From Neotamlana nanhaiensis (lineage in GTDB: Bacteria > Bacteroidota > Bacteroidia > Flavobacteriales > Flavobacteriaceae): a DNA stretch of 64,000 nucleotides. Shown here piece after piece: positions 1 to 64,000 of the stretch. The position numbers and the translations under genes are program-made. Where the stretch lies: positions 248,001-312,000 of the forward strand of contig NZ_JTDV01000010.1 of the NCBI RefSeq assembly GCF_000943555.1, given 5' to 3'. Numbering within the stretch: the first letter of the stretch is position 1; every line of letters begins with the position of its first letter. The notes below the pieces were generated by a model, which had not been told where the DNA came from, did no database searches, and was given only the letters and a program-made list of their open reading frames with translations.

Positions 1-1561
1 TATCAAAAACAATCCGAGTTCTTTCCCTTAAATGTTCACTAAAAATACTACGAGAAGAATCAACATCTTTTGCCTTTATACAAAACAAATCCGCCATGGA
101 ATGAAACAAATCATCGGACATATACTTTCGGTCTTGATTAGAAAAAAGATTTCGATTTTGTTTATATTTTTCTGACTGCCAAAGCACAAAAGGAATCTCG
201 TATACATTTTTTGTTCTTACCATGTCTCTAAAATGACCTGAAAACTCAATATCGTCATATACTTCTTCGCCATGATCGGAAAAATAAAGCACTGCACTTG
301 TAACATTTTTACTTTTAACCGACTCAATCACAGACTTAACTATATAATCTGTATAACGTACAGCATTATCGTAAGCATTAATCTGACTATAAATAACATC
401 CTTTTTAAACTTGCTTCTTGGAATATCTTTAAAAACATTATAATGTTCTGGATAGCGATACTTATAGTTCATGTGCGTTCCTAAAGTGTGCAAAAAAACA
501 ACCTTTTTATCGTTTTTATCTTGAAGCACTTCATGCATTTTTTTAACCAAAACTTCATCATACAATGTTTTTTCCTTTGCATTTTTAATATTCAAAAAAT
601 ACGACTCACTTGCCCCCATGCCTATTTTTGTAACATAAGAATCGTTAGCTCCTAATGGTTTTTGTGCCGAAATCCAATAGGTTTTAAAGCCTGCTTGATT
701 TAATAACTGGATGATTGAACCATTATATTTAGCATCTGGATTTTCATAATTCCCCAAGGTAAGCACTTTAGTTAAACTAGCTATGGTATAAGTATCTGGA
801 CTAATAACTTTGTTGTAAATTGTTAATTCGTCTTTCATAGCATCGAGCAATGGTGTCGTATTTCTGTAATATCCATATATACCTAAATGCGACCGCGCCG
901 TTGATTCTCCAACAATTACTACATAGATTTCTTCTCCGTAAATTTTAATAGACCTTTCTACATTTGTAAAACTGCCCATTTTATCTTTAGCATAATCACC
1001 TAACTTACTAGATTCTATATGGTAGCCAACGGCAGATCTAGCAATCATAAAGGGCAAATTGTAAATTATTAAACCTGAAAACTTTAACAAAATAATGATA
1101 CCAAAAGCAAGAAGCGACATTTTTGTAGCAATTCGAGGAAATTGTAAGCTTAACTTGTTTAATTTAGTTAACAAAAATAAGGTTACAACCAATAAGCTAA
1201 TTCCTAAAACAATAATAGGTGTGTCAAAATAAAAACCTATAAATTCTTTGGTTTCTTCGGAGTTGGTATCGAATGCTACAAAAATTGCCGATTCTGTAAA
1301 TATGGTTTTAAACAGATAATAAAAAGCTGTTTCAACAAATAAGAACACCGAAAAAACAACAAAAGATACATTTAAATAATATGACTTTAACTTATTATTA
1401 CCAAAACAGTAAAGCGGACAAATAAGAACTATAGCAAAAAGGATATTTTCTACAAGGTTTAAAACTAAGCTTAGGGCCAATTTACTAAAAACACACTCAA
1501 ACAGTATAGCAACTAAAATAAGTAATAGGTATTTTGAAAATATCTTAAAAAATTTGGACAT
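1..1561 (-). CDS. Phosphoethanolamine transferase-like sulfatase-fold membrane enzyme (C-terminus cut by window edge)
   Basis: The reading frame is open from an ATG at 1561 to the left edge, so about 520 residues are seen and the C-terminus is missing. The first roughly 170 residues are hydrophobic with about five membrane segments. The periplasmic domain follows with the motif GESTARSHLGIYGY, whose Thr is the usual phospho-enzyme nucleophile of the EptA/CptA family, then YRNTTPLLD, TLGTHMNYKYRYP and SDHGEEVYDD, a metal-binding block of the alkaline-phosphatase/sulfatase fold. Family members move phosphoethanolamine from phosphatidylethanolamine to lipid A or core sugars. It lies 7 bases after the second flippase gene on the same strand, so a role in decorating exported glycolipid or LPS is inferred. 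The exact acceptor cannot be read from the sequence. Confidence 0.85.
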   Translation of the reverse strand, partial: MSKFFKIFSKYLLLILVAILFECVFSKLALSLVLNLVENILFAIVLICPLYCFGNNKLKSYYLNVSFVVFSVFLFVETAFYYLFKTIFTESAIFVAFDTNSEETKEFIGFYFDTPIIVLGISLLVVTLFLLTKLNKLSLQFPRIATKMSLLAFGIIILLKFSGLIIYNLPFMIARSAVGYHIESSKLGDYAKDKMGSFTNVERSIKIYGEEIYVVIVGESTARSHLGIYGYYRNTTPLLDAMKDELTIYNKVISPDTYTIASLTKVLTLGNYENPDAKYNGSIIQLLNQAGFKTYWISAQKPLGANDSYVTKIGMGASESYFLNIKNAKEKTLYDEVLVKKMHEVLQDKNDKKVVFLHTLGTHMNYKYRYPEHYNVFKDIPRSKFKKDVIYSQINAYDNAVRYTDYIVKSVIESVKSKNVTSAVLYFSDHGEEVYDDIEFSGHFRDMVRTKNVYEIPFVLWQSEKYKQNRNLFSNQDRKYMSDDLFHSMADLFCIKAKDVDSSRSIFSEHLRERTRIVFD

Positions 1562-1568
1562 AACTTGT

Positions 1569-2864
1569 TTACAACGTATTGCTTTTACCAAAAGCATAGT
1601 TTTTAAATATAAAAACCACAACAACTAAGTATATAACGTACCTAAAAAAATGTGCCATTACAACACCTTTTAGACCAAAGTTATTAATAAGTAAGTGTGA
1701 TATAACTACAAATAAAACTACTGCTAAAACTTCAGTAAAAATATAAAACTTCATTCGCCTTTTTGCCAAAAACTGATAGGATAATACAAATGCAACAAAT
1801 TTAATAAAATCACCCAAAAGCTGCCATAAAAACAAGTCACTTACTTCTAAAAACTCTCTAGTATACAAAAGGTTAACAATAGTTTCTCGTAATAGAAACA
1901 CCAAAAACATTCCTAAAAAAATAAGAGGTAACAACAGTTTGTAAATTTGTTTCACTTCAACCTTAAATTCTGAAAAGCGATCTATTTGTGAATATTTAGG
2001 TAATATATATAACGGAAATATGGCCGCTGTAAACTGCATGTAAGTTTTAGAAATAGACGTCATTGCCGTCCAATACCCCGCAGCCGACATATTTAATTTA
2101 TTTTCTATAAGATTTCTAACAATTATATCTGTTAAATTAACAGACAATACAACTACTAAAGTTACACCACCGTAACTAAGTAAATCTTTTTTTAAGTTGG
2201 AGCTAAAACTTACTTTTTTAAAACTAAAATATGTCGAAACTATTTTTCTTGAAAAAAAGATGTAATTAAAAAATTGAAGAAGAGGGTTAATAATAATTGC
2301 AAATAAACTACCCATTAAGCCCCATTTAATTGTAAAAACCACCAATAAAACAGATGTTAAAACAATTGAAACCAACGTGATTTTTGTGTATTGTTTATAC
2401 TGAGAAAGCCCATTTAATAAGGCGTATAAAATCACATTAACTGCCATAAAGGGAAAAATAAACGACAAAACTTTAATAACTAACACATAGTTATTTTGTT
2501 TACCAAAAACGTAATTATTAATTGGTTCGGCAAAAAAAAACAGCACTAAAAAAGATGCTATTGTCGAAAGCATTGAAAACACAAAAGTTGCTGAAAAAAG
2601 CGCATGTAACTTTTTACTATTGTCTTTAAATTCCGCTATGTATTTTATCAATCCATTCGTCGTTCCTAAAACCGATAATTGCTCAAGAAAAACAACTAGG
2701 TTTTTTAAGTTTCCAATAATAGCTAGTCCTTCTGCCCCAACAATAACGGCAAGAATTTTTTGCGAAATTACCGAAAACCCCATTCTTACCAATACCAAAA
2801 ATGTATTTGCCGATGTTGCTTTAAGTAGCAAATTACTTTTTATAAACTCCCGAAGTCTAAACAT
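1569..2864 (-). CDS. Wzx-type O-antigen/polysaccharide flippase
   Basis: This 431-residue protein is almost entirely hydrophobic, with about twelve membrane segments. It has the N-terminal pattern of Bacteroidetes O-antigen translocases (VRMGFSVISQKILAVIVGAEGLAIIGNL), which belong to the MATE/MVF/polysaccharide-exporter fold. Such proteins flip undecaprenyl-linked oligosaccharide units across the inner membrane. It starts at an ATG 13 bases after its paralogue at 2878-4188 and is followed after 7 bases by the phosphoethanolamine-transferase-like gene, so the three probably form one transcript. The two flippases align along their whole length, with shared motifs such as GDFxKxxxxxxxYQFLAK near residue 360, so they arose by duplication. 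The substrate is unknown and no glycosyltransferases lie beside it inside the window. Confidence 0.85.
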   Translation of the reverse strand: MFRLREFIKSNLLLKATSANTFLVLVRMGFSVISQKILAVIVGAEGLAIIGNLKNLVVFLEQLSVLGTTNGLIKYIAEFKDNSKKLHALFSATFVFSMLSTIASFLVLFFFAEPINNYVFGKQNNYVLVIKVLSFIFPFMAVNVILYALLNGLSQYKQYTKITLVSIVLTSVLLVVFTIKWGLMGSLFAIIINPLLQFFNYIFFSRKIVSTYFSFKKVSFSSNLKKDLLSYGGVTLVVVLSVNLTDIIVRNLIENKLNMSAAGYWTAMTSISKTYMQFTAAIFPLYILPKYSQIDRFSEFKVEVKQIYKLLLPLIFLGMFLVFLLRETIVNLLYTREFLEVSDLFLWQLLGDFIKFVAFVLSYQFLAKRRMKFYIFTEVLAVVLFVVISHLLINNFGLKGVVMAHFFRYVIYLVVVVFIFKNYAFGKSNTL

Positions 2865-2877
2865 TCAAAAAAAGCGC

Positions 2878-4188
2878 TTAAATGTTCTCTATTTTTTCTC
2901 TGTCAGCTCCAAAAAACGAGCTGCTAAAAATTAGTAAAATAATGCCATAATACATAACATAACTTACAAAGTGAGCAACCACAGCACCTTTTACACCGCC
3001 AAATGCATTTATAAAATACACACTGGTTATATATAAAATAATAATTAAAAAAGCCTCGGTTAATACATAGTGCCAAAACATTTTTTTTGCAAGAAACTGA
3101 TAGGCAATAATAATGGAAAGTACTTTTACAAAGTCCCCCAAAAGCTGCCAGAAAAACAAGTCTTCTACAGGTTGAAATTCTTCAGTAAAAACGCCTAAAA
3201 TAATGTATTTTTTAAAGACATAGATGAGTAGCATTCCTGCACCCAAAAATGGCACAATAGTTTTATAAAAATGCCACACTTCCTTTTTAAAAGCCTTTGT
3301 TGTTTTAATTTCTGAAAAACGCGGTAATAAATACAACGAAATTAACGAGCTTACAAACATTAAATAATATTTAGAGAGCCTTGTCATAGCTTCCCAAAAA
3401 CCAGCTTCCTTATAACCAATATTATCAATAATATACGATCGAATAGCAATAGTAACTAAAGGTAATAACAACGCCGGAAATAAAGCCATAACAGAATACG
3501 CACTTAACTTTTTCAACATTTTAAAACTTATAGCTTTAACCTGTATATGCGGCAACATACTTTTTCTGTTAATAATGCCAACGAGTGTAATTAAAAAGAT
3601 AATAGACTCTGCAATAGCAACCGAAATTAAAGCGCCTTTTAACCGTTCTTGATATATTAACAATAAAGCAATACTCACACTAAGTATTTGCCCTATGATA
3701 TTGATTATAATAAGAATTTTATACTTTGAAAACCCATTTATAATAGAAAAGGTAAACATGTTTAAAGCATAAAACGGTAAGGCAATAGCGAATATTTTTA
3801 TAACATAACCGTAGTCGTTATAACTTGGAAATATGATGGTATTTATCCATTCAGCACCAAAATAACAGAAAAAAGAAACGAGCATGGTAGACATAAACCC
3901 GAAATAATAGGCCGTAGAAAGCGTTTTAGCTAAAGCCTTACTATTATCCTTAAATTGTGCAACATACTTAACAATACCTTTATAAAAGCCTTGAGTGGCT
4001 AAGGTTTGAAACGCAGCTACAAAATTTCTTAAATTACCAATTAAAGCTAGCCCAAATGGCCCCACAATTACGGCAATAGCTTTCGAGGTTAGTAAGCCTG
4101 CAATTATTCTGGTTATTATGGCAACCATATGCAGCGAAGCTATTTTTACTAAAACTTTATCGTTTATGTATTCTATTAATTTTCTCAA
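2878..4188 (-). CDS. Wzx-type O-antigen/polysaccharide flippase, paralogue, TTG start
   Basis: This 436-residue polytopic membrane protein is a paralogue of the next gene and shares its order of about twelve membrane helices. The shared segments include IAVIVGPFGLALIGNLRNF near residue 40 and WQLLGDFVK with YQFLAKK near residue 370. The start appears to be TTG at 4188: an in-frame TAA lies immediately upstream, no ATG occurs before residue 21, and only the TTG start lets its N-terminus align with that of the paralogue. It is probably the first gene of the flippase, flippase, transferase unit. The expected function is transbilayer movement of a lipid-linked glycan. Two adjacent flippases might handle different repeat units or act as a pair, but this is inference. 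Confidence 0.83.
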   Translation of the reverse strand: MRKLIEYINDKVLVKIASLHMVAIITRIIAGLLTSKAIAVIVGPFGLALIGNLRNFVAAFQTLATQGFYKGIVKYVAQFKDNSKALAKTLSTAYYFGFMSTMLVSFFCYFGAEWINTIIFPSYNDYGYVIKIFAIALPFYALNMFTFSIINGFSKYKILIIINIIGQILSVSIALLLIYQERLKGALISVAIAESIIFLITLVGIINRKSMLPHIQVKAISFKMLKKLSAYSVMALFPALLLPLVTIAIRSYIIDNIGYKEAGFWEAMTRLSKYYLMFVSSLISLYLLPRFSEIKTTKAFKKEVWHFYKTIVPFLGAGMLLIYVFKKYIILGVFTEEFQPVEDLFFWQLLGDFVKVLSIIIAYQFLAKKMFWHYVLTEAFLIIILYITSVYFINAFGGVKGAVVAHFVSYVMYYGIILLIFSSSFFGADREKIENI

Positions 4189-4346
4189 TTAATAACTTTT
4201 GGATTGGCAGATTAACTCTACAACGTAAAAATTAACCTAATATTCTAAAAACACGGTTACTGTGTGCTTAAATATACAAATCATTTAGCTTTATCATAAT
4301 TTAAAGCCTACGAGATATTAATGTTTCCGATAAAAAGCAATTAAAA

Positions 4347-4574
4347 CTACTTTTTAACGATATAATATAAGTTGATAAAAAAAATAGCCAGATTAGTTAT
4401 AATAATTGGCTTAGATAACGGAGTAAGTAAAAAACCGTAACAAACAAATAATAAACACCCTACGCAATTAACAATGCGCAAACGGGTAACGGCTTTCATT
4501 AAAAATGAAGTTAAAACGGTAGCGGTGGCTAGGTAACCTAGCCACTCTACCCAATGTATTCCGAAAAAATCCAT
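4347..4574 (-). CDS. Small three-helix membrane protein, YgjV-like
   Basis: This 75-residue protein has three predicted hydrophobic stretches (about residues 10-28, 33-50 and 56-72) separated by short basic turns (KAVTRLRIVN). The pattern WVEWLGYLATATVLTSFLMK followed by LRxVNxxGxxLFxxYG resembles short YgjV-type inner-membrane proteins found widely in bacteria. Some flavobacterial versions carry misleading enzyme names in databases. It starts with ATG 3 bases after the bipA stop on the same strand, so it is likely the last gene of a bipA transcript. No catalytic motif is visible and its role is unknown. A distant link to PnuC-type vitamin transporters is possible, but it is much too short to be one. 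Confidence 0.7.
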   Translation of the reverse strand: MDFFGIHWVEWLGYLATATVLTSFLMKAVTRLRIVNCVGCLLFVCYGFLLTPLSKPIIITNLAIFFINLYYIVKK

Positions 4575-4577
4575 ATA

Positions 4578-6377
4578 TTAAATAGATTTATTTCGTTTTC
4601 TATCTACTTCTTTTAAGTATATTTTACGAAGACGTAAGTGGTTTGGTGTAACCTCAACGTATTCATCTTTTTGTATGTATTCTAAAGCTTCTTCTAACGA
4701 GAATTTAATAGCAGGTACAATTTTAGCTTTATCATCTGCACCAGCACTACGTACGTTACTCAACTTTTTAGTTTTGGTAACGTTAACCGTCATATCATCC
4801 TGACGAGAGTTTTCACCAATTACCTGTCCTTCGTAAATATCTTCACCTGGATCGATAAAAAACTTACCTCTATCTTGTAATTTGTCAATAGAATAAGGAA
4901 TAGCAGTACCATTTTCCATAGATACTAACGACCCATTTTGACGCTCTGGAATTCCACCTTTTAGGGGCTGATATTCTTTAAAACGGTGTGCCATAATAGC
5001 TTCACCCGCAGTAGCTGTTAATAACTGGTTACGTAAACCAATAATACCACGGGATGGAACAATAAACTCACAAACCATACGGTCGCCTTTAGCTTCCATA
5101 CTCGTCATTTCACCTTTACGCATCGTTACCAATTCTACCGCTTTACCCGATACATTTTCAGGTAAATCAATGGTCATTTCCTCAACTGGTTCACATTTTA
5201 CACCATCAATTTCTTTAATAATTACTTGTGGCTGACCAATTTGTAACTCATAACCTTCACGACGCATCGTTTCAATTAATACCGATAAATGCAGTACACC
5301 ACGGCCAAAAACCATAAACTTATCAGCACTATCAGTTTCTTGAACACGTAAGGCTAAGTTCTTTTCAAGCTCTTTGGTTAAACGCTCTTTAATATGGCGC
5401 GATGTTACAAACTTTCCATCCTTTCCAAAGAAAGGCGAATCGTTAATAGTAAATAACATACTCATTGTTGGCTCATCGATAGCAATGGTTTTTAAACCTT
5501 CTGGATTTTCAAAATCGGCAACCGTATCACCAATCTCAAAACCATCAAGACCAACAATAGCACAAATATCTCCAGTTTGTACTTCATCAACTTTAATACG
5601 TCCTAAACCTTCAAAAACATGTAATTCTTTAATTCTATTTTTAACCATAGAACCATCACGTTTTACTAAAGTAATTTGTTGATTAACCTTTAATTCACCA
5701 CGTGTTAAACGCCCAATAGCAATACGTCCTGTAAAGCTCGAGAAATCTAACGATGTAATTAACATTTGCGTAGTACCTTCTTCAATTTTTGGCTCAGGAA
5801 TATGCTCAATCACCATATCTAATAAAGGCTCAATATTTTCGGTTGGCTTTTGCCAATCTTCACTCATCCAGTTGTTTTTCGCACTACCATAAACCGTTGG
5901 AAAATCTAACTGCCACTCCTCTGCTCCAAGTTCGAACATTAAATCGAATACTTTTTCATGTACCTCTTCTGGCGTACAGTTTTCCTTATCCACTTTATTT
6001 ACAACAACACAAGGTTTTAACCCTAAATCAATAGCCTTTTGTAACACAAAACGTGTTTGTGGCATAGGGCCTTCAAAAGCATCAACAAGTAACAACACAC
6101 CATCGGCCATATTTAAAACACGCTCAACTTCACCACCAAAATCGGCGTGACCAGGCGTATCAATAATATTAATTTTAGTGTCTTTATAAGTAACCGAAAC
6201 GTTTTTAGAAGTAATAGTAATACCTCGTTCACGCTCTAAATCGTTGTTATCTAAAATTAAATCGCCAGTATTTTCGTTTTCTCTAAATAACTGACAGTGA
6301 TACATAATTTTATCAACCAAAGTCGTTTTCCCGTGGTCAACGTGCGCAATAATTGCAATGTTTTTAATAGTAGCCAT
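4578..6377 (-). CDS. typA: Ribosome-associated GTPase BipA/TypA
   Basis: This 599-residue translational GTPase has full family length. The N-terminal G domain shows AHVDHGKTTL (G1, about residues 11-20), RERGITI in switch I, DTPGHADFGGEVER (G3) and NKVDKEN (G4). Domain II follows at about 205-300, then EF-G-like domains and the BipA-specific C-terminal region (GRGVLHLSVLIETMRREGYE, VPSRGIIGLRNQLL). BipA acts on the ribosome, mainly in 50S assembly and stress or cold adaptation. The gene has a good flavobacterial promoter upstream at 6400-6429 and is divergent from kdsA. It appears to be co-transcribed with the 75-residue membrane protein behind it. Confidence 0.97.
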   Translation of the reverse strand: MATIKNIAIIAHVDHGKTTLVDKIMYHCQLFRENENTGDLILDNNDLERERGITITSKNVSVTYKDTKINIIDTPGHADFGGEVERVLNMADGVLLLVDAFEGPMPQTRFVLQKAIDLGLKPCVVVNKVDKENCTPEEVHEKVFDLMFELGAEEWQLDFPTVYGSAKNNWMSEDWQKPTENIEPLLDMVIEHIPEPKIEEGTTQMLITSLDFSSFTGRIAIGRLTRGELKVNQQITLVKRDGSMVKNRIKELHVFEGLGRIKVDEVQTGDICAIVGLDGFEIGDTVADFENPEGLKTIAIDEPTMSMLFTINDSPFFGKDGKFVTSRHIKERLTKELEKNLALRVQETDSADKFMVFGRGVLHLSVLIETMRREGYELQIGQPQVIIKEIDGVKCEPVEEMTIDLPENVSGKAVELVTMRKGEMTSMEAKGDRMVCEFIVPSRGIIGLRNQLLTATAGEAIMAHRFKEYQPLKGGIPERQNGSLVSMENGTAIPYSIDKLQDRGKFFIDPGEDIYEGQVIGENSRQDDMTVNVTKTKKLSNVRSAGADDKAKIVPAIKFSLEEALEYIQKDEYVEVTPNHLRLRKIYLKEVDRKRNKSI

Positions 6378-6399
6378 AATAGTGCTTATTTTAAGGGCG

Positions 6400-6429
6400 C
6401 AAAGGTAGTTATAAATTCTCGATATTCAA
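6400..6429 (-). promoter_or_regulatory. Promoter of bipA, TTG-N19-TACCTTTG
   Basis: On the minus strand, TTG (6427-6429) is separated by exactly 19 bases from TACCTTTG (6400-6407). This matches the Bacteroidetes sigma-factor consensus TTG then TAnnTTTG. Transcription would start near 6393, about 15 bases before the bipA ATG, giving a very short leader. Confidence 0.7.
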
Positions 6430-6505
6430 CACATTTTTTTTATTTGGGCATTACCCTTTGCAACCCACAAAATTTCCAACTTAAAACCATGTTTATTAAT
6501 AGGTT

Positions 6506-6567
6506 GCAAAGCGTCGCGCTTTCGTTACTCGCGCTCTGCGAGGCGCTCAAACAGGCCACTCAATCGC
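6506..6567 (-). repeat. Dispersed intergenic repeat, copy 1
   Basis: This is a GC-richer block of about 62 bases in the AT-rich bipA/kdsA spacer. Read on the minus strand it contains GATTGAG, then GAGCGCCTCGCAGAG, then CGAAAGC and GACGC. The same ordered blocks recur on the plus strand at 19721-19783, about three quarters identical by eye. It is not coding in either place. Confidence 0.65.
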
Positions 6568-6639
6568 TAATGCACTTTTTTGCTAAGGTTGTTTTATGTA
6601 GTGCTTTAATTTTGGTGTATTAAATTCGGGCATTAATAC

Positions 6640-6647
6640 TATCTTTG
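6640..6647 (+). promoter_or_regulatory. Probable -7 box of kdsA
   Basis: TATCTTTG fits the TAnnTTTG box and lies 19 bases before the kdsA ATG. The only upstream TTG (6612-6614) is 25 bases away, longer than usual, so the -33 element is weak or different. Confidence 0.45.
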
Positions 6648-6666
6648 TGGCATCAAATTTTAAAGC

Positions 6667-7485
6667 ATGACACTTCAAGACATCCCTAAAATAAAACATA
6701 CCAATAGCAACAACTTCTTTTTACTTTGTGGCCCATGCGCCATTGAAGGCGAAGACATGGCTTTTCGCATTGCCGAAAAAGTGGTTAACATTACCAACAA
6801 GCTAGAAATTCCGTATGTATTTAAAGGAAGTTTTAAAAAGGCCAACCGCAGTCGTATTGATAGTTTTACAGGCATTGGCGACGAAAAAGCCTTGGAGATT
6901 CTTGCCAAAGTATCCGAAAAATTTGATGTTCCAACCATTACCGATATTCACGAAATAAGCGATGCCGCCAAAGCTGCACAATGTGTAGATGTGTTGCAAA
7001 TTCCGGCGTTTTTAGTACGTCAAACCGATTTGGTTGTAGCTGCCGCCGAAACTGGCAAAGTGGTGAACCTTAAAAAAGGACAATTTATGAGTCCGGAAGC
7101 CATGAAACACGCCGTACAAAAAGTAAAAGATGCTGGTAGCGACAAAGCTTGGATTACCGATCGTGGTACCATGTTTGGCTACCAAGACATGATTGTAGAT
7201 TTTCGTGGCATACCAACCATGAAGCAATACGCTCCAGTGGTTCTTGATGTCACGCACTCTTTACAACAACCTAACCAAACAGCTGGAGTAACAGGTGGTC
7301 GCCCAGATATGATAGAAACTATTGCACGTGCTGGTGTTGTAAATAATGTAGATGGATTATTTATTGAAACGCATTTCGATCCTGCAAACGCAAAAAGCGA
7401 TGGCGCGAACATGCTTCATTTAGATAATTTAGAGCAACTTTTAACGAATCTTGTTACTATCCGAAAGACTATTAATAATTTATAA
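6667..7485 (+). CDS. kdsA: 3-deoxy-D-manno-octulosonate 8-phosphate synthase (KdsA)
   Basis: This 272-residue class I aldolase-fold enzyme condenses phosphoenolpyruvate with arabinose 5-phosphate to Kdo 8-phosphate, the first committed step toward the Kdo sugars of LPS. Visible motifs are LCGPCAIEGE near residue 20, FKGSFKKANRSR near 55, TDIHE near 96, DVLQIPAFLVRQTDL near 115, ITDRGTMFGYQDMIVDFR near 165 and DVTHSLQQPN near 200. These are the substrate-phosphate and PEP-binding loops of KdsA rather than of DAHP synthases. Length is normal. It is transcribed alone, divergent from bipA, and is consistent with a Gram-negative outer membrane containing Kdo. Confidence 0.97.
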   Translation: MTLQDIPKIKHTNSNNFFLLCGPCAIEGEDMAFRIAEKVVNITNKLEIPYVFKGSFKKANRSRIDSFTGIGDEKALEILAKVSEKFDVPTITDIHEISDAAKAAQCVDVLQIPAFLVRQTDLVVAAAETGKVVNLKKGQFMSPEAMKHAVQKVKDAGSDKAWITDRGTMFGYQDMIVDFRGIPTMKQYAPVVLDVTHSLQQPNQTAGVTGGRPDMIETIARAGVVNNVDGLFIETHFDPANAKSDGANMLHLDNLEQLLTNLVTIRKTINNL

Positions 7486-7670
7486 TCGGGTATAATAAAA
7501 CGCCAAAAATCCTATTAACAGGAACTTCTTTTTAGTAATTCATAGCACTTTTTAAATACATGTGCTCATTTCACCTGTGCGCTATTCTCAATAAAAAACA
7601 CCTCTTATTGAAATAACCCAAAACTCTACTTCCCATAACCAATAATCACTTAAAAAATTAACACTTAAAA

Positions 7671-7699
7671 AATTTATTTATAATTAGTCTAAATAAATT
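7671..7699. promoter_or_regulatory. Upstream operator dyad of the TonB receptor operon
   Basis: Perfect 10-bp arms AATTTATTTA (7671-7680) and TAAATAAATT (7690-7699) flank TAATTAGTC. The inner 16 bases at 7681-7696 are the exact reverse complement of 7737-7752. The site abuts the -33 element. The regulator cannot be named; a metal-responsive Fur or DtxR/MntR-type protein is inferred from the downstream genes. Confidence 0.6.
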
Positions 7700-7729
7700 T
7701 TGAAGTTATGTTTTTCCCTCATAGATTTG
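7700..7729 (+). promoter_or_regulatory. Promoter of the TonB receptor operon, TTG-N19-TAGATTTG
   Basis: TTG (7700-7702), a 19-base spacer and TAGATTTG (7722-7729) match the Bacteroidetes promoter consensus. Transcription would begin near 7735, inside the downstream operator. The promoter is thus bracketed by two operator copies, a layout suited to repression. Confidence 0.7.
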
Positions 7730-7733
7730 CGTT

Positions 7734-7762
7734 ATATTATTTAGACTAATTAAAAATAAATA
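7734..7762. promoter_or_regulatory. Downstream operator dyad of the TonB receptor operon
   Basis: This 29-base site is 25/29 identical to the reverse complement of 7671-7699, with the core TTATTTAGACTAATTA at 7737-7752 identical. Its centre is 63 bp from the centre of the upstream copy, about six helical turns. It covers the predicted transcription start and ends 5 bases before the ATG. Confidence 0.6.
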
Positions 7763-7766
7763 ACTA

Positions 7767-10112
7767 ATGACTAAAAATGTTATACTTTTAGTTTTTGCTG
7801 CGCTCTTTTCTTTTGCAGTAAAAGCCCAAACCGGAACGATTCAAGGAAAAGTCGTTTCAAATCAAAACACACCAATTAACAACGTTAATATAACCTTAGT
7901 AAACACTAACAAAGGGACTACCACCAACGCGAATGGTGATTTTACACTTAGCAATTTATCGGCTGGTGACTACACATTACATGTTTCTTTTGTTGGTTTT
8001 AAAGAAGTTAATAAAAACATCACCGTTACAAATGGTACGCTTACAGTGCCTACAATTACCTTAGTTGAAGGCAACGAAGAGTTAAGTGAAATTATTCTTG
8101 AAGGACATAAAAACAAATATTTAAAGCGAGAGGCATCTTCTTCATTACGTTTACAAGGAGAGCTGATTGATTTACCACAAAATGTTCAAATTATTAGTAG
8201 TGAATTGCTAGCAGACCAGCAAGTAACCTCTATAATGGATGGGTTAACACGTAACGTAAGTGGGGTTACTATGCTAGAACACTGGGGACATTTTGCACGT
8301 ATTAACATGAGAGGTTTTAGACTACCTGCCTTTAGAAACGGTTTCAACTTTTTAGATACTTGGGGGCCACTTGCCGAAGACATGAGTATTGTTGAAAGTG
8401 TAGAATTTGTTAAAGGACCTTCTGGTTTTATGATGGCAGCAGGCGAACCTGGTGGTTTTTATAACATCGTAACTAAAAAACCTACCGCCAATAGAGTTGC
8501 AAATATTACGCTTTCTGGTGGAAGTTTCGATTACTTGAGAGGCGCTGTAGATTTAGGTGGCAAACTAACCGACGACGGCTCAATTCTTTACCGCTTTAAC
8601 GCCATGTACCAAACTACCGATTCTCATCGTGGTGACGAAAATGTAGACAGATATGGTTTTGCTCCGGCACTTACCTTCAATTTATCTGATAAAACATCAA
8701 TCACTACCGAGCTAACTTACGATAAAGCCGAAAGTTTAATTGGTTCTGCATATGTTTTTGCTCCTGTTACCGATGGTTATGGAAGTTTAGATCGCGATTT
8801 CAAATTTACAGACACCAATTACCCGGCTACTGATATTGAGCAAGTTGTTTTTTACACCGACTTTAAACACCAATTTAATAAAAACTGGGATGTACAAGCA
8901 AAATTCAACTATTTACGATACGACCAAACAGGTAATTCTACTTGGCTTTGGAGCCTTGATTCTACCACAGGAGATGCCGTAAGATATGTTAGCGAATGGG
9001 ATGCTTTATCTCTTGGTAAATACTTCCAAGCTTATGTAAACGGTAAATTCAATACAGGAGGTATAAGCCATAAAGTGATGGGTGGTTTCGATTTTACAGA
9101 AAAACAATACTGGGCAGATTGGGCAGATTTAGTTGTTGTTGATACCCAACAACCTTTTAATATCTACAATCCACATTATGACATTGATGTAGATTACAAT
9201 TTCGATCGCTCTCAAAATGTACAGGATAGAAACGGTGGTACACCTTACAACGGAAATACGGTACGCTCATTTTATGCTCAAGATGAAATTGGTTTCCTAG
9301 AAAATAAAATCCGTTTAACCCTTGCTGGAAGGTACACTAATTTAAGTACTTTAGGAAAACCAGATAACGATAAAGAATTTACACCCAGAGTTGGTTTAAG
9401 CGTAGATATCTTACCTTCTTTTGTGGCTTATGCTTTATATGATCAATCATTTTTACCACAAGCAGGACGTACACTTTCTGGAGAATTAGTAAATCCAGTA
9501 GATGCTGTTGATATTGAAGGTGGATTAAAGAAAACTTTCTTCGATGGTCGTTTGAAAGCAGCTCTAGGTGCCTACCAAATCACCAAACAAAATATAGCAT
9601 TCTCCGATCCTGCTGACCCTACAGGAAATTCGGTAATCGAGCTGGGAGAAGTACAATCTAAAGGGATAGAATTCGATTTACAAGGAGAAATTCTTCCAGG
9701 ACTTAACGCTGTACTTAACTATGCTAACACCAATGTTGAAATTACAAAAGACCAAGACCCAAACTTAGTAGGTAATCGTGTATCAGGACATGCTAAACAT
9801 GTTACAAACGGATGGTTTAATTACAATTTTGGAGAAGGTTCAAAATTAAATGGCTTCGGTGCTTCTTTAGGCTACCAATACCAAGTCGATCGTTCTACTT
9901 GGGCTTGGGCTGCCGATAACCAAAGTGATTTACCAGATTATTTTAGAATGGATGGCGCTTTATCTTGGAAAAACAAAAAAGTGCGTGTACAACTTAATGT
10001 AAATAACATTTTAGACGAGTATTTATACGCTGGCGCCAACTACGGTTCTTACCTTTATTGGCAATCAGAACCTGGTATTAATGGTCGTTTAACTGTAACT
10101 TATAATTTTTAA
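7767..10112 (+). CDS. TonB-dependent siderophore-type receptor
   Basis: This 781-residue outer-membrane receptor has a cleavable signal peptide (residues 1-20, ending AVKAQ). A carboxypeptidase-like regulatory beta-sandwich domain follows at about 22-110 (GTIQGKVV, ANGDFTLSNLSAGDYTL). The plug domain begins at about 120 with LIDLPQNVQIIS, the pattern of siderophore receptors, and contains INMRGF and VEFVKGPSGFMMAAGEPGGFYNIVTKKP. A 22-strand barrel follows, ending in TVTYNF. Such proteins import ferric siderophores or similar chelates using TonB-ExbBD energy. It heads an operon with DUF4198, two small membrane proteins and a PepSY protein, and sits behind a promoter with duplicated operators. 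The ligand cannot be deduced. Confidence 0.93.
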   Translation: MTKNVILLVFAALFSFAVKAQTGTIQGKVVSNQNTPINNVNITLVNTNKGTTTNANGDFTLSNLSAGDYTLHVSFVGFKEVNKNITVTNGTLTVPTITLVEGNEELSEIILEGHKNKYLKREASSSLRLQGELIDLPQNVQIISSELLADQQVTSIMDGLTRNVSGVTMLEHWGHFARINMRGFRLPAFRNGFNFLDTWGPLAEDMSIVESVEFVKGPSGFMMAAGEPGGFYNIVTKKPTANRVANITLSGGSFDYLRGAVDLGGKLTDDGSILYRFNAMYQTTDSHRGDENVDRYGFAPALTFNLSDKTSITTELTYDKAESLIGSAYVFAPVTDGYGSLDRDFKFTDTNYPATDIEQVVFYTDFKHQFNKNWDVQAKFNYLRYDQTGNSTWLWSLDSTTGDAVRYVSEWDALSLGKYFQAYVNGKFNTGGISHKVMGGFDFTEKQYWADWADLVVVDTQQPFNIYNPHYDIDVDYNFDRSQNVQDRNGGTPYNGNTVRSFYAQDEIGFLENKIRLTLAGRYTNLSTLGKPDNDKEFTPRVGLSVDILPSFVAYALYDQSFLPQAGRTLSGELVNPVDAVDIEGGLKKTFFDGRLKAALGAYQITKQNIAFSDPADPTGNSVIELGEVQSKGIEFDLQGEILPGLNAVLNYANTNVEITKDQDPNLVGNRVSGHAKHVTNGWFNYNFGEGSKLNGFGASLGYQYQVDRSTWAWAADNQSDLPDYFRMDGALSWKNKKVRVQLNVNNILDEYLYAGANYGSYLYWQSEPGINGRLTVTYNF

Positions 10113-10126
10113 CCTAAACAACAAGG

Positions 10127-10158
10127 CAGTCTCCTTATAATTTAAGCAGACTGTTTTT
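10127..10158 (+). terminator. Terminator-like hairpin after the receptor gene
   Basis: CAGTCT (10127-10132) pairs with AGACTG (10148-10153) over a 15-base loop and is followed by five T. The short stem makes this a weak or partial terminator, which would lower expression of the inner-membrane genes relative to the receptor. Confidence 0.45.
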
Positions 10159-10175
10159 GTTATAAACCGCAACTC

Positions 10176-10892
10176 ATGAAAAAAACAATTTTCGCAATAT
10201 TACTTCTGGTATTAGCAACAACAAAATCGTTTGCACATTACCTTTGGGTTGAAACCAATCCTTACGGCACCATTGGTGAACAACAAGACATTAAAGTTTA
10301 TTTTGGAGAATACACTTACGGCGTAATTGAAGAAGTTAAAGGCGACGCATTTTCAAACGTAAAAAACTTTACACTTTGGATAGTCGATCAAGCAGGCAAC
10401 AAAACGCAATTAACAGTAACACCAAAAGCCGATCATTACATTGCTAAGTTTACACCAAAAGCAAATGGCGTTTATACCGTGATTTTAAACAACAACGATA
10501 TTGACGTTATTGATTACACCAAATACGATTTCGGAATTTTCAAAACTCATTACCACGCTACCGCTAAATTTCAAGTTGGTAAAACATTAACCGATACTTC
10601 GGCAAATAACCCTGAAGGTATTGTGGTTAAAGATGTTTCGAAAAATCCAAACGAAGTTACGCTACAAGTACTCTATAAAAACAAACCTTTAGCAAACAAC
10701 GAATTGCAGGTTTATGTTTCAGATTTGTGGAGCAAAACGCTGCATACCAACGAGCAAGGTGAAGTAACGTTTAAACGCCCTTGGAATACAAAATATATTG
10801 TAGAAACCACAACCAAAGAAGAAGTTCCTGGAACTTTTAAAGGTAAAGATTATGAATTTATATGGCATTGCGCAACGTATTGTTTGCCATAG
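10176..10892 (+). CDS. DUF4198-like periplasmic protein of the metal-uptake operon
   Basis: This 238-residue protein has a signal peptide ending KSFAH, and the mature chain begins HYLWVETNPYG. An N-terminal HxLW segment followed by beta-rich repeats is typical of DUF4198 proteins, which occur beside metal and siderophore uptake genes and are thought to act in the periplasm. The second half (residues 145-238) looks like a second beta-sandwich with NEVTLQVLYKNKPLANNELQV and GEVTFKRPW. The mature N-terminal His and the C-terminal WHCATYC, with one His and two Cys, could bind metal; this is inference. It lies 63 bases after the receptor gene with a weak hairpin between. Confidence 0.72.
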   Translation: MKKTIFAILLLVLATTKSFAHYLWVETNPYGTIGEQQDIKVYFGEYTYGVIEEVKGDAFSNVKNFTLWIVDQAGNKTQLTVTPKADHYIAKFTPKANGVYTVILNNNDIDVIDYTKYDFGIFKTHYHATAKFQVGKTLTDTSANNPEGIVVKDVSKNPNEVTLQVLYKNKPLANNELQVYVSDLWSKTLHTNEQGEVTFKRPWNTKYIVETTTKEEVPGTFKGKDYEFIWHCATYCLP

Positions 10893-10926
10893 TTAATTCA
10901 ATTTTTTGAGTTAGTTTTTTTAGTGG

Positions 10927-10954
10927 AACTCTAGGATTTTTTAATCCTAGAGTT
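10927..10954 (+). terminator. Perfect 12-bp hairpin between DUF4198 and membrane genes
   Basis: AACTCTAGGATT (10927-10938) and AATCCTAGAGTT (10943-10954) form a perfect 12-bp stem with a TTTT loop. The sequence after it is only moderately T-rich, so it may attenuate, process or stabilise the transcript rather than stop it completely. It lies 17 bases before the next ATG. Confidence 0.55.
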
Positions 10955-10971
10955 TGTTAGTTAATAATATT

Positions 10972-11304
10972 ATGATAACAATAGCCTTATTTTTAAACTT
11001 TTTAGCATTTTATGTGCTGTACAATACCACAAAAAGAGTGGTTATCACGCCACATTTAGGCTTTGAAAAACACATACAGCAAAACATTAAATCCTCTAAG
11101 ATTATTGGTCTTATGTTGCTGTTAATAGCATTAGTTTTTAATGTTATAAGCTTTGGCCTTGGTGTGGGCACATTGTTCTTTTTTATTGTTTTAATGACCT
11201 TTGGTAGTCTTGTAATCTTACTAGCTCCATTAAAACTTATCAATACCAAAACTTTAGTGCTCTTTTTTATAGCGACATTAATTTTAGAACTCTTATTTGT
11301 ATAA
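10972..11304 (+). CDS. Four-helix membrane protein of iron-uptake operon, DUF3325-like
   Basis: The chosen ATG at 10972 gives 110 residues. An in-frame TTG at 10954 would add six residues but overlaps the hairpin. Four hydrophobic helices are seen, joined by a basic loop (NTTKRVVITPHLGFEKHIQQNIKSSK). Its size, topology and position (receptor, small membrane proteins, PepSY protein) resemble the DUF3325 proteins of proteobacterial iron-uptake operons, but sequence support is thin and the link rests mainly on context. It may assemble with the neighbouring 98-residue and PepSY proteins in the inner membrane. It ends 2 bases before the next ATG. Confidence 0.6.
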   Translation: MITIALFLNFLAFYVLYNTTKRVVITPHLGFEKHIQQNIKSSKIIGLMLLLIALVFNVISFGLGVGTLFFFIVLMTFGSLVILLAPLKLINTKTLVLFFIATLILELLFV

Positions 11305-11306
11305 TT

Positions 11307-11603
11307 ATGCCTGCAAACAAAAAACACCTTTCTACACCTTGGCAACGTTTTGCTAAAATAACCGCAGGCTTTATTGGTGGTTTTTTAGTTACGGTAACGC
11401 TTCATATGGCTTTAGCCATTTGGATAAACCCCGAAAATGTAATCATCACCTCATCATTTACAGGGTTTATGCTTTGGATTACTTTAATGATTTGGGCCTT
11501 TGTAGCTGAAAATGGTTGGAAAATCTGGGGTATTTTTATAGCACTTAGCGTTCTTTTTTACGCATTGGTTTATTTAGGAAACACTTACGTCCCGTTAGTT
11601 TAA
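11307..11603 (+). CDS. Three-helix membrane protein of iron-uptake operon, DUF3649-like
   Basis: This 98-residue protein begins with a basic stretch (PANKKHLSTPWQRFAKI) and has three hydrophobic helices at about 20-40, 47-68 and 72-92. A similar small protein with three helices (DUF3649) precedes PepSY proteins in siderophore-receptor operons of proteobacteria, and the match here is by length, topology and gene order. It sits 2 bases after the previous gene and 33 bases before the PepSY gene, so co-transcription is very likely. No catalytic residues are evident. It may be a subunit or assembly factor of an inner-membrane ferric-siderophore reductase. Confidence 0.6.
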   Translation: MPANKKHLSTPWQRFAKITAGFIGGFLVTVTLHMALAIWINPENVIITSSFTGFMLWITLMIWAFVAENGWKIWGIFIALSVLFYALVYLGNTYVPLV

Positions 11604-11636
11604 ATATAATTACATCTAATAACAACAAATTAATTA

Positions 11637-13181
11637 ATGAAAAACAGAATTTATAATATATTATTCCACACGCATACTATTAGTGGTATTATTATTAGTG
11701 CAGCACTTTACGTGATATTTTTTGCGGGTTCGTTTTCGTTTTTTAGAGACGACATCGTGAATTGGGAACGGAACGATGCACCTCCTGTTTCAGATCATAT
11801 TTTTTTAGACTACGACAAAACTCTAGACTCATTAAACAGCGCTCATAATTTAAACGGACGTGATGTTGAATTTACCAAATATTATATTGAAAACCGCGTA
11901 AGCGTTAACCTCTCACCTACCAAAGACACGCTTGCCGAAGACGACTTAAAAACCAATAAATTCTTTTACATTGATGCCGATAATTTAAAAGAACACACTT
12001 ACGCCGACAGCTATTCTCTTGGCGAATTTTTATACCGACTACACTTTTTTGCTCAAATAAAATATCCGTTTGGTTATTATTTATCTGGCTTTGTAGCGTT
12101 TTTCTTTTTGTTTGCTATTGTTACAGGCGTACTCGTACATTGGAAAAAAATAGTATCGAACTTCTATACGTTTAGGCCACTGGCTAAATTAAAAACCATG
12201 TGGACCGATGCGCATACAGGTTTAGGAATGATTGGTTTGCCATTTCAATTTGTATATGCCGTTACTGGTGCTTTTTTTATGCTGAAAGCTTTACTAATTG
12301 CCCCAATGGTTTTAACCTTATACAATGGCGATGATGCTAAATTTTATGATGATTTAGGGTACAGCCATCCGCATTTTGAATATGCAAACAAACCGTTATC
12401 AACTTCATATAGCATTAACAGTTATATCGAAAAAACAAAAGCTGAATGGGAAAATTTCAATGTTACTCAAATTCATATTTTCAATTATAATGATGAAAAT
12501 ATGCATCTTTTAATTGAAGGCCATTTAGACTACCAAGATAAATTTAACGCAACGGGTGAAGCCCTGTACAACATAAAAAATAAAACATTAATAGAAAGTA
12601 AAAGTCCGTTTGAAACTAAAACCTATCTCGATGGTGTAAAAAATGTAATGTACAGAATACATTACGGTGATTACGGCGGTTATATTTTAAGACTTATTAG
12701 CTTTATACTTGGAATTATTTCGTGTTTTGTAATTATTTCTGGGGTTATGATTTGGCTTGTAGCTCGAAACAAAAAAAATATCCCAGAGAAAAAACGTAAA
12801 TTCAACGAAATACTGGTTCGTATTTACTTAGCCATTTGTTTAAGTATGTATCCTATTACAGCAGCTTCGTTTATTGCTGTAAAAGTAGCTAAACCTGCAA
12901 GTATGAGTTTTATTTATAACTTCTACTTTATTGGTTGGTTAATCTTAACTTTATTATTCATTCTTAAAAAAGACAACTATTTTACTAACAAAATATGTTT
13001 ATTATCTGGAAGTATTATTGGCTTACTTATTCCATTTGCAAACGGATTTATAACAGGCAATTGGTTCTGGAAAACTTATAGCAATGGCGATGTACAACTC
13101 TTTTTTATTGATGTATTTTGGATAGTATTAAGTTTAATTACGCTTTGGGTTAGCCTTAAAATAAAACGGAAAACCGTTTAA
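11637..13181 (+). CDS. PepSY-domain membrane protein, putative ferric-siderophore reductase
   Basis: This 514-residue inner-membrane protein has an N-terminal helix (about 13-33), a large periplasmic part with PepSY-like segments, and two or three central helices around the conserved motif HWKKIVSNFYTFRP then TDAHTGLGMIGLPFQFVYAVTGAFF (about 180-225). A second PepSY-like region and four to five C-terminal helices follow. PepSY membrane proteins next to TonB siderophore receptors include FoxB- and FsrB-type enzymes that reduce ferric siderophores with membrane haem; the His residues in HWK and DAHTG would be candidate haem ligands. It is the last gene of the uptake operon, and its stop overlaps the convergent DUF1801 gene by 4 bases. 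Confidence 0.85.
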   Translation: MKNRIYNILFHTHTISGIIISAALYVIFFAGSFSFFRDDIVNWERNDAPPVSDHIFLDYDKTLDSLNSAHNLNGRDVEFTKYYIENRVSVNLSPTKDTLAEDDLKTNKFFYIDADNLKEHTYADSYSLGEFLYRLHFFAQIKYPFGYYLSGFVAFFFLFAIVTGVLVHWKKIVSNFYTFRPLAKLKTMWTDAHTGLGMIGLPFQFVYAVTGAFFMLKALLIAPMVLTLYNGDDAKFYDDLGYSHPHFEYANKPLSTSYSINSYIEKTKAEWENFNVTQIHIFNYNDENMHLLIEGHLDYQDKFNATGEALYNIKNKTLIESKSPFETKTYLDGVKNVMYRIHYGDYGGYILRLISFILGIISCFVIISGVMIWLVARNKKNIPEKKRKFNEILVRIYLAICLSMYPITAASFIAVKVAKPASMSFIYNFYFIGWLILTLLFILKKDNYFTNKICLLSGSIIGLLIPFANGFITGNWFWKTYSNGDVQLFFIDVFWIVLSLITLWVSLKIKRKTV

Positions 13182-13555
13182 ACAAACCACGCTTTCTTAC
13201 TCGCTTTTAAATGTTTTGAAGCTTCTTTTAATATGGAAACAAACTCGTTATGATTAAAGGTTTCCAGACTATAAATTTGTAATGACCGAACCTGTTTTCT
13301 ATTTGAATTGTTTTTTAAAACAGGAAACGCTTTTTCTAGCAAAATGCCTTGTACAAAAGCCACATCAACATAGGTTTTTCCTTTTAAAATATTAAGGTAA
13401 AGTAGTGGTTTTTTATCGATGCGATAAAACGGAATTTTGTAGCTATAATATTCTTCAGCTTCTGGTAATGTGCTTAAAATCGAATCTCTAACACAAAGCA
13501 TTATGGATTGATACGGCTCTTTTTGATTTAAAAAATATTGCTCAACTGGCTTCAT
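13178..13555 (-). CDS. DUF1801 (YdhG/YjhG-like) domain protein
   Basis: This 125-residue soluble protein has the DUF1801 pattern: PEAEEYYSYKIPFYRIDKKPLLYLNILKGKTYVDVAFVQG, with EEYYSYKIP and the following beta strands corresponding to the YdhG-like fold. A basic C-terminal tail HLKASKK ends the protein. The biochemical function of this family is not established. It overlaps the upstream 87-residue hypothetical gene by 14 bases, indicating translational coupling, and meets the PepSY gene tail to tail. A second DUF1801 protein is at 19213-19632. Confidence 0.8.
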   Translation of the reverse strand: MKPVEQYFLNQKEPYQSIMLCVRDSILSTLPEAEEYYSYKIPFYRIDKKPLLYLNILKGKTYVDVAFVQGILLEKAFPVLKNNSNRKQVRSLQIYSLETFNHNEFVSILKEASKHLKASKKAWFV

Positions 13556-13805
13556 TTAAACTTAATTTCTTCCAAAAAGATAAGAAATTAGAATAAATGG
13601 GTTCTGGTGTTTCTGGAGATATTTCAAAATAACCTTGGTCAACAAAAAAATTAAAAACCAAACATTTATAGTCGTCACAACATTCTTCTATCTGATTCTG
13701 AATTAAAAATTTTGAAACTTTTTTCCTAAACGCATACTCCATATCGAGTTTGGTTTGCACATACACTTCGTCTAGCTTTGTTTGAGATTGCCAATTAATT
13801 TTCAT
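13542..13805 (-). CDS. Hypothetical protein upstream of DUF1801 gene
   Basis: I do not recognise this protein. From the ATG at 13805 it is 87 residues; an in-frame TTG at 13835 would add ten residues with no clear benefit. It is soluble and mixed-charge, with a CC pair (EECCDDYKCLVFNFFVDQG) and a C-terminal FLSFWKKLSLNEAS. Its last codons overlap the start of the DUF1801 gene by 14 bases, so the two are likely co-translated and perhaps functionally linked. No signal peptide or membrane segment is seen. Confidence 0.55.
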   Translation of the reverse strand: MKINWQSQTKLDEVYVQTKLDMEYAFRKKVSKFLIQNQIEECCDDYKCLVFNFFVDQGYFEISPETPEPIYSNFLSFWKKLSLNEAS

Positions 13806-13905
13806 TTTTAAGAGAGGAATTGATAACGATTGCAAAATAATTTATTTACATTAATTTAACAAATAATTAACATTGAAAACTAATTCTGAATTGGTAAATG
13901 AATTT

Positions 13906-13922
13906 ACTTTGCATTTCAAAGT
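13906..13922. promoter_or_regulatory. Palindromic operator, copy 1 (before membrane gene)
   Basis: ACTTTGCATTTCAAAGT has 6-bp inverted arms. With its flanks (TTTACTTTG before, ACTTT after) it repeats the site at 14928-14944. It lies 8 bases before the ATG of the 213-aa-type membrane gene and overlaps a -7-like TTTACTTTG, as expected for a repressor site. Confidence 0.6.
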
Positions 13923-13930
13923 ACTTTAAA

Positions 13931-14539
13931 ATGGAATCAAAAGATTATTTAAAAGACATATCAGAAATCAAAAATTTAATGAATAAATCCTCTCGATTTA
14001 TTTCATTAAGCGGTTTATCTGGAGTATTAGCAGGAATTTATGCCCTTGTTGGTGCAGCCATTGCCTATTTTTTAGTTAAAAATTCTGATCGCGGTTATTT
14101 AATTTTAGATGGTTACATTTTTAAACTATGCTTACTTATTCTCGCTTTAGTTGCCATTTTAAGTATTGCCACTGGAATTATTTTAACCACCAAAAAAGCG
14201 AAAAAACAAGGTGTAAAAATTTGGGATAACGCTTCAAAACGATTGGTTATAAACTTTTTAATTCCGTTATTATCTGGTGGTTTATATATTTTAATAGTAT
14301 TATGCCAAGGTAAATACGGACAAACCGCTGCTTTGATGCTCATTTTTTATGGTTTAGCGCTCGTTAACGCTTCAAAATACAGCATTGGAGATATTAAATA
14401 CTTAGGTATTATCGATATTATTTTAGGTTTAATAGCTGCTTCATGTCCTGGATATGGCTTTTGGTTATGGGTTATTGGTTTTGGCATTATGCATATTGTT
14501 TACGGCACATGGATGCATTTTAAGTATGATAGAAATTAG
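13931..14539 (+). CDS. Five- to six-helix membrane protein linked to CreD
   Basis: I place the start at ATG 13931 (202 residues, MESKDYLKDI). An ATG at 13898 would lie upstream of the promoter and operator. A short amphipathic N-terminal region (ISEIKNLMNKSSRFISLSG) precedes about six hydrophobic helices, ending GIMHIVYGTWMHFKYDRN. I know of no catalytic motif; flavobacteria often carry this kind of protein next to a small winged-helix regulator and CreD. The same palindrome stands before this gene and before creD, so the regulator at 14614 probably controls both. The function may lie in an envelope stress response, by association only. Confidence 0.7.
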   Translation: MESKDYLKDISEIKNLMNKSSRFISLSGLSGVLAGIYALVGAAIAYFLVKNSDRGYLILDGYIFKLCLLILALVAILSIATGIILTTKKAKKQGVKIWDNASKRLVINFLIPLLSGGLYILIVLCQGKYGQTAALMLIFYGLALVNASKYSIGDIKYLGIIDIILGLIAASCPGYGFWLWVIGFGIMHIVYGTWMHFKYDRN

Positions 14540-14613
14540 TGGCTAGTTTTTAGTACGGTAAATTTTAGTTTACCTAACTTGAAACATTAAACCTGAAACT
14601 TTGAATCAACAAC

Positions 14614-14907
14614 ATGAGCATCATTAATAATATAAATAAAGCATTCGATCACCGAATTAGATTAGGCATCATGTCTATTTTAATGGTTAACGAATATGCC
14701 GATTTTAAAATGCTTAAAGAATTACTCGATGTTACCGATGGCAATTTAGCAAGCCACACCAAAGCACTAGAGAAAGTTGAATATATAAAAGTAGAAAAGC
14801 AATTTATAGGTAGAAAACCAAATACCCGTTACGCGACAACAAAACTTGGCGAACAAGAATTTAAAAAACATATTAATGCCCTTGAAAAATTAATTAATAA
14901 ACAATAA
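14614..14907 (+). CDS. Winged-helix (ArsR/MarR-like) transcriptional regulator
   Basis: This 97-residue single-domain DNA-binding protein fits the short winged-helix family often annotated as HTH_34. FDHRIRLGIMSILMVNEYADFKMLKELLDVTDGNLASHTKAL spans helices 1-3, with the recognition helix around LASHTKALEKVEYI. The wing follows (KVEKQFIGRKPNTRYATT). There is no sensor domain, so the signal must act on this domain or through a partner. Half of the neighbouring operator, ACTTTGAA, occurs at 14598-14605 just before its start, suggesting autoregulation. It lies between the membrane gene and creD, both preceded by the full palindrome. Confidence 0.85.
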   Translation: MSIINNINKAFDHRIRLGIMSILMVNEYADFKMLKELLDVTDGNLASHTKALEKVEYIKVEKQFIGRKPNTRYATTKLGEQEFKKHINALEKLINKQ

Positions 14908-14927
14908 ATCCTTTTTTTTAATCATTT

Positions 14928-14944
14928 ACTTTGAAATTCAAAGT
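14928..14944. promoter_or_regulatory. Palindromic operator, copy 2 (before creD)
   Basis: ACTTTGAAATTCAAAGT is a perfect palindrome with 8-bp arms around one central base. It shares TTTACTTTG at its left and ACTTTAA at its right with the copy at 13906-13922. It lies 17 bases before the creD ATG. Confidence 0.65.
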
Positions 14945-14961
14945 ACTTTAATTTACTATTT

Positions 14962-16341
14962 ATGGAAACACCTCAAAAAACAGCACCACCCAACCGATTT
15001 TCAAATTGGTTAAAAACATCTATCACCTCACGCATGGTCATGATTGGGTTTTTAACCTTAGTTTTATTAGTACCACTCACCTTTATTCAAAATTTAATAC
15101 AGGAACGCTCTTTCCGACAGGATGAAGTCGTAAACGAGATAAACGAACAATGGGGCAACGAAGTACTTATTTACGGGCCTATATTAAAAGTGCCCTATAA
15201 AACCTATTCGGAAAAAATAGTGACCGACAAAAAAACTAAAAAGGTGTTTACCGAAACAAATGAAGTTATTAATTACGCTTATTTTTTTCCTGAAAGCCTC
15301 AATATAAAATCGAACATTAACCCCGAAACGAAACAACGTGGTATTTATAAAACCGCGGTTTACAATAGTAACATTGAACTTAACGGCAATTTTACAAAAC
15401 TCGATTTTAGTGATATTGAAGTTTCGGAAAATGATATTCTTTGGGAAAAATCGAAAATAATTATTCAAACTTCAAATGTAAAAGGTGTTAATGAAGCGCA
15501 TTTAACACTTAATAAAAACACCTACGATTTATCATCAAAATATAACAGTCAAACCAATTTAGCATACAACCAAGTTGCAATGCATACGCTAGAAACTAAA
15601 ACATTTACTAAAAACCCGATAAATTTTAACGCCCCAACATCCTACACCATAAACTTCAATATAAAAGGCAGTAAACAAATTCGTTTTATTCCAACAGGAA
15701 AACAAACTGAAGCACATGTCACATCAAACTGGAAAACCGCTAATTTTATTGGGGAATTTCTACCTTATAATGGAGACAAAATAAGTGACGCCGGTTTTGA
15801 TGCAAAATGGAAAATTCTTGATATAAATCGTCCGTTTTCGCAACAACATTTCAACAATTTACCAAATTTACAGGCGTTCGATTTTGGTGTTAATTTTATG
15901 ATTCCTGTAGATGAATATCAAAAAAGCGAACGATCGGCTAAATACAGCTTTTTGGTTATTGGCTTAACCTTTTTGGTCTTTTTCTTAATTCAAACATTAA
16001 GTAAAATAAATATTCATCCGTTTCAGTATTTAATGATTGGGTTGGCCTTAACCATGTTTTACACACTTCTCATCTCCATTTCGGAACATAGTAACTTTTT
16101 TAAAGCCTATATAACTGCTGGTATTTCGGTAATCGTTTTAATTACGCTTTACTCCAAAACCATATTAAAAACCTTTAAGTTTCCCATATTTATTGGATTG
16201 TCCTTAACGGCACTTTACACCTTTATTTATGTAATTATTCAGTTAGAGAATTACGCATTACTAGTTGGCAGTATTGGTTTGTTTTTAATACTCACAACAG
16301 TCATGTTTGTATCTCGCAAAATAGATTGGAATAACGCATAA
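14962..16341 (+). CDS. creD: CreD family inner-membrane protein
   Basis: This 459-residue protein has the CreD layout: an N-terminal membrane helix (about 28-48, MVMIGFLTLVLLVPLTFIQNLI) followed by QERSFRQDEVVNEINEQWGNEVLIYGPILKVPY, the family signature. A large periplasmic domain runs to about 320 (LPYNGDKISDAGFDAKWKILDINRPFSQ), and six helices lie at the C-terminus. CreD is controlled by CreBC in E. coli and affects envelope and colicin resistance, but its activity is unknown. Here no two-component system is nearby; the small winged-helix regulator is the likely controller. A strong hairpin terminator follows at 16361-16401. Confidence 0.93.
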   Translation: METPQKTAPPNRFSNWLKTSITSRMVMIGFLTLVLLVPLTFIQNLIQERSFRQDEVVNEINEQWGNEVLIYGPILKVPYKTYSEKIVTDKKTKKVFTETNEVINYAYFFPESLNIKSNINPETKQRGIYKTAVYNSNIELNGNFTKLDFSDIEVSENDILWEKSKIIIQTSNVKGVNEAHLTLNKNTYDLSSKYNSQTNLAYNQVAMHTLETKTFTKNPINFNAPTSYTINFNIKGSKQIRFIPTGKQTEAHVTSNWKTANFIGEFLPYNGDKISDAGFDAKWKILDINRPFSQQHFNNLPNLQAFDFGVNFMIPVDEYQKSERSAKYSFLVIGLTFLVFFLIQTLSKINIHPFQYLMIGLALTMFYTLLISISEHSNFFKAYITAGISVIVLITLYSKTILKTFKFPIFIGLSLTALYTFIYVIIQLENYALLVGSIGLFLILTTVMFVSRKIDWNNA

Positions 16342-16360
16342 GTTTTATTAGTTAATTACC

Positions 16361-16401
16361 AAAACCTTGTTTCTAAACCCCAATACATGAAACAAGGTTT
16401 T
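16361..16401 (+). terminator. Terminator after creD
   Basis: A perfect 13-bp stem, AAAACCTTGTTTC (16361-16373) with GAAACAAGGTTTT (16389-16401), has a 15-base loop and ends in T4. Confidence 0.65.
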
Positions 16402-16420
16402 ACTAAAAACATAAAAACTA

Positions 16421-16445
16421 GGTTTTGACTGCGCTCAACCTGACA
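16421..16445 (+). repeat. Short dispersed repeat, GACTGCGCTCAACCTGACA type
   Basis: This 25-base block, GC-richer than its surroundings, ends in TGACTGCGCTCAACCTGACA. It resembles 19827-19850 (CGACTTCGCTCAGTGTGACA). Both lie in non-coding spacers. Such blocks are common interspersed repeats in Bacteroidetes genomes. Confidence 0.5.
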
Positions 16446-16520
16446 AAAGGCATAAACCTTTTTCAATTATATAAAACAACAGTAATGTTATAAAAAACAC
16501 TCTTTAAAAATTTAAAAATC

Positions 16521-17189
16521 ATGGAACAGATAAAAGAATTATCATTTAACAAATACAGCGCTTTAAGTATTTTATTTATTGCGCTATCGTCAAGCTTTTT
16601 TTTACTAGCCGTTAAAATGAAGCTTACACATGCCTATCATTATTTATTTTTAGTTTGGAACATCTTTCTAGCAGTCATTCCCTACGCCATTACCACATAT
16701 TTAAAGCGCAACCCCAAACGTTATAAATTAAGTATGGTGTTATGGCTAGGTATTTGGCTGCTTTTTTTACCTAATGCGCCCTATATAGTCACCGATTTTG
16801 TGCATTTACAATACAACTACAGTCATTATTTTTGGCTCGATGCCCTTATTATTGCAGCCTTTGCTTTAAGCGGGTTATTATTATTTTATTTTTCGCTTTT
16901 AGATTTTAATAAAATCACTGCTAAATATCTTTCATATAAAACCAGTTTATATACTACTGTGACTATTTTGTTTGCATCGGCATTTGGGGTTTATTTAGGA
17001 AGATACTTTAGGTATAACTCTTGGGATATTGTAAGTAATCCAATAGATTTAATAGTTGATATTTTTCACCTTTTAACCAACCCAAAATCTATGACAAACC
17101 CTTGGTTATTCACCATTATTTTTGGATTATTTCTTTGCGGTGGATTTTGGATAATTAAAACATTAGAACAACAAAATTTGAAGCACTAA
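16521..17189 (+). CDS. DUF1361 membrane protein
   Basis: This 222-residue polytopic protein has about seven hydrophobic helices. The DUF1361 signature is clear in the middle: WNIFLAVIPYAITTYLKRNPKRY then GIWLLFLPNAPYIVTDFVHLQ (about residues 52-108) and FGVYLGRYFRYNSWDIV near 160. The function of the family is unknown. It has about 120 bases of its own leader after the creD terminator and meets the SDR gene tail to tail with no spacer, so it is probably monocistronic. Confidence 0.88.
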   Translation: MEQIKELSFNKYSALSILFIALSSSFFLLAVKMKLTHAYHYLFLVWNIFLAVIPYAITTYLKRNPKRYKLSMVLWLGIWLLFLPNAPYIVTDFVHLQYNYSHYFWLDALIIAAFALSGLLLFYFSLLDFNKITAKYLSYKTSLYTTVTILFASAFGVYLGRYFRYNSWDIVSNPIDLIVDIFHLLTNPKSMTNPWLFTIIFGLFLCGGFWIIKTLEQQNLKH

Positions 17190-17972
17190 CTAGTTCTTTC
17201 TGTTTTTCTCTTGAAGTTTTCTAACTATTGAAGCTGCCATATTACGAGGAATAATACGCGGTAATGTTGCTAAAAATTTATTAAACCCACCAGGAATAGC
17301 ATAGGGTTTACCTTTTAACATGGCTTTATAACCATAAAGCGCGACCGATTGCGCACAACCCATGTTAAATTTTATTTTATTTTCTGAAGTGTTGGCAGAA
17401 ACCGTTTCTTGAAACGCCGTTTTTGTTGGGCCTGGGCATAAAGCGGTTACCGTAACGCCTGTGCCTTTTAATTCGTTTGCTATAGCCTCAGAAAATGATA
17501 ACATATAACCTTTTGAGGCATAGTAAATAGACATTAAAGGCCCTGGTTGAAAGGCAGCCAACGAAGACATATTTAATATTTTCCCCGAACCACGTTTTAC
17601 CATACCATCTAGTGCTAATTTAGTTAAATGTGTTGCGGTAACAACGTGAACGTTTAGCATTTGAGACTCACGTTCCCAACTGGTGCTGGCAAAAGTACCG
17701 AATAAACCAAAACCCGCGTTATTTATTAAAACATCTAGAGGTTCGTTGTTTATGTCGTTCATAATCTCTTGAGCGACATTTACTTGACTCAAATCCTTTT
17801 GTAAGGTAACCACCTCAACATTATAGGACGCTTCTAGTTCGGTTTTTACTTGTATTAATTTTGAAGCATCAATATCAACTAAAAATAATTTGTAATTGTC
17901 TTTGGCTAACAAAACAGCCAATTCGTAACCTAAACCAGAGGCAGCACCTGTAACTAAAGCGGATTGTTTCAT
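17190..17972 (-). CDS. Short-chain dehydrogenase/reductase (classical SDR)
   Basis: This 260-residue enzyme has a Rossmann glycine motif TGAASGLGYELA (about 7-18), acidic cofactor position DIDA (about 33-36, suggesting NAD(H)), NNAGFG near 88, catalytic Ser in NMSSLAAFQPG and YYASKGYML (Tyr and Lys four apart, about 155-159). The C-terminus is basic (RIIPRNMAASIVRKLQEKNRKN), as in membrane-associated acyl-lipid or sterol SDRs of the DltE/YqjQ type. The substrate is not predictable. It is followed upstream by the saccharopine-dehydrogenase-like gene with a 29-base gap, so they may be co-transcribed. Confidence 0.85.
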   Translation of the reverse strand: MKQSALVTGAASGLGYELAVLLAKDNYKLFLVDIDASKLIQVKTELEASYNVEVVTLQKDLSQVNVAQEIMNDINNEPLDVLINNAGFGLFGTFASTSWERESQMLNVHVVTATHLTKLALDGMVKRGSGKILNMSSLAAFQPGPLMSIYYASKGYMLSFSEAIANELKGTGVTVTALCPGPTKTAFQETVSANTSENKIKFNMGCAQSVALYGYKAMLKGKPYAIPGGFNKFLATLPRIIPRNMAASIVRKLQEKNRKN

Positions 17973-18001
17973 ACCTCAAATAAAGTAATAATTATGGAAA
18001 A

Positions 18002-19207
18002 TCACTCTTTTTCGTCTACAAAATCTTGTAAATAGCTAAATTTTGCGGTTAACTTACCCTTTTCGGTAATTTTGGCGCGTTTTAAAATACCGTCTTTATC
18101 TCCATTAAAAAACGCAGGAATAACGTGTTGTAAAAACATATCGCCAAAACCTTCGCTAGCATCTTGCGGTAATTCGCATGGTAAATTATCGACCGCCATA
18201 ACTACAATGGCGTTTTCGTTTTTATAATCTATTTCCGATTCTGTCTGCGAATCGTAACCATAAATAGGATCTGCAATGGTTGATGCACGAAGCGTTGTTG
18301 CTACTGGTCCATCGACATCGCAGCTAATATCGGCGACCACTTTTATGTTAAAATCGGACGACTTAACATCAGCTCTGGTATATAAATATGGTGCGCCATC
18401 GCCGTAAAAATGACCGGCGATATAATAGTCGGTTACTTTTGCAAATCGCATAAAGTTAGATTGATAATCTTGTGGATTATTAAAAAAATCGATATTGTTA
18501 AGTACACGTCCGTCGCGGCGTTTATTATAATCGAGCACATCAATTTTGCAATACACAGGCTCGTTGAAGCTGTCGTTTAAATACTCCTTAACCGACACCG
18601 ATTTTATACGCATAGCATCTAACATTTCTTGAGCTCCGTTTGCGACTTTACCACTTCCGGTTAGCAGTATTTTGATGTTAGGAAGTTCAATTTGGTTTAA
18701 TTCGGCAATTAAAGCGGCTTGATTAGGCAACGGACCTGCTTTTGGTAACTGCCAAGTATTGTATTTTAAACCCCAAGCACGAAATCCGTTGTAAGCCCCA
18801 ACAATGCCTGCAAATCTTCCGAAGCCTATAAGTCGGTTGCCTTTAGCATCGACAATGGTTTCATGGTCGTAAAGCTCAATATTTTTATCTAAAATGGCTT
18901 TTAATAATTTACGGTTGTAAGGTTGCTTTTTTATGGTATGCGAAAAGAAGAAATATTTTTTATTAGGAATTAATGCCGAAATAGGCACTTCTTTTACGCC
19001 AATAAAAACATCGGCATCTGATACGTCATTAACAACTTCAATACCTGCTTGTCGATACGCCTCGTCTGAAAACACACGAATATTTGAAGCTTCTACAACA
19101 AATTGGGCTTCTGGAAATTGCCTTTTAGCCTCAACTAATTTTTCTGGTGAGAAAACCACACGACGATCGGGTGGTGTTTTACGTTCTGTGATTATTGCGA
19201 ATTTCAT
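18002..19207 (-). CDS. Saccharopine dehydrogenase (lysine-forming)-like NAD(P)-dependent oxidoreductase
   Basis: This 401-residue protein belongs to the alanine dehydrogenase/transhydrogenase/LYS1 superfamily. The N-terminal domain starts with ITERKTPPDRRVVFSPEKL (the RxPPDRR-type substrate loop), and SHTIKKQPYNRKLLKAIL near residue 90 matches lysine-forming saccharopine dehydrogenases. The NAD-binding domain has LLTGSGKVANGAQEML near 183, and CDVDGPVATTLRASTIADPIYGYD near 295 is characteristic. In these bacteria it could act in lysine degradation or on a related imino acid; the reaction is inferred from family. The upstream DUF1801 gene is 5 bases away on the same strand. Confidence 0.83.
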   Translation of the reverse strand: MKFAIITERKTPPDRRVVFSPEKLVEAKRQFPEAQFVVEASNIRVFSDEAYRQAGIEVVNDVSDADVFIGVKEVPISALIPNKKYFFFSHTIKKQPYNRKLLKAILDKNIELYDHETIVDAKGNRLIGFGRFAGIVGAYNGFRAWGLKYNTWQLPKAGPLPNQAALIAELNQIELPNIKILLTGSGKVANGAQEMLDAMRIKSVSVKEYLNDSFNEPVYCKIDVLDYNKRRDGRVLNNIDFFNNPQDYQSNFMRFAKVTDYYIAGHFYGDGAPYLYTRADVKSSDFNIKVVADISCDVDGPVATTLRASTIADPIYGYDSQTESEIDYKNENAIVVMAVDNLPCELPQDASEGFGDMFLQHVIPAFFNGDKDGILKRAKITEKGKLTAKFSYLQDFVDEKE

Positions 19208-19212
19208 AGATT

Positions 19213-19632
19213 TTATGCGCCCAAAAGTGGCAGATGTTTTATTTTATGATAGGTTAATGCAAGAGTTATGCAATGCTTAAGTTCGGTTACAGGAATCGTT
19301 TCATTTAGATTAAAAATGATAGCTCTATTGCCTTCGAATTTAAAAACGCCTTTGTAAATTATTTTAAAAGTAGAAACGAGTTGCGAGGTGCATTGAAAAT
19401 ACATAGCGTATTGGTTGGGTGCTTTTGGTTTCCAATCGATTCGCAACGTACTTCCGTGTTTTGTAACATAACTGGGTTCATTCCATTTTAGGGTTTCTTC
19501 TAGTTTTTCCAAGCCTTCAACGTTGTCTGCGGTATTTAAAACCAAAGCTCGCAATGCATCCATTTTGAGTTTTACTTGTGGTGGATAATTATTAAATATT
19601 TCGGTTACTTTTGGATGACTGACAATTTGCAT
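19213..19632 (-). CDS. DUF1801 domain protein
   Basis: This 139-residue protein is read from ATG 19632 (MQIVSHPKVTEIFNNYPP); an in-frame TTG at 19644 would add four residues. The DUF1801 core is LKWNEPSYVTKHGSTLRIDWKPKAPNQYAMYFQCTSQLVSTFK, with the strongly conserved KWxEPSY and DWK segments. No molecular function is established for the family. It precedes the dehydrogenase gene by 5 bases and likely shares its transcript. It is only distantly similar to the DUF1801 protein at 13178. Confidence 0.82.
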   Translation of the reverse strand: MQIVSHPKVTEIFNNYPPQVKLKMDALRALVLNTADNVEGLEKLEETLKWNEPSYVTKHGSTLRIDWKPKAPNQYAMYFQCTSQLVSTFKIIYKGVFKFEGNRAIIFNLNETIPVTELKHCITLALTYHKIKHLPLLGA

Positions 19633-19720
19633 AGCACAATACAATGGAATACTTTTTGTTGTAATTTAAGTGTATTAAAACAGATTTACAAACTTTTTAA
19701 TATCTTTGCCGCCCGCGTTA

Positions 19721-19783
19721 AGGATTGAGGTATTGTTGGAGCTCCTCGCAGAGAGCGACTACCGAAAGCCTGACGCACTTTTG
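19721..19783 (+). repeat. Dispersed intergenic repeat, copy 2
   Basis: The plus strand reads GATTGAG, GAGCTCCTCGCAGAG, CGAAAGC and GACGC in the same order and spacing as the minus strand of 6506-6567. Both copies lie upstream of transcribed genes in GC-richer islands within AT-rich spacers. Confidence 0.65.
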
Positions 19784-19826
19784 CCATTAAAAGCAAAAGT
19801 GGGTAACGCACACTGTTTAAAAATAC

Positions 19827-19850
19827 GCTTCGACTTCGCTCAGTGTGACA
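19827..19850 (+). repeat. Short dispersed repeat, GACTTCGCTCAGTGTGACA type
   Basis: This relative of the block at 16421-16445 shares GACTnCGCTCA and TGACA. Confidence 0.5.
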
Positions 19851-19943
19851 GTTGAAGTGACATAAAAACTTTTAATTGATGAGCTCCCGAAACAAGTTCG
19901 GGATTAATTCAATAACGTAAATTAAAATTTACTATTTCATTAA

Positions 19944-20337
19944 GGGGTCGACTGGTTTTGACAGCGAGATTAATTGAACGGTAAGCACGTGGTGTAATGG
20001 TTTTGAAACACCTAAAAGGCTAGACCAAACTTTAAACGGCGAGAATAACTACGCTTTAGCTGCTTAATAACTGAATTATAGTAAGTTCAAGCCCCGGCAC
20101 ACAAGGTGTGCAAGCTAAATGTCTCTAGAAAGCCCTGGTTAATGGCGTTCTTTTTTGAGGCATCGTAAAGATTAACTAAGATTAGGTAGCGCTTTGATGC
20201 CTTTTCGAGATTTAAAAGCTAAGTTGTAAGTGGGTTGTCTTTAACCAGCTTGCAATCGAAAAAATAAGAAAAGAATAAACGTGTAGAAAGCCCTTTGGTT
20301 ACTTGTTTGGACGAGAGTTCGATTCTCTCCGACTCCA
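19944..20337 (+). ncRNA. ssrA: Transfer-messenger RNA (tmRNA), tag GENNYALAA
   Basis: The 5' end GGGGTCG (19944-19950) pairs with CGACTCC (20330-20336) to form the tRNA-like acceptor stem with discriminator A at 20337. The 5' D-like part continues ACTGGTTTTGACAGCG. The T arm is GAGAG-TTCGATT-CTCTC at 20313-20329. The tag frame runs from GGC 20038 to tandem TAA stops at 20065-20070 and encodes GENNYALAA, with Ala from the charged tRNA added in front. The CCA end is not encoded (CAA follows the discriminator), so it must be added by nucleotidyltransferase. tmRNA with SmpB rescues stalled ribosomes and marks incomplete proteins for proteolysis. A strong terminator follows at once. Confidence 0.97.
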
Positions 20338-20340
20338 CAA

Positions 20341-20373
20341 AAAAACGCTCTAAATTATTTTAGAGCGTTTTTT
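20341..20373 (+). terminator. Terminator of ssrA
   Basis: The 14-bp stem AAAAACGCTCTAAA (20341-20354) and TTTAGAGCGTTTTT (20359-20372) has a TTAT loop. It is flanked by A and T tracts, so it can work in both directions; the remnant ATPase gene converges on it from the other side. Confidence 0.85.
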
Positions 20374-20374
20374 G

Positions 20375-20946
20375 TTATAAATGCCGTAAAAAAGATTCTG
20401 GATTGTTTAAAAACATTTTTGTTATGGAATAATGATCAGTGCATTCTAAATCCGTTTTAACCATACTTTGATTGGTCACCTCGTAAACAATTCTTGTCCA
20501 AAATCTCGCCTAACACGATGTAATTGAAAATTTGCACTATCTTTCATTTGTTGGACAATATGTTGAGGCACCTCTTCTCCTAAATTAAATTGATTTTGTA
20601 AATTAATATTGTTTCGGTGTACACTATTTAAATAACCGCCAAAATATTCTGCTCAAAAAAAGAAACCTACCGATCGCTCTATATTCCATTGCAACTTCAG
20701 ATATTAAACTAACTGCTTCGCAGCCTCAAAGCATTTTTTAGAATAACTTGTACCATCCATATGCGGTAGTTGTAGACGATACGCTAAAGTCTGAAGCAAA
20801 CTAGACTTACCTGTTCCATTTTCACCAATTATAAAAGTAATTTTGTTGGATAAATCAATATGCTTCCCAAATTTTATCGCTGGCACATCGTAAGGATAAG
20901 GCTGTGTTCTATTTATATTTAAATTTATTGATGAAAGATATGGCAT
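20375..20946 (-). pseudogene. Decayed AAA-family ATPase (two stops and internal deletion)
   Basis: The intact part from ATG 20946 encodes LSSINLNINRTQPYPYDVPAIKFGKHIDLSNKITFIIGENGTGKSSLLQTLAY, a Walker A start (GENGTGKSS) of the roughly 240-residue bacterial AAA ATPases with ABC-like fold. An in-frame TAA follows KQLV at about 20704 and a TGA about 17 codons later. The frame between and after them still reads as protein (RNNINLQNQFNLGEEVP, FQLHRVRRDFGQELF). The sequence then jumps frame into a typical family C-terminus (LECTDHYSITKMFLNNPESFLRHL) ending at 20375. The signature and Walker B region is missing, so an internal deletion of about 50 codons is inferred. The product cannot be active. 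Confidence 0.75.
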
Positions 20947-21019
20947 GATTAAAAATTTTCAACACTAAATTTAAATGGATTATTTCAAATTTCACACTAA
21001 AACTTGCTGTATACAAGTA

Positions 21020-22309
21020 TTACCCGCGCCTATCAATAACCAAAATAGGTTTCCTGCTCATTTTCGGGAAGCGGAGTTTTTCAATCGTTTCTTTTGGATG
21101 AAGCTCTATATTTGGCGTTACCCGAAGTTTGGCTCTAAAATGATCTTTTATAGCGTTTAAAAAATCTTTGGAATTGTTTGTCGTCGCTATTTTTAAGCAA
21201 ATTTCGTCGGTACCAATACTATTATGGCTAATCTCGATAACATAACTTTCCACCTCGGCAAAATCGTTTAGAATATTATCCATAGCCGGCGGATATAACG
21301 TGGTGCCTTTATATTTTATCATTTGCTTTTTACGACCAACCACAGGTCCAAGTCGTAAGGTAGTTCGACCACAAGGGCAAGCTTCGGTGTGGGCTTTTAC
21401 CATATCACCAGTTTTAAAACGCAATAGCGGCATGCCTTCAACCCCTAAAGTTGTAATTGTTAATTCACCTACTTCGTCTTTTGGTACAGGTTGGTTATTT
21501 TCATCTAAAATTTCAGTAATTATTAATTCTGGATGCTGATGCCCTCCTTGATTGTGTTCGCACTCGGTAAAGGCTGTATTCATTTCGGTAGAAGCATAAG
21601 TTGAATACAAATTAATATCCCATTTTGCGGTAATTTTTTCGGCTAAGGTGTTTAATGTAAAATCTTGATTTCTTAAAGATTCACCAATACAAATTGCGCC
21701 TTTTACACCAGATTTATTAACATCGATACCATGCGATTCGGCATATTCAATAAGTTTTAGCAAAAACGATGGCACCACAATTAAATAAGTAGGATTAAAT
21801 TTTAAAATAGAATCCCATTGCAATTCTGGCACGCCAGCACCAACACGAATTATGGTGGCTCCTAATTTTCTAACACCTAAAAAATAGGCTAAACCTGCCA
21901 TAAATCGGCGGTCTATGGTTGTCATAAGTTGCACCACATCGCCTTCTTTCACGCCTGCGCAAGCAAATGAAATAGCCTCGTTATATGCTAAACGATCTAA
22001 ATCTTTATCGGTTAAACCAAAAATTACAGGATCGCCTAAAGTTCCCGAAGTCGTCACATAATCGCGAATTTTATGCTTAGGCACGCATAAAAAATCGTCG
22101 TTGTTTTTTTGTAAATCATCCTTTGTGGTAAAGGGAATTAGGCTTAAGTCTTCAAGAGTTTTTATAGTTGAAACATCAATATTATTTTCTGAAAAAACGC
22201 GTTGATAATACGCTGAATTTTCACTTAAATACGCTAATAATGATGCTAATTTTTCTTCTTGAAAAACTTTTATGTCTTGCAAAGATGCTTTCTCTATGTC
22301 GGGAATCAT
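21020..22309 (-). CDS. PaaK-like adenylate-forming ligase of the flexirubin cluster
   Basis: This 429-residue member of the phenylacetate-CoA ligase branch of AMP-forming enzymes has the phosphate-binding loop TTSGTLGDPVIFGLT near 85, STYASTEMNTAFTECE near 240, LRFKTGDMVKAHTEACPCGRTTLRLG near 305 and GRKKQMIKYKGTTLYPPAMDN near 335. The C-terminal domain ends with KLRFPKMSRKPILVIDRRG. It would activate an aryl acid as adenylate; the tyrosine ammonia-lyase at the far end of the cluster makes a 4-hydroxycinnamate-type acid, so loading this starter onto an acyl carrier protein is the likely task. It is the last gene of the 31-gene block and abuts its upstream neighbour. Confidence 0.85.
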   Translation of the reverse strand: MIPDIEKASLQDIKVFQEEKLASLLAYLSENSAYYQRVFSENNIDVSTIKTLEDLSLIPFTTKDDLQKNNDDFLCVPKHKIRDYVTTSGTLGDPVIFGLTDKDLDRLAYNEAISFACAGVKEGDVVQLMTTIDRRFMAGLAYFLGVRKLGATIIRVGAGVPELQWDSILKFNPTYLIVVPSFLLKLIEYAESHGIDVNKSGVKGAICIGESLRNQDFTLNTLAEKITAKWDINLYSTYASTEMNTAFTECEHNQGGHQHPELIITEILDENNQPVPKDEVGELTITTLGVEGMPLLRFKTGDMVKAHTEACPCGRTTLRLGPVVGRKKQMIKYKGTTLYPPAMDNILNDFAEVESYVIEISHNSIGTDEICLKIATTNNSKDFLNAIKDHFRAKLRVTPNIELHPKETIEKLRFPKMSRKPILVIDRRG

Positions 22310-23980
22310 TTACAACTTCCTTTTTATTTTTTTAATATATGCTTTTAAATTTTCACGATCTGGCACCGTAGTTACTTCTTTGGTTAAAGCTGCTTCAAAA
22401 TTAAGCAATGCCGCGGTATAATATTTCTTTTCGTAAAAATACTTTCCTACCAAATAATAGGCTTCCCAAAAATTAGGATTTAATTGTTTAAAAGCTTCTA
22501 ATTTGTTGGTATTAATGTGTGTGTTATTTGAAATAGCTTCGGATAGCTTTCTACTTTCAACACGATAATTTTCATAATTTTTATAAGCTTCAGAATACAA
22601 AAACGGATCGGTTTCTATATTCAATGCTGAAGTTTGATTCGATTTAAAATCACCTTCCGCTTTTGCGAAAACATCATTTAAATTATAAGCCACAAATTCG
22701 CCTAAATTATATGGGTTTGAAGACACCCAAACCAAACCTTGCTCAGGTTTAAAAACCACACCATGATGCGCCAACAACTGATTTAAAGCTTTTTCGTTAC
22801 CATAACCTAAGGCCAAATCGTGCAATCCTTCACGATTGCGCAACATAGCCACTGCTTTTTGTGGCGTTATTTTTTCTTCTTCATTTATAAGTTCTTGCAA
22901 GCGCTCGTAACGGTATTGTGAATGGCTATTGTGAATATGTTCTGCATTGCGATCATCGGTTTTATAAGCATCACTTTGAAAATGATTGGTACAAATTAAC
23001 TGATTGGCATTAGGCACTTGATACACCCCAAAGTTTTTAGGCGACACCTCGATAGTTACTGCATTTTTATCGGCGGCGCTTCCTATAAATATAGATTCGG
23101 ACACAAAAACTTGTCGTTTTTTAGCAATCGCCACAGCTTCTTCTATATTTGATGCATATTGCAAAATTTCTCGTGTTAAAATGGAAATAGGCGTTTTGGC
23201 CACTAACGGAATTTTAGACTTACCAGCATTTATAGTAACAGTTAAACCTTTTTCGTTCATCCCAGAAACCACTCCAATCATTCCTGGCCAAGTTACCGAC
23301 ATAAAATTGTAACCACTTTCGGGTTTTACAAAGGCTATTATTTTTTGTTTGGCAAAATCGTCGCCCGCATAAAAATCTAAATTCCGACCAATTAGCATGC
23401 TACCATCGCTTGTTTTATCGCCCCAAACGGCAAACGATGAACAACCAACCAAGGCCAAGTCTTGAAAGGCATGACCAATGTCGTGCGCACCGTGTAAATA
23501 AAGAATGCGCAAATAATCATCGGCAATATAATCGTAATCATCGCCAGCATATTGGGCTAAACCGTAAATTTCGGTTTTAAATTCTTCTGGAATGTGTAAA
23601 TACATTTTGCGATTATACCACGCCATAAGTTTACGTAGTAACTTCTGCTTAAATTTTGATGGCACCATGGTTTCCACCTTTCCTAAAAAATAAGCTTCCT
23701 GTTTGGCAAATAATTCTTGTGTTAAACGCCCCGTTTTTAAACCCAATTGCAACGGATTGCCACTAACCAACAATTCCCATTGCCCTTGCTTATTTTTGGT
23801 AAGAAAGTTATTGTTTAAAGCAAATGTAGAATCGTTTATTGTTGTTCTCTCTGGTATTTCTGAAGAAAACTGAGTAACATCTGGTATATCGTGCAAGGAT
23901 TTTTTAACACCACAAGACACCAGCATTAAAACAGCCAAAGTGCAAAACAATTTATGTACCGACTTAAAAATCAGTTTCAT
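22310..23980 (-). CDS. Lipoprotein with C45 (acyl-CoA:6-APA acyltransferase-like) domain
   Basis: This 556-residue protein has a lipobox LVSC (Cys23), so it should be membrane-anchored outside the cytoplasm. The central domain is an Ntn-hydrolase of peptidase family C45/AAT: GCSSFAVWGDKTSDGSMLIGRNLDFYAG with Cys180 as the expected autoproteolysis nucleophile, then GMIGVVSGMNEKGLTVTINAGKS and TNHFQSD. The last 90 residues resemble a tetratricopeptide-like helical tail (NPNFWEAYYLVGKYFYEKKYYTAALLNFEAAL). Family members form or hydrolyse amide or ester bonds from acyl donors. In a pigment cluster it might attach, trim or transfer the acyl arm outside the inner membrane, which is inference. Confidence 0.82.
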   Translation of the reverse strand: MKLIFKSVHKLFCTLAVLMLVSCGVKKSLHDIPDVTQFSSEIPERTTINDSTFALNNNFLTKNKQGQWELLVSGNPLQLGLKTGRLTQELFAKQEAYFLGKVETMVPSKFKQKLLRKLMAWYNRKMYLHIPEEFKTEIYGLAQYAGDDYDYIADDYLRILYLHGAHDIGHAFQDLALVGCSSFAVWGDKTSDGSMLIGRNLDFYAGDDFAKQKIIAFVKPESGYNFMSVTWPGMIGVVSGMNEKGLTVTINAGKSKIPLVAKTPISILTREILQYASNIEEAVAIAKKRQVFVSESIFIGSAADKNAVTIEVSPKNFGVYQVPNANQLICTNHFQSDAYKTDDRNAEHIHNSHSQYRYERLQELINEEEKITPQKAVAMLRNREGLHDLALGYGNEKALNQLLAHHGVVFKPEQGLVWVSSNPYNLGEFVAYNLNDVFAKAEGDFKSNQTSALNIETDPFLYSEAYKNYENYRVESRKLSEAISNNTHINTNKLEAFKQLNPNFWEAYYLVGKYFYEKKYYTAALLNFEAALTKEVTTVPDRENLKAYIKKIKRKL

Positions 23981-23987
23981 GCCAAAA

Positions 23988-25526
23988 CTACTTTATGGTT
24001 TCCGATACTTTGGTTTCCTTATTAATTTTATCTACCAGATAATCCATTCCTAAAATCTCAGAACAGGTTATTACGCCACCAATAGTAACCCCTAAAATAC
24101 CATGCATATTTAAACTTTGTCCTGTAAAATATAGATTTTTCACCTTAGTTTTTGGGGATACAATAGATTGTAACGGCTTGTTCACATCCTTTACATAACC
24201 GTACATGGACCCGTTGTGACTACCAATATAATCGCGATACGATAGCGGTGTAGATGTATAGTATGATTCAATACAATCGCGAATATTAGGAAACTTTTTC
24301 TCTAATTCATCAATTAATTTTTCGGCTTTTGCTTTTTTAAAAGCTTCGTAACTTTCACCTCTTTCGTTTTTCTCTTTAACGGTATTAAACGTATCGCTCC
24401 AACCTTCAACTTCATCCCAACGCATGTAAGTCATCACCGTTAAACATTCGGCAAAATCGGAGGTGTTTTGGCCCACTCCAAACGATACCATATAACCTTC
24501 TGGCCATGTTTCTTGAGTATAATCTTGCGAATCCCACATTTTTTCTACGTCGCGAAAATGATAGAAATTATGATTATAATATTTAAATGAATTTTCTTTA
24601 AAAACCACATATAAACTAAACGGTGCTATGGTATTTTCAATAGTGTTAATACGGTTTACATAGGCTTTTTTTAAAGGGCTATCTTCCCCTAACATTTGCA
24701 AGGTTAATTTAGGCTCGATATTAGATATAAACTTATCGCCTCGAATTACTTTTCCATCGGCACAAACCACCTGAGTTACTTTCCCATTTTCTGAACTAAA
24801 CTCGGTAACCTTTTGGTTTTTATAAGCTTCACCTCCATGCTTTTTTAATTGCTTAATAAGTTGTTTTGTTATTTGGCTTCCACCATTAACACAACGATAA
24901 GCACTTTCTATATACGAGTTAACCGAAAGCGCATGCACATACAACGGCGTGTCTTCTTTATAACCAGCATACAAATAATTTGTTCCTGCCAAAACCCCTT
25001 TTAACTTGCTATTATTGGTTAAAGAATCAATAAATCCTTTTGCCGATTCTTGAAAAATTTCAATATCGTAAGGGTTGCCTTTTTTTACCGAATACAGCGG
25101 AAACTTTTGGCAAACTTCAATCATTTTATTGCAATAGGTTACAATAGCGTCCTTTTCGCTGGGAAACTTTTCAATAAGTTTTTCTCTAAAGTTATCATAA
25201 CCTTGAGCGTATGGAAATTCGCCTTCATAATTATCGAAAGTCACGACATCAAAACCATCAACATCTAAACGTTTTAGCTTTAAATGATCCATAATCCCGA
25301 TATAGGAAAAATAAGTGTGTAGATTTTGACCTTCATCTAACCCGCCAATATAATGTACGCCCGTATCGAAAATGGTTTTATCTCTTACAAAAGTTTGTAA
25401 GTTACCCCCGTATTGTTGGTTTTTTTCTAAAACACATACGCTATAGCCTTCTTTTGCTAAAATTATGGCACTCACAAGACCTCCAAGTCCGCTTCCTACA
25501 ATAACAACGTCGTAGTGCTCCTTCAT
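23988..25526 (-). CDS. Phytoene-desaturase/retinol-saturase-like FAD oxidoreductase
   Basis: This 512-residue flavoprotein starts with the ADP-binding motif VVIVGSGLGGLVSAIILAKEGYSVCVLEKNQQYGGN (6-41). It ends with the second FAD-contacting motif LYFTGQSLNMHGILGVTIGGVITCSEIL, as in CrtI-type desaturases and all-trans-retinol 13,14-reductases. Substrates of the family are polyenes. In this cluster it could adjust the oxidation level of the aryl-polyene chain or the resorcinol; no carotenoid genes are nearby, so carotenoid desaturation is less likely. It lies between the MMPL gene (9 bases upstream) and the C45 gene (7 bases downstream). Confidence 0.85.
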   Translation of the reverse strand: MKEHYDVVIVGSGLGGLVSAIILAKEGYSVCVLEKNQQYGGNLQTFVRDKTIFDTGVHYIGGLDEGQNLHTYFSYIGIMDHLKLKRLDVDGFDVVTFDNYEGEFPYAQGYDNFREKLIEKFPSEKDAIVTYCNKMIEVCQKFPLYSVKKGNPYDIEIFQESAKGFIDSLTNNSKLKGVLAGTNYLYAGYKEDTPLYVHALSVNSYIESAYRCVNGGSQITKQLIKQLKKHGGEAYKNQKVTEFSSENGKVTQVVCADGKVIRGDKFISNIEPKLTLQMLGEDSPLKKAYVNRINTIENTIAPFSLYVVFKENSFKYYNHNFYHFRDVEKMWDSQDYTQETWPEGYMVSFGVGQNTSDFAECLTVMTYMRWDEVEGWSDTFNTVKEKNERGESYEAFKKAKAEKLIDELEKKFPNIRDCIESYYTSTPLSYRDYIGSHNGSMYGYVKDVNKPLQSIVSPKTKVKNLYFTGQSLNMHGILGVTIGGVITCSEILGMDYLVDKINKETKVSETIK

Positions 25527-25535
25527 TAAATCGTT

Positions 25536-28500
25536 TTATTTTTTTGTTAAAATAGCTAGATATGTTTCTTCGTGCTGCACCGCAAATTGATGCTCTGAAA
25601 CAAACTTTTGGGTTAAAATACAACTTTCTTTGAGTAGCACCAATGTTTTAATGTTTTCTGTTGTTTTTAATTGATTTGCGACTATTTTTGATTCAATTAT
25701 TAATACATCAGCGGTATTTATTTTTTCCTCAAACCCTTCAAAACCATCATTATAATTTAGTTTATAATGTGTATTAGTCAAGTATGAATTTTTAAGGATC
25801 TTCCGAACACTTAAGTCTTCAATAAAGCTTTCAATTTTTAATGCAGGATTATTTAAAGCCATCAAGAAATCTAATTGCCCGTTTTTTGTTGAAATATGAC
25901 AAACTTGTTTGCTGTCATGAAGCCGTTTCAAAATTTTATAATACTGATTTTTATACTGCTGCAAATCAGTTTTTACCCAATTATACAGCGCATCGCCTTT
26001 ATACCTAAAATCGCATAACACTAAATGATGAAAGTAAGTGGCATCTTCATTTTCTTTTCTAAACTTTAAAAATTCAGCTTTAAAATGTTTGCTAATAAGT
26101 TTAGTTCTGGCTCTAGTTGTTTCTCCAAAAGACACATCGTTAGCTTTAACACGATCGAGCACTTTTAGGGTAATTTTTCCTTTCCTAATTATAAAATCAC
26201 CTTTGGAATTTACTTCAGAATTCCCATGAATTAAAATAGGCAAAACATCTAAATTAAACTGTTCTGCCAAATAAAATGCGCCTTTATGAAACCTGTTAAT
26301 TTTATTTGTAAACGAACGTGAGCCCTCTGGAAACACCATAATACTATAACCTTGAGCTACTTTTTCTTGTAATTGTTCCAGTCCGTTTTCAATACCATCG
26401 GACACTGGGAAATATCCAGCAAGTTTCATGGCTCGTGCATAAACTGGCGAATTATAAACCCAATCGTTTACCAAAAAAATAATTTTGGGTGAGACCATTT
26501 CAATCGTCAATGTATCTAAAAAAGAGGTGTGATTTGCAATAATGACTGCTGGTTTTTCAAACGTTTCATCAACATCATTAATGATTGTTTTGGGCACAAA
26601 CGGATTAGATTTTAAAACTGAGGTTAAAAATTTAGAGACAATTTTATGAAACCTTAGTAAATAAGCGTCCTTTTTTGAAGGTCGTATTTTTATAAAAATA
26701 GTGGCTACTATTGATAATAAAACCGTTCCCAAACCGTAATACGTAAACGACATGGTACTATGCAACAACTCGAACACCGTTTTTGGTCGCGATGTTTTAC
26801 TGCCTATTAATAATTTAAACAATAGAGGTTGAATGGTAAAGGCCATAACCATAGCCGATAATATTCCTATTATAGACACCACCGAAATGGTATATAGCGC
26901 CGGATGTTTTGCAAAAATAAGCACACCAACACCTAAAATAGTAGTGATAACCGATAAAACAATTGAGGTTTTATGGGTATTTAAAACGCGTTCGCCAGTG
27001 CGGTATTCATGCAGTAAACCATTGGTTACAAATATGCCATAATCGATGCCTAAACCAAAAATAAAGGAGGAAATTATAATATTAAAAATGTTGAATTTTA
27101 TCCCCAAAAGTCCCATTAAACCTACAGTTGCAAACCATGTTAATGCAATAGGAAGCGCCGTAATTAAAGTTAATGATGCACTGCGAAACGAAATGAACAA
27201 AATAACAATTACAACAAGCAATGAATACCAAACCAAACGATTAAAATCTGATTTTAAATTTCCTAAAAACTGCTCGTTAATTCCTTTTCGATCTATAATA
27301 ACAACGCCTTCTGTGTTTTTAAACTGAGTTGAAAAAGCTTCAATATTTGCTTCATCGAGCTTTACTAAAGATGAAACGGTATAAAAATTATCGCTTTCGC
27401 TGATGAAATCTTCAATATTTAAAACTTTTAAAACCGAATACGATGCAGGTTTAATATATTGAAACTCCTTATTAATTAAATTATAAAATTGCTGATGTGT
27501 TTCGGGCTTAAATCCTAATATTTTTCCGCTTTTAATTAAGTTGGTTTTTACTGTATCTTTTTCATTTTCACTCCAGAATTGTTGCCATTGTAGTATTTTT
27601 TCTTGCTGATGTGATTCGGATTGAACCAATGCGCCTACCGAACTAAAATCGATAATTTCACCGCTAGATTTTAATTGATTCAAAACATTAAAAACCAAAT
27701 CGTTTACTTGTAAAGCCTCTTGCAACGTATTTCCATGAGCGGCCACGTAAACCGATTTTGATGCCACATTTGTAATACGCTCTAAATTGCTTTGAGCTTG
27801 CATAAGTTTAGGTGGCTCGAAGTTTAACTTGCTTAAATCTTTATTAAAACCAACCTGCTTATACGTAAATATAGAGATTAATAAAACCAAGGCAATGCCT
27901 ATAAAAACAGCTTTCTTTTTATGAAAATTTATACTTGCAAACGCATCAATAAATGTATTTGAATAGGATTTTGAAGCTGACTTTTTATATAAATGCGGTA
28001 TTAAAACTAAGGCAAAAACCGACGAACCTAAAGCACTAACACCTGCAAATAAACCTAAATCTTGCAGCGCTTGTGAATCTAAAAACAACAAACAGAAAAA
28101 CGCCAATGAGGTGGTGACGCTACTCATTAAAACAGGTTTTGTAATGTCGTTGTATAAGGTTTTTATGTTGTTATTATCTCGAATATGAGTAAGAATATGC
28201 AAGGCATAATCGAGTGTTACGCCCAACAACACCGAACCAATACCTAATGATATAGCCGAAATTTTTTCGCGTAACACAAACAATACGGTGATGGCTAAAA
28301 GTCCGCCAAAAATAGTTGGCACAAACAAAATTATAGGCAACAATAACTTGCGATAAAACAAAATGAGAATCACCAAAAGTATGGTTAACGTAATGCTAAC
28401 TGTAAATTGTATATCGTGTTTTATTTGTTTAGCGTTTTCAACAGCTACCAAGGCACCTCCAAAATAATCGACACTTACTTTGTTTTTAAAATTGCTATTT

Positions 28501-29216
28501 AATGTACTAGCTAAAGCATATAAATGCTTCGAAAGTTGTGCGTTTTGTGCTGTTTCACTCGACTTTAATTTTGGTGATATAAACAGTAAAATGTGTTTTT
28601 TATCTTTCGTTAGCAAATAACCATTGGAAAGGTTTAAATCATCTCCTAAGGTTAAACTTTGCAGTTTTTTTAAACCTAAAAACGATAATCCCAAAGGATC
28701 TTTTACTATGGTTTTCTTTAAAACAATCCCCGATGGCGACACTAAGGTTTTATAATTATTTTTGGTAATCGCATCAATACTATCTTTACTGAGTTTGTTT
28801 TTTATATGCTCATAATCTTCAGTATCTAAAAAAAGAGGCAAGTTGTTGTATACAAAATCGAGTGTGTTTACGGTGGCATCATCGTCAATTTTTCCTTGAA
28901 TATTTTCAATATATTGGCTTGATGACGCGTTTAAACTATCAATAAACACATCAGCAAAATGGGTTAAATCGTTTACACTTCCGTTTTCCTCTAAAGCAAT
29001 ATTGACAATTATTTTATCGGCAAACTTCATCGATTTAAACACTTTACTTGCGTTTTCGTTTCCTTTATTTATAGGAATAAGTTTGGTAATATCTTCTTCA
29101 AATTCAATTTTAGTCGCAACAAAAATCAAACTAAAAAGCAACAGTAAAAACCCGAAAACACTTAGCGTTTTCCGATTTTGAATAGCCTTGTATATACCGA
29201 AGAAAATCTTAGCCAT
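25536..29216 (-). CDS. MMPL/RND exporter fused to a PlsC-type acyltransferase domain
   Basis: This 1226-residue protein has three parts. Residues 1 to about 830 form an MMPL (RND-type) transporter with two halves, each of one helix, an extracytoplasmic loop and five helices. The first helix is near 18-34; LGVTLDYALHILTHIRDN and FGLGIDYGIFVTNGLLHEYRTGE are the conserved helix-4 motifs. About 840-1065 is a lysophospholipid-acyltransferase domain with NHTSFLD (HX4D, near 892) and FPEGSRSFTNKI (near 960). The last 160 residues are unclear and look like a degraded methyltransferase fold. MMPL proteins export lipids and polyenes, and aryl-polyene clusters carry one. Fusion to an acyltransferase suggests coupling of acyl transfer to export. 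Confidence 0.88.
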   Translation of the reverse strand: MAKIFFGIYKAIQNRKTLSVFGFLLLLFSLIFVATKIEFEEDITKLIPINKGNENASKVFKSMKFADKIIVNIALEENGSVNDLTHFADVFIDSLNASSSQYIENIQGKIDDDATVNTLDFVYNNLPLFLDTEDYEHIKNKLSKDSIDAITKNNYKTLVSPSGIVLKKTIVKDPLGLSFLGLKKLQSLTLGDDLNLSNGYLLTKDKKHILLFISPKLKSSETAQNAQLSKHLYALASTLNSNFKNKVSVDYFGGALVAVENAKQIKHDIQFTVSITLTILLVILILFYRKLLLPIILFVPTIFGGLLAITVLFVLREKISAISLGIGSVLLGVTLDYALHILTHIRDNNNIKTLYNDITKPVLMSSVTTSLAFFCLLFLDSQALQDLGLFAGVSALGSSVFALVLIPHLYKKSASKSYSNTFIDAFASINFHKKKAVFIGIALVLLISIFTYKQVGFNKDLSKLNFEPPKLMQAQSNLERITNVASKSVYVAAHGNTLQEALQVNDLVFNVLNQLKSSGEIIDFSSVGALVQSESHQQEKILQWQQFWSENEKDTVKTNLIKSGKILGFKPETHQQFYNLINKEFQYIKPASYSVLKVLNIEDFISESDNFYTVSSLVKLDEANIEAFSTQFKNTEGVVIIDRKGINEQFLGNLKSDFNRLVWYSLLVVIVILFISFRSASLTLITALPIALTWFATVGLMGLLGIKFNIFNIIISSFIFGLGIDYGIFVTNGLLHEYRTGERVLNTHKTSIVLSVITTILGVGVLIFAKHPALYTISVVSIIGILSAMVMAFTIQPLLFKLLIGSKTSRPKTVFELLHSTMSFTYYGLGTVLLSIVATIFIKIRPSKKDAYLLRFHKIVSKFLTSVLKSNPFVPKTIINDVDETFEKPAVIIANHTSFLDTLTIEMVSPKIIFLVNDWVYNSPVYARAMKLAGYFPVSDGIENGLEQLQEKVAQGYSIMVFPEGSRSFTNKINRFHKGAFYLAEQFNLDVLPILIHGNSEVNSKGDFIIRKGKITLKVLDRVKANDVSFGETTRARTKLISKHFKAEFLKFRKENEDATYFHHLVLCDFRYKGDALYNWVKTDLQQYKNQYYKILKRLHDSKQVCHISTKNGQLDFLMALNNPALKIESFIEDLSVRKILKNSYLTNTHYKLNYNDGFEGFEEKINTADVLIIESKIVANQLKTTENIKTLVLLKESCILTQKFVSEHQFAVQHEETYLAILTKK

Positions 29217-30393
29217 TTTTTACAATTACGTTTTTACGTCCTACTAAATTAAACAACAAAAAACTAAGCGCCGTAAGTACTATTGATGCCACCGTTGCCA
29301 GTACAAAACTACCAACAATATAGGTTTCCAAATGTTCTAAAATCACGAAATCTTTGGTGACCTCATCGAGTTTATAGCTAAACTCTACGCCATAAAGCCA
29401 CTGCCCAATTTTTGAACTGAAATAAATGATAAATGGAATACATGGTGGTATGCTAACGTTGGAAAACGCAAAGGCAATGGTTTTGTTTAACTTAAAAAAC
29501 ATCGCCAGAAAAATAACCGTTACCGTATGAAATCCCCAAAGTGGCGACAAACCAATAAACACACCTAAACCTACTGAAAGCGCTTTCTTTTTTGGCGAAT
29601 CTTGGCTCCCTAAAAAGTCTTCTAAAAAAAAACGTTTAATGCCTTTTTTTTTTAATCTACGAAACAAATTTCGTGGTTTTATATAAAGCAACATGATTAA
29701 AACAAGCACGGTATTAAGTACGCTAATTCTAGCAAAATCCTTTACAGGCCTAAAATGTGTAACGCGCTCGCTCAAGTCGTACAACACTTTTACTGGCATA
29801 TTTTTAACCGCAACACCAGCCCAAGCTAATCGTACAATAACTTCAATTTCGAACTCAAATTTATTGGTGAAAAATTTGCGTGTTTCTATAATGTGTAACG
29901 GATATAACCTAAAACCCGATTGTGTATCATCAAGTTTAATACCTGTTTCAAACCAAAACCAAAAGTTAGAAAATTTATTACCAAAGCTACTTTTTTTAGG
30001 CACTCCTTCTTGACTCATATTTCTGGAACCAATTAGCAACAAATTTTTGTCGGGATGTGATTCGAGAGCTTTAACAAAATTAGGAATATCTTCAGGAAAA
30101 TGTTGTCCATCAGAATCGATGGTTATAGCGAATTCGTAACCTTTTTTAATGGCTAATTTAAAACCTTCGCGTAGTGCTTTTCCTTTACCTTTATTCTTAT
30201 CGAAGGTTATAACCTCAACCCTATCGGTGTAATTTTTAAGAATGTTTGATGTATCGTCGGTAGAACCATCATTTACAACAATAACGTGGTTTGAATAGTT
30301 TAAAACGCCATCAATAACCCGTGCTAATGTTTTTTGATTATTATAGGTTGGAATGATAACGCAAATGCTAAAATGGGTTGGTTCTTTTTTCAT
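29209..30393 (-). CDS. Family 2 glycosyltransferase fused to DUF2062
   Basis: This 394-residue protein starts with a GT-A domain: VIIPTYNNQKTLARVI, VVNDGSTDDTS, GKGKALREGFK and the metal-binding TIDSDGQHFPED, as in dolichol-phosphate-mannose-synthase-like enzymes. TQSGFRLYP near 165 also matches. The C-terminal 140 residues are a DUF2062 membrane domain with FIGLSPLWGFHT and NVSIPPCIPF. Such fusions are found in aryl-polyene and flexirubin clusters. The transfer of a sugar or another group to a lipid-type acceptor is likely, yet flexirubins are not known to be glycosylated, so its acceptor is open. It overlaps the MMPL gene by 8 bases. Confidence 0.85.
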   Translation of the reverse strand: MKKEPTHFSICVIIPTYNNQKTLARVIDGVLNYSNHVIVVNDGSTDDTSNILKNYTDRVEVITFDKNKGKGKALREGFKLAIKKGYEFAITIDSDGQHFPEDIPNFVKALESHPDKNLLLIGSRNMSQEGVPKKSSFGNKFSNFWFWFETGIKLDDTQSGFRLYPLHIIETRKFFTNKFEFEIEVIVRLAWAGVAVKNMPVKVLYDLSERVTHFRPVKDFARISVLNTVLVLIMLLYIKPRNLFRRLKKKGIKRFFLEDFLGSQDSPKKKALSVGLGVFIGLSPLWGFHTVTVIFLAMFFKLNKTIAFAFSNVSIPPCIPFIIYFSSKIGQWLYGVEFSYKLDEVTKDFVILEHLETYIVGSFVLATVASIVLTALSFLLFNLVGRKNVIVKNG

Positions 30394-30427
30394 TTGCTTT
30401 TATTTTACTGAAAATGCTTTAAAAAAC

Positions 30428-30922
30428 TCAGTTTGCTACTTGTGCTTTTTCTTCATCAGTAAAAACTTTCGATTGCAAGATATAATCTTCTATATAATTT
30501 TTCAAATGACTATCGGAAATACTTTTTAAACCACTTAAAAGTTTGGTTTTATCTTCAGGAATATTCTTTTTGTATCCTAAAATTTTAGGCGCATTTTCTT
30601 GAATTGTTAGCCGTATTAATCGGGCTTCCAAGTTATTTGGATGCTTTTCAATAGCATGTTCTACCCACGAAACGCCTTCAATAAACCCTTCTTTTTTATC
30701 TTTAATTTTCTCGGCACTTTTAGCTTTTAAGGCAATAACCGCGCCTTTATAAGCAACCAACGCTGGCTTGTCATTTTTTGTTACAGCAATTAAGATTTTA
30801 TCGAGTTGCTCTGTTTTTTCAGTATTTTCAGCCGATTGTCTATACGTTTCTCTTACCGATTTTAAATCGATTTTTTGAGGTAAAATCATCAAAAACAGAA
30901 CACAAGACATTAATAGTTTCAT
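30428..30922 (-). CDS. Hypothetical exported helical protein of the pigment cluster
   Basis: I do not recognise a named domain in this 164-residue protein. A hydrophobic N-terminus (MKLLMSCVLFLMILP) suggests export. The rest is alpha-helical and charged, with a TPR-like piece (WVEHAIEKHPNNLEARLIRLTIQENAPKILGYKKNI). It lies 2 bases after the small dehydratase-like gene and 34 bases before the glycosyltransferase gene, so it belongs to the same transcript. It could be a periplasmic adaptor or chaperone for the export steps, which is inference from position only. Confidence 0.6.
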   Translation of the reverse strand: MKLLMSCVLFLMILPQKIDLKSVRETYRQSAENTEKTEQLDKILIAVTKNDKPALVAYKGAVIALKAKSAEKIKDKKEGFIEGVSWVEHAIEKHPNNLEARLIRLTIQENAPKILGYKKNIPEDKTKLLSGLKSISDSHLKNYIEDYILQSKVFTDEEKAQVAN

Positions 30923-30924
30923 AA

Positions 30925-31290
30925 TTACACCACCTTTAAATTCATGCTTAATTTAAGCGCCACTGTATCGTTAAACTTGGTTACGTTTTTTACTCTATAA
31001 ACACCATCAAGTTCGGTAATATTTAAGGTAAATTCTAAATCGGGCGTAACTTCAGGATTAATAATTTCCATGAATTTCACGTTGCTCGACGAAGCCATAA
31101 AAAGCAATTTCCCCACCACTTGGCTCGTTATATCTTTTACTATTTGCATAATGCAAACACCAGGTGTTACAGGATTGCCAGGAAAATGCCCTTTAAAAAC
31201 CTCGTGGTCCTTATTAATAGTTACCAAAGCAATAGTTTGCTCGTTTTCGGTTTGTAAACTGTTTATTTTATAAAAATCTTGTAATAACAT
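30925..31290 (-). CDS. FabZ-like hot-dog dehydratase with GHFPG His but no catalytic Glu
   Basis: This 121-residue hot-dog protein carries the canonical VFKGHFPGNPVTPGVCIMQIVKD. The His of GHFPG matches His54 of E. coli FabZ, but the catalytic Glu (LEAMAQ in FabZ) is replaced by Gln (MQIVKD). The rest of the fold is present and the length is near minimal. It should act on ACP-bound 3-hydroxyacyl chains in polyene formation, alone with altered chemistry or together with one of the two dehydratase-like proteins at 42022-42890, which show the opposite pattern. Its first base overlaps the stop of the next gene and it follows the outer-membrane protein gene. Confidence 0.8.
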   Translation of the reverse strand: MLLQDFYKINSLQTENEQTIALVTINKDHEVFKGHFPGNPVTPGVCIMQIVKDITSQVVGKLLFMASSSNVKFMEIINPEVTPDLEFTLNITELDGVYRVKNVTKFNDTVALKLSMNLKVV

Positions 31291-31907
31291 TAGCGGAACT
31301 TAAATTTATAAATTAACCCCAACTGAAACACTTTGTTTAATTGGTTCTCATCATCATAATAGTAGGTCTCGTCTTCGTGATTGTAATTATCGTAATCGTT
31401 AAACAAGTCCAAATCTATTAAACCTTGTTTTATACGTGCTTCAACCGTTAAACCAAACGGAAATTCGTAACCAATACCACCTAAAATACAAATATCTATC
31501 GGTGTTATATCATATTCCACATCATCATTTAAAATATTTACCCAATTATAATCAACGTTTACATCTATACTCGGTCCAACAATTAAGTGCAATCCAGTAC
31601 CTTTTGCTATAAAAAACTTGTTAGCCAAAGCCACCGTTACATAATTTAAATCGATATCTTCTCGACTAGAGTATAACGACTTACCGCCTTGGCTGCTGTA
31701 ACCAATTTCGGGTTGTAAGGCATAAAACTCGGTAAATTTAATTTCACCAAAAAGTCCCGCATAAAAACTTGTTTTCGTATCTACTGATTCTAAATTAGTC
31801 ACTTCAGCAAAATTTGCTCCAAAACGAAGACCCGATTTAAAAGTTACCTGTGCAAAACTTGTTGTAACTGCTAACAAAAACAGTAAACTAAAAAGATTCT
31901 TTTTCAT
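31290..31907 (-). CDS. Outer-membrane beta-barrel protein (OmpX/porin-like, 8 strands)
   Basis: This 205-residue protein has a signal peptide (MKKNLFSLLFLLAVTTSFAQ). Alternating amphipathic strands follow: SGLRFGANFAEVT, SFYAGLFGEIKF, YALQPEIGYSSQGG, VTVALANKFFIAKGTGLHLIVGPSID, ILGGIGYEFPFGLTVEARIKQGL, ending in FQLGLIYKFKFR. This is the PorT/outer-membrane beta-barrel family common in Bacteroidetes. Extra acidic loops (NDYDNYNHEDETYYYDDE) would face outward. Inside the pigment operon it may help place the pigment in the outer membrane, which is inference; flexirubins are located there. Confidence 0.8.
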   Translation of the reverse strand: MKKNLFSLLFLLAVTTSFAQVTFKSGLRFGANFAEVTNLESVDTKTSFYAGLFGEIKFTEFYALQPEIGYSSQGGKSLYSSREDIDLNYVTVALANKFFIAKGTGLHLIVGPSIDVNVDYNWVNILNDDVEYDITPIDICILGGIGYEFPFGLTVEARIKQGLIDLDLFNDYDNYNHEDETYYYDDENQLNKVFQLGLIYKFKFR

Positions 31908-31910
31908 GAT

Positions 31911-32522
31911 TTATTGATTTAAGGCCTTAAGATTGATGTGTAATTTTATTGATTGATGCACAATCTCAATTTTTTGTGCAAAACTATTCTTTATTTCGCT
32001 AAATAAAAATATTGTTTTTGGCTTTTGATGCTTAACGCTTTCAATTTTAGATAAATTTGAATTTGAAAAATAATAGTACAAATCACTTTTATCTTTTTCA
32101 GATTTTAAAATATTGAAATTATCTATTTTGAAAGATGCCCTTACCGGAAGATTCGATTTTATTAAAGTTGAAAAATCTTGTTTTAAGATATTTATGAGCA
32201 TTTTTTTATTTAAGTCTTCTAAAATGAAGTTTACTTTGAAGCTATCATCTATAAAAGAAAAATCGAAAATTTTATTACCAAATTCGGTTGTAAAGGCTAC
32301 ACGATGATTGTTTTCGGCAAGCTTTTTCACAATTAATAAGCCGCCAAAATTATTCCCGTAAACCGTAATATTTGCTTTGTACACATAATCGGTTGATGCC
32401 GAATCAAAATAAACATTCTCAATCGTATTTATTGAAACTGGTTCGCTTTGCAACCCGTATTTTTTGCTATACGAACCGCAAGACACCAAAACAAGACACA
32501 GACTAATTATTAAAAATCGCAT
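31911..32522 (-). CDS. Lipoprotein of the pigment cluster (unknown, ApeN-like position)
   Basis: This 203-residue lipoprotein has a clear lipobox (ISLCLVLVSCG, Cys16). The mature part is beta-rich with alternating strands (YVYKANITVYGNNFGGLLIVKK, RVAFTTEFGNKIFDFSFIDDSFKVNFIL), suggesting a LolB-like or lipid-binding half barrel. It overlaps the LolA-like gene upstream by 20 bases, so it is translated together with it. LolA/LolB-like pairs move lipoproteins or, in aryl-polyene clusters, probably the pigment across the periplasm to the outer membrane. The LolB-like role is inferred from fold pattern and position. Confidence 0.68.
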   Translation of the reverse strand: MRFLIISLCLVLVSCGSYSKKYGLQSEPVSINTIENVYFDSASTDYVYKANITVYGNNFGGLLIVKKLAENNHRVAFTTEFGNKIFDFSFIDDSFKVNFILEDLNKKMLINILKQDFSTLIKSNLPVRASFKIDNFNILKSEKDKSDLYYYFSNSNLSKIESVKHQKPKTIFLFSEIKNSFAQKIEIVHQSIKLHINLKALNQ

Positions 32523-33120
32523 CGTTAATTGTGGAGTTTAAAACGCGGTTTGTAAATTCAATTTTGGTATAATCACCAGATGGCTCAGTCATTTTAATAC
32601 TATCTACATCGCCTTTATCATCAAAACTAATTTGGAAGCTTTTTATAAAATCACTCAATTTTTCATCCTTGGGTTCAAAATTAACCACGCTACCCGCATC
32701 TACTTTAAAATAAGAAATATCAAACTGCTCATCGTCAAACATATCGCCTTTTACACTGTTTACGATTAAATTATTAAGCTCGGTAAACATTTTACTCGAA
32801 CCTACATCAACCTCACTTTTATTGCCTTCGTTATTTATAAAAAGTGTTTCATTTTTAAAAATTATACTGTACTGAAAAGGTTTTACATAAGCCCATTTTA
32901 CAAAACCAGGCGATTTATAATGTAATTTTCCTTGCGTTACAATATCGTTCGATAAAAAATCTAAATGCTTGTATTGTGTAAAATCGCTAACAATAGTCTT
33001 TTTTTGCGACGCTCTCGTTTTTACCAAAGCCTTTAAAGTTTCGGCTTCGGTGTTTGTCATTTTTTGTTGTGCACTTGCCCAAGTAGCGACCAACAAAAAG
33101 GCCATTAAAATTTTATTCAT
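32503..33120 (-). CDS. LolA-like outer-membrane lipoprotein carrier
   Basis: This 205-residue periplasmic protein has a signal peptide (MNKILMAFLLVATWASAQ). The LolA-type sequence follows: SDFTQYKHLDFLSNDIVTQGKLHYKSPGFVKWAYVKPFQYSIIFKNETLFINNEG, then SFDDKGDVDSIKMTEPSGDYTKIEFTN. The half-open barrel of LolA binds acyl chains. Aryl-polyene clusters encode such a protein, and here it probably ferries the pigment or its precursor after MMPL export. It overlaps both the deacetylase gene upstream by 8 bases and the lipoprotein gene downstream by 20 bases. This is a cluster-specific copy, not the housekeeping LolA. Confidence 0.85.
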   Translation of the reverse strand: MNKILMAFLLVATWASAQQKMTNTEAETLKALVKTRASQKKTIVSDFTQYKHLDFLSNDIVTQGKLHYKSPGFVKWAYVKPFQYSIIFKNETLFINNEGNKSEVDVGSSKMFTELNNLIVNSVKGDMFDDEQFDISYFKVDAGSVVNFEPKDEKLSDFIKSFQISFDDKGDVDSIKMTEPSGDYTKIEFTNRVLNSTINDAIFNN

Positions 33121-33877
33121 AAGGTTTTAAATCGCATAAAGCATCAATAGTTACCGATGCTAAATTTTTCTGCTGTAAAAATAACAATAATTGTTCCAAA
33201 ACGATTAGTGTTTTCTCGCTAGTGTCGTGTAACAGAATAATATCACCTGCTTTTATGTGTTTTGTAATGCGATTTAAAACAGTTCCTGAATTTCGCGATG
33301 TTGTATCGAGCGACCGCACATTCCATCCAACAGATGTTAACCCTAAAACCTTAACTGCTTTACTAATATTTGGGTTTGTAACTCCAAAAGCGGGCCTGTA
33401 AAGATTCATTTTCAAGCCCGTAAAATTCTCAATAATAGTGTTTGTTTTCTTTAATTCTGAAATAACTTTTTGGGTTGAAAAAAATCCGAAGTTGTTTGAA
33501 TGTGAATACGTATGATTACCAACGGTGTGCCCATCGCCTATAATTTGTTTTAGAATGTCTGGATGATTTTCGGCATGCTTACCAATACAAAAAAAAGTAG
33601 CTTTAGCATTAAACCGATTTAAAAGTGCTAAAACTTGAGGTGTAAATTGCGAGTTTGGGCCATCATCAAAAGTAATTGCAACCGCCTTTTTTGAGGTTTT
33701 AGCATTTGAAAGCACCGATTTTAAATGATAATTCCAACCAATTAAACCTGAGCCTAAACCTGTAATTACAAACCAAATTACAACTACCAAAACCATGAAA
33801 ATCCAACTGCTATTACAAATAATTAAACCAAGTAAAGCAATACAACTAACAATGCTTATGGTTTTAAAATTTAGCAT
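33113..33877 (-). CDS. Membrane-anchored polysaccharide deacetylase (NodB) family protein
   Basis: This 254-residue protein has two N-terminal hydrophobic helices (about 5-50) followed by a NodB homology domain: AVAITFDDGPNSQFTPQVLALL (metal Asp in DDGP), GHTVGNHTYSHSN (the two metal His), YRPAFGVTNPNI and DIILLHDTS. The metal triad is complete. NodB enzymes remove acetyl groups from N-acetyl sugars, but membrane-anchored relatives act on lipid-linked substrates. In a pigment cluster it may remove an acyl group from a biosynthetic or lipid intermediate; its substrate is unknown. It overlaps the ketosynthase-like gene upstream by 7 bases. Confidence 0.84.
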   Translation of the reverse strand: MLNFKTISIVSCIALLGLIICNSSWIFMVLVVVIWFVITGLGSGLIGWNYHLKSVLSNAKTSKKAVAITFDDGPNSQFTPQVLALLNRFNAKATFFCIGKHAENHPDILKQIIGDGHTVGNHTYSHSNNFGFFSTQKVISELKKTNTIIENFTGLKMNLYRPAFGVTNPNISKAVKVLGLTSVGWNVRSLDTTSRNSGTVLNRITKHIKAGDIILLHDTSEKTLIVLEQLLLFLQQKNLASVTIDALCDLKPYE

Positions 33878-34935
33878 GATTTTAATAAAGTAAAACTATG
33901 ATTTTGCCCGCGATACTGGTTGTAAAGTAATACATTTTTTATTTCTGAAGGCATGTCTCCTTTTAAAACCACAGCTTCTGGAATGGTTTGTAATTTTAAA
34001 ACGCGAGCAGCAAGCCAAAACCCAAAAGAGGATGCGGTATGGAACTCACCAGACAAATGTTTGTAAAATAATTGCGACGTATCTTTTAAGCTATTTTCGG
34101 CTAAAACATCGTAAAACCCATCGAATTCTACATCGCCATTACAGCCTAAAACAACAGCACTTAAATCTTGAATGCTGAGATTTTGTTCTTCTAGAAAAGC
34201 ATTAAGTTCTGTATTTAATTCATCGGCTTCCAAAGTGTTAATTAGTTTCACATCGACAACCTCAGCGTAGCTAGTTTGAGATTTTTCATTTGAAACCACA
34301 AAGAAATTAGCGCCTTCGCTAAATACAGCACCTTTTGTTTTATTTTGCAGTAATTTTGAAGCCTCAACAGCTTCAGATTTTATATGATTTACCGCTTTAT
34401 GAATTTCTATAGTATGTGGCGCCAATTCATCTACTCCACCTATTAAAATAGATTGACTTTCATCGGTTTGTATTTGCAACATCGCATCTAACAATGCCGA
34501 CTCGAACGACACCGAGGCATGCACGTAGGTAAAATTATAACCTTTGCAGCCCATATCTAAGGCTATTTGACCGCCAACCGTGTTGTGTGTAGATTGTATA
34601 AATGGTGTTGGCGTTAAATATTGCTCGTCGTTATCGATAATGGCACTTAAAAACTTCTCGGAATCGCGTACACAGCCCATACCTGTTCCTGTAATAATGG
34701 CATCAACATTTTCTAAATTTGCTTCTTGTAACGCAGTTCGTGATGCGGCAATTCCCATTTTAATACCTTTAGCCATACGTCGTGCGGCAGCAGGTGGAAT
34801 AAAGGCTTTGTAATTAACATCGATAACTGGAATTACACGGTCTGTGTAATATTCAACATCGCTTAAAAACGCCGTATTATCAAATGTATTTTGCGCCGAA
34901 ATACTTCCTAAACCATTTACGTAAACTTTCCCCAT
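33871..34935 (-). CDS. Ketosynthase-like chain-length-factor-type subunit lacking active Cys
   Basis: This 354-residue thiolase-fold protein is related to FabF. At the nucleophile position it reads NFTYVHASVSFESALLD (about 134-150) with no Cys where active ketosynthases have ACS/ACA; the HGTA and GH motifs are also degraded (FYKHLSGEFHTASSFGF near the C-terminus). It lies 2 bases after the active ketosynthase gene at 34938-36140. Such KS plus Cys-less partner pairs occur in type II polyketide systems (chain length factor) and in the ApeO/ApeC heterodimer of aryl-polyene synthesis. The same role of setting polyene length is inferred. Confidence 0.82.
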   Translation of the reverse strand: MGKVYVNGLGSISAQNTFDNTAFLSDVEYYTDRVIPVIDVNYKAFIPPAAARRMAKGIKMGIAASRTALQEANLENVDAIITGTGMGCVRDSEKFLSAIIDNDEQYLTPTPFIQSTHNTVGGQIALDMGCKGYNFTYVHASVSFESALLDAMLQIQTDESQSILIGGVDELAPHTIEIHKAVNHIKSEAVEASKLLQNKTKGAVFSEGANFFVVSNEKSQTSYAEVVDVKLINTLEADELNTELNAFLEEQNLSIQDLSAVVLGCNGDVEFDGFYDVLAENSLKDTSQLFYKHLSGEFHTASSFGFWLAARVLKLQTIPEAVVLKGDMPSEIKNVLLYNQYRGQNHSFTLLKSC

Positions 34936-34937
34936 AA

Positions 34938-36140
34938 TTATTGCTTTTTAGAAAATATTACGGTTGAACAATTTCCGCCAAAACCTAAAGAATTTGATAA
35001 AACTGTATTAACCGCCTCTTTTTTTAACTCCAATTCAGGAACTAAATTAAAAGCCGTCATTGGTGTTTTATAGTTTAAATTAGGATACACAACATCATGC
35101 TGTAATGCTAAAACCGAAAATACAGCTTCAATACCACCAGCAGCTGCCAAAGTGTGTCCTGTAAACGGTTTTGTAGAACTAAACGGCGGCATATCATCAC
35201 CAAAAACTCTTAAAAACGCTTTACCTTCCGATAAATCATTATTCCCTGTGGCAGTACCGTGTGCATTTACATAATCGATAGCTTCCGGTTTTAAATTGGC
35301 CACTTTTAAAGCTTGTTGCATTGCTAAAGTAGCACCATCGCCATTTTCTGAAGACGCCGTTTGATGAAAAGCATCATTTGCATTACCGTAACCTTTTACA
35401 TAGGCCAAAACGGTTTTATTTTCAGCCTTCACAACCGCATCAGATTCTAACACTAAAAATGCAGCAGCTTCACCTAAATTTAAACCCTTTCGGTTTTCGT
35501 CGAACGGTGTGTTATAGGTGTCCGATAAAATCATTAAACTTTTAAATCCGTTAATGGTGAATTTCGATAAACAATCGGCTCCACCAACAATAACACGATC
35601 TAATTTCCCTGATTTTATAAGACGCGCCCCCAACATAATGGCATTTGCCGCCGAAGAACAAGCGGTGCTAATAGTTGTAACTAAACTATTTTTTAAACCT
35701 AATTGTTCGGCTATTTTTTGGGTCGAATCGCCTGCATGATGCGCTTCAATGTATTTTTGAACTGTTTTATCTTCTAAATACTCGTAATAGTATTTCTCGG
35801 TCATATCCATACCTCCAACACTGGTTGCTGATATTAAACCTGTTTTGTATTCATTTATATCAGAAATACGAGCGCTTTCAACTGCTTCTTTTGCAGCTAC
35901 TGCGCCTAATAAAGCGGTTCGAGAATAATTATTAGTTTCGGGTAATTGCAACAGGCCTTCCAATTGGCTATTGGTATAAGCAATTTCACCAACCATAATA
36001 TCGTTTTTATGATTGGTGTTAATTTTAACCACACGACCAATGCCTGTTTTACTAGCAAAAAGGGCTTCGCGATTTTCATCTACATTGTTTCCAATAGCAG
36101 ATATTATACCCATACCTGTAATTGCAACGCCTTTACCCAT
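34938..36140 (-). CDS. Beta-ketoacyl-ACP synthase (FabF-like) of polyene chain, ApeO-like
   Basis: This 400-residue ketosynthase has a complete active site: TISTACSSAANAIMLG with Cys161, VNAHGTATGNNDLSE (first His) and KPFTGHTLAAAGG (second His). SLGFGGNCSTVIF ends the protein. It elongates ACP-bound chains with malonyl-ACP. The Cys-less partner gene follows after 2 bases and the acyl carrier protein gene lies 8 bases upstream, a compact extension module. Compared with FabF the length is normal, and the pairing with a chain-length-type partner sets it apart from housekeeping FabF. Confidence 0.92.
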   Translation of the reverse strand: MGKGVAITGMGIISAIGNNVDENREALFASKTGIGRVVKINTNHKNDIMVGEIAYTNSQLEGLLQLPETNNYSRTALLGAVAAKEAVESARISDINEYKTGLISATSVGGMDMTEKYYYEYLEDKTVQKYIEAHHAGDSTQKIAEQLGLKNSLVTTISTACSSAANAIMLGARLIKSGKLDRVIVGGADCLSKFTINGFKSLMILSDTYNTPFDENRKGLNLGEAAAFLVLESDAVVKAENKTVLAYVKGYGNANDAFHQTASSENGDGATLAMQQALKVANLKPEAIDYVNAHGTATGNNDLSEGKAFLRVFGDDMPPFSSTKPFTGHTLAAAGGIEAVFSVLALQHDVVYPNLNYKTPMTAFNLVPELELKKEAVNTVLSNSLGFGGNCSTVIFSKKQ

Positions 36141-36148
36141 GTGTATAA

Positions 36149-36406
36149 TTATTTTGTGCGGTGTTCTGCAATGTAAGCAGACATGGTGTTAATCGATTCA
36201 AAAATAGCACGACCTTGTTTTGGGTCGGTTAATTTTATGCCATAAGTTTTATCGAGCATCACAATAAGCTCTAACGCATCAATAGAATCTAAACCTAATC
36301 CGTCTCCAAAAAGCATATCGTCATCGCCAATTTCGGCAGGTGTTATATCTTCTAAATTTAGTTGTTCTACAAGGCTTTCTTTCAATTCTTGTTTTAAAGC
36401 GTCCAT
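36149..36406 (-). CDS. Acyl carrier protein 1 of the flexirubin cluster
   Basis: This 85-residue acidic helical protein has the phosphopantetheine site GDGLGLDSIDALELIVMLDKTYGI, with Ser41 of DSID as attachment residue. It carries growing chains during polyene or resorcinol synthesis. The ATG overlaps the end of the 208-residue ketosynthase-like gene by 13 bases. No phosphopantetheinyl transferase gene is visible in the cluster, so activation must rely on an enzyme encoded elsewhere. Confidence 0.93.
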   Translation of the reverse strand: MDALKQELKESLVEQLNLEDITPAEIGDDDMLFGDGLGLDSIDALELIVMLDKTYGIKLTDPKQGRAIFESINTMSAYIAEHRTK

Positions 36407-37020
36407 AATTCGTTGTATAATGTATTTATTTGTTGTTCTGTATGTTGTAGGTCTCCGTTGGGTGTTACAAGATATAAAAAGGCTTCGTAATCTTCATCAT
36501 CTACATTTACCCAACCGCATAAAATTTTATCGGCTTTATTATCGACAATTAAACTTTGTGCGTAATTATAAAAATAATTGGTTTTAAAATTCTCGAATAC
36601 AAAGAAACTATTTTCTGAGTACAATTTATATTTAATACTAATTTCGCCCAACATTATATTTGGTAAAGTGTACACAAATACCGCTGGACTTGGGTAATAA
36701 CTCGTTTTATCTTGTATGCTATCTTGGTGTTTCCTATCGGTATCTAAACTCGAGGCTTTGTTTCCCATAACCAAAGCTATATTCTCTTGGTTTTCTTCGG
36801 AAATATTTTCGTACTGAAACAAAACGTCTGCTGCTAAAAAGGCTAACTGACTTAATTTATCCATTTTAAAAAACTTGGAATAATTAACATTTAGCGCTTT
36901 ATAAGCTTGTTTTAAGAACGTTGATTCTTCAGGTTTAACTGAAAATAGAACCTTTCCGTTAAGACTGATTTTATTTTGCTTAACATGACAATAAGACGAT
37001 ATTTTAAACTGATTTTCCAT
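36394..37020 (-). CDS. Short ketosynthase-like protein (N-terminal half only)
   Basis: This 208-residue protein resembles the N-terminal part of thiolase-fold ketosynthases of the Ketoacyl-synt_2 type. DKLSQLAFLAADVLF and NIALVMGNKASSLDTDRKHQDSI correspond to the region before the nucleophile, and YYPSPAVFVYTLPNIMLGEISIKYKLYSENSFFVFEN corresponds to the helix around it, but without Cys. The C-terminal catalytic half is absent. Similar short proteins stand next to ketosynthases in aryl-polyene clusters, so it is probably a conserved accessory rather than a broken gene. It is coupled to the ACP gene by a 13-base overlap and may be a docking or structural subunit. Confidence 0.72.
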   Translation of the reverse strand: MENQFKISSYCHVKQNKISLNGKVLFSVKPEESTFLKQAYKALNVNYSKFFKMDKLSQLAFLAADVLFQYENISEENQENIALVMGNKASSLDTDRKHQDSIQDKTSYYPSPAVFVYTLPNIMLGEISIKYKLYSENSFFVFENFKTNYFYNYAQSLIVDNKADKILCGWVNVDDEDYEAFLYLVTPNGDLQHTEQQINTLYNELWTL

Positions 37021-37036
37021 TATTAATCTATCTATC

Positions 37037-38179
37037 TTATTTTACTTTTTTAAAGATTACTGCTGTGTTACATCCACCAAAACCTGAAGCTGTTTTTAAA
37101 AATGTATTAAGTGGTTTTTCGGTTGTTTCTTCAATAATGTTTATCGGCTGTGTTACACCCATTTCGGCAAAACCTAAGGTTTTTATCAGCTTATTTTGTT
37201 TTAAAGCCTGCATACCAATAATGGTTTCAAGCAACCCTGAAGCCCCAAGTGTATGCCCAAAATACCCTTTTAAACTGTTAACTGGCGTATGTTCTAATCC
37301 TAATCTATTTAGGGCAATGGCTTCCATTTCGTCGTTATACATCGTTGCTGTACCGTGCGCCGAAATATAATCGATGTCTTCTGAAGTTAAATTTGCTTGA
37401 TTTAAAGCCGATTTTATACTTCGATACAAGCCTTCACCTGTTCGCGATGGTCCCGAAATATGATTAGCATCATTACAAGAAGCTTCACCTAAAATTTCAA
37501 CAGCATCATCACTTAGGTTTGCTTCATTTTTAGTGACTAATGCACTTACTGCTACTTCGCCTATGTTAATACCAATGCGGTTTTTATCGTATGGTTTGCA
37601 AATCTCTGAGCTTAAGGCTTGAAATGAATTAAAACCCGACAAAATAAACTCGGTAACCAAATCGCCTGCCACAATAAACACCTGATCGAACATGTTACTT
37701 TTTATGTAACGTTTAGCAACCGCAACTGCTAAAACTCCCGAAACACAAGCGTTTGAGAGCACGATAGGTTCTGTTTTAAAACCAAAATAATTAGTTACAT
37801 TTTTTGCTAAAACGTCAAGATATGCGCATTCTTTTGGAAAATCATTTGCATCATCTAAAGCATCAATATTGCCTTTTGTCGTTGAAATAATTAAACCAAC
37901 ACGATCGGTTAGCGCAATGTTAGATTGACTAAAAGTATCTTGAAGCGATGCTATAAACATCTGCTCCAATTTTGTATATTTTTTTTCAGAGGTATTGTTG
38001 AAGGCTGCTGATAATACTTCATCATCAATTAAAGAAGACATAAAAGGTTCTGGCATTATCGAAGCATCTGCAATTTGCTTGAGTCCAGATTTGCCCTGAA
38101 TCACCTCTTTTGCAACCGAAACACTATCGAACCCTAAAGAGGATATAATGTTGTTATATGATACATACACTTTACTCAT
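37037..38179 (-). CDS. Beta-ketoacyl-ACP synthase of the flexirubin cluster
   Basis: This 380-residue ketosynthase has a complete Cys-His-His set: VLSNACVSGVLAVAVA (Cys145), ISAHGTATMYNDEME and LKGYFGHTLGASGLLETI, ending TASGFGGCNTAVIF. It diverges from the 400- and 405-residue enzymes and is somewhat shorter than FabF. It may act in starter condensation or in a defined extension round, and it resembles the ApeR-type second ketosynthase of aryl-polyene systems by position. It overlaps the thioesterase gene upstream by 8 bases and precedes the short ketosynthase-like gene by 16 bases. Confidence 0.9.
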   Translation of the reverse strand: MSKVYVSYNNIISSLGFDSVSVAKEVIQGKSGLKQIADASIMPEPFMSSLIDDEVLSAAFNNTSEKKYTKLEQMFIASLQDTFSQSNIALTDRVGLIISTTKGNIDALDDANDFPKECAYLDVLAKNVTNYFGFKTEPIVLSNACVSGVLAVAVAKRYIKSNMFDQVFIVAGDLVTEFILSGFNSFQALSSEICKPYDKNRIGINIGEVAVSALVTKNEANLSDDAVEILGEASCNDANHISGPSRTGEGLYRSIKSALNQANLTSEDIDYISAHGTATMYNDEMEAIALNRLGLEHTPVNSLKGYFGHTLGASGLLETIIGMQALKQNKLIKTLGFAEMGVTQPINIIEETTEKPLNTFLKTASGFGGCNTAVIFKKVK

Positions 38180-38612
38180 CTAACAGACCTACTTTTTTCT
38201 TCCAAGCTGTAAAAAAATCTGGTGGTGTTAACCATAGTTCACCTTGACCAATATTATCTACAAAAACCTGAACGGTTTCTCCTGTGCAAACCAACTCGTT
38301 GTCTTGGTTATAAATTTCGTAGCGAAAAATCATTTTTGCTGCCGAACTATCTACAAAAATGGTTTTAACCGTCGCTACATCGCCATATTTAAGAGGGCGC
38401 TTATGTTTAGTTTTCGATTCTATAATGGGAGTTGCAAAGCCGTATTCCTTTTGATCTAAATACGAAATACCATGGTGTCTTCCAAAGTTTTCTCTACCAT
38501 CCTCGAAATATTGAATGTAATTTCCGTGCCATACAATACCTAACGGATCGGTTTCTACAAACCGAACACGTACTTTACTAGTATGTTCTATTTCTTTTGG
38601 TTTAGACCGCAT
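38172..38612 (-). CDS. Acyl-CoA/ACP thioesterase, 4-hydroxybenzoyl-CoA type
   Basis: Read from ATG 38612 (146 residues, MRSKPKEIEHTSKVRVRF), it overlaps the ABC permease by 11 bases; an ATG at 38657 would give a 56-base overlap. The hot-dog motif VRFVETDPLGIVWHGNYIQYFEDGRENFG contains the catalytic Asp-type position (TDPLGIVWHGNY) of 4HBT/YbgC thioesterases. ApeK-like thioesterases are part of aryl-polyene clusters. It may release or edit stalled chains from ACP or free the finished acyl arm for transfer. Confidence 0.87.
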   Translation of the reverse strand: MRSKPKEIEHTSKVRVRFVETDPLGIVWHGNYIQYFEDGRENFGRHHGISYLDQKEYGFATPIIESKTKHKRPLKYGDVATVKTIFVDSSAAKMIFRYEIYNQDNELVCTGETVQVFVDNIGQGELWLTPPDFFTAWKKKVGLLDE

Positions 38613-39873
38613 GTTTCTTTTCGTTATAAAATATAGACAGTATGGTTGTGGCTGCAAAAAACAGTAATAGTAATAGCAATTCGGGTAAAATATCGGATAA
38701 ACTACCGTTGCGTAAAAACACGTCGTAATACGCGTTTAAGCCCCAATTCATTGGTGAAATATTCGATAATACCTGCATAAACTTTGGCATAATAAACACT
38801 GGCACCCAAACCCCGCCAATGGCGGCCAAAATAACTACAAAAGTAGCTCCAAATGGTGCCGATTGCTCTTGCGTTTTGGCAATAGTACCAATTAAAACAC
38901 CCAAACCTATAGCTGCTAAACCAGCAAAAATACTAACTACAAACAACAATGGCAACCTACCTGAAACATCAAGTGTTGGTAAGCCTATTTTTGGAAATAC
39001 AAATACGCCAACCGCCAACATTAAAGCAAATTGAATAAGGCAAACAGCTAAATAAACAACTGTTTTACCGCCTAAAACCGTAGCATAACTTACAGGGTTG
39101 GTGCGCAACCTAACAAAAGTACCTTGACTTTTTTCTTTTACAATATTTATTGAAAGCGGCACGATAATAAAGAAAATGGCAAATAACGACCACGCTGGTA
39201 CGTTATGTTGTGCCGAATTGGGCATGTACTCTTCTTGATTATCCTTTTTAGGTAAAATTTCTTTGAAGGTTACAAAGTTATCGGTTTTAAAAACGACATC
39301 GTCTGGATTATCACTTAATTGCTTTTGAAAACTGGTGTAAATGGTTTTCATTTCAATTTTCGATATCATTTTATCGATGCCATTTTTAACTGAATTTTTA
39401 AACGACACTTGCGTTGCTGGATCGAAATATAAACGCACTTCTTTACTAGTAACTTCAGGTTGCTCTAATGCTTTTTCTTCTGAATCTATTCCAAAATTTT
39501 GGAGTAAATTATCAACGTTATTATTTACTTTTTGATGTAAATCGACTGTTAAATGCTCTGGAATAATAACGGCCAATTGGTAATCGCCACCAAACACTAA
39601 TTCTTTAGCTTCAGTTTCTGTATCTTTTGTAACGATTTCGAAAGCTTCAGAGGATTTTAAACCTTCTAACATGGTTTTTGCAACCTCGCCTTTATCATTA
39701 TCGACCACCAAAATAGGAATTTGAGTATTTTCGATGGTTTTAAACGTGCTATCTTGAATTAAGGTGATGGTTATAATTAACACCAATGGCATTACAAACA
39801 AAATAACTACACTACCAAAATCGCGCTTAAGCAGCAAAAACTCCTTATATGTTGAAGCAAATAACTTATGCAT
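38602..39873 (-). CDS. ABC-2 type transporter permease
   Basis: This 423-residue protein has the YhgE/ABC-2 form: an N-terminal helix (about 20-40), an extracytoplasmic domain of about 170 residues with a long helix (VNNNVDNLLQNFGIDSEEKALEQPEV), and five C-terminal helices with FFIIVPLSINIVKEKSQGTFVRLRTNPVSY and LGVLIGTIAKTQEQSAPFGATFVVILAAIGGVWVPVFIMP. It is the partner of the ATPase gene upstream, which it overlaps by 8 bases. This exporter type often moves hydrophobic compounds. In this cluster it is a second exporter beside the MMPL protein, perhaps for the resorcinol arm or a precursor. Confidence 0.92.
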   Translation of the reverse strand: MHKLFASTYKEFLLLKRDFGSVVILFVMPLVLIITITLIQDSTFKTIENTQIPILVVDNDKGEVAKTMLEGLKSSEAFEIVTKDTETEAKELVFGGDYQLAVIIPEHLTVDLHQKVNNNVDNLLQNFGIDSEEKALEQPEVTSKEVRLYFDPATQVSFKNSVKNGIDKMISKIEMKTIYTSFQKQLSDNPDDVVFKTDNFVTFKEILPKKDNQEEYMPNSAQHNVPAWSLFAIFFIIVPLSINIVKEKSQGTFVRLRTNPVSYATVLGGKTVVYLAVCLIQFALMLAVGVFVFPKIGLPTLDVSGRLPLLFVVSIFAGLAAIGLGVLIGTIAKTQEQSAPFGATFVVILAAIGGVWVPVFIMPKFMQVLSNISPMNWGLNAYYDVFLRNGSLSDILPELLLLLLFFAATTILSIFYNEKKHAV

Positions 39874-40609
39874 AATCGCGCAGCTCTTTACCGGTTAAAC
39901 TGATGAACACATCTTCTAAATTATGTAAATCTTCGGCTTTATTAATTAAATCCTTTGGCTTGCCTTCTACAATTATTTGTCCGTGATCAATAATGGCAAC
40001 CTTAGTACAAAATTGTTCGGCTTCGTTAAGATGATGCGAGGTATAAATTATAGTTGTTCCGTTAGCGTTTAACTCCTTTAAAAAAGAAATAATTACATTT
40101 TTTGATTGCACATCAACACCAACAGTAGGTTCGTCTAAAATTAAAACTTTAGGATTATGCAAAATACTAGCCAATAAATTAACACGACGTTTCATACCTC
40201 CAGAAAAGGTGCTAATTTTTTTATTAGCAAACTTCTCTAAACCTAAAATTTCTAAATGACTTAATATTTTTTCGTTTAACGCTTTCCCTTTTAAACCATA
40301 CATGCTCCCAAAATATTTTAGATTCTCGAAAGCTGTTAAGGTTGGGTACAACGCATATTCTTGAGGTACAATACCAATTAGTTTTTTTATTTCGGTTTTA
40401 TGTTGTTTGTAGTTTAAATCATTAATGGTGAAACTCCCCGAAGTTGGTTTCACTAAAGCACAAAGCATAGAAATTAAAGTCGTTTTTCCTGCACCATTTG
40501 GCCCAAGAAGTCCAAAAATTTCCTGATCGTTTATAGACAGACTCAAATTAGACACCGAGTAATTTTCGGCACCTAAGTACTTCTTAGAAATCTTATCTAT
40601 AACTATCAT
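39866..40609 (-). CDS. ABC transporter ATP-binding protein
   Basis: This 247-residue ATPase has Walker A LGPNGAGKTTLI (about 35-46), Q-loop VPQEYALYPTLTAFENL, signature FSGGMKRRVN near 140, Walker B VLILDEPTVGVD near 160 and switch His in TSHHLNEAEQFC. It is a DrrA/CcmA-type subunit for the ABC-2 permease encoded directly downstream with an 8-base overlap. It lies 3 bases after the BtrH-like gene. Confidence 0.95.
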   Translation of the reverse strand: MIVIDKISKKYLGAENYSVSNLSLSINDQEIFGLLGPNGAGKTTLISMLCALVKPTSGSFTINDLNYKQHKTEIKKLIGIVPQEYALYPTLTAFENLKYFGSMYGLKGKALNEKILSHLEILGLEKFANKKISTFSGGMKRRVNLLASILHNPKVLILDEPTVGVDVQSKNVIISFLKELNANGTTIIYTSHHLNEAEQFCTKVAIIDHGQIIVEGKPKDLINKAEDLHNLEDVFISLTGKELRDYA

Positions 40610-40612
40610 TAT

Positions 40613-41617
40613 TTATTTAATAGCTTTTTTAAGGGCTTTAAAGAAAACTTCTTCTTTATCGGCTAACTCTAATAACATTTCTGAAACCTTATCGTACGAT
40701 CCTGTGGTTGCTTTACGATTTTTATACAAACGCGAGGCTTCTAAGGCAAAATCGCGCCATAAATCGCCAATTTCGGTCATTTCTTTAGAAAGTTCTCTTA
40801 ATTTTTCATTATTTAAAATACCGCTAGACTCTTGTAAAAACGCTGCAAAAATATAACGAAAACCACCACCACCGGTTCCAATTTCTTCTTGCATTCGTAC
40901 AATTTGCCCTAAATAATGATTAGCTACTTTTATACCTTTCTTCTTTGGCCACTTTTTAATAAGTTTTGCCACTCGCCTAATACCTTTAACACCTACAATT
41001 GGAATAGGTGCCAACATATCGCGACACGTTTGGTTTATACCTTTTATAATAGCTTCTTTATACGGAATATCACTTTCTTTTGGGAAAGAAATAGGATAAT
41101 AAATTTGTCCGTTTGGTGCAAATGGTCCTTTGGCAAAACGTGCCTTTTCCATTTGTTTTTCATCTAAAGTTGCAACCGTTTCAATAACGGGATCGCTAAC
41201 TAAATAATTGTTATCTTCTTTACCGTAAACCACAATATTGTGGGCATTAAAATGAAAACGGTAATGATCTGGTAAGTATAACAAATGATAAATACCAACT
41301 TGTAAACCAACCGGATTATTGTTTTTTAAATTTTCGTCTAAACGCTGTTTCGCTTTGGTTACACTTTTAAACTTTTCGCGTTTAAAAGTAACCCCGATAC
41401 GTTTTGCAAAACGCTTAAAAATAAGCCCAGGCATAACACGATAGGTTACTGCTGGACCGTGATTTACCTTTAAAAACGGAATGTAACAGTATATAAGCCC
41501 AGAACCTATACCAAAAATCATAGGTTCGCTAATGTTTAAGCCATTATGCTTCATTAAATTTGAAACCACACCATTTTCGCAATGTGCAGACTGGTGATGT
41601 TTAAAATCAATCTTCAT
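40613..41617 (-). CDS. BtrH-like acyl-ACP acyltransferase family protein
   Basis: This 334-residue protein has the BtrH N-terminal domain: HHQSAHCENGVVSNLMKHNGL (catalytic-type Cys13 in the HCxNG motif), FGIGSGLIYCYIPF near 36, and VGLQVGIYHLLYLPDHYRFHFNAHNIVVYGKEDNNYLVSDP with the His-Asp expected of a papain-like fold. The C-terminal 170 residues are the associated DUF4872-like helical domain (TGGGGFRYIFAAFLQESSGIL). In butirosin synthesis BtrH moves an acyl group from an ACP to an acceptor. By analogy this enzyme is a strong candidate for ester bond formation between the polyene-ACP and the dialkylresorcinol. It overlaps the 136-residue gene upstream by 11 bases. Confidence 0.88.
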   Translation of the reverse strand: MKIDFKHHQSAHCENGVVSNLMKHNGLNISEPMIFGIGSGLIYCYIPFLKVNHGPAVTYRVMPGLIFKRFAKRIGVTFKREKFKSVTKAKQRLDENLKNNNPVGLQVGIYHLLYLPDHYRFHFNAHNIVVYGKEDNNYLVSDPVIETVATLDEKQMEKARFAKGPFAPNGQIYYPISFPKESDIPYKEAIIKGINQTCRDMLAPIPIVGVKGIRRVAKLIKKWPKKKGIKVANHYLGQIVRMQEEIGTGGGGFRYIFAAFLQESSGILNNEKLRELSKEMTEIGDLWRDFALEASRLYKNRKATTGSYDKVSEMLLELADKEEVFFKALKKAIK

Positions 41618-42017
41618 TTAAATCTCCTTGTTTTAGTTGCTCCAAACTTATGTTAAAAGCATCGGCGTATTTTTGTAATAATTTATCGGATAATTTTTTA
41701 AAGCGCTTCGGGTTAAAATGACGCTTTACGCGAAATGGCCAAATACCAACATAACCTGCTAGAATAGTAACGTCCATTCTATTTAATTCCATATAATACT
41801 CAATAGGACTTGTTTGATTATTTATGACGCGTTGTTTCGCTTCTTCGGCACGTTCTTTAATATCTTCAATGGCATTATTTAGAGCAATTGTTTTGGGCGT
41901 CCAACCACTACTTTTTGTGGTGATGTAGTTACCGTTTTCGTCGGTAGCGTAGCATAATTCTTTTTGGTTAATAGAATCTAAACTACTTTTATCTTGAGGC
42001 ACTTCGTTTGCTTTCAT
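41607..42017 (-). CDS. Conserved hypothetical protein coupled to BtrH-like enzyme
   Basis: This 136-residue soluble protein has no domain that I can name. It has a Ser/Asp-rich start, a central helix NAIEDIKERAEEAKQRVINNQTSPIEYYM and a basic C-terminal half (MDVTILAGYVGIWPFRVKRHFNPKRFKKLSDKLLQKYADAF) that looks helix-turn-helix-like. Its end overlaps the start of the BtrH-like gene by 11 bases and it follows the dehydratase gene by 4 bases. Tight coupling suggests a partner or regulator of the acyltransferase; this is inference. Confidence 0.65.
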   Translation of the reverse strand: MKANEVPQDKSSLDSINQKELCYATDENGNYITTKSSGWTPKTIALNNAIEDIKERAEEAKQRVINNQTSPIEYYMELNRMDVTILAGYVGIWPFRVKRHFNPKRFKKLSDKLLQKYADAFNISLEQLKQGDLNED

Positions 42018-42021
42018 ACCT

Positions 42022-42462
42022 TTAATTAATTTCGCGAATAATTAAATTGAGATTGCAAGATACTAATTCTTTATGGTCTTGAATGATTGTACATTCAATA
42101 TTACACAGGCTGTAATCGTCTGCATCGAACCTAGAAATTAAATTAGCGTTAGAGGAAATGGTAGTATTTACTTTTGGTAAATGTTGAATTGTTACTTTTT
42201 TTATAGCACTAATAAAACCAATAAGTTTAACAGTACTTTTGTTGTCGTAAAACGATTTGCCAACAATACAAGAACAGGTTTGCGCCGCATATTCTATTAA
42301 ACCTGCTTCGGCAAAATACCCATTATCGTTGAAGATTGATGTTTCATTAATAAAAAACTGCGTACATACCCGTTCATCATCAATAGAAATGACTTTATCA
42401 ACCATTAAAAATGGCGGCCGATGTGGTAATAATTCGCTAATGTTTATTTCCGAAAGGTTCAT
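42022..42462 (-). CDS. FabZ-like hot-dog protein retaining Glu but lacking GHFPG His
   Basis: This 146-residue hot-dog protein starts like FabZ (ISELLPHRPPFLMVDKVISID), then reads FNDNGYFAEAGLIEYAAQTCSC. The catalytic Glu of the central helix is kept (IEYAAQ), while the His-containing GHFPG loop is replaced by DNGYFAE. It overlaps its paralogue upstream by a single base (ATGA-like junction). It might work as a heteromer with a His-bearing subunit such as the 121-residue protein, or as an ApeP-like accessory dehydratase subunit. Confidence 0.78.
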   Translation of the reverse strand: MNLSEINISELLPHRPPFLMVDKVISIDDERVCTQFFINETSIFNDNGYFAEAGLIEYAAQTCSCIVGKSFYDNKSTVKLIGFISAIKKVTIQHLPKVNTTISSNANLISRFDADDYSLCNIECTIIQDHKELVSCNLNLIIREIN

Positions 42463-42890
42463 TACGAAGCTAATACGGTTTTCATTTCACCAGAAGCAAT
42501 TTCCTCATTTTCAGCATTAAAAACCGAAATTTCCACCATGGTAACCCCCATAATTTCGTGTAACACATTTACTTTTGTCGTAATGGTTTCGTTAACTTTA
42601 GGAAGCTGTGTAATATTTGTTTTTTTTATAGAACCAATATAACCTGTTGGCGCATCTTCACCTTTTACAAAATAATTGTAACCGGTATGTAAAGCAATGG
42701 TTTGCGCCATATTTTCTACCAAACCAGGTTCGGTAAATTTATTATTTTCAACAAAAATATTATTGGTTGGAATGGTGAATGCTGATACGACTTCGGTTTC
42801 AGAGAAACTTATAAGTGAATCAACCATTACAAATGGCGCTTTTTGCGGAATTAACTTAGTAACATCTTTAATAGGAAATTGTGCACTCAT
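42462..42890 (-). CDS. FabZ-like hot-dog protein, paralogue, Glu kept and GHFPG His lost
   Basis: This 142-residue hot-dog protein shows LIPQKAPFVMVDSLISF at the start. Its central part is FVENNKFTEPGLVENMAQTIALHTGY, with Glu in VENMAQ conserved and the GHFPG loop replaced by ENNKF. PTGYIGSIKKTNITQLPKVNETI matches the following strand of the paralogue (LIGFISAIKKVTIQHLPKVNTTI), so the two form a tandem duplication. Both are downstream of darB by 3 bases or by overlap. The likely activity is dehydration of 3-hydroxyacyl-ACP during polyene synthesis, but a lone subunit lacks the usual His. Confidence 0.78.
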   Translation of the reverse strand: MSAQFPIKDVTKLIPQKAPFVMVDSLISFSETEVVSAFTIPTNNIFVENNKFTEPGLVENMAQTIALHTGYNYFVKGEDAPTGYIGSIKKTNITQLPKVNETITTKVNVLHEIMGVTMVEISVFNAENEEIASGEMKTVLAS

Positions 42891-42893
42891 CCT

Positions 42894-44027
42894 TTAACAA
42901 ACCGTTAGTAAGGCAATAGAATACGAAAATCTGGCACTTTCTGGTACCGATAGCAGTATTTTTTGACCTTTTTTAAGTTTCCCAGAAGCCACCAATTCTT
43001 CAATCATTAAATAAATTGAAGCAGCACCCACGTTACCAACGCGGTCTAAATTCATAAACCATTTATCCCATGGAATTTCAATACCTGCCGCTTTCATACC
43101 ATCATATAAACCTTCTTTAAAGTAATAGGATGAAATATGCGGTAAGTAATAATCGATATCATCAACCGATATATTATGTTTAGCAAACGAGCGTTTTAAA
43201 CTATCTACACCTTTTTCAAGAATATTGGCACCTAATAGTTTAACATCTTGCTGAACGGCAAATAATGTTTTTTTACTCCATTGGTCGGCAGCATATTCGC
43301 GCCACGGTTTTAAAAGTCCGTCGTCCTGTTTTTCACCTCCCGAATACATACAAGCTTCAAGCTCGTCGGCATACGAGAAGCCTTCCATCCATTCAATTTT
43401 TAATGGTTGTTCGCCTTTTGGCTCACTTTCTAGTAACAAAGCTCCTGCACCATCAGAAAGCATCCATCGTAAAAAATCTTTATTAAATGCAATAATTGGG
43501 TTTTCTTCTAAGGTTTCCAAATGCTTTACTTCATCTTCAAAAATATCAGAACGAAACCAGGTTGAACTTCTTTCAGACCCTGTTACAACGGCATTATTCG
43601 ATTGTTCGCATTTTACTGAAAGATATCCGTATTTTAGGGCATTCATGCCCGAACAACATGCGCCAGACGGTGAATTTACCTCAACATTTCCATTTTTTAA
43701 AAAACCGTGTACCATTGAAGCGTGCGATGGCAAAATATGGTCTGGACTCGATGTACCACAAGACAATACTTCAATATCGGTGGTTTTAAAATTACTATCG
43801 CAAAGGCCTTTTATAGCTTCGGTGGTAAGTTGGGCATTATTATGAGTGATATTACCAGCCTCATCAATGGCATAATATCTGGTTTTTATTTGGTTATTTC
43901 GTAAAACAATGCGTCTTCCTTTAGAATGTTTACCATTAATTAAACCTAATTTAGCTTCCATTTCGTCGTTAGAAACTGGTTTATTTGGTAAAAACTTAGA
44001 AATACGAGTTATATAAACTTCTTTCAT
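42894..44027 (-). CDS. darB: DarB: ketoacyl synthase III-like enzyme of dialkylresorcinol synthesis
   Basis: This 377-residue FabH/OleA-like thiolase has nucleophile region VNSPSGACCSGMNALKYG (Cys124/125), DIDYYLPHISSYYF (His) and RVGNVGAASIYLM (Asn), the complete Cys-His-Asn triad. In the dialkylresorcinol pathway DarB joins a beta-ketoacyl thioester with a 2-enoyl thioester to form a cyclohexanedione. The pairing with darA (3 bases upstream) is the hallmark of DAR clusters, and in flexirubin producers these genes make the resorcinol half of the pigment. Downstream lie the two hot-dog proteins. Confidence 0.92.
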   Translation of the reverse strand: MKEVYITRISKFLPNKPVSNDEMEAKLGLINGKHSKGRRIVLRNNQIKTRYYAIDEAGNITHNNAQLTTEAIKGLCDSNFKTTDIEVLSCGTSSPDHILPSHASMVHGFLKNGNVEVNSPSGACCSGMNALKYGYLSVKCEQSNNAVVTGSERSSTWFRSDIFEDEVKHLETLEENPIIAFNKDFLRWMLSDGAGALLLESEPKGEQPLKIEWMEGFSYADELEACMYSGGEKQDDGLLKPWREYAADQWSKKTLFAVQQDVKLLGANILEKGVDSLKRSFAKHNISVDDIDYYLPHISSYYFKEGLYDGMKAAGIEIPWDKWFMNLDRVGNVGAASIYLMIEELVASGKLKKGQKILLSVPESARFSYSIALLTVC

Positions 44028-44030
44028 AAA

Positions 44031-44966
44031 TTATTTAATCTGCTCTAATAATGCAACCGAAGCATAATACTCCTTTTGCCTTTTTATTTTTTGGATATTT
44101 AGTAAATAAGTTAGCAAAAATAACACAAAAACTACTGGGGAAATAATCCAAATGGCAATTAACAAATAAACATTAAACATTTTAAGTAATATTTTACGTT
44201 TTTTGGTATTGGCTTCACTTGATTTTGAGATAAAAGTAGACCATTTAGAAAAAATGATATTGGCTTTTCTATCTACAGTTATTAAAAAGGGTTTTATTTT
44301 TACTGCCTCGTGCTTTAATAAGTTTTCTTGAAGGGAATCGAATTTATTTTGAATGAGGTGTGATTTTATAATAGGGCCAAATTTGGTAGCATTATCGATA
44401 TCGGTTTGACTGACACCTGGTTTCGGAAAAATTCCTAAATAGCGCTTTTTCTTTCCAGAAAACATCCAACGAACTATGGTAATTACGCTAATATGGTTTA
44501 CGTGCCTATCAACTAAAGCTATGTTTCCTACCAAATTGGCTTGCAAATTTTTTAGGTGCTTTTTCACCTTTTCCTGCGCCATAATCCACATGTTTCTAGA
44601 ACCGCTTACCGTTACTACGTTTGCGTTTTTAAATAGTGTTTTTGCGTAATCGGATTTTAAAAACGACGATACTGGCAACGATGGTGTTAAATACCACACT
44701 TGATAACCTAAAATAACTAAATCGTATTTTTTGTTTAAAATATCCTGAGGCACAGGTTTAACAGGCTGTTTTTTTTGCAAAAAAGTATCGGGAAAAACCC
44801 CAAAAAAATCTTCTTTTTTCCAAGGAAACGGAAAGTTTTTTTCGAGTTGCATTTCATGAAAGTTAAGTTCTACATCATCTCCTTGTGCCAAACTAGAAAC
44901 AATATTATTTACTATTTCGGTAAGTTGACCAGATTGAGAATAATGCAATACGAGAACTTGCTTCAT
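44031..44966 (-). CDS. darA: DarA: dialkylresorcinol aromatising/condensing enzyme, flavodoxin-like
   Basis: This 311-residue protein has a flavodoxin-like N-terminal half: VLVLHYSQSGQLTEIVNNIVSSL (FMN phosphate loop), VILGYQVWYLTPSLPVSSFL near 93 and VVTVSGSRNMWIMAQEKVKKHL near 125. A C-terminal hydrophobic segment (about 270-297, FNVYLLIAIWIISPVVFVLFLLTYLL) anchors it to the membrane. DarA converts the cyclohexanedione made by DarB into the aromatic dialkylresorcinol. It is the first gene after the largest gap inside the block (95 bases), so a separate promoter for the resorcinol genes is possible. Confidence 0.92.
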   Translation of the reverse strand: MKQVLVLHYSQSGQLTEIVNNIVSSLAQGDDVELNFHEMQLEKNFPFPWKKEDFFGVFPDTFLQKKQPVKPVPQDILNKKYDLVILGYQVWYLTPSLPVSSFLKSDYAKTLFKNANVVTVSGSRNMWIMAQEKVKKHLKNLQANLVGNIALVDRHVNHISVITIVRWMFSGKKKRYLGIFPKPGVSQTDIDNATKFGPIIKSHLIQNKFDSLQENLLKHEAVKIKPFLITVDRKANIIFSKWSTFISKSSEANTKKRKILLKMFNVYLLIAIWIISPVVFVLFLLTYLLNIQKIKRQKEYYASVALLEQIK

Positions 44967-45061
44967 GCCTATTTAAAAATTATCGGTAAAAATAACCATT
45001 TAAAACTTTAAAACTAATTTTTATTTTTCAATCTAATTATTAGCACATTAAACATTAATAA

Positions 45062-45943
45062 TTAACGCAGTTTCTCCCAAAAGTCGAAATAATTAAACCA
45101 TTGTAATGGGTATTTTTTAAGCATCCAAGTAAGGCTTTCGGTATAATCGTTTAAAAGAGATTCTACATCGCGATGCTTTGCTTGCGATTGTCTGGCATAT
45201 AAATGATAATGCAAATTTTTCTCTTTCATTACATAAACAAACAAAACAGGCACGCGTAAGCGTGAGGCCAACATAAAAGGTCCTGCCGGAAATTTTGCCT
45301 TTTCGCCAAGAAAATCTTTTTCTAAAAATTTGGTATTTTGGGTGTAACGATCGCCAGTTATACAAACAATTTCGTTTCTAGCCAATGCCGCATTTATTTC
45401 GAATATGTGCGACAAATCATCTTTTAAAATTATAAGATTGATGTTAGATTTAGTAGTTACACGTTCTAAATACTCTTTTATAGCCGTGTGTTCTTGATTT
45501 GTGGTAAGTAAACTAATAGAAGCCGATTCATCTAAATCTCCAAAAAAGTGTTCGGCAATTTCAAAATTACCTAGGTGAGCACTTATTAAAATACCGCCTT
45601 TTTTATTTTTTAAAGCTTGGTTTATTAAATGAATTCCATCGAACTCGTAAGTGAATTTTTTACGCAAGCCTGATGAAATAGCTACTTTATCAATAATAGT
45701 TTGCCCAAAAACAAAGTAACTATTGTATACATTTTTAAAGCTTTTAAATTTTGAAAATCCTTGCCGCTTATGTAAATAGTAAAAAATAGCCTTAAAGCTA
45801 TCCTTTGCAAATAAAACGAAATAAAAGGAAACAAAATAAAGCACAAAATAAGCTGCCTTAACACCTAGTTTTTTAATACAGAATACAAAAATTTTGTATC
45901 CTAAAACGGTTCCTCTGGATTTACCTTTCCATTCGGCAGCCAT
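45062..45943 (-). CDS. LpxL/HtrB-like lysophospholipid or lipid A acyltransferase
   Basis: This 293-residue membrane-associated acyltransferase has an N-terminal helix pair and HX4D-type motif ISAHLGNFEIAEHF (about 135-148), GDRYTQNTKFLEKDFLGEKAKFPAGPFMLASRLRVPVLFVYVM (around 215-260) and QWFNYFDFWEKL at the end. LpxL relatives transfer acyl groups from acyl-ACP to lipid acceptors, and aryl-polyene clusters contain one or two such enzymes. It may attach the polyene acyl chain to a membrane lipid or take part in ester formation. It lies 18 bases after the ACP gene. Confidence 0.88.
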   Translation of the reverse strand: MAAEWKGKSRGTVLGYKIFVFCIKKLGVKAAYFVLYFVSFYFVLFAKDSFKAIFYYLHKRQGFSKFKSFKNVYNSYFVFGQTIIDKVAISSGLRKKFTYEFDGIHLINQALKNKKGGILISAHLGNFEIAEHFFGDLDESASISLLTTNQEHTAIKEYLERVTTKSNINLIILKDDLSHIFEINAALARNEIVCITGDRYTQNTKFLEKDFLGEKAKFPAGPFMLASRLRVPVLFVYVMKEKNLHYHLYARQSQAKHRDVESLLNDYTESLTWMLKKYPLQWFNYFDFWEKLR

Positions 45944-45961
45944 AATGTTATTTATAAAGCG

Positions 45962-46204
45962 TTAGTTAAGTTTACGCTCAATTAAATCGTAAAAATCTTG
46001 AAGTACTTTAACGTTAACAAAGTCTTCGCCTACCAATTTCACACCAAAATTAGCTTCAACCGACACGACTAGATCTACAAAATCTAAACTATCTAAATCT
46101 AGAGTTTCTTTTAAATCGGCATCCGGCGAAATATCGTCGCTTTCAACTTCAAATTCATCTATAAGGAAGTTGTCTATTTTTTCAATAATAACCTCTTTTG
46201 TCAT
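45962..46204 (-). CDS. Acyl carrier protein 2 of the flexirubin cluster
   Basis: This 80-residue acidic protein is read from ATG 46204; a GTG directly before it (46207) would add one residue. The attachment site is ETLDLDSLDFVDLVVSVEANFGVKL, with Ser39 of DSLD. It lies 7 bases after the ketosynthase gene and ahead of the LpxL-like gene, and likely serves the starter or extension steps of the aryl-polyene arm. Its helix II differs from ACP 1, so the two ACPs may have different partners. Confidence 0.92.
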   Translation of the reverse strand: MTKEVIIEKIDNFLIDEFEVESDDISPDADLKETLDLDSLDFVDLVVSVEANFGVKLVGEDFVNVKVLQDFYDLIERKLN

Positions 46205-46211
46205 CACGCCA

Positions 46212-47429
46212 CTATATTTTTTTTATTATTAATGCTGAATTGGTTCCTCCGAAACCAAAAGAATTGGACAAAAATACATTAATTTTTTTATCTATGGTTT
46301 TACTCACCAAATTTAATTTTTTAGCATCTTCGTCGGGCGTTTCCAAATTAATATTAGGTGCTACAAAACCATGCTGCATCATTAACATAGAGTAAATTAT
46401 CTCGCTTGCTCCAGCCATCCAACACTCGTGCCCCGTCATCGATTTTGTTGAACTTACCGCTGGACCATTATCGCCAAAAACATCGTAAATAGCCTTGGCT
46501 TCGTTAGCATCACCAACAGGCGTTGATGTAGCATGTGCATTAACATAATCGATATCGCTAGCTTGGATTCCTGCCTGCTTTAAAGCCATTTTCATGGCCG
46601 AACTTGGCCCAACAACATTTGGTGTAGAAATATGCTCGCCGTTTGATGAAAAACCATAACCAATAACTTCTCCTAAAATTGGAGCGCCACGTTTTACAGC
46701 AGACTCGTATGATTCTAAAATTACAGTTGCAGCACCACCACTTGGCACTAAGCCATCGCGATTAGCATCAAAAGGTCGTGAAGCTTTAGCTGGATTTTCT
46801 GTATTTACCGAAAACACTCCTAAACCGTCGAAACTGGACATAACGTACGGATTAATTTCTTGGGCTCCTCCACAAATAACACAATCTTGTAAACCACTTT
46901 TAATTAATTGATACGCCATACCTATGGCATGCGAACCACTAGCACAAGCGGCACTAATTGTAAAATTAATTCCAGTTAATTTAAAAATGGTAGACAAATT
47001 CATGGTTACTGAAGAGTTCATACCTTTAAAAATAGCTCCAGAACCAACTAAAGTGGTATCTTTTTTTTCACGAACTTTATCAACCGATTCTATTACAGAT
47101 TTGGTTGTACTATCGTTTCCGTAAAGGATACCAACTTGATTTGCATCAATAAAATCTTGATCTATTTTAGCATTTTTAAACGCTTCAACGGTCGCCATAT
47201 AGGCGTATTCGCCTTCTTCACCAATACTAATGCGTTGTTTACGCGACAAAACACCTTTTAAATTAGGCTTGCTAACCATTCCTGTTAAAGGCGAACGGTA
47301 ACCAAATCCAATGCGTGCTTCATCTATAACAATTCCTGATTTACCTTGATAAAGCGATTCTTTTACTTCGTTTAAGTTCTCACCAATACACGAGTAAATC
47401 CCCATTCCTGTAATTACAACTCTGCTCAT
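46212..47429 (-). CDS. Beta-ketoacyl-ACP synthase (FabB/FabF-like) of the flexirubin cluster
   Basis: This 405-residue ketosynthase has a complete active site: INFTISAACASGSHAIGMAY (Cys162), VNAHATSTPVGDANEA (first His; the usual HGT is HAT) and TKSMTGHECWMAGASE (second His), ending NSFGFGGTNSALIIKK. FabB-like features such as GHECWMAGASE are seen. It follows fabG by 9 bases and precedes ACP 2, so these three form a reducing elongation module near the tyrosine ammonia-lyase gene. Confidence 0.92.
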   Translation of the reverse strand: MSRVVITGMGIYSCIGENLNEVKESLYQGKSGIVIDEARIGFGYRSPLTGMVSKPNLKGVLSRKQRISIGEEGEYAYMATVEAFKNAKIDQDFIDANQVGILYGNDSTTKSVIESVDKVREKKDTTLVGSGAIFKGMNSSVTMNLSTIFKLTGINFTISAACASGSHAIGMAYQLIKSGLQDCVICGGAQEINPYVMSSFDGLGVFSVNTENPAKASRPFDANRDGLVPSGGAATVILESYESAVKRGAPILGEVIGYGFSSNGEHISTPNVVGPSSAMKMALKQAGIQASDIDYVNAHATSTPVGDANEAKAIYDVFGDNGPAVSSTKSMTGHECWMAGASEIIYSMLMMQHGFVAPNINLETPDEDAKKLNLVSKTIDKKINVFLSNSFGFGGTNSALIIKKI

Positions 47430-47438
47430 TTTAAAAAA

Positions 47439-48170
47439 TTACGAGTAAATTCCGCCATTAATATTAATAACCTCGCCTGTAATATAAGATGCTTTTTTAG
47501 AAATTAAAAACGAAACGGCATGAGCGACTTCTTCTGGCTCGCCAAAACGATTTATTGGAATTAAGTTTTTAAGCTCTTTTTCGTCGAGTTCGGCAGTCAT
47601 ATCGGACTTTATAAAACCAGGCGCCACAGCATTAACCGTAATTTTACGTTTTGCAACCTCTTGCGATAAGGCTTTTGTTGCACCTATTAATGCCGCCTTA
47701 GCTGCCGAATAATTAGTTTGCCCTGGTGTACCTTTTACCCCAGAAACGGAAGCTATATTTACAATACGCCCGTAACGGTTACGCAGTAATTTTTGAATAA
47801 AAAAGTTGGTTACGTTATAAAACCCGCTTAATGAGGTGTTTATAACATTATTCCAATCTTCGGCAGGCATCCACATAAACAACCCGTCTTTGGTTATACC
47901 AGCGTTATTTACAATAACTTCGACTACCGCGTCTGGGTTATTTTCTTGCCATGTTGATAAAACCGATTGTACTTGTTGCGCATCGGCTACATTAAATTGT
48001 AAAATTTCACCAGTATTTCCTTCGGCTTCTACAAATTGCAACGTTTCTTTTGCTGCTGCTTCGTTGTTGTTATAATTTATAAGAATATGATACTCTGAAT
48101 CTTTTGCTAACTGAACACACACAGCTTTTCCTATACCTCTAGATCCTCCAGTTATTAGGGCACACTTCAT
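47439..48170 (-). CDS. fabG: 3-oxoacyl-ACP reductase (FabG-like)
   Basis: This 243-residue SDR has TGGSRGIGKAV (7-17), NNAGITKDGLFMWMPAEDW, catalytic Ser in NIASVSGVKG and YSAAKAALIG (Tyr and Lys). The C-terminal YITGEVININGGIYS is typical for FabG. It reduces ACP-bound 3-ketoacyl chains with NADPH before dehydration by the hot-dog enzymes. Being inside the pigment operon, it is a dedicated ApeQ-like copy; the housekeeping fabG would be elsewhere. Confidence 0.92.
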   Translation of the reverse strand: MKCALITGGSRGIGKAVCVQLAKDSEYHILINYNNNEAAAKETLQFVEAEGNTGEILQFNVADAQQVQSVLSTWQENNPDAVVEVIVNNAGITKDGLFMWMPAEDWNNVINTSLSGFYNVTNFFIQKLLRNRYGRIVNIASVSGVKGTPGQTNYSAAKAALIGATKALSQEVAKRKITVNAVAPGFIKSDMTAELDEKELKNLIPINRFGEPEEVAHAVSFLISKKASYITGEVININGGIYS

Positions 48171-48207
48171 TAAAAAATATATTATTAGTTGGTTAGATTT
48201 TTATTTT

Positions 48208-49335
48208 TTATTCGAAAAGTTCTAAGTTTTGGTACCACGTATTATTTAATACCTCGCCTTTAGTATTTAAAAAGGCCCACTCCTTTTTGTATTTTACACG
48301 CACTAAACCATCGATGAAGCCTTTTTCGGTTTTTACGCCAAAAAACATACCAAAATTACCTGCGGTAATTCCGTATTTTTCTTCTATCACCAATTTACCA
48401 TCGGTGTTAATAAAGCCCCATTCTTTTTTTGTTTTTACTGGTGCTAAGCCATCTTCACTAAACACCTCAGCATCTTTATATTGCGCTTTAATTACCTCTT
48501 CGCCCTTTAGGTTAATATAGCCCCAAAGTTTATTTTCGTAATATGGCGCTAAGCCTTTTGTAAAACCTCTAACTCTTTCGTATTTTGGCTCGATTACCCA
48601 TTCGCCATTGGCATTAATAAAACCAACTTTTTCACCTTTTTTGGCATAAGTTATATCGCCATTAAGCGTGAAATCCCAAATTTTTATAGCACCCTCAACA
48701 TGAGTAAAAGTTTTGTCTTTTATTAAACCCCAAACACCTCCTTTTTTAGCTACAATTATACCATTGTAAAGATTTCCAATTTCTTCGTATTCAATTTTTA
48801 TATACTCGTTTCCGGTTTTATCGATTAACCCCCATTTTTCATTTTTTTGAACTCTAGAATACCCATTATAAAAATCGAATGCCTTGGTATAATCTTTAGG
48901 AATAACTGTTTCTCCCTTCTTATTAATAAACCCAACGTTATCAACCGTTCGAACTACAGCTAAATCTTCAGAGAAATCGTAAACTTTATCGGTTACAACA
49001 TCGCTTAAAATTTTGTTTCCAGTTTCATCTATATAATACCAAGAAAGGCCATCGTTTACAATTGCAATACCGCATTGAAACGCCTTTGTTTTTTTTAAAG
49101 TTGGTTTAATTACCCACTCGCCGCTTCGGTTTATATAACCCCAAAGTTTATCGTTAGCCATGGCTTGTGCATAATCGCCAGAAAAACTTTTAGCGTTTAG
49201 AAATTGAGGCTTAATTACCCAATCGCCAGATTTATTAATATACCCAAATTTTCCGTCTACTCTTGCTAAAGCTAGTTCTTGAGCAAAACATAAACTTAAA
49301 CTAAAAAAAGCAACTACAAAAAACAGTTTTTTCAT
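48208..49335 (-). CDS. Exported WG-repeat (beta-propeller-like) protein
   Basis: This 375-residue protein is read from ATG 49335 (MKKLFFVVAFFSLSLCFAQ, a signal peptide); a TTG at 49347 would add four residues. The mature part is made of about a dozen WG/KWG repeats of 20-25 residues (GKFGYINKSGDWVIKPQF, KLWGYINRSGEWVIKPTL, VGFINKKGETVIPKDY and so on). WG repeats are common in Bacteroidetes and usually mediate protein or ligand binding outside the cell. It lies 6 bases after the tyrosine ammonia-lyase gene and 37 bases before fabG, so it is co-transcribed with the pigment genes. A direct role is not known. Confidence 0.85.
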   Translation of the reverse strand: MKKLFFVVAFFSLSLCFAQELALARVDGKFGYINKSGDWVIKPQFLNAKSFSGDYAQAMANDKLWGYINRSGEWVIKPTLKKTKAFQCGIAIVNDGLSWYYIDETGNKILSDVVTDKVYDFSEDLAVVRTVDNVGFINKKGETVIPKDYTKAFDFYNGYSRVQKNEKWGLIDKTGNEYIKIEYEEIGNLYNGIIVAKKGGVWGLIKDKTFTHVEGAIKIWDFTLNGDITYAKKGEKVGFINANGEWVIEPKYERVRGFTKGLAPYYENKLWGYINLKGEEVIKAQYKDAEVFSEDGLAPVKTKKEWGFINTDGKLVIEEKYGITAGNFGMFFGVKTEKGFIDGLVRVKYKKEWAFLNTKGEVLNNTWYQNLELFE

Positions 49336-49353
49336 AACTAGAAACAATTAGAT

Positions 49354-50877
49354 TTATTTAATTTTCATTAAATATTGTTTCACCTTATTTACGTAAGGAT
49401 ACATCACAATATCTTCTGTAAATATAGGAACTATTTCTCGTATATCGTCGTAAACTTTTTTGGTTTTTGAAGAAACTTTATCTTTAACTTCTAGATATTC
49501 AATAGCTTGAACAATGGTGATAAGTTCGATAGCTAAAACCTCGAACGCATTCTCTATAACCTTCTTTGTTATTAAAGCCGCATTGGTTCCCATACTAACA
49601 ATATCTTGATTATCGTTGTTATTAGGAATACTATGCACATACATTGGATTTGAAAGCGTTTGATTTTCGGCCGTAGTTGAAGTCGCTGTAAATTGCACCC
49701 CTTGCATCCCAAAATTTAGGCCTAATTTACCTAAATTAACAAATGGCGGTAACATATCATTTAATCTTGCATTTAATAGGTAATTTAACTGTCTTTCGCT
49801 CAACATACTCAATTTAGTAACAGCAATTTTAAGCTTATCCATTTCGAGCGACACGTAATCGCCGTGGAAATTTCCGCCGTGATATACATGCTTACGTTTT
49901 ACATCGACAATAGGATTATCGTTTGCCGAATTAACCTCATCAACTAGGATCTCTTCAACACTATTTAAAGTATCTAAAACAGGCCCTAATATTTGCGGCA
50001 CGCAGCGTAACGAATAATACTCTTGTACTTTTTCTTTAAAAACCGAAACGTTTTCGTTTTTTGAGTACAAATAATGCTCGCGTTTACGCGTTAATTGACT
50101 ATCGGATAAATGTTCGCGCATAAGTTCGGCAATATCTTGTTGCCCTTTATGACGCTTGGTTTCGTTTAGCTCTAAACTTAAATGATCGTCGTATGCTTTC
50201 ACAATTTCGTTTATTGCAGACGAACAAACGATCATGTTATTCATTAATTCACGCGTATAAATAACATTTACAAGCCCAATACCTGTCATTGCCGAAGTAC
50301 CATTCATTAATGCTAAACCCTCACGTAGCTCTACCGAAATTGGTTTAAGGTTTTCGGCCTTAAAAACATCGGCAGTATTGGTACGTTCTCCTTTATAAAA
50401 CACTTCGCCTTCACCTATTAAAACCAAAGCCAAATGCGCTAATTGCACTAAATCGCCACTAGCACCAACGCTACCATGCTCAAAAATTACAGGCGTAATA
50501 TCTCTATTTATTAACTCTTGCATTAATATAATAGCCGATTTATGTATACCTGAATTCCCTTTAGATAATGTGCTTAATCTCGCTAACATAATAGCTCGCA
50601 CATACATAGGTGGCAAAGGTTGCCCAACACCAGACGCATGGCTTCTAATAAGATTGTATTGTAGCTTTATGCGTTGAGAGTCTTCAATTTTATATTGTGC
50701 CATAGGCCCAAAACCAGTATTTACACCGTAAATAACCTTATCTTGAGAAAAATTTACCAAAAATTTAAAACTCTCTTCTACCTTTTGTATTGTAGCATCA
50801 TCTACTACAAAAGGTTCATCTTTAAAAATAATTTTAAAGAAATCGTCTATTTCTAGACTTCCTTTATAGGTTAGCAT
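49354..50877 (-). CDS. Tyrosine ammonia-lyase of the HAL/PAL family
   Basis: This 507-residue lyase has catalytic Tyr50 in VIYGVNTGFGPMAQ and the MIO prosthetic-group triad Ala139-Ser140-Gly141 in GSVGASGDLVQLAHL. NDNPIVDVKRKHVYHGGNFHGDYVS and NNNDNQDIVSMGTNAA follow. It strongly resembles, from memory, the Flavobacterium johnsoniae tyrosine ammonia-lyase of the flexirubin cluster. The substrate-selectivity dipeptide is Ser79-His80 (IRSHASGVG), as in HAL, rather than the His-Leu of Rhodobacter TAL. It should deaminate tyrosine to 4-hydroxycinnamate, the aryl starter. It is the first gene of the minus-strand block, divergent from the FAD oxidoreductase over 100 bases. Confidence 0.92.
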   Translation of the reverse strand: MLTYKGSLEIDDFFKIIFKDEPFVVDDATIQKVEESFKFLVNFSQDKVIYGVNTGFGPMAQYKIEDSQRIKLQYNLIRSHASGVGQPLPPMYVRAIMLARLSTLSKGNSGIHKSAIILMQELINRDITPVIFEHGSVGASGDLVQLAHLALVLIGEGEVFYKGERTNTADVFKAENLKPISVELREGLALMNGTSAMTGIGLVNVIYTRELMNNMIVCSSAINEIVKAYDDHLSLELNETKRHKGQQDIAELMREHLSDSQLTRKREHYLYSKNENVSVFKEKVQEYYSLRCVPQILGPVLDTLNSVEEILVDEVNSANDNPIVDVKRKHVYHGGNFHGDYVSLEMDKLKIAVTKLSMLSERQLNYLLNARLNDMLPPFVNLGKLGLNFGMQGVQFTATSTTAENQTLSNPMYVHSIPNNNDNQDIVSMGTNAALITKKVIENAFEVLAIELITIVQAIEYLEVKDKVSSKTKKVYDDIREIVPIFTEDIVMYPYVNKVKQYLMKIK

Positions 50878-50977
50878 ATTTATTTTATAAATTTATTGAG
50901 TAAAATCGTTAATTTCTTGCGCGAAAATAGTTAAGTTCGTCGTAAATATAAAATAATAAGTAATTATTCCAACATCT

Positions 50978-52231
50978 ATGGATATTCAAAATGAATGTGT
51001 TGACGTATTAATTATTGGGGCTGGCCCATCCGGGATTGTAGCCGCAGCCTACCTTAATAATCAAGGCCATAACGTAAAAGTTATTGAAAAATCGAAGTTC
51101 CCACGATTTGTTATTGGCGAAAGTTTACTACCACGTTGTATGGATCATTTTGAAGAAGTAGGACTACTTGACTGCTTAAAAGCTGAACATTTTGAAGTAA
51201 AATCTGGCGCCCGTTTTTTAAGTAAAGATGTGGTTTGTAATTTCGATTTTAGCCAAAAACACACCCCTGGATGGGATTGGACCTGGCAAGTACCACGTGC
51301 CGATTTTGATAATGCCCTTGCTACCGAATTAATAAACAAAGGGGTCGATATTATTTTTGAACACGAAGTTACTAACGTTATTTTTAACCCAGACGGAAGC
51401 TCAGTTACGTCTGTAAAAAACAATATTGGCGATAATTTTAAAATTGATGCTAAATTTATAATTGATTCTTCTGGATACGGACGTGTTTTACCAAGATTAC
51501 TTGGTTTAGACAAACCATCGTCTATCCCTACGCACTCCTCAATTTTCACTCATGTTAAAGATGTAAAACGCCCTGAAGGAAAGGAAGGTACATTAATTAC
51601 TTTTGATGTTATTGATAAAGACACTTGGTTTTGGGTTATTCCATTTTCTAACGGCATAACAAGTATTGGTTTTGTGGGAGAAAATAGCTTATTCGACTCT
51701 TATGAAGGCAACACAACCGAGGTTTTAAATAAGATGTTAAAATTATCGAACTACTACCATGATAGATTTTGCGATTTAAACTACGAATTTGTACCTGTAC
51801 ACATAAAAAACTACTCGAAAGCAGTAACCAAGCTCTGCGGCAAAGGCTTTGCTTTAACTGGTAATAGTGCCGAATTTTTAGACCCTGTATTTTCTTCGGG
51901 TGTAACATTTGCTACCGAATCGGGTTTAAAAGCAGCCAAACTAATTTCGAAAGAATTACAAGGCGTAACTGTAAATTGGGACACCGACTATGCTGGCTAC
52001 ATTGCCGAAGGCGTAAATGTATTTGCCTCGTACGTAAAAGAATGGTATACCGGCAACTTACAGACTCTATTTTTTCATCGTCCAGAAAACTTAGAAGTAA
52101 AAAAACAAATTTGTGCGGTTCTTGCGGGTTATGTTTGGGATAAAACTAATCCGTTTGTAAAAAAACACAACCGCATTATCGCAAGTATGGCGCATGTAAT
52201 TAGCATGCAAAAAGAAAAAACGACCAAATAA
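50978..52231 (+). CDS. FAD-dependent oxidoreductase, tryptophan-halogenase family-like
   Basis: This 417-residue flavoprotein has the FAD motif VLIIGAGPSGIVAAAYL (10-26), KFPRFVIGESLLPRCMDHFEEVG (40-62), the conserved Lys75 in FEVKSGARF and the halogenase-type W-x-W-x-I-P motif as WFWVIP (217-222). GFALTGNSAEFLDPVFSSGVTFA near 300 binds FAD. These marks fit flavin-dependent halogenases, but related hydroxylases also share much of them. It is divergent from the tyrosine ammonia-lyase gene, so it probably belongs to the flexirubin cluster as aryl halogenase or hydroxylase. Halogenated flexirubins are known. A separate flavin reductase would be needed and is not seen here. Confidence 0.85.
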   Translation: MDIQNECVDVLIIGAGPSGIVAAAYLNNQGHNVKVIEKSKFPRFVIGESLLPRCMDHFEEVGLLDCLKAEHFEVKSGARFLSKDVVCNFDFSQKHTPGWDWTWQVPRADFDNALATELINKGVDIIFEHEVTNVIFNPDGSSVTSVKNNIGDNFKIDAKFIIDSSGYGRVLPRLLGLDKPSSIPTHSSIFTHVKDVKRPEGKEGTLITFDVIDKDTWFWVIPFSNGITSIGFVGENSLFDSYEGNTTEVLNKMLKLSNYYHDRFCDLNYEFVPVHIKNYSKAVTKLCGKGFALTGNSAEFLDPVFSSGVTFATESGLKAAKLISKELQGVTVNWDTDYAGYIAEGVNVFASYVKEWYTGNLQTLFFHRPENLEVKKQICAVLAGYVWDKTNPFVKKHNRIIASMAHVISMQKEKTTK

Positions 52232-52350
52232 GGTGATTATATCTTTTTAGAATATACCCAATTGCCCTCTTCACAAAAAACCAACATGCCTTCAGAAAAT
52301 AAACCCTATGGTATTATTTTTGAGATTGAACACACAGGTCTCACAATTAT

Positions 52351-52373
52351 TTAAGTGTAAAAACTACACTTAA
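52351..52373 (+). terminator. Hairpin downstream of the FAD oxidoreductase gene
   Basis: TTAAGTGTA (52351-52359) pairs perfectly with TACACTTAA (52365-52373) around AAAAC. There is no long T tract, so termination is plausible but not certain. The 215-base spacer from 52232 to 52446 shows nothing else. Confidence 0.4.
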
Positions 52374-52446
52374 TAAAAATAAAGCATTAAATTTACCCCA
52401 AGTACAACCAAACCAATAAGCGTTAATCTTTTAATTTACCATATAA

Positions 52447-53433
52447 ATGAAGGCAATTATAACCATATTATTAGCACTAGTAACTTTTAATATTTCTTTA
52501 GCTCAAAACGACACATTCGACAATCCACTAGCCGAAAAGCGTGCCGATCCATGGGTTTTTAAAACCGACGAAGGTGTTTACTACCTTATTGCCACTGTAC
52601 CAGAATACAATCAAATTGTTCTGCGCCAATCACAAACTATTAATGGCTTAAAAACAGCTGAAGAAAAAGTAATATGGACAAAGCATAAAACTGGCGATAT
52701 GGGAAACCATATTTGGGCACCAGAATTACATAAAGTTAATGGAAAATGGTATATTTATTTTGCTGCTGCACCTGCCGAAGACTTATGGAAAATTAGAATG
52801 TGGGCACTTTCAACAGACCATAAAGACCCCATGAAGGGCAAATGGAAAGAAGAAGGCCAAATAAAAACCAAAAACGATTCATTTTCTCTCGACGCCACCT
52901 CGTTTGAGCATAACGACAAACGCTACCTCATTTGGGCACAACGTGTTGGCGATGGCACAGCTTTAATTTTATCGGAAATGCTTAACCCAACAACACTTAC
53001 TGGTCCCGAAGTTATTTTAACAAGACCAGAGTTTAGCTGGGAGCGCGTTAAGTATAATGTAAATGAAGGACCTGCAGTTATTAAAAAGAACGGTAAAATT
53101 TTTGTTACGTTTTCGGCAAGTGCCACAAACCACAATTATTGCGTGGGCCTACTTTGGGCAGACGACAAAGCCGATTTACTTAATGAAAATAACTGGCAAA
53201 AATCGCCAAGTCCAGTATTTTACACCAATGCAGATGTAAAACGATATGGACCAGGACACAACTCCTTTACAACTAGCGAAAATGGCGAAGATATTATTAT
53301 GATTTACCACGCCCGCGATTACAAAGATATTATTGGTCATGAGTTAAGCGACCCTAATCGTGCTACACGTGCACGTGTAGTAAACTGGACTCCAAGTGGT
53401 TTCCCAGATTTTATGCAATATATTGGAGATTAA
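52447..53433 (+). CDS. Secreted glycoside hydrolase family 43 enzyme
   Basis: This 328-residue protein has a signal peptide (MKAIITILLALVTFNISLAQ) and the five-bladed propeller motifs of GH43. They are KRADPWVFKTDEGVYYLIAT (Asp base in ADP), NHIWAPELHKVNGKWYIYFAA, DSFSLDATSFEHNDKRYLIWAQ and NVNEGPAVIKKNGKIFVTFSAS (Glu acid), ending with GPGHNSF and DPNRATRARVVNWTPSGFPDF. GH43 enzymes cleave arabinofuranosyl or xylosyl links in plant or algal glycans. The gene stands alone, without a SusCD pair, between the pigment genes and parA. The exact subfamily cannot be fixed by eye. Confidence 0.9.
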   Translation: MKAIITILLALVTFNISLAQNDTFDNPLAEKRADPWVFKTDEGVYYLIATVPEYNQIVLRQSQTINGLKTAEEKVIWTKHKTGDMGNHIWAPELHKVNGKWYIYFAAAPAEDLWKIRMWALSTDHKDPMKGKWKEEGQIKTKNDSFSLDATSFEHNDKRYLIWAQRVGDGTALILSEMLNPTTLTGPEVILTRPEFSWERVKYNVNEGPAVIKKNGKIFVTFSASATNHNYCVGLLWADDKADLLNENNWQKSPSPVFYTNADVKRYGPGHNSFTTSENGEDIIMIYHARDYKDIIGHELSDPNRATRARVVNWTPSGFPDFMQYIGD

Positions 53434-53587
53434 CAAAACATATTTGTTCCATCATTTTTAACACGCAAATTATTTAAAAAAGAGCTGTAATTACTCGTTA
53501 CATTTCTTTTACCAATTTGTTAACAAGTTCCGTTTTTATTACTAATAAATAATCGTATTTTTACCCCTAACAAAACCAAACTAGTTA

Positions 53588-54352
53588 ATGGGTAAAATTA
53601 TTGCAATTGCTAACCAAAAAGGTGGCGTTGGTAAAACAACAACCTCAATAAATTTAGCAGCTTCATTAGGCGTTTTAGAGAAAAAAGTATTGCTTATAGA
53701 CGCCGATCCTCAGGCTAATGCCACTTCGGGAATTGGTGTAGACGTAGAATCGGTTGAAATTGGCACCTATCAAATTTTAGAGCATTCGCATGGACCAAAC
53801 GAGGCTATTATTGGCACAAACACACCCAATTTAGATATTATACCTGCACATATAGATTTGGTAGCTATTGAAATTGAATTGGTTGATAAGGACAACCGCG
53901 AGTACATGCTTAAAAAGGCCTTAAAAGATGTAAAAGACAATTATGATTACATTTTAATAGATTGCGCACCATCATTAGGCTTATTAACACTTAATGCATT
54001 AACAGCTGCCGATGCTGTAATTATACCAATTCAATGCGAATATTTTGCGCTAGAAGGTCTAGGTAAATTATTAAACACCATAAAAAGCGTACAAAAAATA
54101 CACAATAAAGATTTAGATATTGAAGGCTTACTACTTACCATGTACGATGCACGTTTAAGGCTATCGAACCAAGTGGTAGAAGAAGTACAAAAACACTTTA
54201 ACGATATGGTTTTTCAAACTATTATACAGCGTAATGTACGTTTAAGTGAAGCCCCAAGTTATGGCGAAAGTATTATTAATTTTGATGCCTCGAGTAAAGG
54301 CGCTAATAATTACTTAAGTTTAGCCAAAGAAATTATAAATAAAAACTCCTAA
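53588..54352 (+). CDS. parA: Chromosome partitioning ATPase ParA (Soj)
   Basis: This 254-residue P-loop ATPase has a deviant Walker A, NQKGGVGKTTTSINLA (9-24), with signature Lys, then LLIDADPQANATSGIG, YILIDCAPSLGLLTLNAL and QCEYFALEGLGKLL. There is no N-terminal regulatory helix, so it is the chromosomal Soj type. It drives origin segregation with ParB. It is followed after 3 bases by parB. Confidence 0.97.
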   Translation: MGKIIAIANQKGGVGKTTTSINLAASLGVLEKKVLLIDADPQANATSGIGVDVESVEIGTYQILEHSHGPNEAIIGTNTPNLDIIPAHIDLVAIEIELVDKDNREYMLKKALKDVKDNYDYILIDCAPSLGLLTLNALTAADAVIIPIQCEYFALEGLGKLLNTIKSVQKIHNKDLDIEGLLLTMYDARLRLSNQVVEEVQKHFNDMVFQTIIQRNVRLSEAPSYGESIINFDASSKGANNYLSLAKEIINKNS

Positions 54353-54355
54353 ATT

Positions 54356-55258
54356 ATGGCGAAGGCAAATAAGAAACAAGCTTTAGGAAGAGGTTTATCG
54401 GCCTTATTAAAAGATCCAGATAACGATATACAATCGGCGCAAGATAAAAACGCCGACAAAGTTATTGGTAATATAGTTGAATTAGATTTAGAGGATATTG
54501 AAGTTAACCCGTTTCAACCGCGTACCAATTTTAGCGAAGAATCGTTACGCGAACTAGCATCTTCAATAAAAGAGTTAGGCATTATTCAACCTATAACCGT
54601 TCGAAAAATTGGGCACAACCAATACCAATTGGTATCGGGTGAGCGTCGTTTTAGAGCTTCAAAATTATTGGAATTAGAAACAATTCCAGCATATGTTCGT
54701 ATTGCAAACGACCAAGAATCGCTAGAAATGGCCTTGGTTGAGAATATTCAACGTCAAGATTTAGATCCTATTGAAATTGCCTTATCATACCAACGTTTAA
54801 TAGATGAAATAAATTTAACCCAAGAACAAATGAGTGAGCGCGTGGGCAAAAAACGCTCTACCATTACCAATTACTTGCGTTTACTAAAATTAGACCCCAT
54901 TATTCAAACTGGTATGCGCGACGGGTTTATTTCTATGGGACACGGTCGTGCTTTAATTGCTATTGACGATACCAGCACACAACTCGATATTTACGAAAGT
55001 ATTCTTACCAAAAAATTATCGGTTAGAGAAACCGAAAGTATGGTTCGCAATATAAACACACCTAATACCAAGGCCTCAAATAAAACCGATAACGAGATTC
55101 CTACGTTTATAAAAACAGGAATTAATTCGTTTTCGGAATACTTTGGGCACAAAATTGACGTTAAAGTCTCTAAAAACGGAAAAGGAAAAATAACGATTCC
55201 TTTTCATTCTGAAGAAGATTTTAACCGCATTAAAAAATTAGTTGAAGGTGCTAAATAA
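54356..55258 (+). CDS. parB: Chromosome partitioning protein ParB (Spo0J, CTP-dependent clamp)
   Basis: This 300-residue protein starts with the ParA-stimulating peptide KKQALGRGLSALLKD. The N-terminal CTPase/ParB box follows (NPFQPRTNFSEESLRELASSIKELGIIQPITVRKI, GERRFRASKLLELETIPAYVR, NIQRQDLDPIEIALSYQRLI), then a helix-turn-helix region (SERVGKKRSTITNYLRLLKL) and a C-terminal dimer domain. The CTP-binding GERRxR motif is intact. The gene is 3 bases after parA. No parS site was recognised in the window. Confidence 0.97.
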   Translation: MAKANKKQALGRGLSALLKDPDNDIQSAQDKNADKVIGNIVELDLEDIEVNPFQPRTNFSEESLRELASSIKELGIIQPITVRKIGHNQYQLVSGERRFRASKLLELETIPAYVRIANDQESLEMALVENIQRQDLDPIEIALSYQRLIDEINLTQEQMSERVGKKRSTITNYLRLLKLDPIIQTGMRDGFISMGHGRALIAIDDTSTQLDIYESILTKKLSVRETESMVRNINTPNTKASNKTDNEIPTFIKTGINSFSEYFGHKIDVKVSKNGKGKITIPFHSEEDFNRIKKLVEGAK

Positions 55259-55874
55259 AATTGTAATAGCAAGTCTTTTATTTTTATTCTGTAGTTTTTC
55301 AATACTGGCTCAAAACGAGAACAACACCAAAGAATCAAAAAAAAAACAGCTCACTAACGAAGTTGTAATCGATTCTATTATTGAAATTCGAGAACCTATA
55401 GATGCTTTGCGCCCTGCTAAAGCCGCCTTTTTTTCGGCCATTTTACCAGGTTTAGGTCAGGTGTACAATAAAAAATACTGGAAGGTTCCTTTAGTTTATG
55501 CCGCTATTGGAACGGGATTATATTTTTATATTGATAACAGCAAGCAATACAACCGCTATCGCGATGCTTATAAAAGTAGATTAGCAGGCTTTACTACAGA
55601 TGAATTCTATTATGATTCAAACGGAAACTTTCTAGAAACCCCAAGAATAACCACCGAAAACTTAGAAACTGCACAGGATTTCTACAAAAAAAACAAAGAA
55701 ATCTCTCTTTTAGTAACCATTGGTTTATACGCCCTAAATATTATTGATGCCAATGTTGATGCGCATTTAATGCAATATAATGTAGACGAAAACTTATCTT
55801 TGGCACCACATTACGAATTTAATCAAATTGATGCCACAAGTAATTTAGGCTTAACCTTAAATTTTAAATTTTAA
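55248..55874 (+). CDS. DUF5683 membrane protein
   Basis: I put the start at GTG 55248 (208 residues, signal-like N-terminus LNKIVIASLLFLFCSFSILAQ); TTG 55242 is the alternative, and no ATG is suitable. Either overlaps the parB end. The DUF5683 signature is LRPAKAAFFSAILPGLGQVYNKKYWKVPLVYAAIGTGLYFYIDNSKQYNRYRDAYKSRLAG, with two further hydrophobic stretches. This family regularly stands between parB and dapB in Flavobacteriaceae; its role is unknown. Translation is probably coupled to parB. Confidence 0.85.
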   Translation: MLNKIVIASLLFLFCSFSILAQNENNTKESKKKQLTNEVVIDSIIEIREPIDALRPAKAAFFSAILPGLGQVYNKKYWKVPLVYAAIGTGLYFYIDNSKQYNRYRDAYKSRLAGFTTDEFYYDSNGNFLETPRITTENLETAQDFYKKNKEISLLVTIGLYALNIIDANVDAHLMQYNVDENLSLAPHYEFNQIDATSNLGLTLNFKF

Positions 55875-55907
55875 CCTTTTAAATAAGGAAAAAATAAACA
55901 CACACAC

Positions 55908-56612
55908 ATGAAAATAGCTTTACTAGGATACGGAAAAATGGGTAAAACCATTGAACAAATCGCTTTAAAACGCGGCCACGATATTGTTTTAAAAATAGAT
56001 AAAGGCGATACCAATTACGACATTACCCAAGCCGATGTTGCTATAGATTTTAGTATTCCAAACGTTGCTTTTAATAACATATCTAATTGCTTAAATAATG
56101 GCGTTCCCGTAATTTCTGGAACAACTGGGTGGTTAGATGATTTCGATAACGCTGTTAATTTATGTAACGAAAAGAAAGGCGCGTTTATTTATGCTTCAAA
56201 TTATAGTTTAGGCGTTAATATCTTTTTTGAACTGAATAAAACACTTGCTAAAATGATGACTAATTTGAAACAATACAATGTTTCGATGGAAGAAATTCAT
56301 CATACACAAAAATTAGATGCGCCAAGTGGAACCGCTATTTCTTTAGCTAACGATATTATTTCAAACAACGCCAATTACAACGATTGGAAGCTGGAGGAAG
56401 CAGGCGAAAACATTATTCCTATTGCAGCAAAACGCATTGAAGATGTTCCTGGTACCCACACCATTACCTACGAAAGCGAGGTAGACACCATCACCATAGA
56501 TCATGTGGCACACAACCGCCAAGGTTTTGCCTTAGGCGCCGTAATTGCTGCAGAATGGATTGTTGGAAAAACAGGCGTTTTTACCATGAAAGATGTGTTA
56601 AACATTGGTTAA
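55908..56612 (+). CDS. dapB: 4-hydroxy-tetrahydrodipicolinate reductase
   Basis: This 234-residue reductase of the lysine and diaminopimelate pathway has N-terminal Rossmann GYGKMGKTIE (7-16). DFSIP and ISGTTGW come next, then SNYSLGVNIFFELNK. The catalytic signature is MEEIHHTQKLDAPSGTAISLA (around 125-145), with His-His and Lys. It reduces HTPA with NAD(P)H. The conserved order parA, parB, DUF5683, dapB, lepB suggests one housekeeping transcript. Length is normal for Bacteroidetes. Confidence 0.96.
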   Translation: MKIALLGYGKMGKTIEQIALKRGHDIVLKIDKGDTNYDITQADVAIDFSIPNVAFNNISNCLNNGVPVISGTTGWLDDFDNAVNLCNEKKGAFIYASNYSLGVNIFFELNKTLAKMMTNLKQYNVSMEEIHHTQKLDAPSGTAISLANDIISNNANYNDWKLEEAGENIIPIAAKRIEDVPGTHTITYESEVDTITIDHVAHNRQGFALGAVIAAEWIVGKTGVFTMKDVLNIG

Positions 56613-56702
56613 AATCTATTTAACAAGTAACACAGAATAACATTTTGGTACTAACAACAACATTAACCTATTGCTAAGAGGCAATAATCAACATAAAAAG
56701 TT

Positions 56703-58697
56703 ATGACTTGGACACAGTGGTTTATATTCTTATTAATTATTCAAGTAATTCATGGTTTAGGCACCTGGAAACTTTACATTAAAGCTGGCAGACAAGCTTG
56801 GGAAGCATTTGTTCCTGTGTATAATGCCATAGTTTTAATGAAAATAATTAACCGCCCTTGGTGGTGGACTATTTTACTGTTTCTACCCATTGTAAACCTC
56901 ATTATGCTTATGGTGGTTTGGGTTGAAACTGCTCGTAGCTTTGGCAAAAACAGTATTCAAGATACAGCACTAGCCGTTTTAACATTAGGCTTCTATAATT
57001 ATTATTTAAATTATGTTGCCAATGTTTCTTACGTTGAAAACCGAAGTCTTCAACCTAAATCGGGTTCAGGTGAATGGACAAGCTCTATTTTATTTGCAAT
57101 TGTAGCAGCAACCATTGTACATACCTATTTTATTCAACCGTTTACTATTCCGTCATCGTCTTTAGAAAAATCGCTACTAGTTGGCGACTTTTTATTTGTT
57201 AGCAAGTTTCATTTCGGTGCACGTGTGCCTATGACAACCGTTGGAGCGCCTATGGTACATGACACCATTCCGGTAATAAAAAAGAAATCCTATTTATTCG
57301 ATGACCATAAAGGTAGCTCCTCTTGGAAAAACAAACTACAACTCCCTTATTTACGTATTCCAGGGTTTGAAAGTATTGAGCGTAACGATATTGTGGTTTT
57401 TAATCAACCTGCCGATACGCTTTTGGATATGAACAACTTTCATCCAGATCGTAACTATTACAAACCTATCGATAAAAAAACCAACTTGGTAAAACGTTGT
57501 GTTGGGGTTGCTGGCGACACCCTAGAAGTTCGTGATGGTTTTGTTTACATAAATGGGAAGAAAAACGAACTGCCCGATCGTGCGCATCTACAATTTAGCT
57601 ATTGGGTTCAACCAAAATCGAGCCAGTTCAATCCTAAATTTTTAAAGGATCGTTACGATATTACCGATGGTTTTGGGTTGAACAATCAAAATATATATTA
57701 TTTCGCTGCTATTTCCGATGAAGCTTTGGCAAAGTTTAAAAACAATCCAAATGTAGTTAGCATTACGCCTAACATTAAAGAAAAAGGTGAACGTGATCCT
57801 AATATTTTTCCACATGATCCTAATTATAATTGGAATGTCGATCAATTTGGGCCACTTTATATTCCCGAAGAAGGAAAAAGTATTAACATTACCGTTGATA
57901 ACCTGCCGCTTTACAAACGTGTAATTACCGAGTACGAAGGCAATACATTAAGTGTAAAGGGCAACCAAATTATAATTAATGGTGAAGTAACAAACAACTA
58001 CACCTTTAAACAAAACTACTATTGGATGATGGGTGATAACCGCCACAACTCTATTGATGCTCGCGCTTGGGGCTTTGTGCCGTTTAGCCACGTGGTTGGA
58101 AAACCCGTATTTATTTGGATGAGTTGGGATGGCTCTAGCCCACGTTGGGAGCGCTTTTTTACAACGGTACAAGGTAAAGGAGAAGCTTCGTCTATGCTAC
58201 TTCCTTTCTTGATTATTCTGATCGGACTATTTTTATTTAATAGATACTTAAATAAAAATTCAGACATATTTGAATCTGAAATGCCGCTTTCTGCCTTTCA
58301 ATTTGCGTCAATTTTTGATCGTGTTAAAGCCGCCTTTATTGACACTGTTATACTCATTTTAATGATGTATGTATTCTCTTTAATTTTTGACAGTTTTGAA
58401 CCTGTTTCAGAAATCATAAAAATTACGATTTACATATTGCTATTTATTTTATACGACCCCTTGTTAACAGCTTTAAAAGGAGGAACAATCGGTCATTCTA
58501 TTCTAAAATTAGGTGTTAGAAAAGATGAAAACTATGATGAAAAAGGCAAAAGAATTCCTTTTTTAATTGCCATAATTAGATTTATACTTAAAGGCACTCT
58601 TGGTTGGGTTTCTTTATTAACTATTTCTGGAGACAAAAAGAAGAAATCAATACATGATAAAGCGGCTAAATCAGTCGTGATCAAACTCAATAAATAA
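56703..58697 (+). CDS. lepB: Signal peptidase I with N-terminal DUF5684 and C-terminal RDD domain
   Basis: This 664-residue protein is well beyond the usual flavobacterial LepB length. Residues 1-110 form a DUF5684-like membrane domain (AGRQAWEAFVPVYNAIVLMKIINRPWWW). The signal peptidase part holds FTIPSSSLEKSLLVGDFLFVSK with catalytic Ser153, LVKRCVGVAGDTLEV with Lys264, and GDNRHNSIDARAWGFVP near 444. A long insert lies between Lys and box E. After a helix near 500-520, residues about 525-664 form an RDD domain (FASIFDRVKAAFIDTVILI, LYDPLLTALKGGTIGHSILKLGVRK). LepB cuts secretory signal peptides outside the inner membrane. The RDD fusion is unusual. A terminator follows. Confidence 0.9.
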   Translation: MTWTQWFIFLLIIQVIHGLGTWKLYIKAGRQAWEAFVPVYNAIVLMKIINRPWWWTILLFLPIVNLIMLMVVWVETARSFGKNSIQDTALAVLTLGFYNYYLNYVANVSYVENRSLQPKSGSGEWTSSILFAIVAATIVHTYFIQPFTIPSSSLEKSLLVGDFLFVSKFHFGARVPMTTVGAPMVHDTIPVIKKKSYLFDDHKGSSSWKNKLQLPYLRIPGFESIERNDIVVFNQPADTLLDMNNFHPDRNYYKPIDKKTNLVKRCVGVAGDTLEVRDGFVYINGKKNELPDRAHLQFSYWVQPKSSQFNPKFLKDRYDITDGFGLNNQNIYYFAAISDEALAKFKNNPNVVSITPNIKEKGERDPNIFPHDPNYNWNVDQFGPLYIPEEGKSINITVDNLPLYKRVITEYEGNTLSVKGNQIIINGEVTNNYTFKQNYYWMMGDNRHNSIDARAWGFVPFSHVVGKPVFIWMSWDGSSPRWERFFTTVQGKGEASSMLLPFLIILIGLFLFNRYLNKNSDIFESEMPLSAFQFASIFDRVKAAFIDTVILILMMYVFSLIFDSFEPVSEIIKITIYILLFILYDPLLTALKGGTIGHSILKLGVRKDENYDEKGKRIPFLIAIIRFILKGTLGWVSLLTISGDKKKKSIHDKAAKSVVIKLNK

Positions 58698-58746
58698 TCA
58701 TTTAAAAAAAATTATTTACTTAAGTTATTCACACATTTCAATTAAA

Positions 58747-58770
58747 AAATTCCCACTTTCGTGGGAATTT
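58747..58770 (+). terminator. Terminator after lepB, directly before wbqC
   Basis: AAATTCCCAC (58747-58756) and GTGGGAATTT (58761-58770) form a perfect 10-bp stem with a TTTC loop and flanking A/T tracts. It ends only 5 bases before the wbqC ATG, so it would also sit in the leader of any read-through mRNA. Confidence 0.65.
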
Positions 58771-58775
58771 AAATT

Positions 58776-59399
58776 ATGAATATCATCTTACACCCAACAT
58801 ACTTCCCAAACATTAAGCATTTTGTTGCTATGGCAAATGCCGAAGAAGTATGTTTTGAAATGGATGATAATTTTATAAAACAAACCTACCGAAATCGAGC
58901 AAATATTTATGGTGCAAATGGTAAATTAACCTTGAATATTCCGGTTGTTTATTCTCAAAAAAATCGGCAAAAATACCGTGATGTTAAAATTTTTAATGAT
59001 GAAAACTGGCAGAGCAACCACTGGAAATCTTTAGAATCGGCTTATAGAACCTCTCCTTTTTTTGAATTTTATGAAGATGAATTGCAACCACTTTTTACCG
59101 AAAAAGCTGATTTTATTTTAGATTTTAATTTGAAGTGTTTTGAAGTAGTGTGTGTTTGTTTACAATTAGATTTAAACCTAACACAATCTACAACCTTTGA
59201 AAAGGAAATAACCGATAAAACAGATTTTCGACCATTAGTTAATGCTAAAAAAGAAACCGCGCCTAACTTTGATAGTTACACGCAAGTTTTTAGCAATAAA
59301 CACGGTTTTATACCCAACTTAAGCATCCTAGATTTACTATTTAATGAAGGCCCAAATGCCTTAAATTATTTAGAATCTCAGCAACTAAATGTATTATAA
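58776..59399 (+). CDS. WbqC family protein
   Basis: This 207-residue WbqC-like protein starts INIILHPTYFPNIKHFVAMANAEEVCFEMDDNFIKQTYRNRANIYGANGKLTLNIPVV, the family signature with its HPTYFP and KQTYRNR blocks. WbqC proteins occur in O-antigen loci and in this flavobacterial housekeeping block; the reaction is not firmly known. The ATG lies 5 bases behind a terminator hairpin, and its stop overlaps the next ATG by one base. Confidence 0.9.
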   Translation: MNIILHPTYFPNIKHFVAMANAEEVCFEMDDNFIKQTYRNRANIYGANGKLTLNIPVVYSQKNRQKYRDVKIFNDENWQSNHWKSLESAYRTSPFFEFYEDELQPLFTEKADFILDFNLKCFEVVCVCLQLDLNLTQSTTFEKEITDKTDFRPLVNAKKETAPNFDSYTQVFSNKHGFIPNLSILDLLFNEGPNALNYLESQQLNVL

Positions 59400-59707
59400 T
59401 GTTACAACCCTTTGTACATTACGGCACTCATTTTTTATTACCTTTAATAATAGCCATAGTATTTTACCGTAAACAATGGAAAATTGCTTATATAACTATG
59501 GCTGCAGGCATATTAATAGATTTAGACCATTTGCTCGCAACACCTATATTCGATCCTAATCGTTGCAGTATAGGTTATCATCCGCTGCATTCTTGGTTTG
59601 CTATTTTATTTTATATTTTTCTTTTGGTTCCTAAAAAATCGCGTTTAGTCGCACTTGGCTTAGTTATTCACATAATTGCCGATATCTTAGATTGCAGCTT
59701 TATGTAA
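59399..59707 (+). CDS. DUF6122 small membrane protein
   Basis: This 102-residue protein has three to four hydrophobic helices and conserved His/Asp residues (VHYGTHFLLPLIIA, GILIDLDHLLATPIFDPNRCSIGYHPLHSW). These recall LexA-binding or YdjM-like metal-dependent membrane hydrolases in miniature. It is placed in DUF6122 by pattern. It is translationally coupled to wbqC by a TAATG junction. Its end meets the sulfotransferase gene tail to tail. Confidence 0.78.
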   Translation: MLQPFVHYGTHFLLPLIIAIVFYRKQWKIAYITMAAGILIDLDHLLATPIFDPNRCSIGYHPLHSWFAILFYIFLLVPKKSRLVALGLVIHIIADILDCSFM

Positions 59708-60604
59708 TTAAATACCACCGTAAATTAAATCTTCGGTTAAATCTAGAGTTTCAACCTGACTCAAATCGGTTACCAAACGTGTACTGTAGGCTTTACAGGC
59801 CTTCCACTCGGTTTTATAGTATTTTTTTACGGCTTTCAATTCCTTTTTATCAATAAGCGGTTCTTTAGTAAACATGCTGTCTGGCAATAATCGCGCTCCA
59901 TGTAAAATGCCATAACGCAATCCGCCTAAATACAGTTTCCAAAATAAATTTAAAACTCCATTTTTAAATTTGCGTCGCTTAGTCATATTAACATATTTAC
60001 CAACAAATTGCATCGCTTTTAATTGTTTTTCTGAATAGGATTTATGTTTTCTAGACAAATCTAAATCGCTTAAATTGACCGTCGTATTTAAAGCATTTGC
60101 AATACCTCCTATAAAAGCTTTTGAATCATTTTTTAAATCGTTGTAAACTAAAACCAAAGGCTTTTTATTAAAATTAGTTTCTAAAATTTTAATTTGCCTA
60201 TCGTAATCCATGTGTAATTTTTTAAAATAACCTGAATCGTTTTCTACATCAAAAAAATCTTTAAAACTCCCCGTAAAACCATTTTTTACATAACGTCTAT
60301 ATTCCGAAGCAATGTAACTATCATGCCTTCTAAATACAATTATAGATAAAGTATCTGGGTAAGCTTTTGCGAATTTTTGAACCTCACTTTCAAAAACTCG
60401 ACGATCTAACTCGCGTGATACCAAATACCTTTTATACGCGCCTTTGCTTATAATTTTTATAGATTTTTTATAGCGCGTTCGTTGAATATAAAAAAGCCCT
60501 TTAAGCTTTGGAAAGACGCGATATTGTAAAAAAGTAGTTCCTGTTTTTGCGGTACCAACATGAAAAAAAACTTCAGGTTGATTGTTTTTGGTTAACGTTT
60601 GCAT
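59708..60604 (-). CDS. Sulfotransferase-like P-loop protein
   Basis: Read from ATG 60604 this is 298 residues; a GTG at 60628 would add eight. The PAPS-binding loop EVFFHVGTAKTGTTFLQYRVFPKL is at the start. SIIVFRRHDSYIASEYRRYVKNGFTGSFKDFF near 100 resembles the 3'-phosphate-binding segment with Arg and Ser. Family members move sulfate from PAPS to sugars or lipids, although distant relatives lack this activity. It stands alone between DUF6122 and the nuclease/phosphatase gene; the acceptor is unknown. Downstream Lys-rich parts (KYYKTEWKACKAYS) are typical of bacterial sulfotransferase-like proteins. Confidence 0.78.
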   Translation of the reverse strand: MQTLTKNNQPEVFFHVGTAKTGTTFLQYRVFPKLKGLFYIQRTRYKKSIKIISKGAYKRYLVSRELDRRVFESEVQKFAKAYPDTLSIIVFRRHDSYIASEYRRYVKNGFTGSFKDFFDVENDSGYFKKLHMDYDRQIKILETNFNKKPLVLVYNDLKNDSKAFIGGIANALNTTVNLSDLDLSRKHKSYSEKQLKAMQFVGKYVNMTKRRKFKNGVLNLFWKLYLGGLRYGILHGARLLPDSMFTKEPLIDKKELKAVKKYYKTEWKACKAYSTRLVTDLSQVETLDLTEDLIYGGI

Positions 60605-60725
60605 TTGTAAGTTTTTGATGGTTAGCACTTAAACCACAAACATAATTGCACTATGTTATTTAAAAGTTATTGCTAATTCTTTTTATAGCTAACATTTAAA
60701 GCAACATATTAATAAAGCGTTAAAC

Positions 60726-61748
60726 CTATTTACTACTTAAAGTTGTTGTAATGGGATAATGATCGGAGTAATGACCTTTAAACGTATTAAAACCATTTAC
60801 AGAGAAGGCATCGTCGGCAAAAATAAAATCAATACGAATGGGAAAGAATTTAAAATGATAGGTTTTACCAAAACCACTCCCCGCTTCAATAAAAGCATCG
60901 TTTAAATCGCCTTTAATTTTTCGGTAAACATATGAAAAATCCGTATTGTTGAAATCACCACAAATAATCATTTTATAATGGCATTTATTACGATGCTCTA
61001 AAAATAATTCGGTTTGAAACTCTTGTTCCTTAAATGTAGAATTAACCCTTTGAAACAAACGTTCGGAATCTTCATTTTTAAGACTTTCTACCTCAGGATT
61101 TATTTTTAAAGATTCTAGGTGAATATTATAAACTCTAATGGTATCTTTTCCGTTTACAACATCAGCAAAAATGGCATTATTGGCTGTATTAGGAAACTCA
61201 ATTGATCCAGAATTAATTATTGGGAAATTCGAAAAAATAGCTTGTCCAGATTTAGTTTTCTTCCCTGATAGCTTTTCATATTTATACTTAAAAAAAGATA
61301 AATCGACGTTTTTATGTGGATGATATTCTTGAATGCTCAAAATATCGGGAGAGGCGTCTTTAATTAAATCTACTATTTTGGTTTCAACATTTTCTTCAGG
61401 CAACCAATCGTAAAGATTAAATAAGCGCACATTGTAATTCATCACTTTAAAATTACCCGAATTTTCAATATGTTTTGATGATGAAAACTTATACAGCGAT
61501 CCATAGGTGAAATAACCTATAACCAAAACAACTAACGACAATATTAACTGCTTTTTTAGCTTAATAAGCCAATACAATAAAAACAGTAAATTCATTAAAA
61601 TTAGAAACGACACCCCCAAATTTAGCACCGCTAAAATGCCAAATGTTTTAGGTGGTAAAAAAGGCAACACATAAGACAGCAACAATAACAGCGCAAAAAC
61701 GCCATTAAAAAAATAAACAACTTTATTTATAAAGCTAAGTTTACTCAT
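60726..61748 (-). CDS. Membrane-anchored endonuclease/exonuclease/phosphatase family protein
   Basis: This 340-residue protein has three N-terminal hydrophobic helices (about 10-30, 38-62 and 68-86). The EEP domain follows: NFKVMNYNVRLFN, ILSIQEYHP (metal Glu), YNIHLES, IICGDFNNTDFSYVYRKI (Asp, Asn) and GHYSDHYPIT (Asp-His). The catalytic set is complete. Bacteroidetes carry such membrane-anchored EEP proteins near rhomboid and mutL genes; the substrate could be a lipid-phosphate or nucleic acid outside the cell. It lies 62 bases downstream of the rhomboid gene on the same strand. Confidence 0.88.
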   Translation of the reverse strand: MSKLSFINKVVYFFNGVFALLLLLSYVLPFLPPKTFGILAVLNLGVSFLILMNLLFLLYWLIKLKKQLILSLVVLVIGYFTYGSLYKFSSSKHIENSGNFKVMNYNVRLFNLYDWLPEENVETKIVDLIKDASPDILSIQEYHPHKNVDLSFFKYKYEKLSGKKTKSGQAIFSNFPIINSGSIEFPNTANNAIFADVVNGKDTIRVYNIHLESLKINPEVESLKNEDSERLFQRVNSTFKEQEFQTELFLEHRNKCHYKMIICGDFNNTDFSYVYRKIKGDLNDAFIEAGSGFGKTYHFKFFPIRIDFIFADDAFSVNGFNTFKGHYSDHYPITTTLSSK

Positions 61749-61810
61749 GTGTTGCTTGTATTGCTTGTTTTAATTTGAAGATTTTTAAACTTTGAAAAAT
61801 TACGAGTTTA

Positions 61811-62665
61811 CTACTTACCTGCTCTAAATAAAAACTCCTTTTCCTCTGATGTTAAACTATCGTAACCACTTTTACTTATTTTATCGAGAATAACATCCAC
61901 TTTTTTTTGATTATTAAACTCATTAAAATCGGCTTTAGTATAACCACCTACTTTATTTTTGTTTTTGTGTACTGTTTTTAAAGGCCCTTTTTTTGAAGAC
62001 TTAAATACGTTGAAAATTTTGTCCATTAACCGTTCAAAACCACTACCAATATCACTTCCAACTTGTAACTGCTTCGCATAAATATAACCTAGTAATGCAC
62101 CTCCCAAATGAGCCAAATTACCACCAGCGTTAGCACCTAATAACCCAACAACATCTAAAACTACAATACCTAAGCCAATATACCATAATTTAATATTGAA
62201 AGTAAAAAAGCGCACTTCTTGGTTTGGCATGTAAGCACATAAAAAAATAAGTAACGCCCTAACTGCAGCCGAAGCTCCCAACAACCTAGAATACTCACCA
62301 AACAAGCTAGGCAACAAGGTATAACCTAACATAAATAATATGCCCCCGAAAATAGCTCCTAAAAAATAAACGTTTAAAGCCATTTTTGAACTAAACAGAT
62401 TTAAAAACATACGCCCCAAAAAGAACAACCAAAGCATATTGAACAAAATATGTAAAAAATCGGTTTCCGAATGCAAAAACGCATAACTAATTATGGTCCA
62501 CGGTTTGGTAATAAACTCACTAAAACTACTTGGTAATTCAAACCAAACCATTTGATTTTTAAACACAAGTGATAGCAAAAAAACAACCACATTAATGGCT
62601 ATAATTTTTTCTAATACATTTAGGTTAGCAAATTTGTATTTTAAGTCTTGAACAAAAGAACTCAT
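61811..62665 (-). CDS. Rhomboid family intramembrane serine protease (second of pair)
   Basis: Read from ATG 62665 (284 residues); a TTG at 62674 would add three residues. Six helices are seen with HILFNMLWLFFLG (the rhomboid HxxxN motif), SRLLGASAAVRALLIFL (Ser of GAS) and NLAHLGGALLGYIYAK (His). The Ser has a GASA context instead of GASG, but the dyad is present. The C-terminal 80 residues are a cytoplasmic tail ending SGYDSLTSEEKEFLFRAGK, as in flavobacterial rhomboids (DUF6576-type). The ATG overlaps the stop of the first rhomboid gene by one base (TAATG), so both are made together. Confidence 0.9.
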   Translation of the reverse strand: MSSFVQDLKYKFANLNVLEKIIAINVVVFLLSLVFKNQMVWFELPSSFSEFITKPWTIISYAFLHSETDFLHILFNMLWLFFLGRMFLNLFSSKMALNVYFLGAIFGGILFMLGYTLLPSLFGEYSRLLGASAAVRALLIFLCAYMPNQEVRFFTFNIKLWYIGLGIVVLDVVGLLGANAGGNLAHLGGALLGYIYAKQLQVGSDIGSGFERLMDKIFNVFKSSKKGPLKTVHKNKNKVGGYTKADFNEFNNQKKVDVILDKISKSGYDSLTSEEKEFLFRAGK

Positions 62666-63411
62666 TAATACCAACGATTTTGGTTAAACTGATTTTTTTT
62701 CCAATACCACATAATAATAAATCCGGTAATCGCGCCACCAACGTGAGCCATATATGCCGTATTACTTGGACTAAAAAAGGATTGTCCTGTAATGCCAGAA
62801 ATCAAATCTAATATAATAATTCCAGGGATAAAATACTTAGCTTTTATAGGGATAGGAAGAAAGATCATCATAAGTTCTGCATTAGGGTTCATCATCCCAA
62901 AAGCTGCTAAAACTCCCATTATACACCCCGAAGCGCCTACCATTGATGCAAAATAAATTTCGTTAAACTCCTGCCCAATAGCTCTAAACGCTTTACCTTC
63001 TTTAAACACTTCAATAATTTGGTCTTGTGTAAAACCTAAAGCCATCGCTTCTTGTTCCATAGGAATATACCTAAAATAATAGTAGCCTAACTGTAACGCT
63101 ACCGCTCCTAATCCAGCCGATATATAAATAAACAAAAAACGCTTTGAGCCTAAGGCGTTTTCTACAGGCGTACCAAACATCCAAAGTGCAAACATATTAA
63201 ACAACAAATGTGTAACACTAAGGTGTTGTAAATATCCGCCACCATGCATAAACATGTGTGTAATAATTTGCCAAGGTTTAAACGCTTCATTTTTTGGAAA
63301 ATATAAAGCAAACCAATCATAAAATACTCCATTGCCAATAAAAAGCGTTCCTATAAACATTAATACATTAATGATTATTAAGTGTTTTACAGTCTCGGAG
63401 ATTCTCATCAT
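62665..63411 (-). CDS. Rhomboid family intramembrane serine protease (first of pair)
   Basis: This 248-residue membrane protease has HLLFNMFALWMFG (HxxxN), MVGASGCIMGVLAAFGMM (nucleophile Ser in GASG) and AYMAHVGGAITGFIIMW (catalytic His). An insert of about 35 charged residues (YRYIPMEQEAMALGFTQDQIIEVFKEGKAFRAIGQEF) lies between helices, as is usual in Bacteroidetes. Two ATG codons in tandem start it. Rhomboids cleave single-pass membrane proteins. Its stop overlaps the start of the second rhomboid by one base, and mutL lies 47 bases upstream. Confidence 0.93.
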   Translation of the reverse strand: MMRISETVKHLIIINVLMFIGTLFIGNGVFYDWFALYFPKNEAFKPWQIITHMFMHGGGYLQHLSVTHLLFNMFALWMFGTPVENALGSKRFLFIYISAGLGAVALQLGYYYFRYIPMEQEAMALGFTQDQIIEVFKEGKAFRAIGQEFNEIYFASMVGASGCIMGVLAAFGMMNPNAELMMIFLPIPIKAKYFIPGIIILDLISGITGQSFFSPSNTAYMAHVGGAITGFIIMWYWKKNQFNQNRWY

Positions 63412-63458
63412 AATTTAAACTTTCTTATTGTAAATCTTTAATCTAAGTTAAAGTAACA

Positions 63459-64000
63459 TTATATAAATTTTTTATCTAATTCATCAACACTCATCGTAAT
63501 AAATGTTGTTTTATTAGTAGGCGAAACATTAGGTTCTTTACAAGCAAATAACTTATTTACTAAATGTTCCTGTTCATCTTTTTGTAAAGATTGCCCGGTT
63601 TTAATTGCCAAACTTTTAGCCATTGATTTCGCTAGTAAATCGGCCGCACTAAAATTACTATCGGGCACTTCGTTTTCTACATCGCTTATTAACTGCTCTA
63701 AAATAATAGATACTTCACTTTCGGGAACACCAACAGGAACGCCTGTAATTTCGACAGTTTCTTGAGTTATTTCAGCAAACATAAACCCTGTAAATTCAAG
63801 ATCTTCTTTTAATTGCTTAATAATTTCTACATCTTGTTTTGAAAAATGCAGCTGAAGCGGAAACAATAATTGCTGGCTCGTAGCTTCTTTTATTGTTAGA
63901 TTTTTTAAAAAATCCTCATACAACACCCGCTGATGCGCACGGTACTGGTCGATAACCAACATACCCGATTTTATAGTACTAACAATGTATTTATTGTGAA
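63459..64000 (-). CDS. mutL: DNA mismatch repair protein MutL, C-terminal domain (cut by window edge)
   Basis: The frame continues upstream through the right edge, so only about the last 180 residues are seen. The visible start NKYIVSTIKSGMLVIDQYRAHQRVLYEDF is the start of the MutL C-terminal dimerisation domain (usual form IDQHRAHQRxLYE; here the first His is Tyr). LAKSMAKSLAIKTGQSLQKDEQEHLVNKLFACKEPNVSPTNKTTFITMS closes it, including the CKEPNxSP motif of the endonuclease-type domain. MutL couples MutS recognition to strand incision. The rhomboid genes follow on the same strand. Confidence 0.92.
   Translation of the reverse strand, partial: HNKYIVSTIKSGMLVIDQYRAHQRVLYEDFLKNLTIKEATSQQLLFPLQLHFSKQDVEIIKQLKEDLEFTGFMFAEITQETVEITGVPVGVPESEVSIILEQLISDVENEVPDSNFSAADLLAKSMAKSLAIKTGQSLQKDEQEHLVNKLFACKEPNVSPTNKTTFITMSVDELDKKFI

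Follow-up and report, generated by a model that had tools for sequence, protein, structure and literature searches.

Flexirubins are yellow-orange outer-membrane pigments of Bacteroidota. The gene cluster family behind them has been counted in 252 strains, as given in the excerpted text of PMC9248904. In Flavobacterium johnsoniae UW101 (MIBiG BGC0000838), DAR and polyene genes lie in one locus, as they do in the cluster studied here, and darB, lolA2 and lolB2 likewise lie inside it; this likeness is by description and not by alignment (excerpts of PMC3992019, PMC11885536 and PMC9248904). The flxA-flxY cluster of Chitinophaga pinensis (BGC0000839) encodes the same enzymes as ours, but its dar genes lie elsewhere, unlike our single cluster; in that species the activities of FlxA and FlxY were demonstrated, and FlxW was proposed as the ester-forming enzyme (PMC3992019, in part). 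By description, the xanthomonadin-like arcuflavin cluster of Azoarcus also resembles ours in its gene list, which names a halogenase alongside a GT, LolA, an acyltransferase, an exporter and a PS-deacetylase (PMC3949708, in part), but its starter enzyme is a chorismatase of the XanB2 type, whereas a TAL is found here.

Gene content of the locus

The window is a 64,000-nucleotide stretch of Neotamlana nanhaiensis DNA. Within it, 31 consecutive minus-strand ORFs run from 50877 to 21020, and one divergent plus-strand ORF faces away from them (Table 1). Adjacent genes overlap or are separated by fewer than 20 bases at 27 of the 30 junctions, with overlaps of at least one base at 11, and the only wider gaps are of 95, 37 and 34 bases; the largest overlap, at 38602/38657, hinges on a TTG start. 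The ORF list thus matched the tightly spaced co-directional run and divergent gene reported in a preliminary description of this DNA. A search of the 100-base divergent region with our own pattern for the flavobacterial -7 promoter motif found none. The host contig proved to be one unit doubled end to end without any change (2 × 188,895 bases, 0 mismatches), which ruled out a second cluster copy in the genome.

Table 1. Genes of the cluster in the window, with the evidence for each assignment
Gene	Product	Position	Strand	Evidence
01	FlxA, tyrosine ammonia-lyase	49354..50877	-	NF053541 equivalog, 889 bits vs cut-off 700
02	WG-repeat protein, hydrophobic N-terminus (likely signal peptide)	48208..49347	-	PF14903
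03	FlxB ketoreductase (SDR)	47439..48170	-	NF053542 equivalog, 418.8 bits vs 340
04	Ketosynthase (FabB/FabF-like), Cys162	46212..47429	-	PF00109/PF02801, Cys context
05	Acyl carrier protein, DSL motif	45962..46207	-	PF00550, sequence
06	LpxL/HtrB-type acyltransferase	45062..45943	-	PF03279
07	DarA, flavodoxin-like	44031..44966	-	Adjoins DarB, likewise in relatives
08	DarB ketosynthase	42894..44027	-	NF053539, 657.7 bits vs 550
09	FabZ-like hot-dog protein	42462..42890	-	FabZ matches under cut-off
10	FabZ-like hot-dog protein	42022..42462	-	FabZ matches under cut-off
11	DarG, 136 aa	41607..42017	-	NF053545, 199.3 bits vs 170
12	DarH, BtrH-related acyltransferase	40613..41617	-	NF053550, 497.7 bits vs 300; PF14399 + PF16169
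13	ABC transporter ATPase	39866..40609	-	PF00005
14	ABC-2 transporter permease	38602..39873	-	PF12698
15	4HBT/YbgC-type thioesterase	38172..38657	-	PF13279; TIGR00051 over cut-off
16	Ketosynthase-family, Cys145, two His motifs	37037..38179	-	PF02801/PF00109, residues
17	Short ketosynthase-like protein, 208 aa	36394..37020	-	Partial FabF matches under cut-off
18	Acyl carrier protein	36149..36406	-	PF00550; NF006617 over cut-off
19	Ketosynthase, Cys161, His292, His328	34938..36140	-	PF00109/PF02801, residues
20	KS-like protein (chain-length-factor-like)	33871..34935	-	PF00109 partial
21	NodB-type polysaccharide deacetylase	33113..33877	-	PF01522
22	LolA2, periplasmic carrier	32503..33120	-	NF053544, 228.9 bits vs 125
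23	LolB2, outer-membrane lipoprotein	31911..32522	-	NF053540, 252.2 bits vs 60; N-terminal LVSC
24	Outer-membrane beta-barrel-like protein, accessory	31290..31907	-	PF13568
25	FabA-like hot-dog protein	30925..31290	-	PF07977
26	164-aa all-helical protein, hydrophobic N-terminus	30428..30922	-	Model pLDDT 91.1, helices only
27	GT2-DUF2062 protein	29209..30393	-	PF00535 + PF09835
28	MMPL exporter fused to PlsC-type acyltransferase	25536..29216	-	PF03176 + PF01553
29	CrtD/carotenoid-isomerase-like FAD oxidoreductase	23988..25526	-	PF01593; TIGR02730/TIGR02733 under cut-off
30	C45 autoproteolytic acyltransferase/hydrolase, lipoprotein-type N-terminus (LVSCG)	22310..23980	-	NF040521, 256.1 bits vs 85
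31	FlxY, 4-coumarate-CoA ligase	21020..22309	-	NF053551, 744 bits vs 520
32	FAD-dependent-halogenase-family protein	50978..52231	+	Pfam Trp_halogenase over cut-off, structure matches

All 32 proteins were scanned against Pfam, and 30 of them, that is, all except the two ABC proteins, against NCBIfam. These scans recovered the contents listed in the preliminary description: an aromatic amino-acid lyase, a PaaK-like ligase, two ACPs, ketosynthase-family proteins, a FabG-like SDR, FabA/FabZ-like hot-dog proteins, a 4HBT thioesterase, DarB, LpxL-type and MMPL-fused acyltransferases, ABC and MMPL exporters, and the WG, C45, NodB and GT2-DUF2062 proteins. The assignment of DarA stood on its position beside DarB and its placement in relatives but not on a family model, as gene 07 had no Pfam match and only an NCBIfam flavodoxin match (E 0.0019) far under the cut-off. 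In proteins 17 and 20, our own pattern found no ketosynthase Cys/His motifs.

Conservation of the cluster among relatives

Curated flexirubin/Dar models of NCBIfam were passed by eight proteins, FlxA, FlxB, FlxY, DarB, DarG, DarH, LolA2 and LolB2. Furthermore, the order of genes 01, 03–23 and 25–31 was identical in all 17 same-family clusters fetched, which excludes a chance grouping because the same core order recurs each time. Of the 30 regions compared in total, two (that of G038 and the second one of G241) contain no cluster, just a weak DarH homologue, and three (those of G256, G168 and G151) contain the cluster genes in part. The A139-S140-G141 triad of FlxA was invariant (14 of 14), and an alignment of gene 30 products free of internal stops showed conserved VGCxS (Cys180) and N-terminal sCG motifs.

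Based on these curated models and the synteny, the proposal of a flexirubin-type cluster was borne out, and we assign the locus to flexirubin biosynthesis and export with a probability of about 0.93. A plain aryl polyene or other polyene lipid, made without a resorcinol ester, is a very improbable product: most of the genes are indeed common to the cluster of G131, a genome with no DarB match, and to many methyltransferase-anchored polyene loci, but DarB, DarG, DarH and, by position, DarA sit inside the operon here. The cluster is in itself ordinary, being one more case of the published, counted family.

At E ≤ 1e-220 (at least 741 bits), a cut-off set at the gap above the next match at 361 bits, 33 of the 395 genomes searched from the phylum had FlxA. 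A DarB match at E ≤ 1e-60 was obtained for 33 genomes out of 390, and 31 of the 33 FlxA-positive genomes were also in the DarB list. Among the members that had been described as lacking clear roles, the WG gene (02) occurred in 16 of the 17 same-family clusters, with no full copy in 10 f5 regions; like the OMP gene (24), found in 13 of 17, it is accessory, whereas the C45, NodB and GT2 genes were each present in 17 of 17 and belong to the core. The 136-aa protein does have an identity, DarG, a curated family. Its BtrH-like neighbour, left unnamed in that description, is DarH, a curated family as well.

Proposed pathway

By transfer from the equivalog matches, FlxA would deaminate tyrosine to 4-coumarate, and FlxY would convert this to the CoA thioester. 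Ketosynthases 04, 16 and 19, the ketosynthase-like proteins 17 and 20, FlxB and the hot-dog proteins may then extend it to the aryl-polyene on the two ACPs. DarB, together with DarA, which we take to have an aromatase/condensing role, would form the 2,5-dialkylresorcinol. The pigment would then reach the outer membrane by way of the ABC pair, the MMPL-acyltransferase, LolA2 and LolB2. No match to the cluster A4 methyltransferase was found in this genome at E ≤ 1e-20, and therefore the pigment should be non-methylated. The window had been thought to carry the whole pathway except phosphopantetheinylation, and this comes close. None of the 32 cluster proteins matched a PPTase, and the genome has two PPTase-family genes outside the cluster; but none matched a malonyl-CoA:ACP transacylase either, and this enzyme is presumably borrowed. 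A cluster PPTase is present in G553 and G418.

The resorcinol module and the candidate ester synthase

Comparison of the regions separates a resorcinol module (DarA, DarB, DarG and DarH, usually with the ABC pair and often with protein 26) from a polyene module, and makes DarH the stronger candidate for the ester synthase. Genes 07, 08, 11 and 12 form one group in each of seven split clusters (G418, G553, G151, L225, L248, G567 and G593). Conversely, the cluster of G131 keeps the polyene, export and C45 genes, the C45 protein at 61% identity, without genes 07, 08, 11–14 and 26; DarH was not found there. Because this DarB-less cluster keeps C45 and not DarH, we favour DarH, a BtrH-type acyltransferase, as the enzyme that most likely transfers the polyenoyl chain from ACP to a resorcinol hydroxyl. 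Two observations speak against this reading. The G131 locus additionally lacks genes 02, 04, 05, 10, 23, 24 and 29, and its losses are therefore not confined to resorcinol genes; and in G345 and G539 the fetched 20 kb surrounding DarB showed no DarH.

That the ester is instead formed by the C45 lipoprotein (gene 30, putatively FlxW by our lettering) is what the excerpted text of PMC3992019 proposes, and it agrees with the acyltransferases included in the C45 family and with the presence of gene 30 in 17 of 17 same-family clusters. Nevertheless, the retention of C45 in G131 and the placement of DarH with DarA and DarB in the seven split clusters make this alternative unlikely, and DarH remains the preferred candidate.

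We tentatively regard protein 26, whose gene adjoins darA in split clusters, as a probable exported partner to the resorcinol/ABC module. Its family is wider than flexirubin, with matches in 69 of 395 genomes, each represented in the scoring by at most its nine best candidates. It was not found in the DarB-positive G345, G539 and G593, and was present in G672, which is absent from the DarB list (a search of 390 of the 395 genomes). No Pfam or NCBIfam family was assigned to it, and no PDB entry matched its fold at E ≤ 0.001; the best matches, to helical proteins at E about 0.07, were rejected and speak for neither a new nor a known fold.

The divergent halogenase-family flavoenzyme

The divergent gene, 32, had been called an oxidase. 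It does encode a flavoenzyme, but one of the flavin-dependent halogenase family, with signature residues and a distribution confined, in the sample, to FlxA-positive genomes. By order, and with functions from the excerpted text of PMC3992019, the Chitinophaga letters J and K would denote the methyltransferase and gene 32, respectively, which makes gene 32 the putative positional counterpart of FlxK. Sequence and structure searches matched it to CndH, CmlS, PltA, Mpy16, Bmp2 and RadH. With the structural model (pLDDT 75.6), 3nix ranked first, halogenases ranked second to ninth, and hydroxylases came next at Z about 31. No NCBIfam halogenase equivalog was over its cut-off. The protein carries K75, W217-W219-I221-P222 and F300-P303-S306-G308, which we take to be the catalytic lysine and the WxWxIP and FxxPxxSxG signature motifs of halogenases. 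All 79 rows of the alignment retain them; two of these rows are divergent second copies, from L258 and L261, and some show the same gene twice.

Among the 395 genomes searched at E ≤ 1e-60, gene 32 was found in 30 of the 33 that are FlxA-positive and had no match in the remaining 362; the three exceptions were G418, G539 and G672. Since it is present in the DarB-less G131, it goes with the polyene. The cluster methyltransferase was present in 8 of the 33. A division into clusters with either a methylase or a halogenase was rejected: 23 genomes had gene 32 only, one (G539) the methyltransferase only, seven both and two (G418 and G672) neither.

Chitinophaga loci carry the methyltransferase and a 212–217-aa protein, both missing from our cluster, and the C. 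pinensis flexirubin is C43H54O4, free of chlorine, from cultures grown in LB with NaCl (PMC3992019, in part). We predicted that such producers of methylated, chlorine-free pigment would lack gene 32. This prediction failed, as all 12 Chitinophaga genomes tested contain it (19 loci, mostly of named isolates, from the best 80 of at least 570). For one of these genomes, a MAG labelled C. pinensis, no polyene genes appear at the methyltransferase locus that was fetched. Ring chlorination is therefore a candidate role only. In addition, d4-tyrosine lost only one deuterium in the C. pinensis flexirubin, which counts against a chlorinase (PMC3992019, in part), and no assignment of a flexirubin halogenase was found in the excerpted literature on flexirubin halogenases and chlorination, including PMC3992019, PMC4828799, PMC11187115, PMC7440613 and PMC9606717.

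These data raise a sharp question, namely, what job a halogenase-family enzyme performs in producers of a chlorine-free pigment. We place gene 32, as a flavoenzyme, on the polyene side and give roughly even odds to its most likely role in this lineage, that of chlorinating the phenol ring. A non-halogenating part in polyene assembly, by oxidation or isomerisation, falls somewhat short of even odds. It would suit the 12 Chitinophaga genomes, which keep the gene although the C. pinensis pigment is without chlorine (PMC3992019, in part), and a superfamily that holds the hydroxylases noted above. The unbroken halogenase signature argues against it, as does the fact that polyene clusters can do without the gene, which is missing from the three exceptional genomes and not in view at 14 of 51 methyltransferase-anchored polyene loci. 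We tentatively propose that either chlorinated flexirubins are far more widespread than recorded or a halogenase fold has been kept for a non-halogenating aryl-polyene step, and that DarH, and not C45/FlxW, is the ester synthase.

The top structural match, 3nix, is a flavoprotein/dehydrogenase of Cytophaga hutchinsonii that shares 50% identity with gene 32 across 402 residues (Z 45.5, E 1.4e-138), and its title gives no pathway role. C. hutchinsonii is named as a flexirubin producer in the excerpted text of PMC3072089, and the likeness to gene 32 suggests a pathway for this crystal structure.

Layout and identity of the cluster

The preliminary description claimed 31 minus-strand genes and a divergent gene, and the ORF list agreed (genes 01 to 31 and gene 32; see table), with 27 of 30 junctions overlapping or shorter than 20 bases. 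The gene contents it named were borne out by Pfam and NCBIfam, the latter covering 30 of the 32 proteins. Curated NCBIfam pathway-model cut-offs were passed by eight proteins (FlxA, FlxB, FlxY, DarB, DarG, DarH, LolA2, and LolB2), which, with the gene order shared by relatives, upheld the assignment to flexirubin. The cluster is genuine, chance being ruled out, and because flexirubin clusters have already been described, it is one more case of a known kind. PMC9248904, which cites MIBiG BGC0000838 and BGC0000839, counts 268 such clusters across 252 strains; PMC3992019 describes flxA-flxY in Chitinophaga pinensis, with FlxA and FlxY activities, and a 37-kb cluster in F. johnsoniae; PMC5932025 maps synteny of the latter and names another DarA/DarB carrier that tested positive for flexirubin; and PMC11885536 places lolA2 and lolB2 inside the operon, suggesting pigment or lipoprotein transport.

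Window proteins were mapped onto 30 fetched regions of relatives. The gene-order comparison gave an identical order of genes 01, 03 to 23, and 25 to 31 in 17 of 17 same-family regions; the WG gene (02) was present in 16 and gene 24 in 13. Gene 32 adjoined FlxA divergently in 16 and lay at the opposite end in G197, and a second CrtD-like gene stood between 06 and 07 in three (G177, G220, and G275; loci L088-L091 and L098-L099). Among 10 regions from a second family, eight had two opposite-strand blocks, some clipped by the ends of the fetched region, and two (G256 and G168) held part of the cluster only; a full WG gene was seen in none of the 10 and gene 24 in one. The G151 region held only the dialkylresorcinol (DAR) block, and 2 of the 30 regions had a weak DarH homologue but no cluster.

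Coordinates of the cluster, its flanks, and features at fetched loci
Feature	Location	Strand	Description
Genes 01-31	window 50877 to 21020	-	flexirubin cluster
Gene 32	window 50978-52231	+	FAD-dependent-halogenase family
tmRNA gene	window 19944-20338	+	tag GENNYALAA
80-aa ORF	window 20704-20946	-	P-loop start of AAA/SMC-type ATPase only
212-217-aa protein	L178:11052-11702; L181:15708-16343		apparent signal sequence
Verrucomicrobia-labelled loci	L258:8759-11260; L261:8757-14084		FlxA-like lyase match, methyltransferase, two differing gene 32 homologues, near each other

Gene 32 and the polyene

A phmmer search of PDB sequences with gene 32 placed 3nix first (E 1.4e-138), followed by CndH, CmlS, 8zop, and PltA, all named as halogenase-type. 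Its predicted model (mean pLDDT 75.6) likewise aligned best with 3nix (Z 45.5 over 402 residues), then with PltA (37.5), ChlB4 (37.2), Mpy16, Bmp2, FasV, RadH, and CndH, hydroxylases ranking below the halogenases at Z of about 31; no NCBIfam halogenase model was over cut-off. K75, W217-x-W219-x-I221-P222, and F300-x-x-P303-x-x-S306-x-G308, which we take to be halogenase marks, were invariant in 15 of 15 aligned proteins and in all 79 rows of a wider alignment, where some genes were entered twice and two divergent second copies included.

FlxA (E <= 1e-220) occurred in 33 of 395 genomes of the phylum and gene 32 (E <= 1e-60) in 30, every one FlxA-positive; gene 32 was not found in FlxA-positive G418, G539, and G672 even at E <= 1e-5. 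Since genome G131 has FlxA and gene 32 without a DarB match, gene 32 is tied to the polyene rather than the resorcinol. According to PMC3992019, the polyene ring of flexirubins differs in methylation and/or chlorination. Putative chlorination by gene 32 is plausible in the window lineage. Two gene 32 homologues also occur together at Verrucomicrobia-labelled loci (table).

A Methyltransf_2-type protein lay in the clusters of G553, G593, G539, and G567, adjoining gene 32 in three; the G539 cluster is without gene 32. The methyltransferase profile (A4) matched 8 of the 33 FlxA-positive genomes, adjoining cluster genes in all eight, and had no match in the window genome. The prediction that Chitinophaga, with its known methylated, chlorine-free pigment, would be without gene 32 failed in a named-genome scan and whole-genome search: the gene was present in 12 of 12 Chitinophaga genomes, C. 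pinensis DSM 2588 not being among them, and in all 19 genomes given to the whole-genome search. From gene order in relatives and the lettering in PMC3992019, strain DSM 2588 probably has gene 32 as FlxK. That paper reports that C. pinensis fed d4-tyrosine lost one deuterium, accounted for by methylation; therefore, no second substitution is seen on its ring. In Chitinophaga-type polyene clusters, the 212-217-aa protein, for which Pfam gave no match, is found repeatedly between 09 and 15.

Resorcinol genes and protein 26

Genes 07, 08, 11, and 12 adjoin in seven split clusters (G418, G553, G151, L225, L248, G567, and G593). The G131 cluster keeps 01, 03, 06, 09, 15-22, 25, 27, 28, 30, 31, and 32 plus the methyltransferase; 07, 08, 10-14, and 26 were not found there. 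Genes 02, 04, 05, 23, 24, and 29 are also missing at this locus, and the loss thus extends beyond the resorcinol genes. As gene 30 is kept in this genome without a DarB match, C45 is not bound to the resorcinol. DarH appears tied to it, although it was not seen within the 20 kb fetched around DarB in G345 and G539, which counts against the tie. Enzymes of the BtrH type transfer acyl groups off carrier proteins, and DarH, being one of them, could pass on the polyenoyl chain in the same way. PMC3992019 proposes that FlxW links resorcinol with polyene.

Protein 26 (164 aa) matched no Pfam or NCBIfam family, and its confident, all-helical model gave no significant PDB match. It adjoins darA in five split clusters (G151, G418, G553, L248, and G567) and was found in none of 51 methyltransferase-anchored polyene loci, which span only about 10 kb each side; tentatively, it might be exported and work with the DAR/ABC module. 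Against a resorcinol tie, its family reaches beyond flexirubin, with matches in 69 of 395 genomes at E <= 1e-8; G163, G177, and G192 carry second copies, and G672, absent from the DarB list, has a member too. No copy of protein 26 was seen in G345, G539, G593, or L225.

Missing steps, assembly, and flanks

The claim of a whole pathway except phosphopantetheinylation very nearly held: none of the 32 proteins matched a PPTase, but a malonyl transacylase match was also absent. The window genome has two PPTase-family genes elsewhere, on other contigs, and the G553 and G418 clusters have their own 124-aa PPTase-family gene adjoining FlxY.

The contig holding the window spans 377,790 bases and is a head-to-tail dimer: its two 188,895-base halves match exactly, with zero mismatches. 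The listed contamination, 4.24%, is close to the 4.7% of the genome repeated by the dimer, and gene 26 is single-copy in relatives G001-G003. The doubling is almost certainly an assembly artefact; genes on this contig would count double, and the flexirubin cluster is to be counted once. Beside the cluster end lies a tmRNA gene, and the 80-aa ORF between the two, unmatched across the 30 regions of relatives, looks like a truncated gene.
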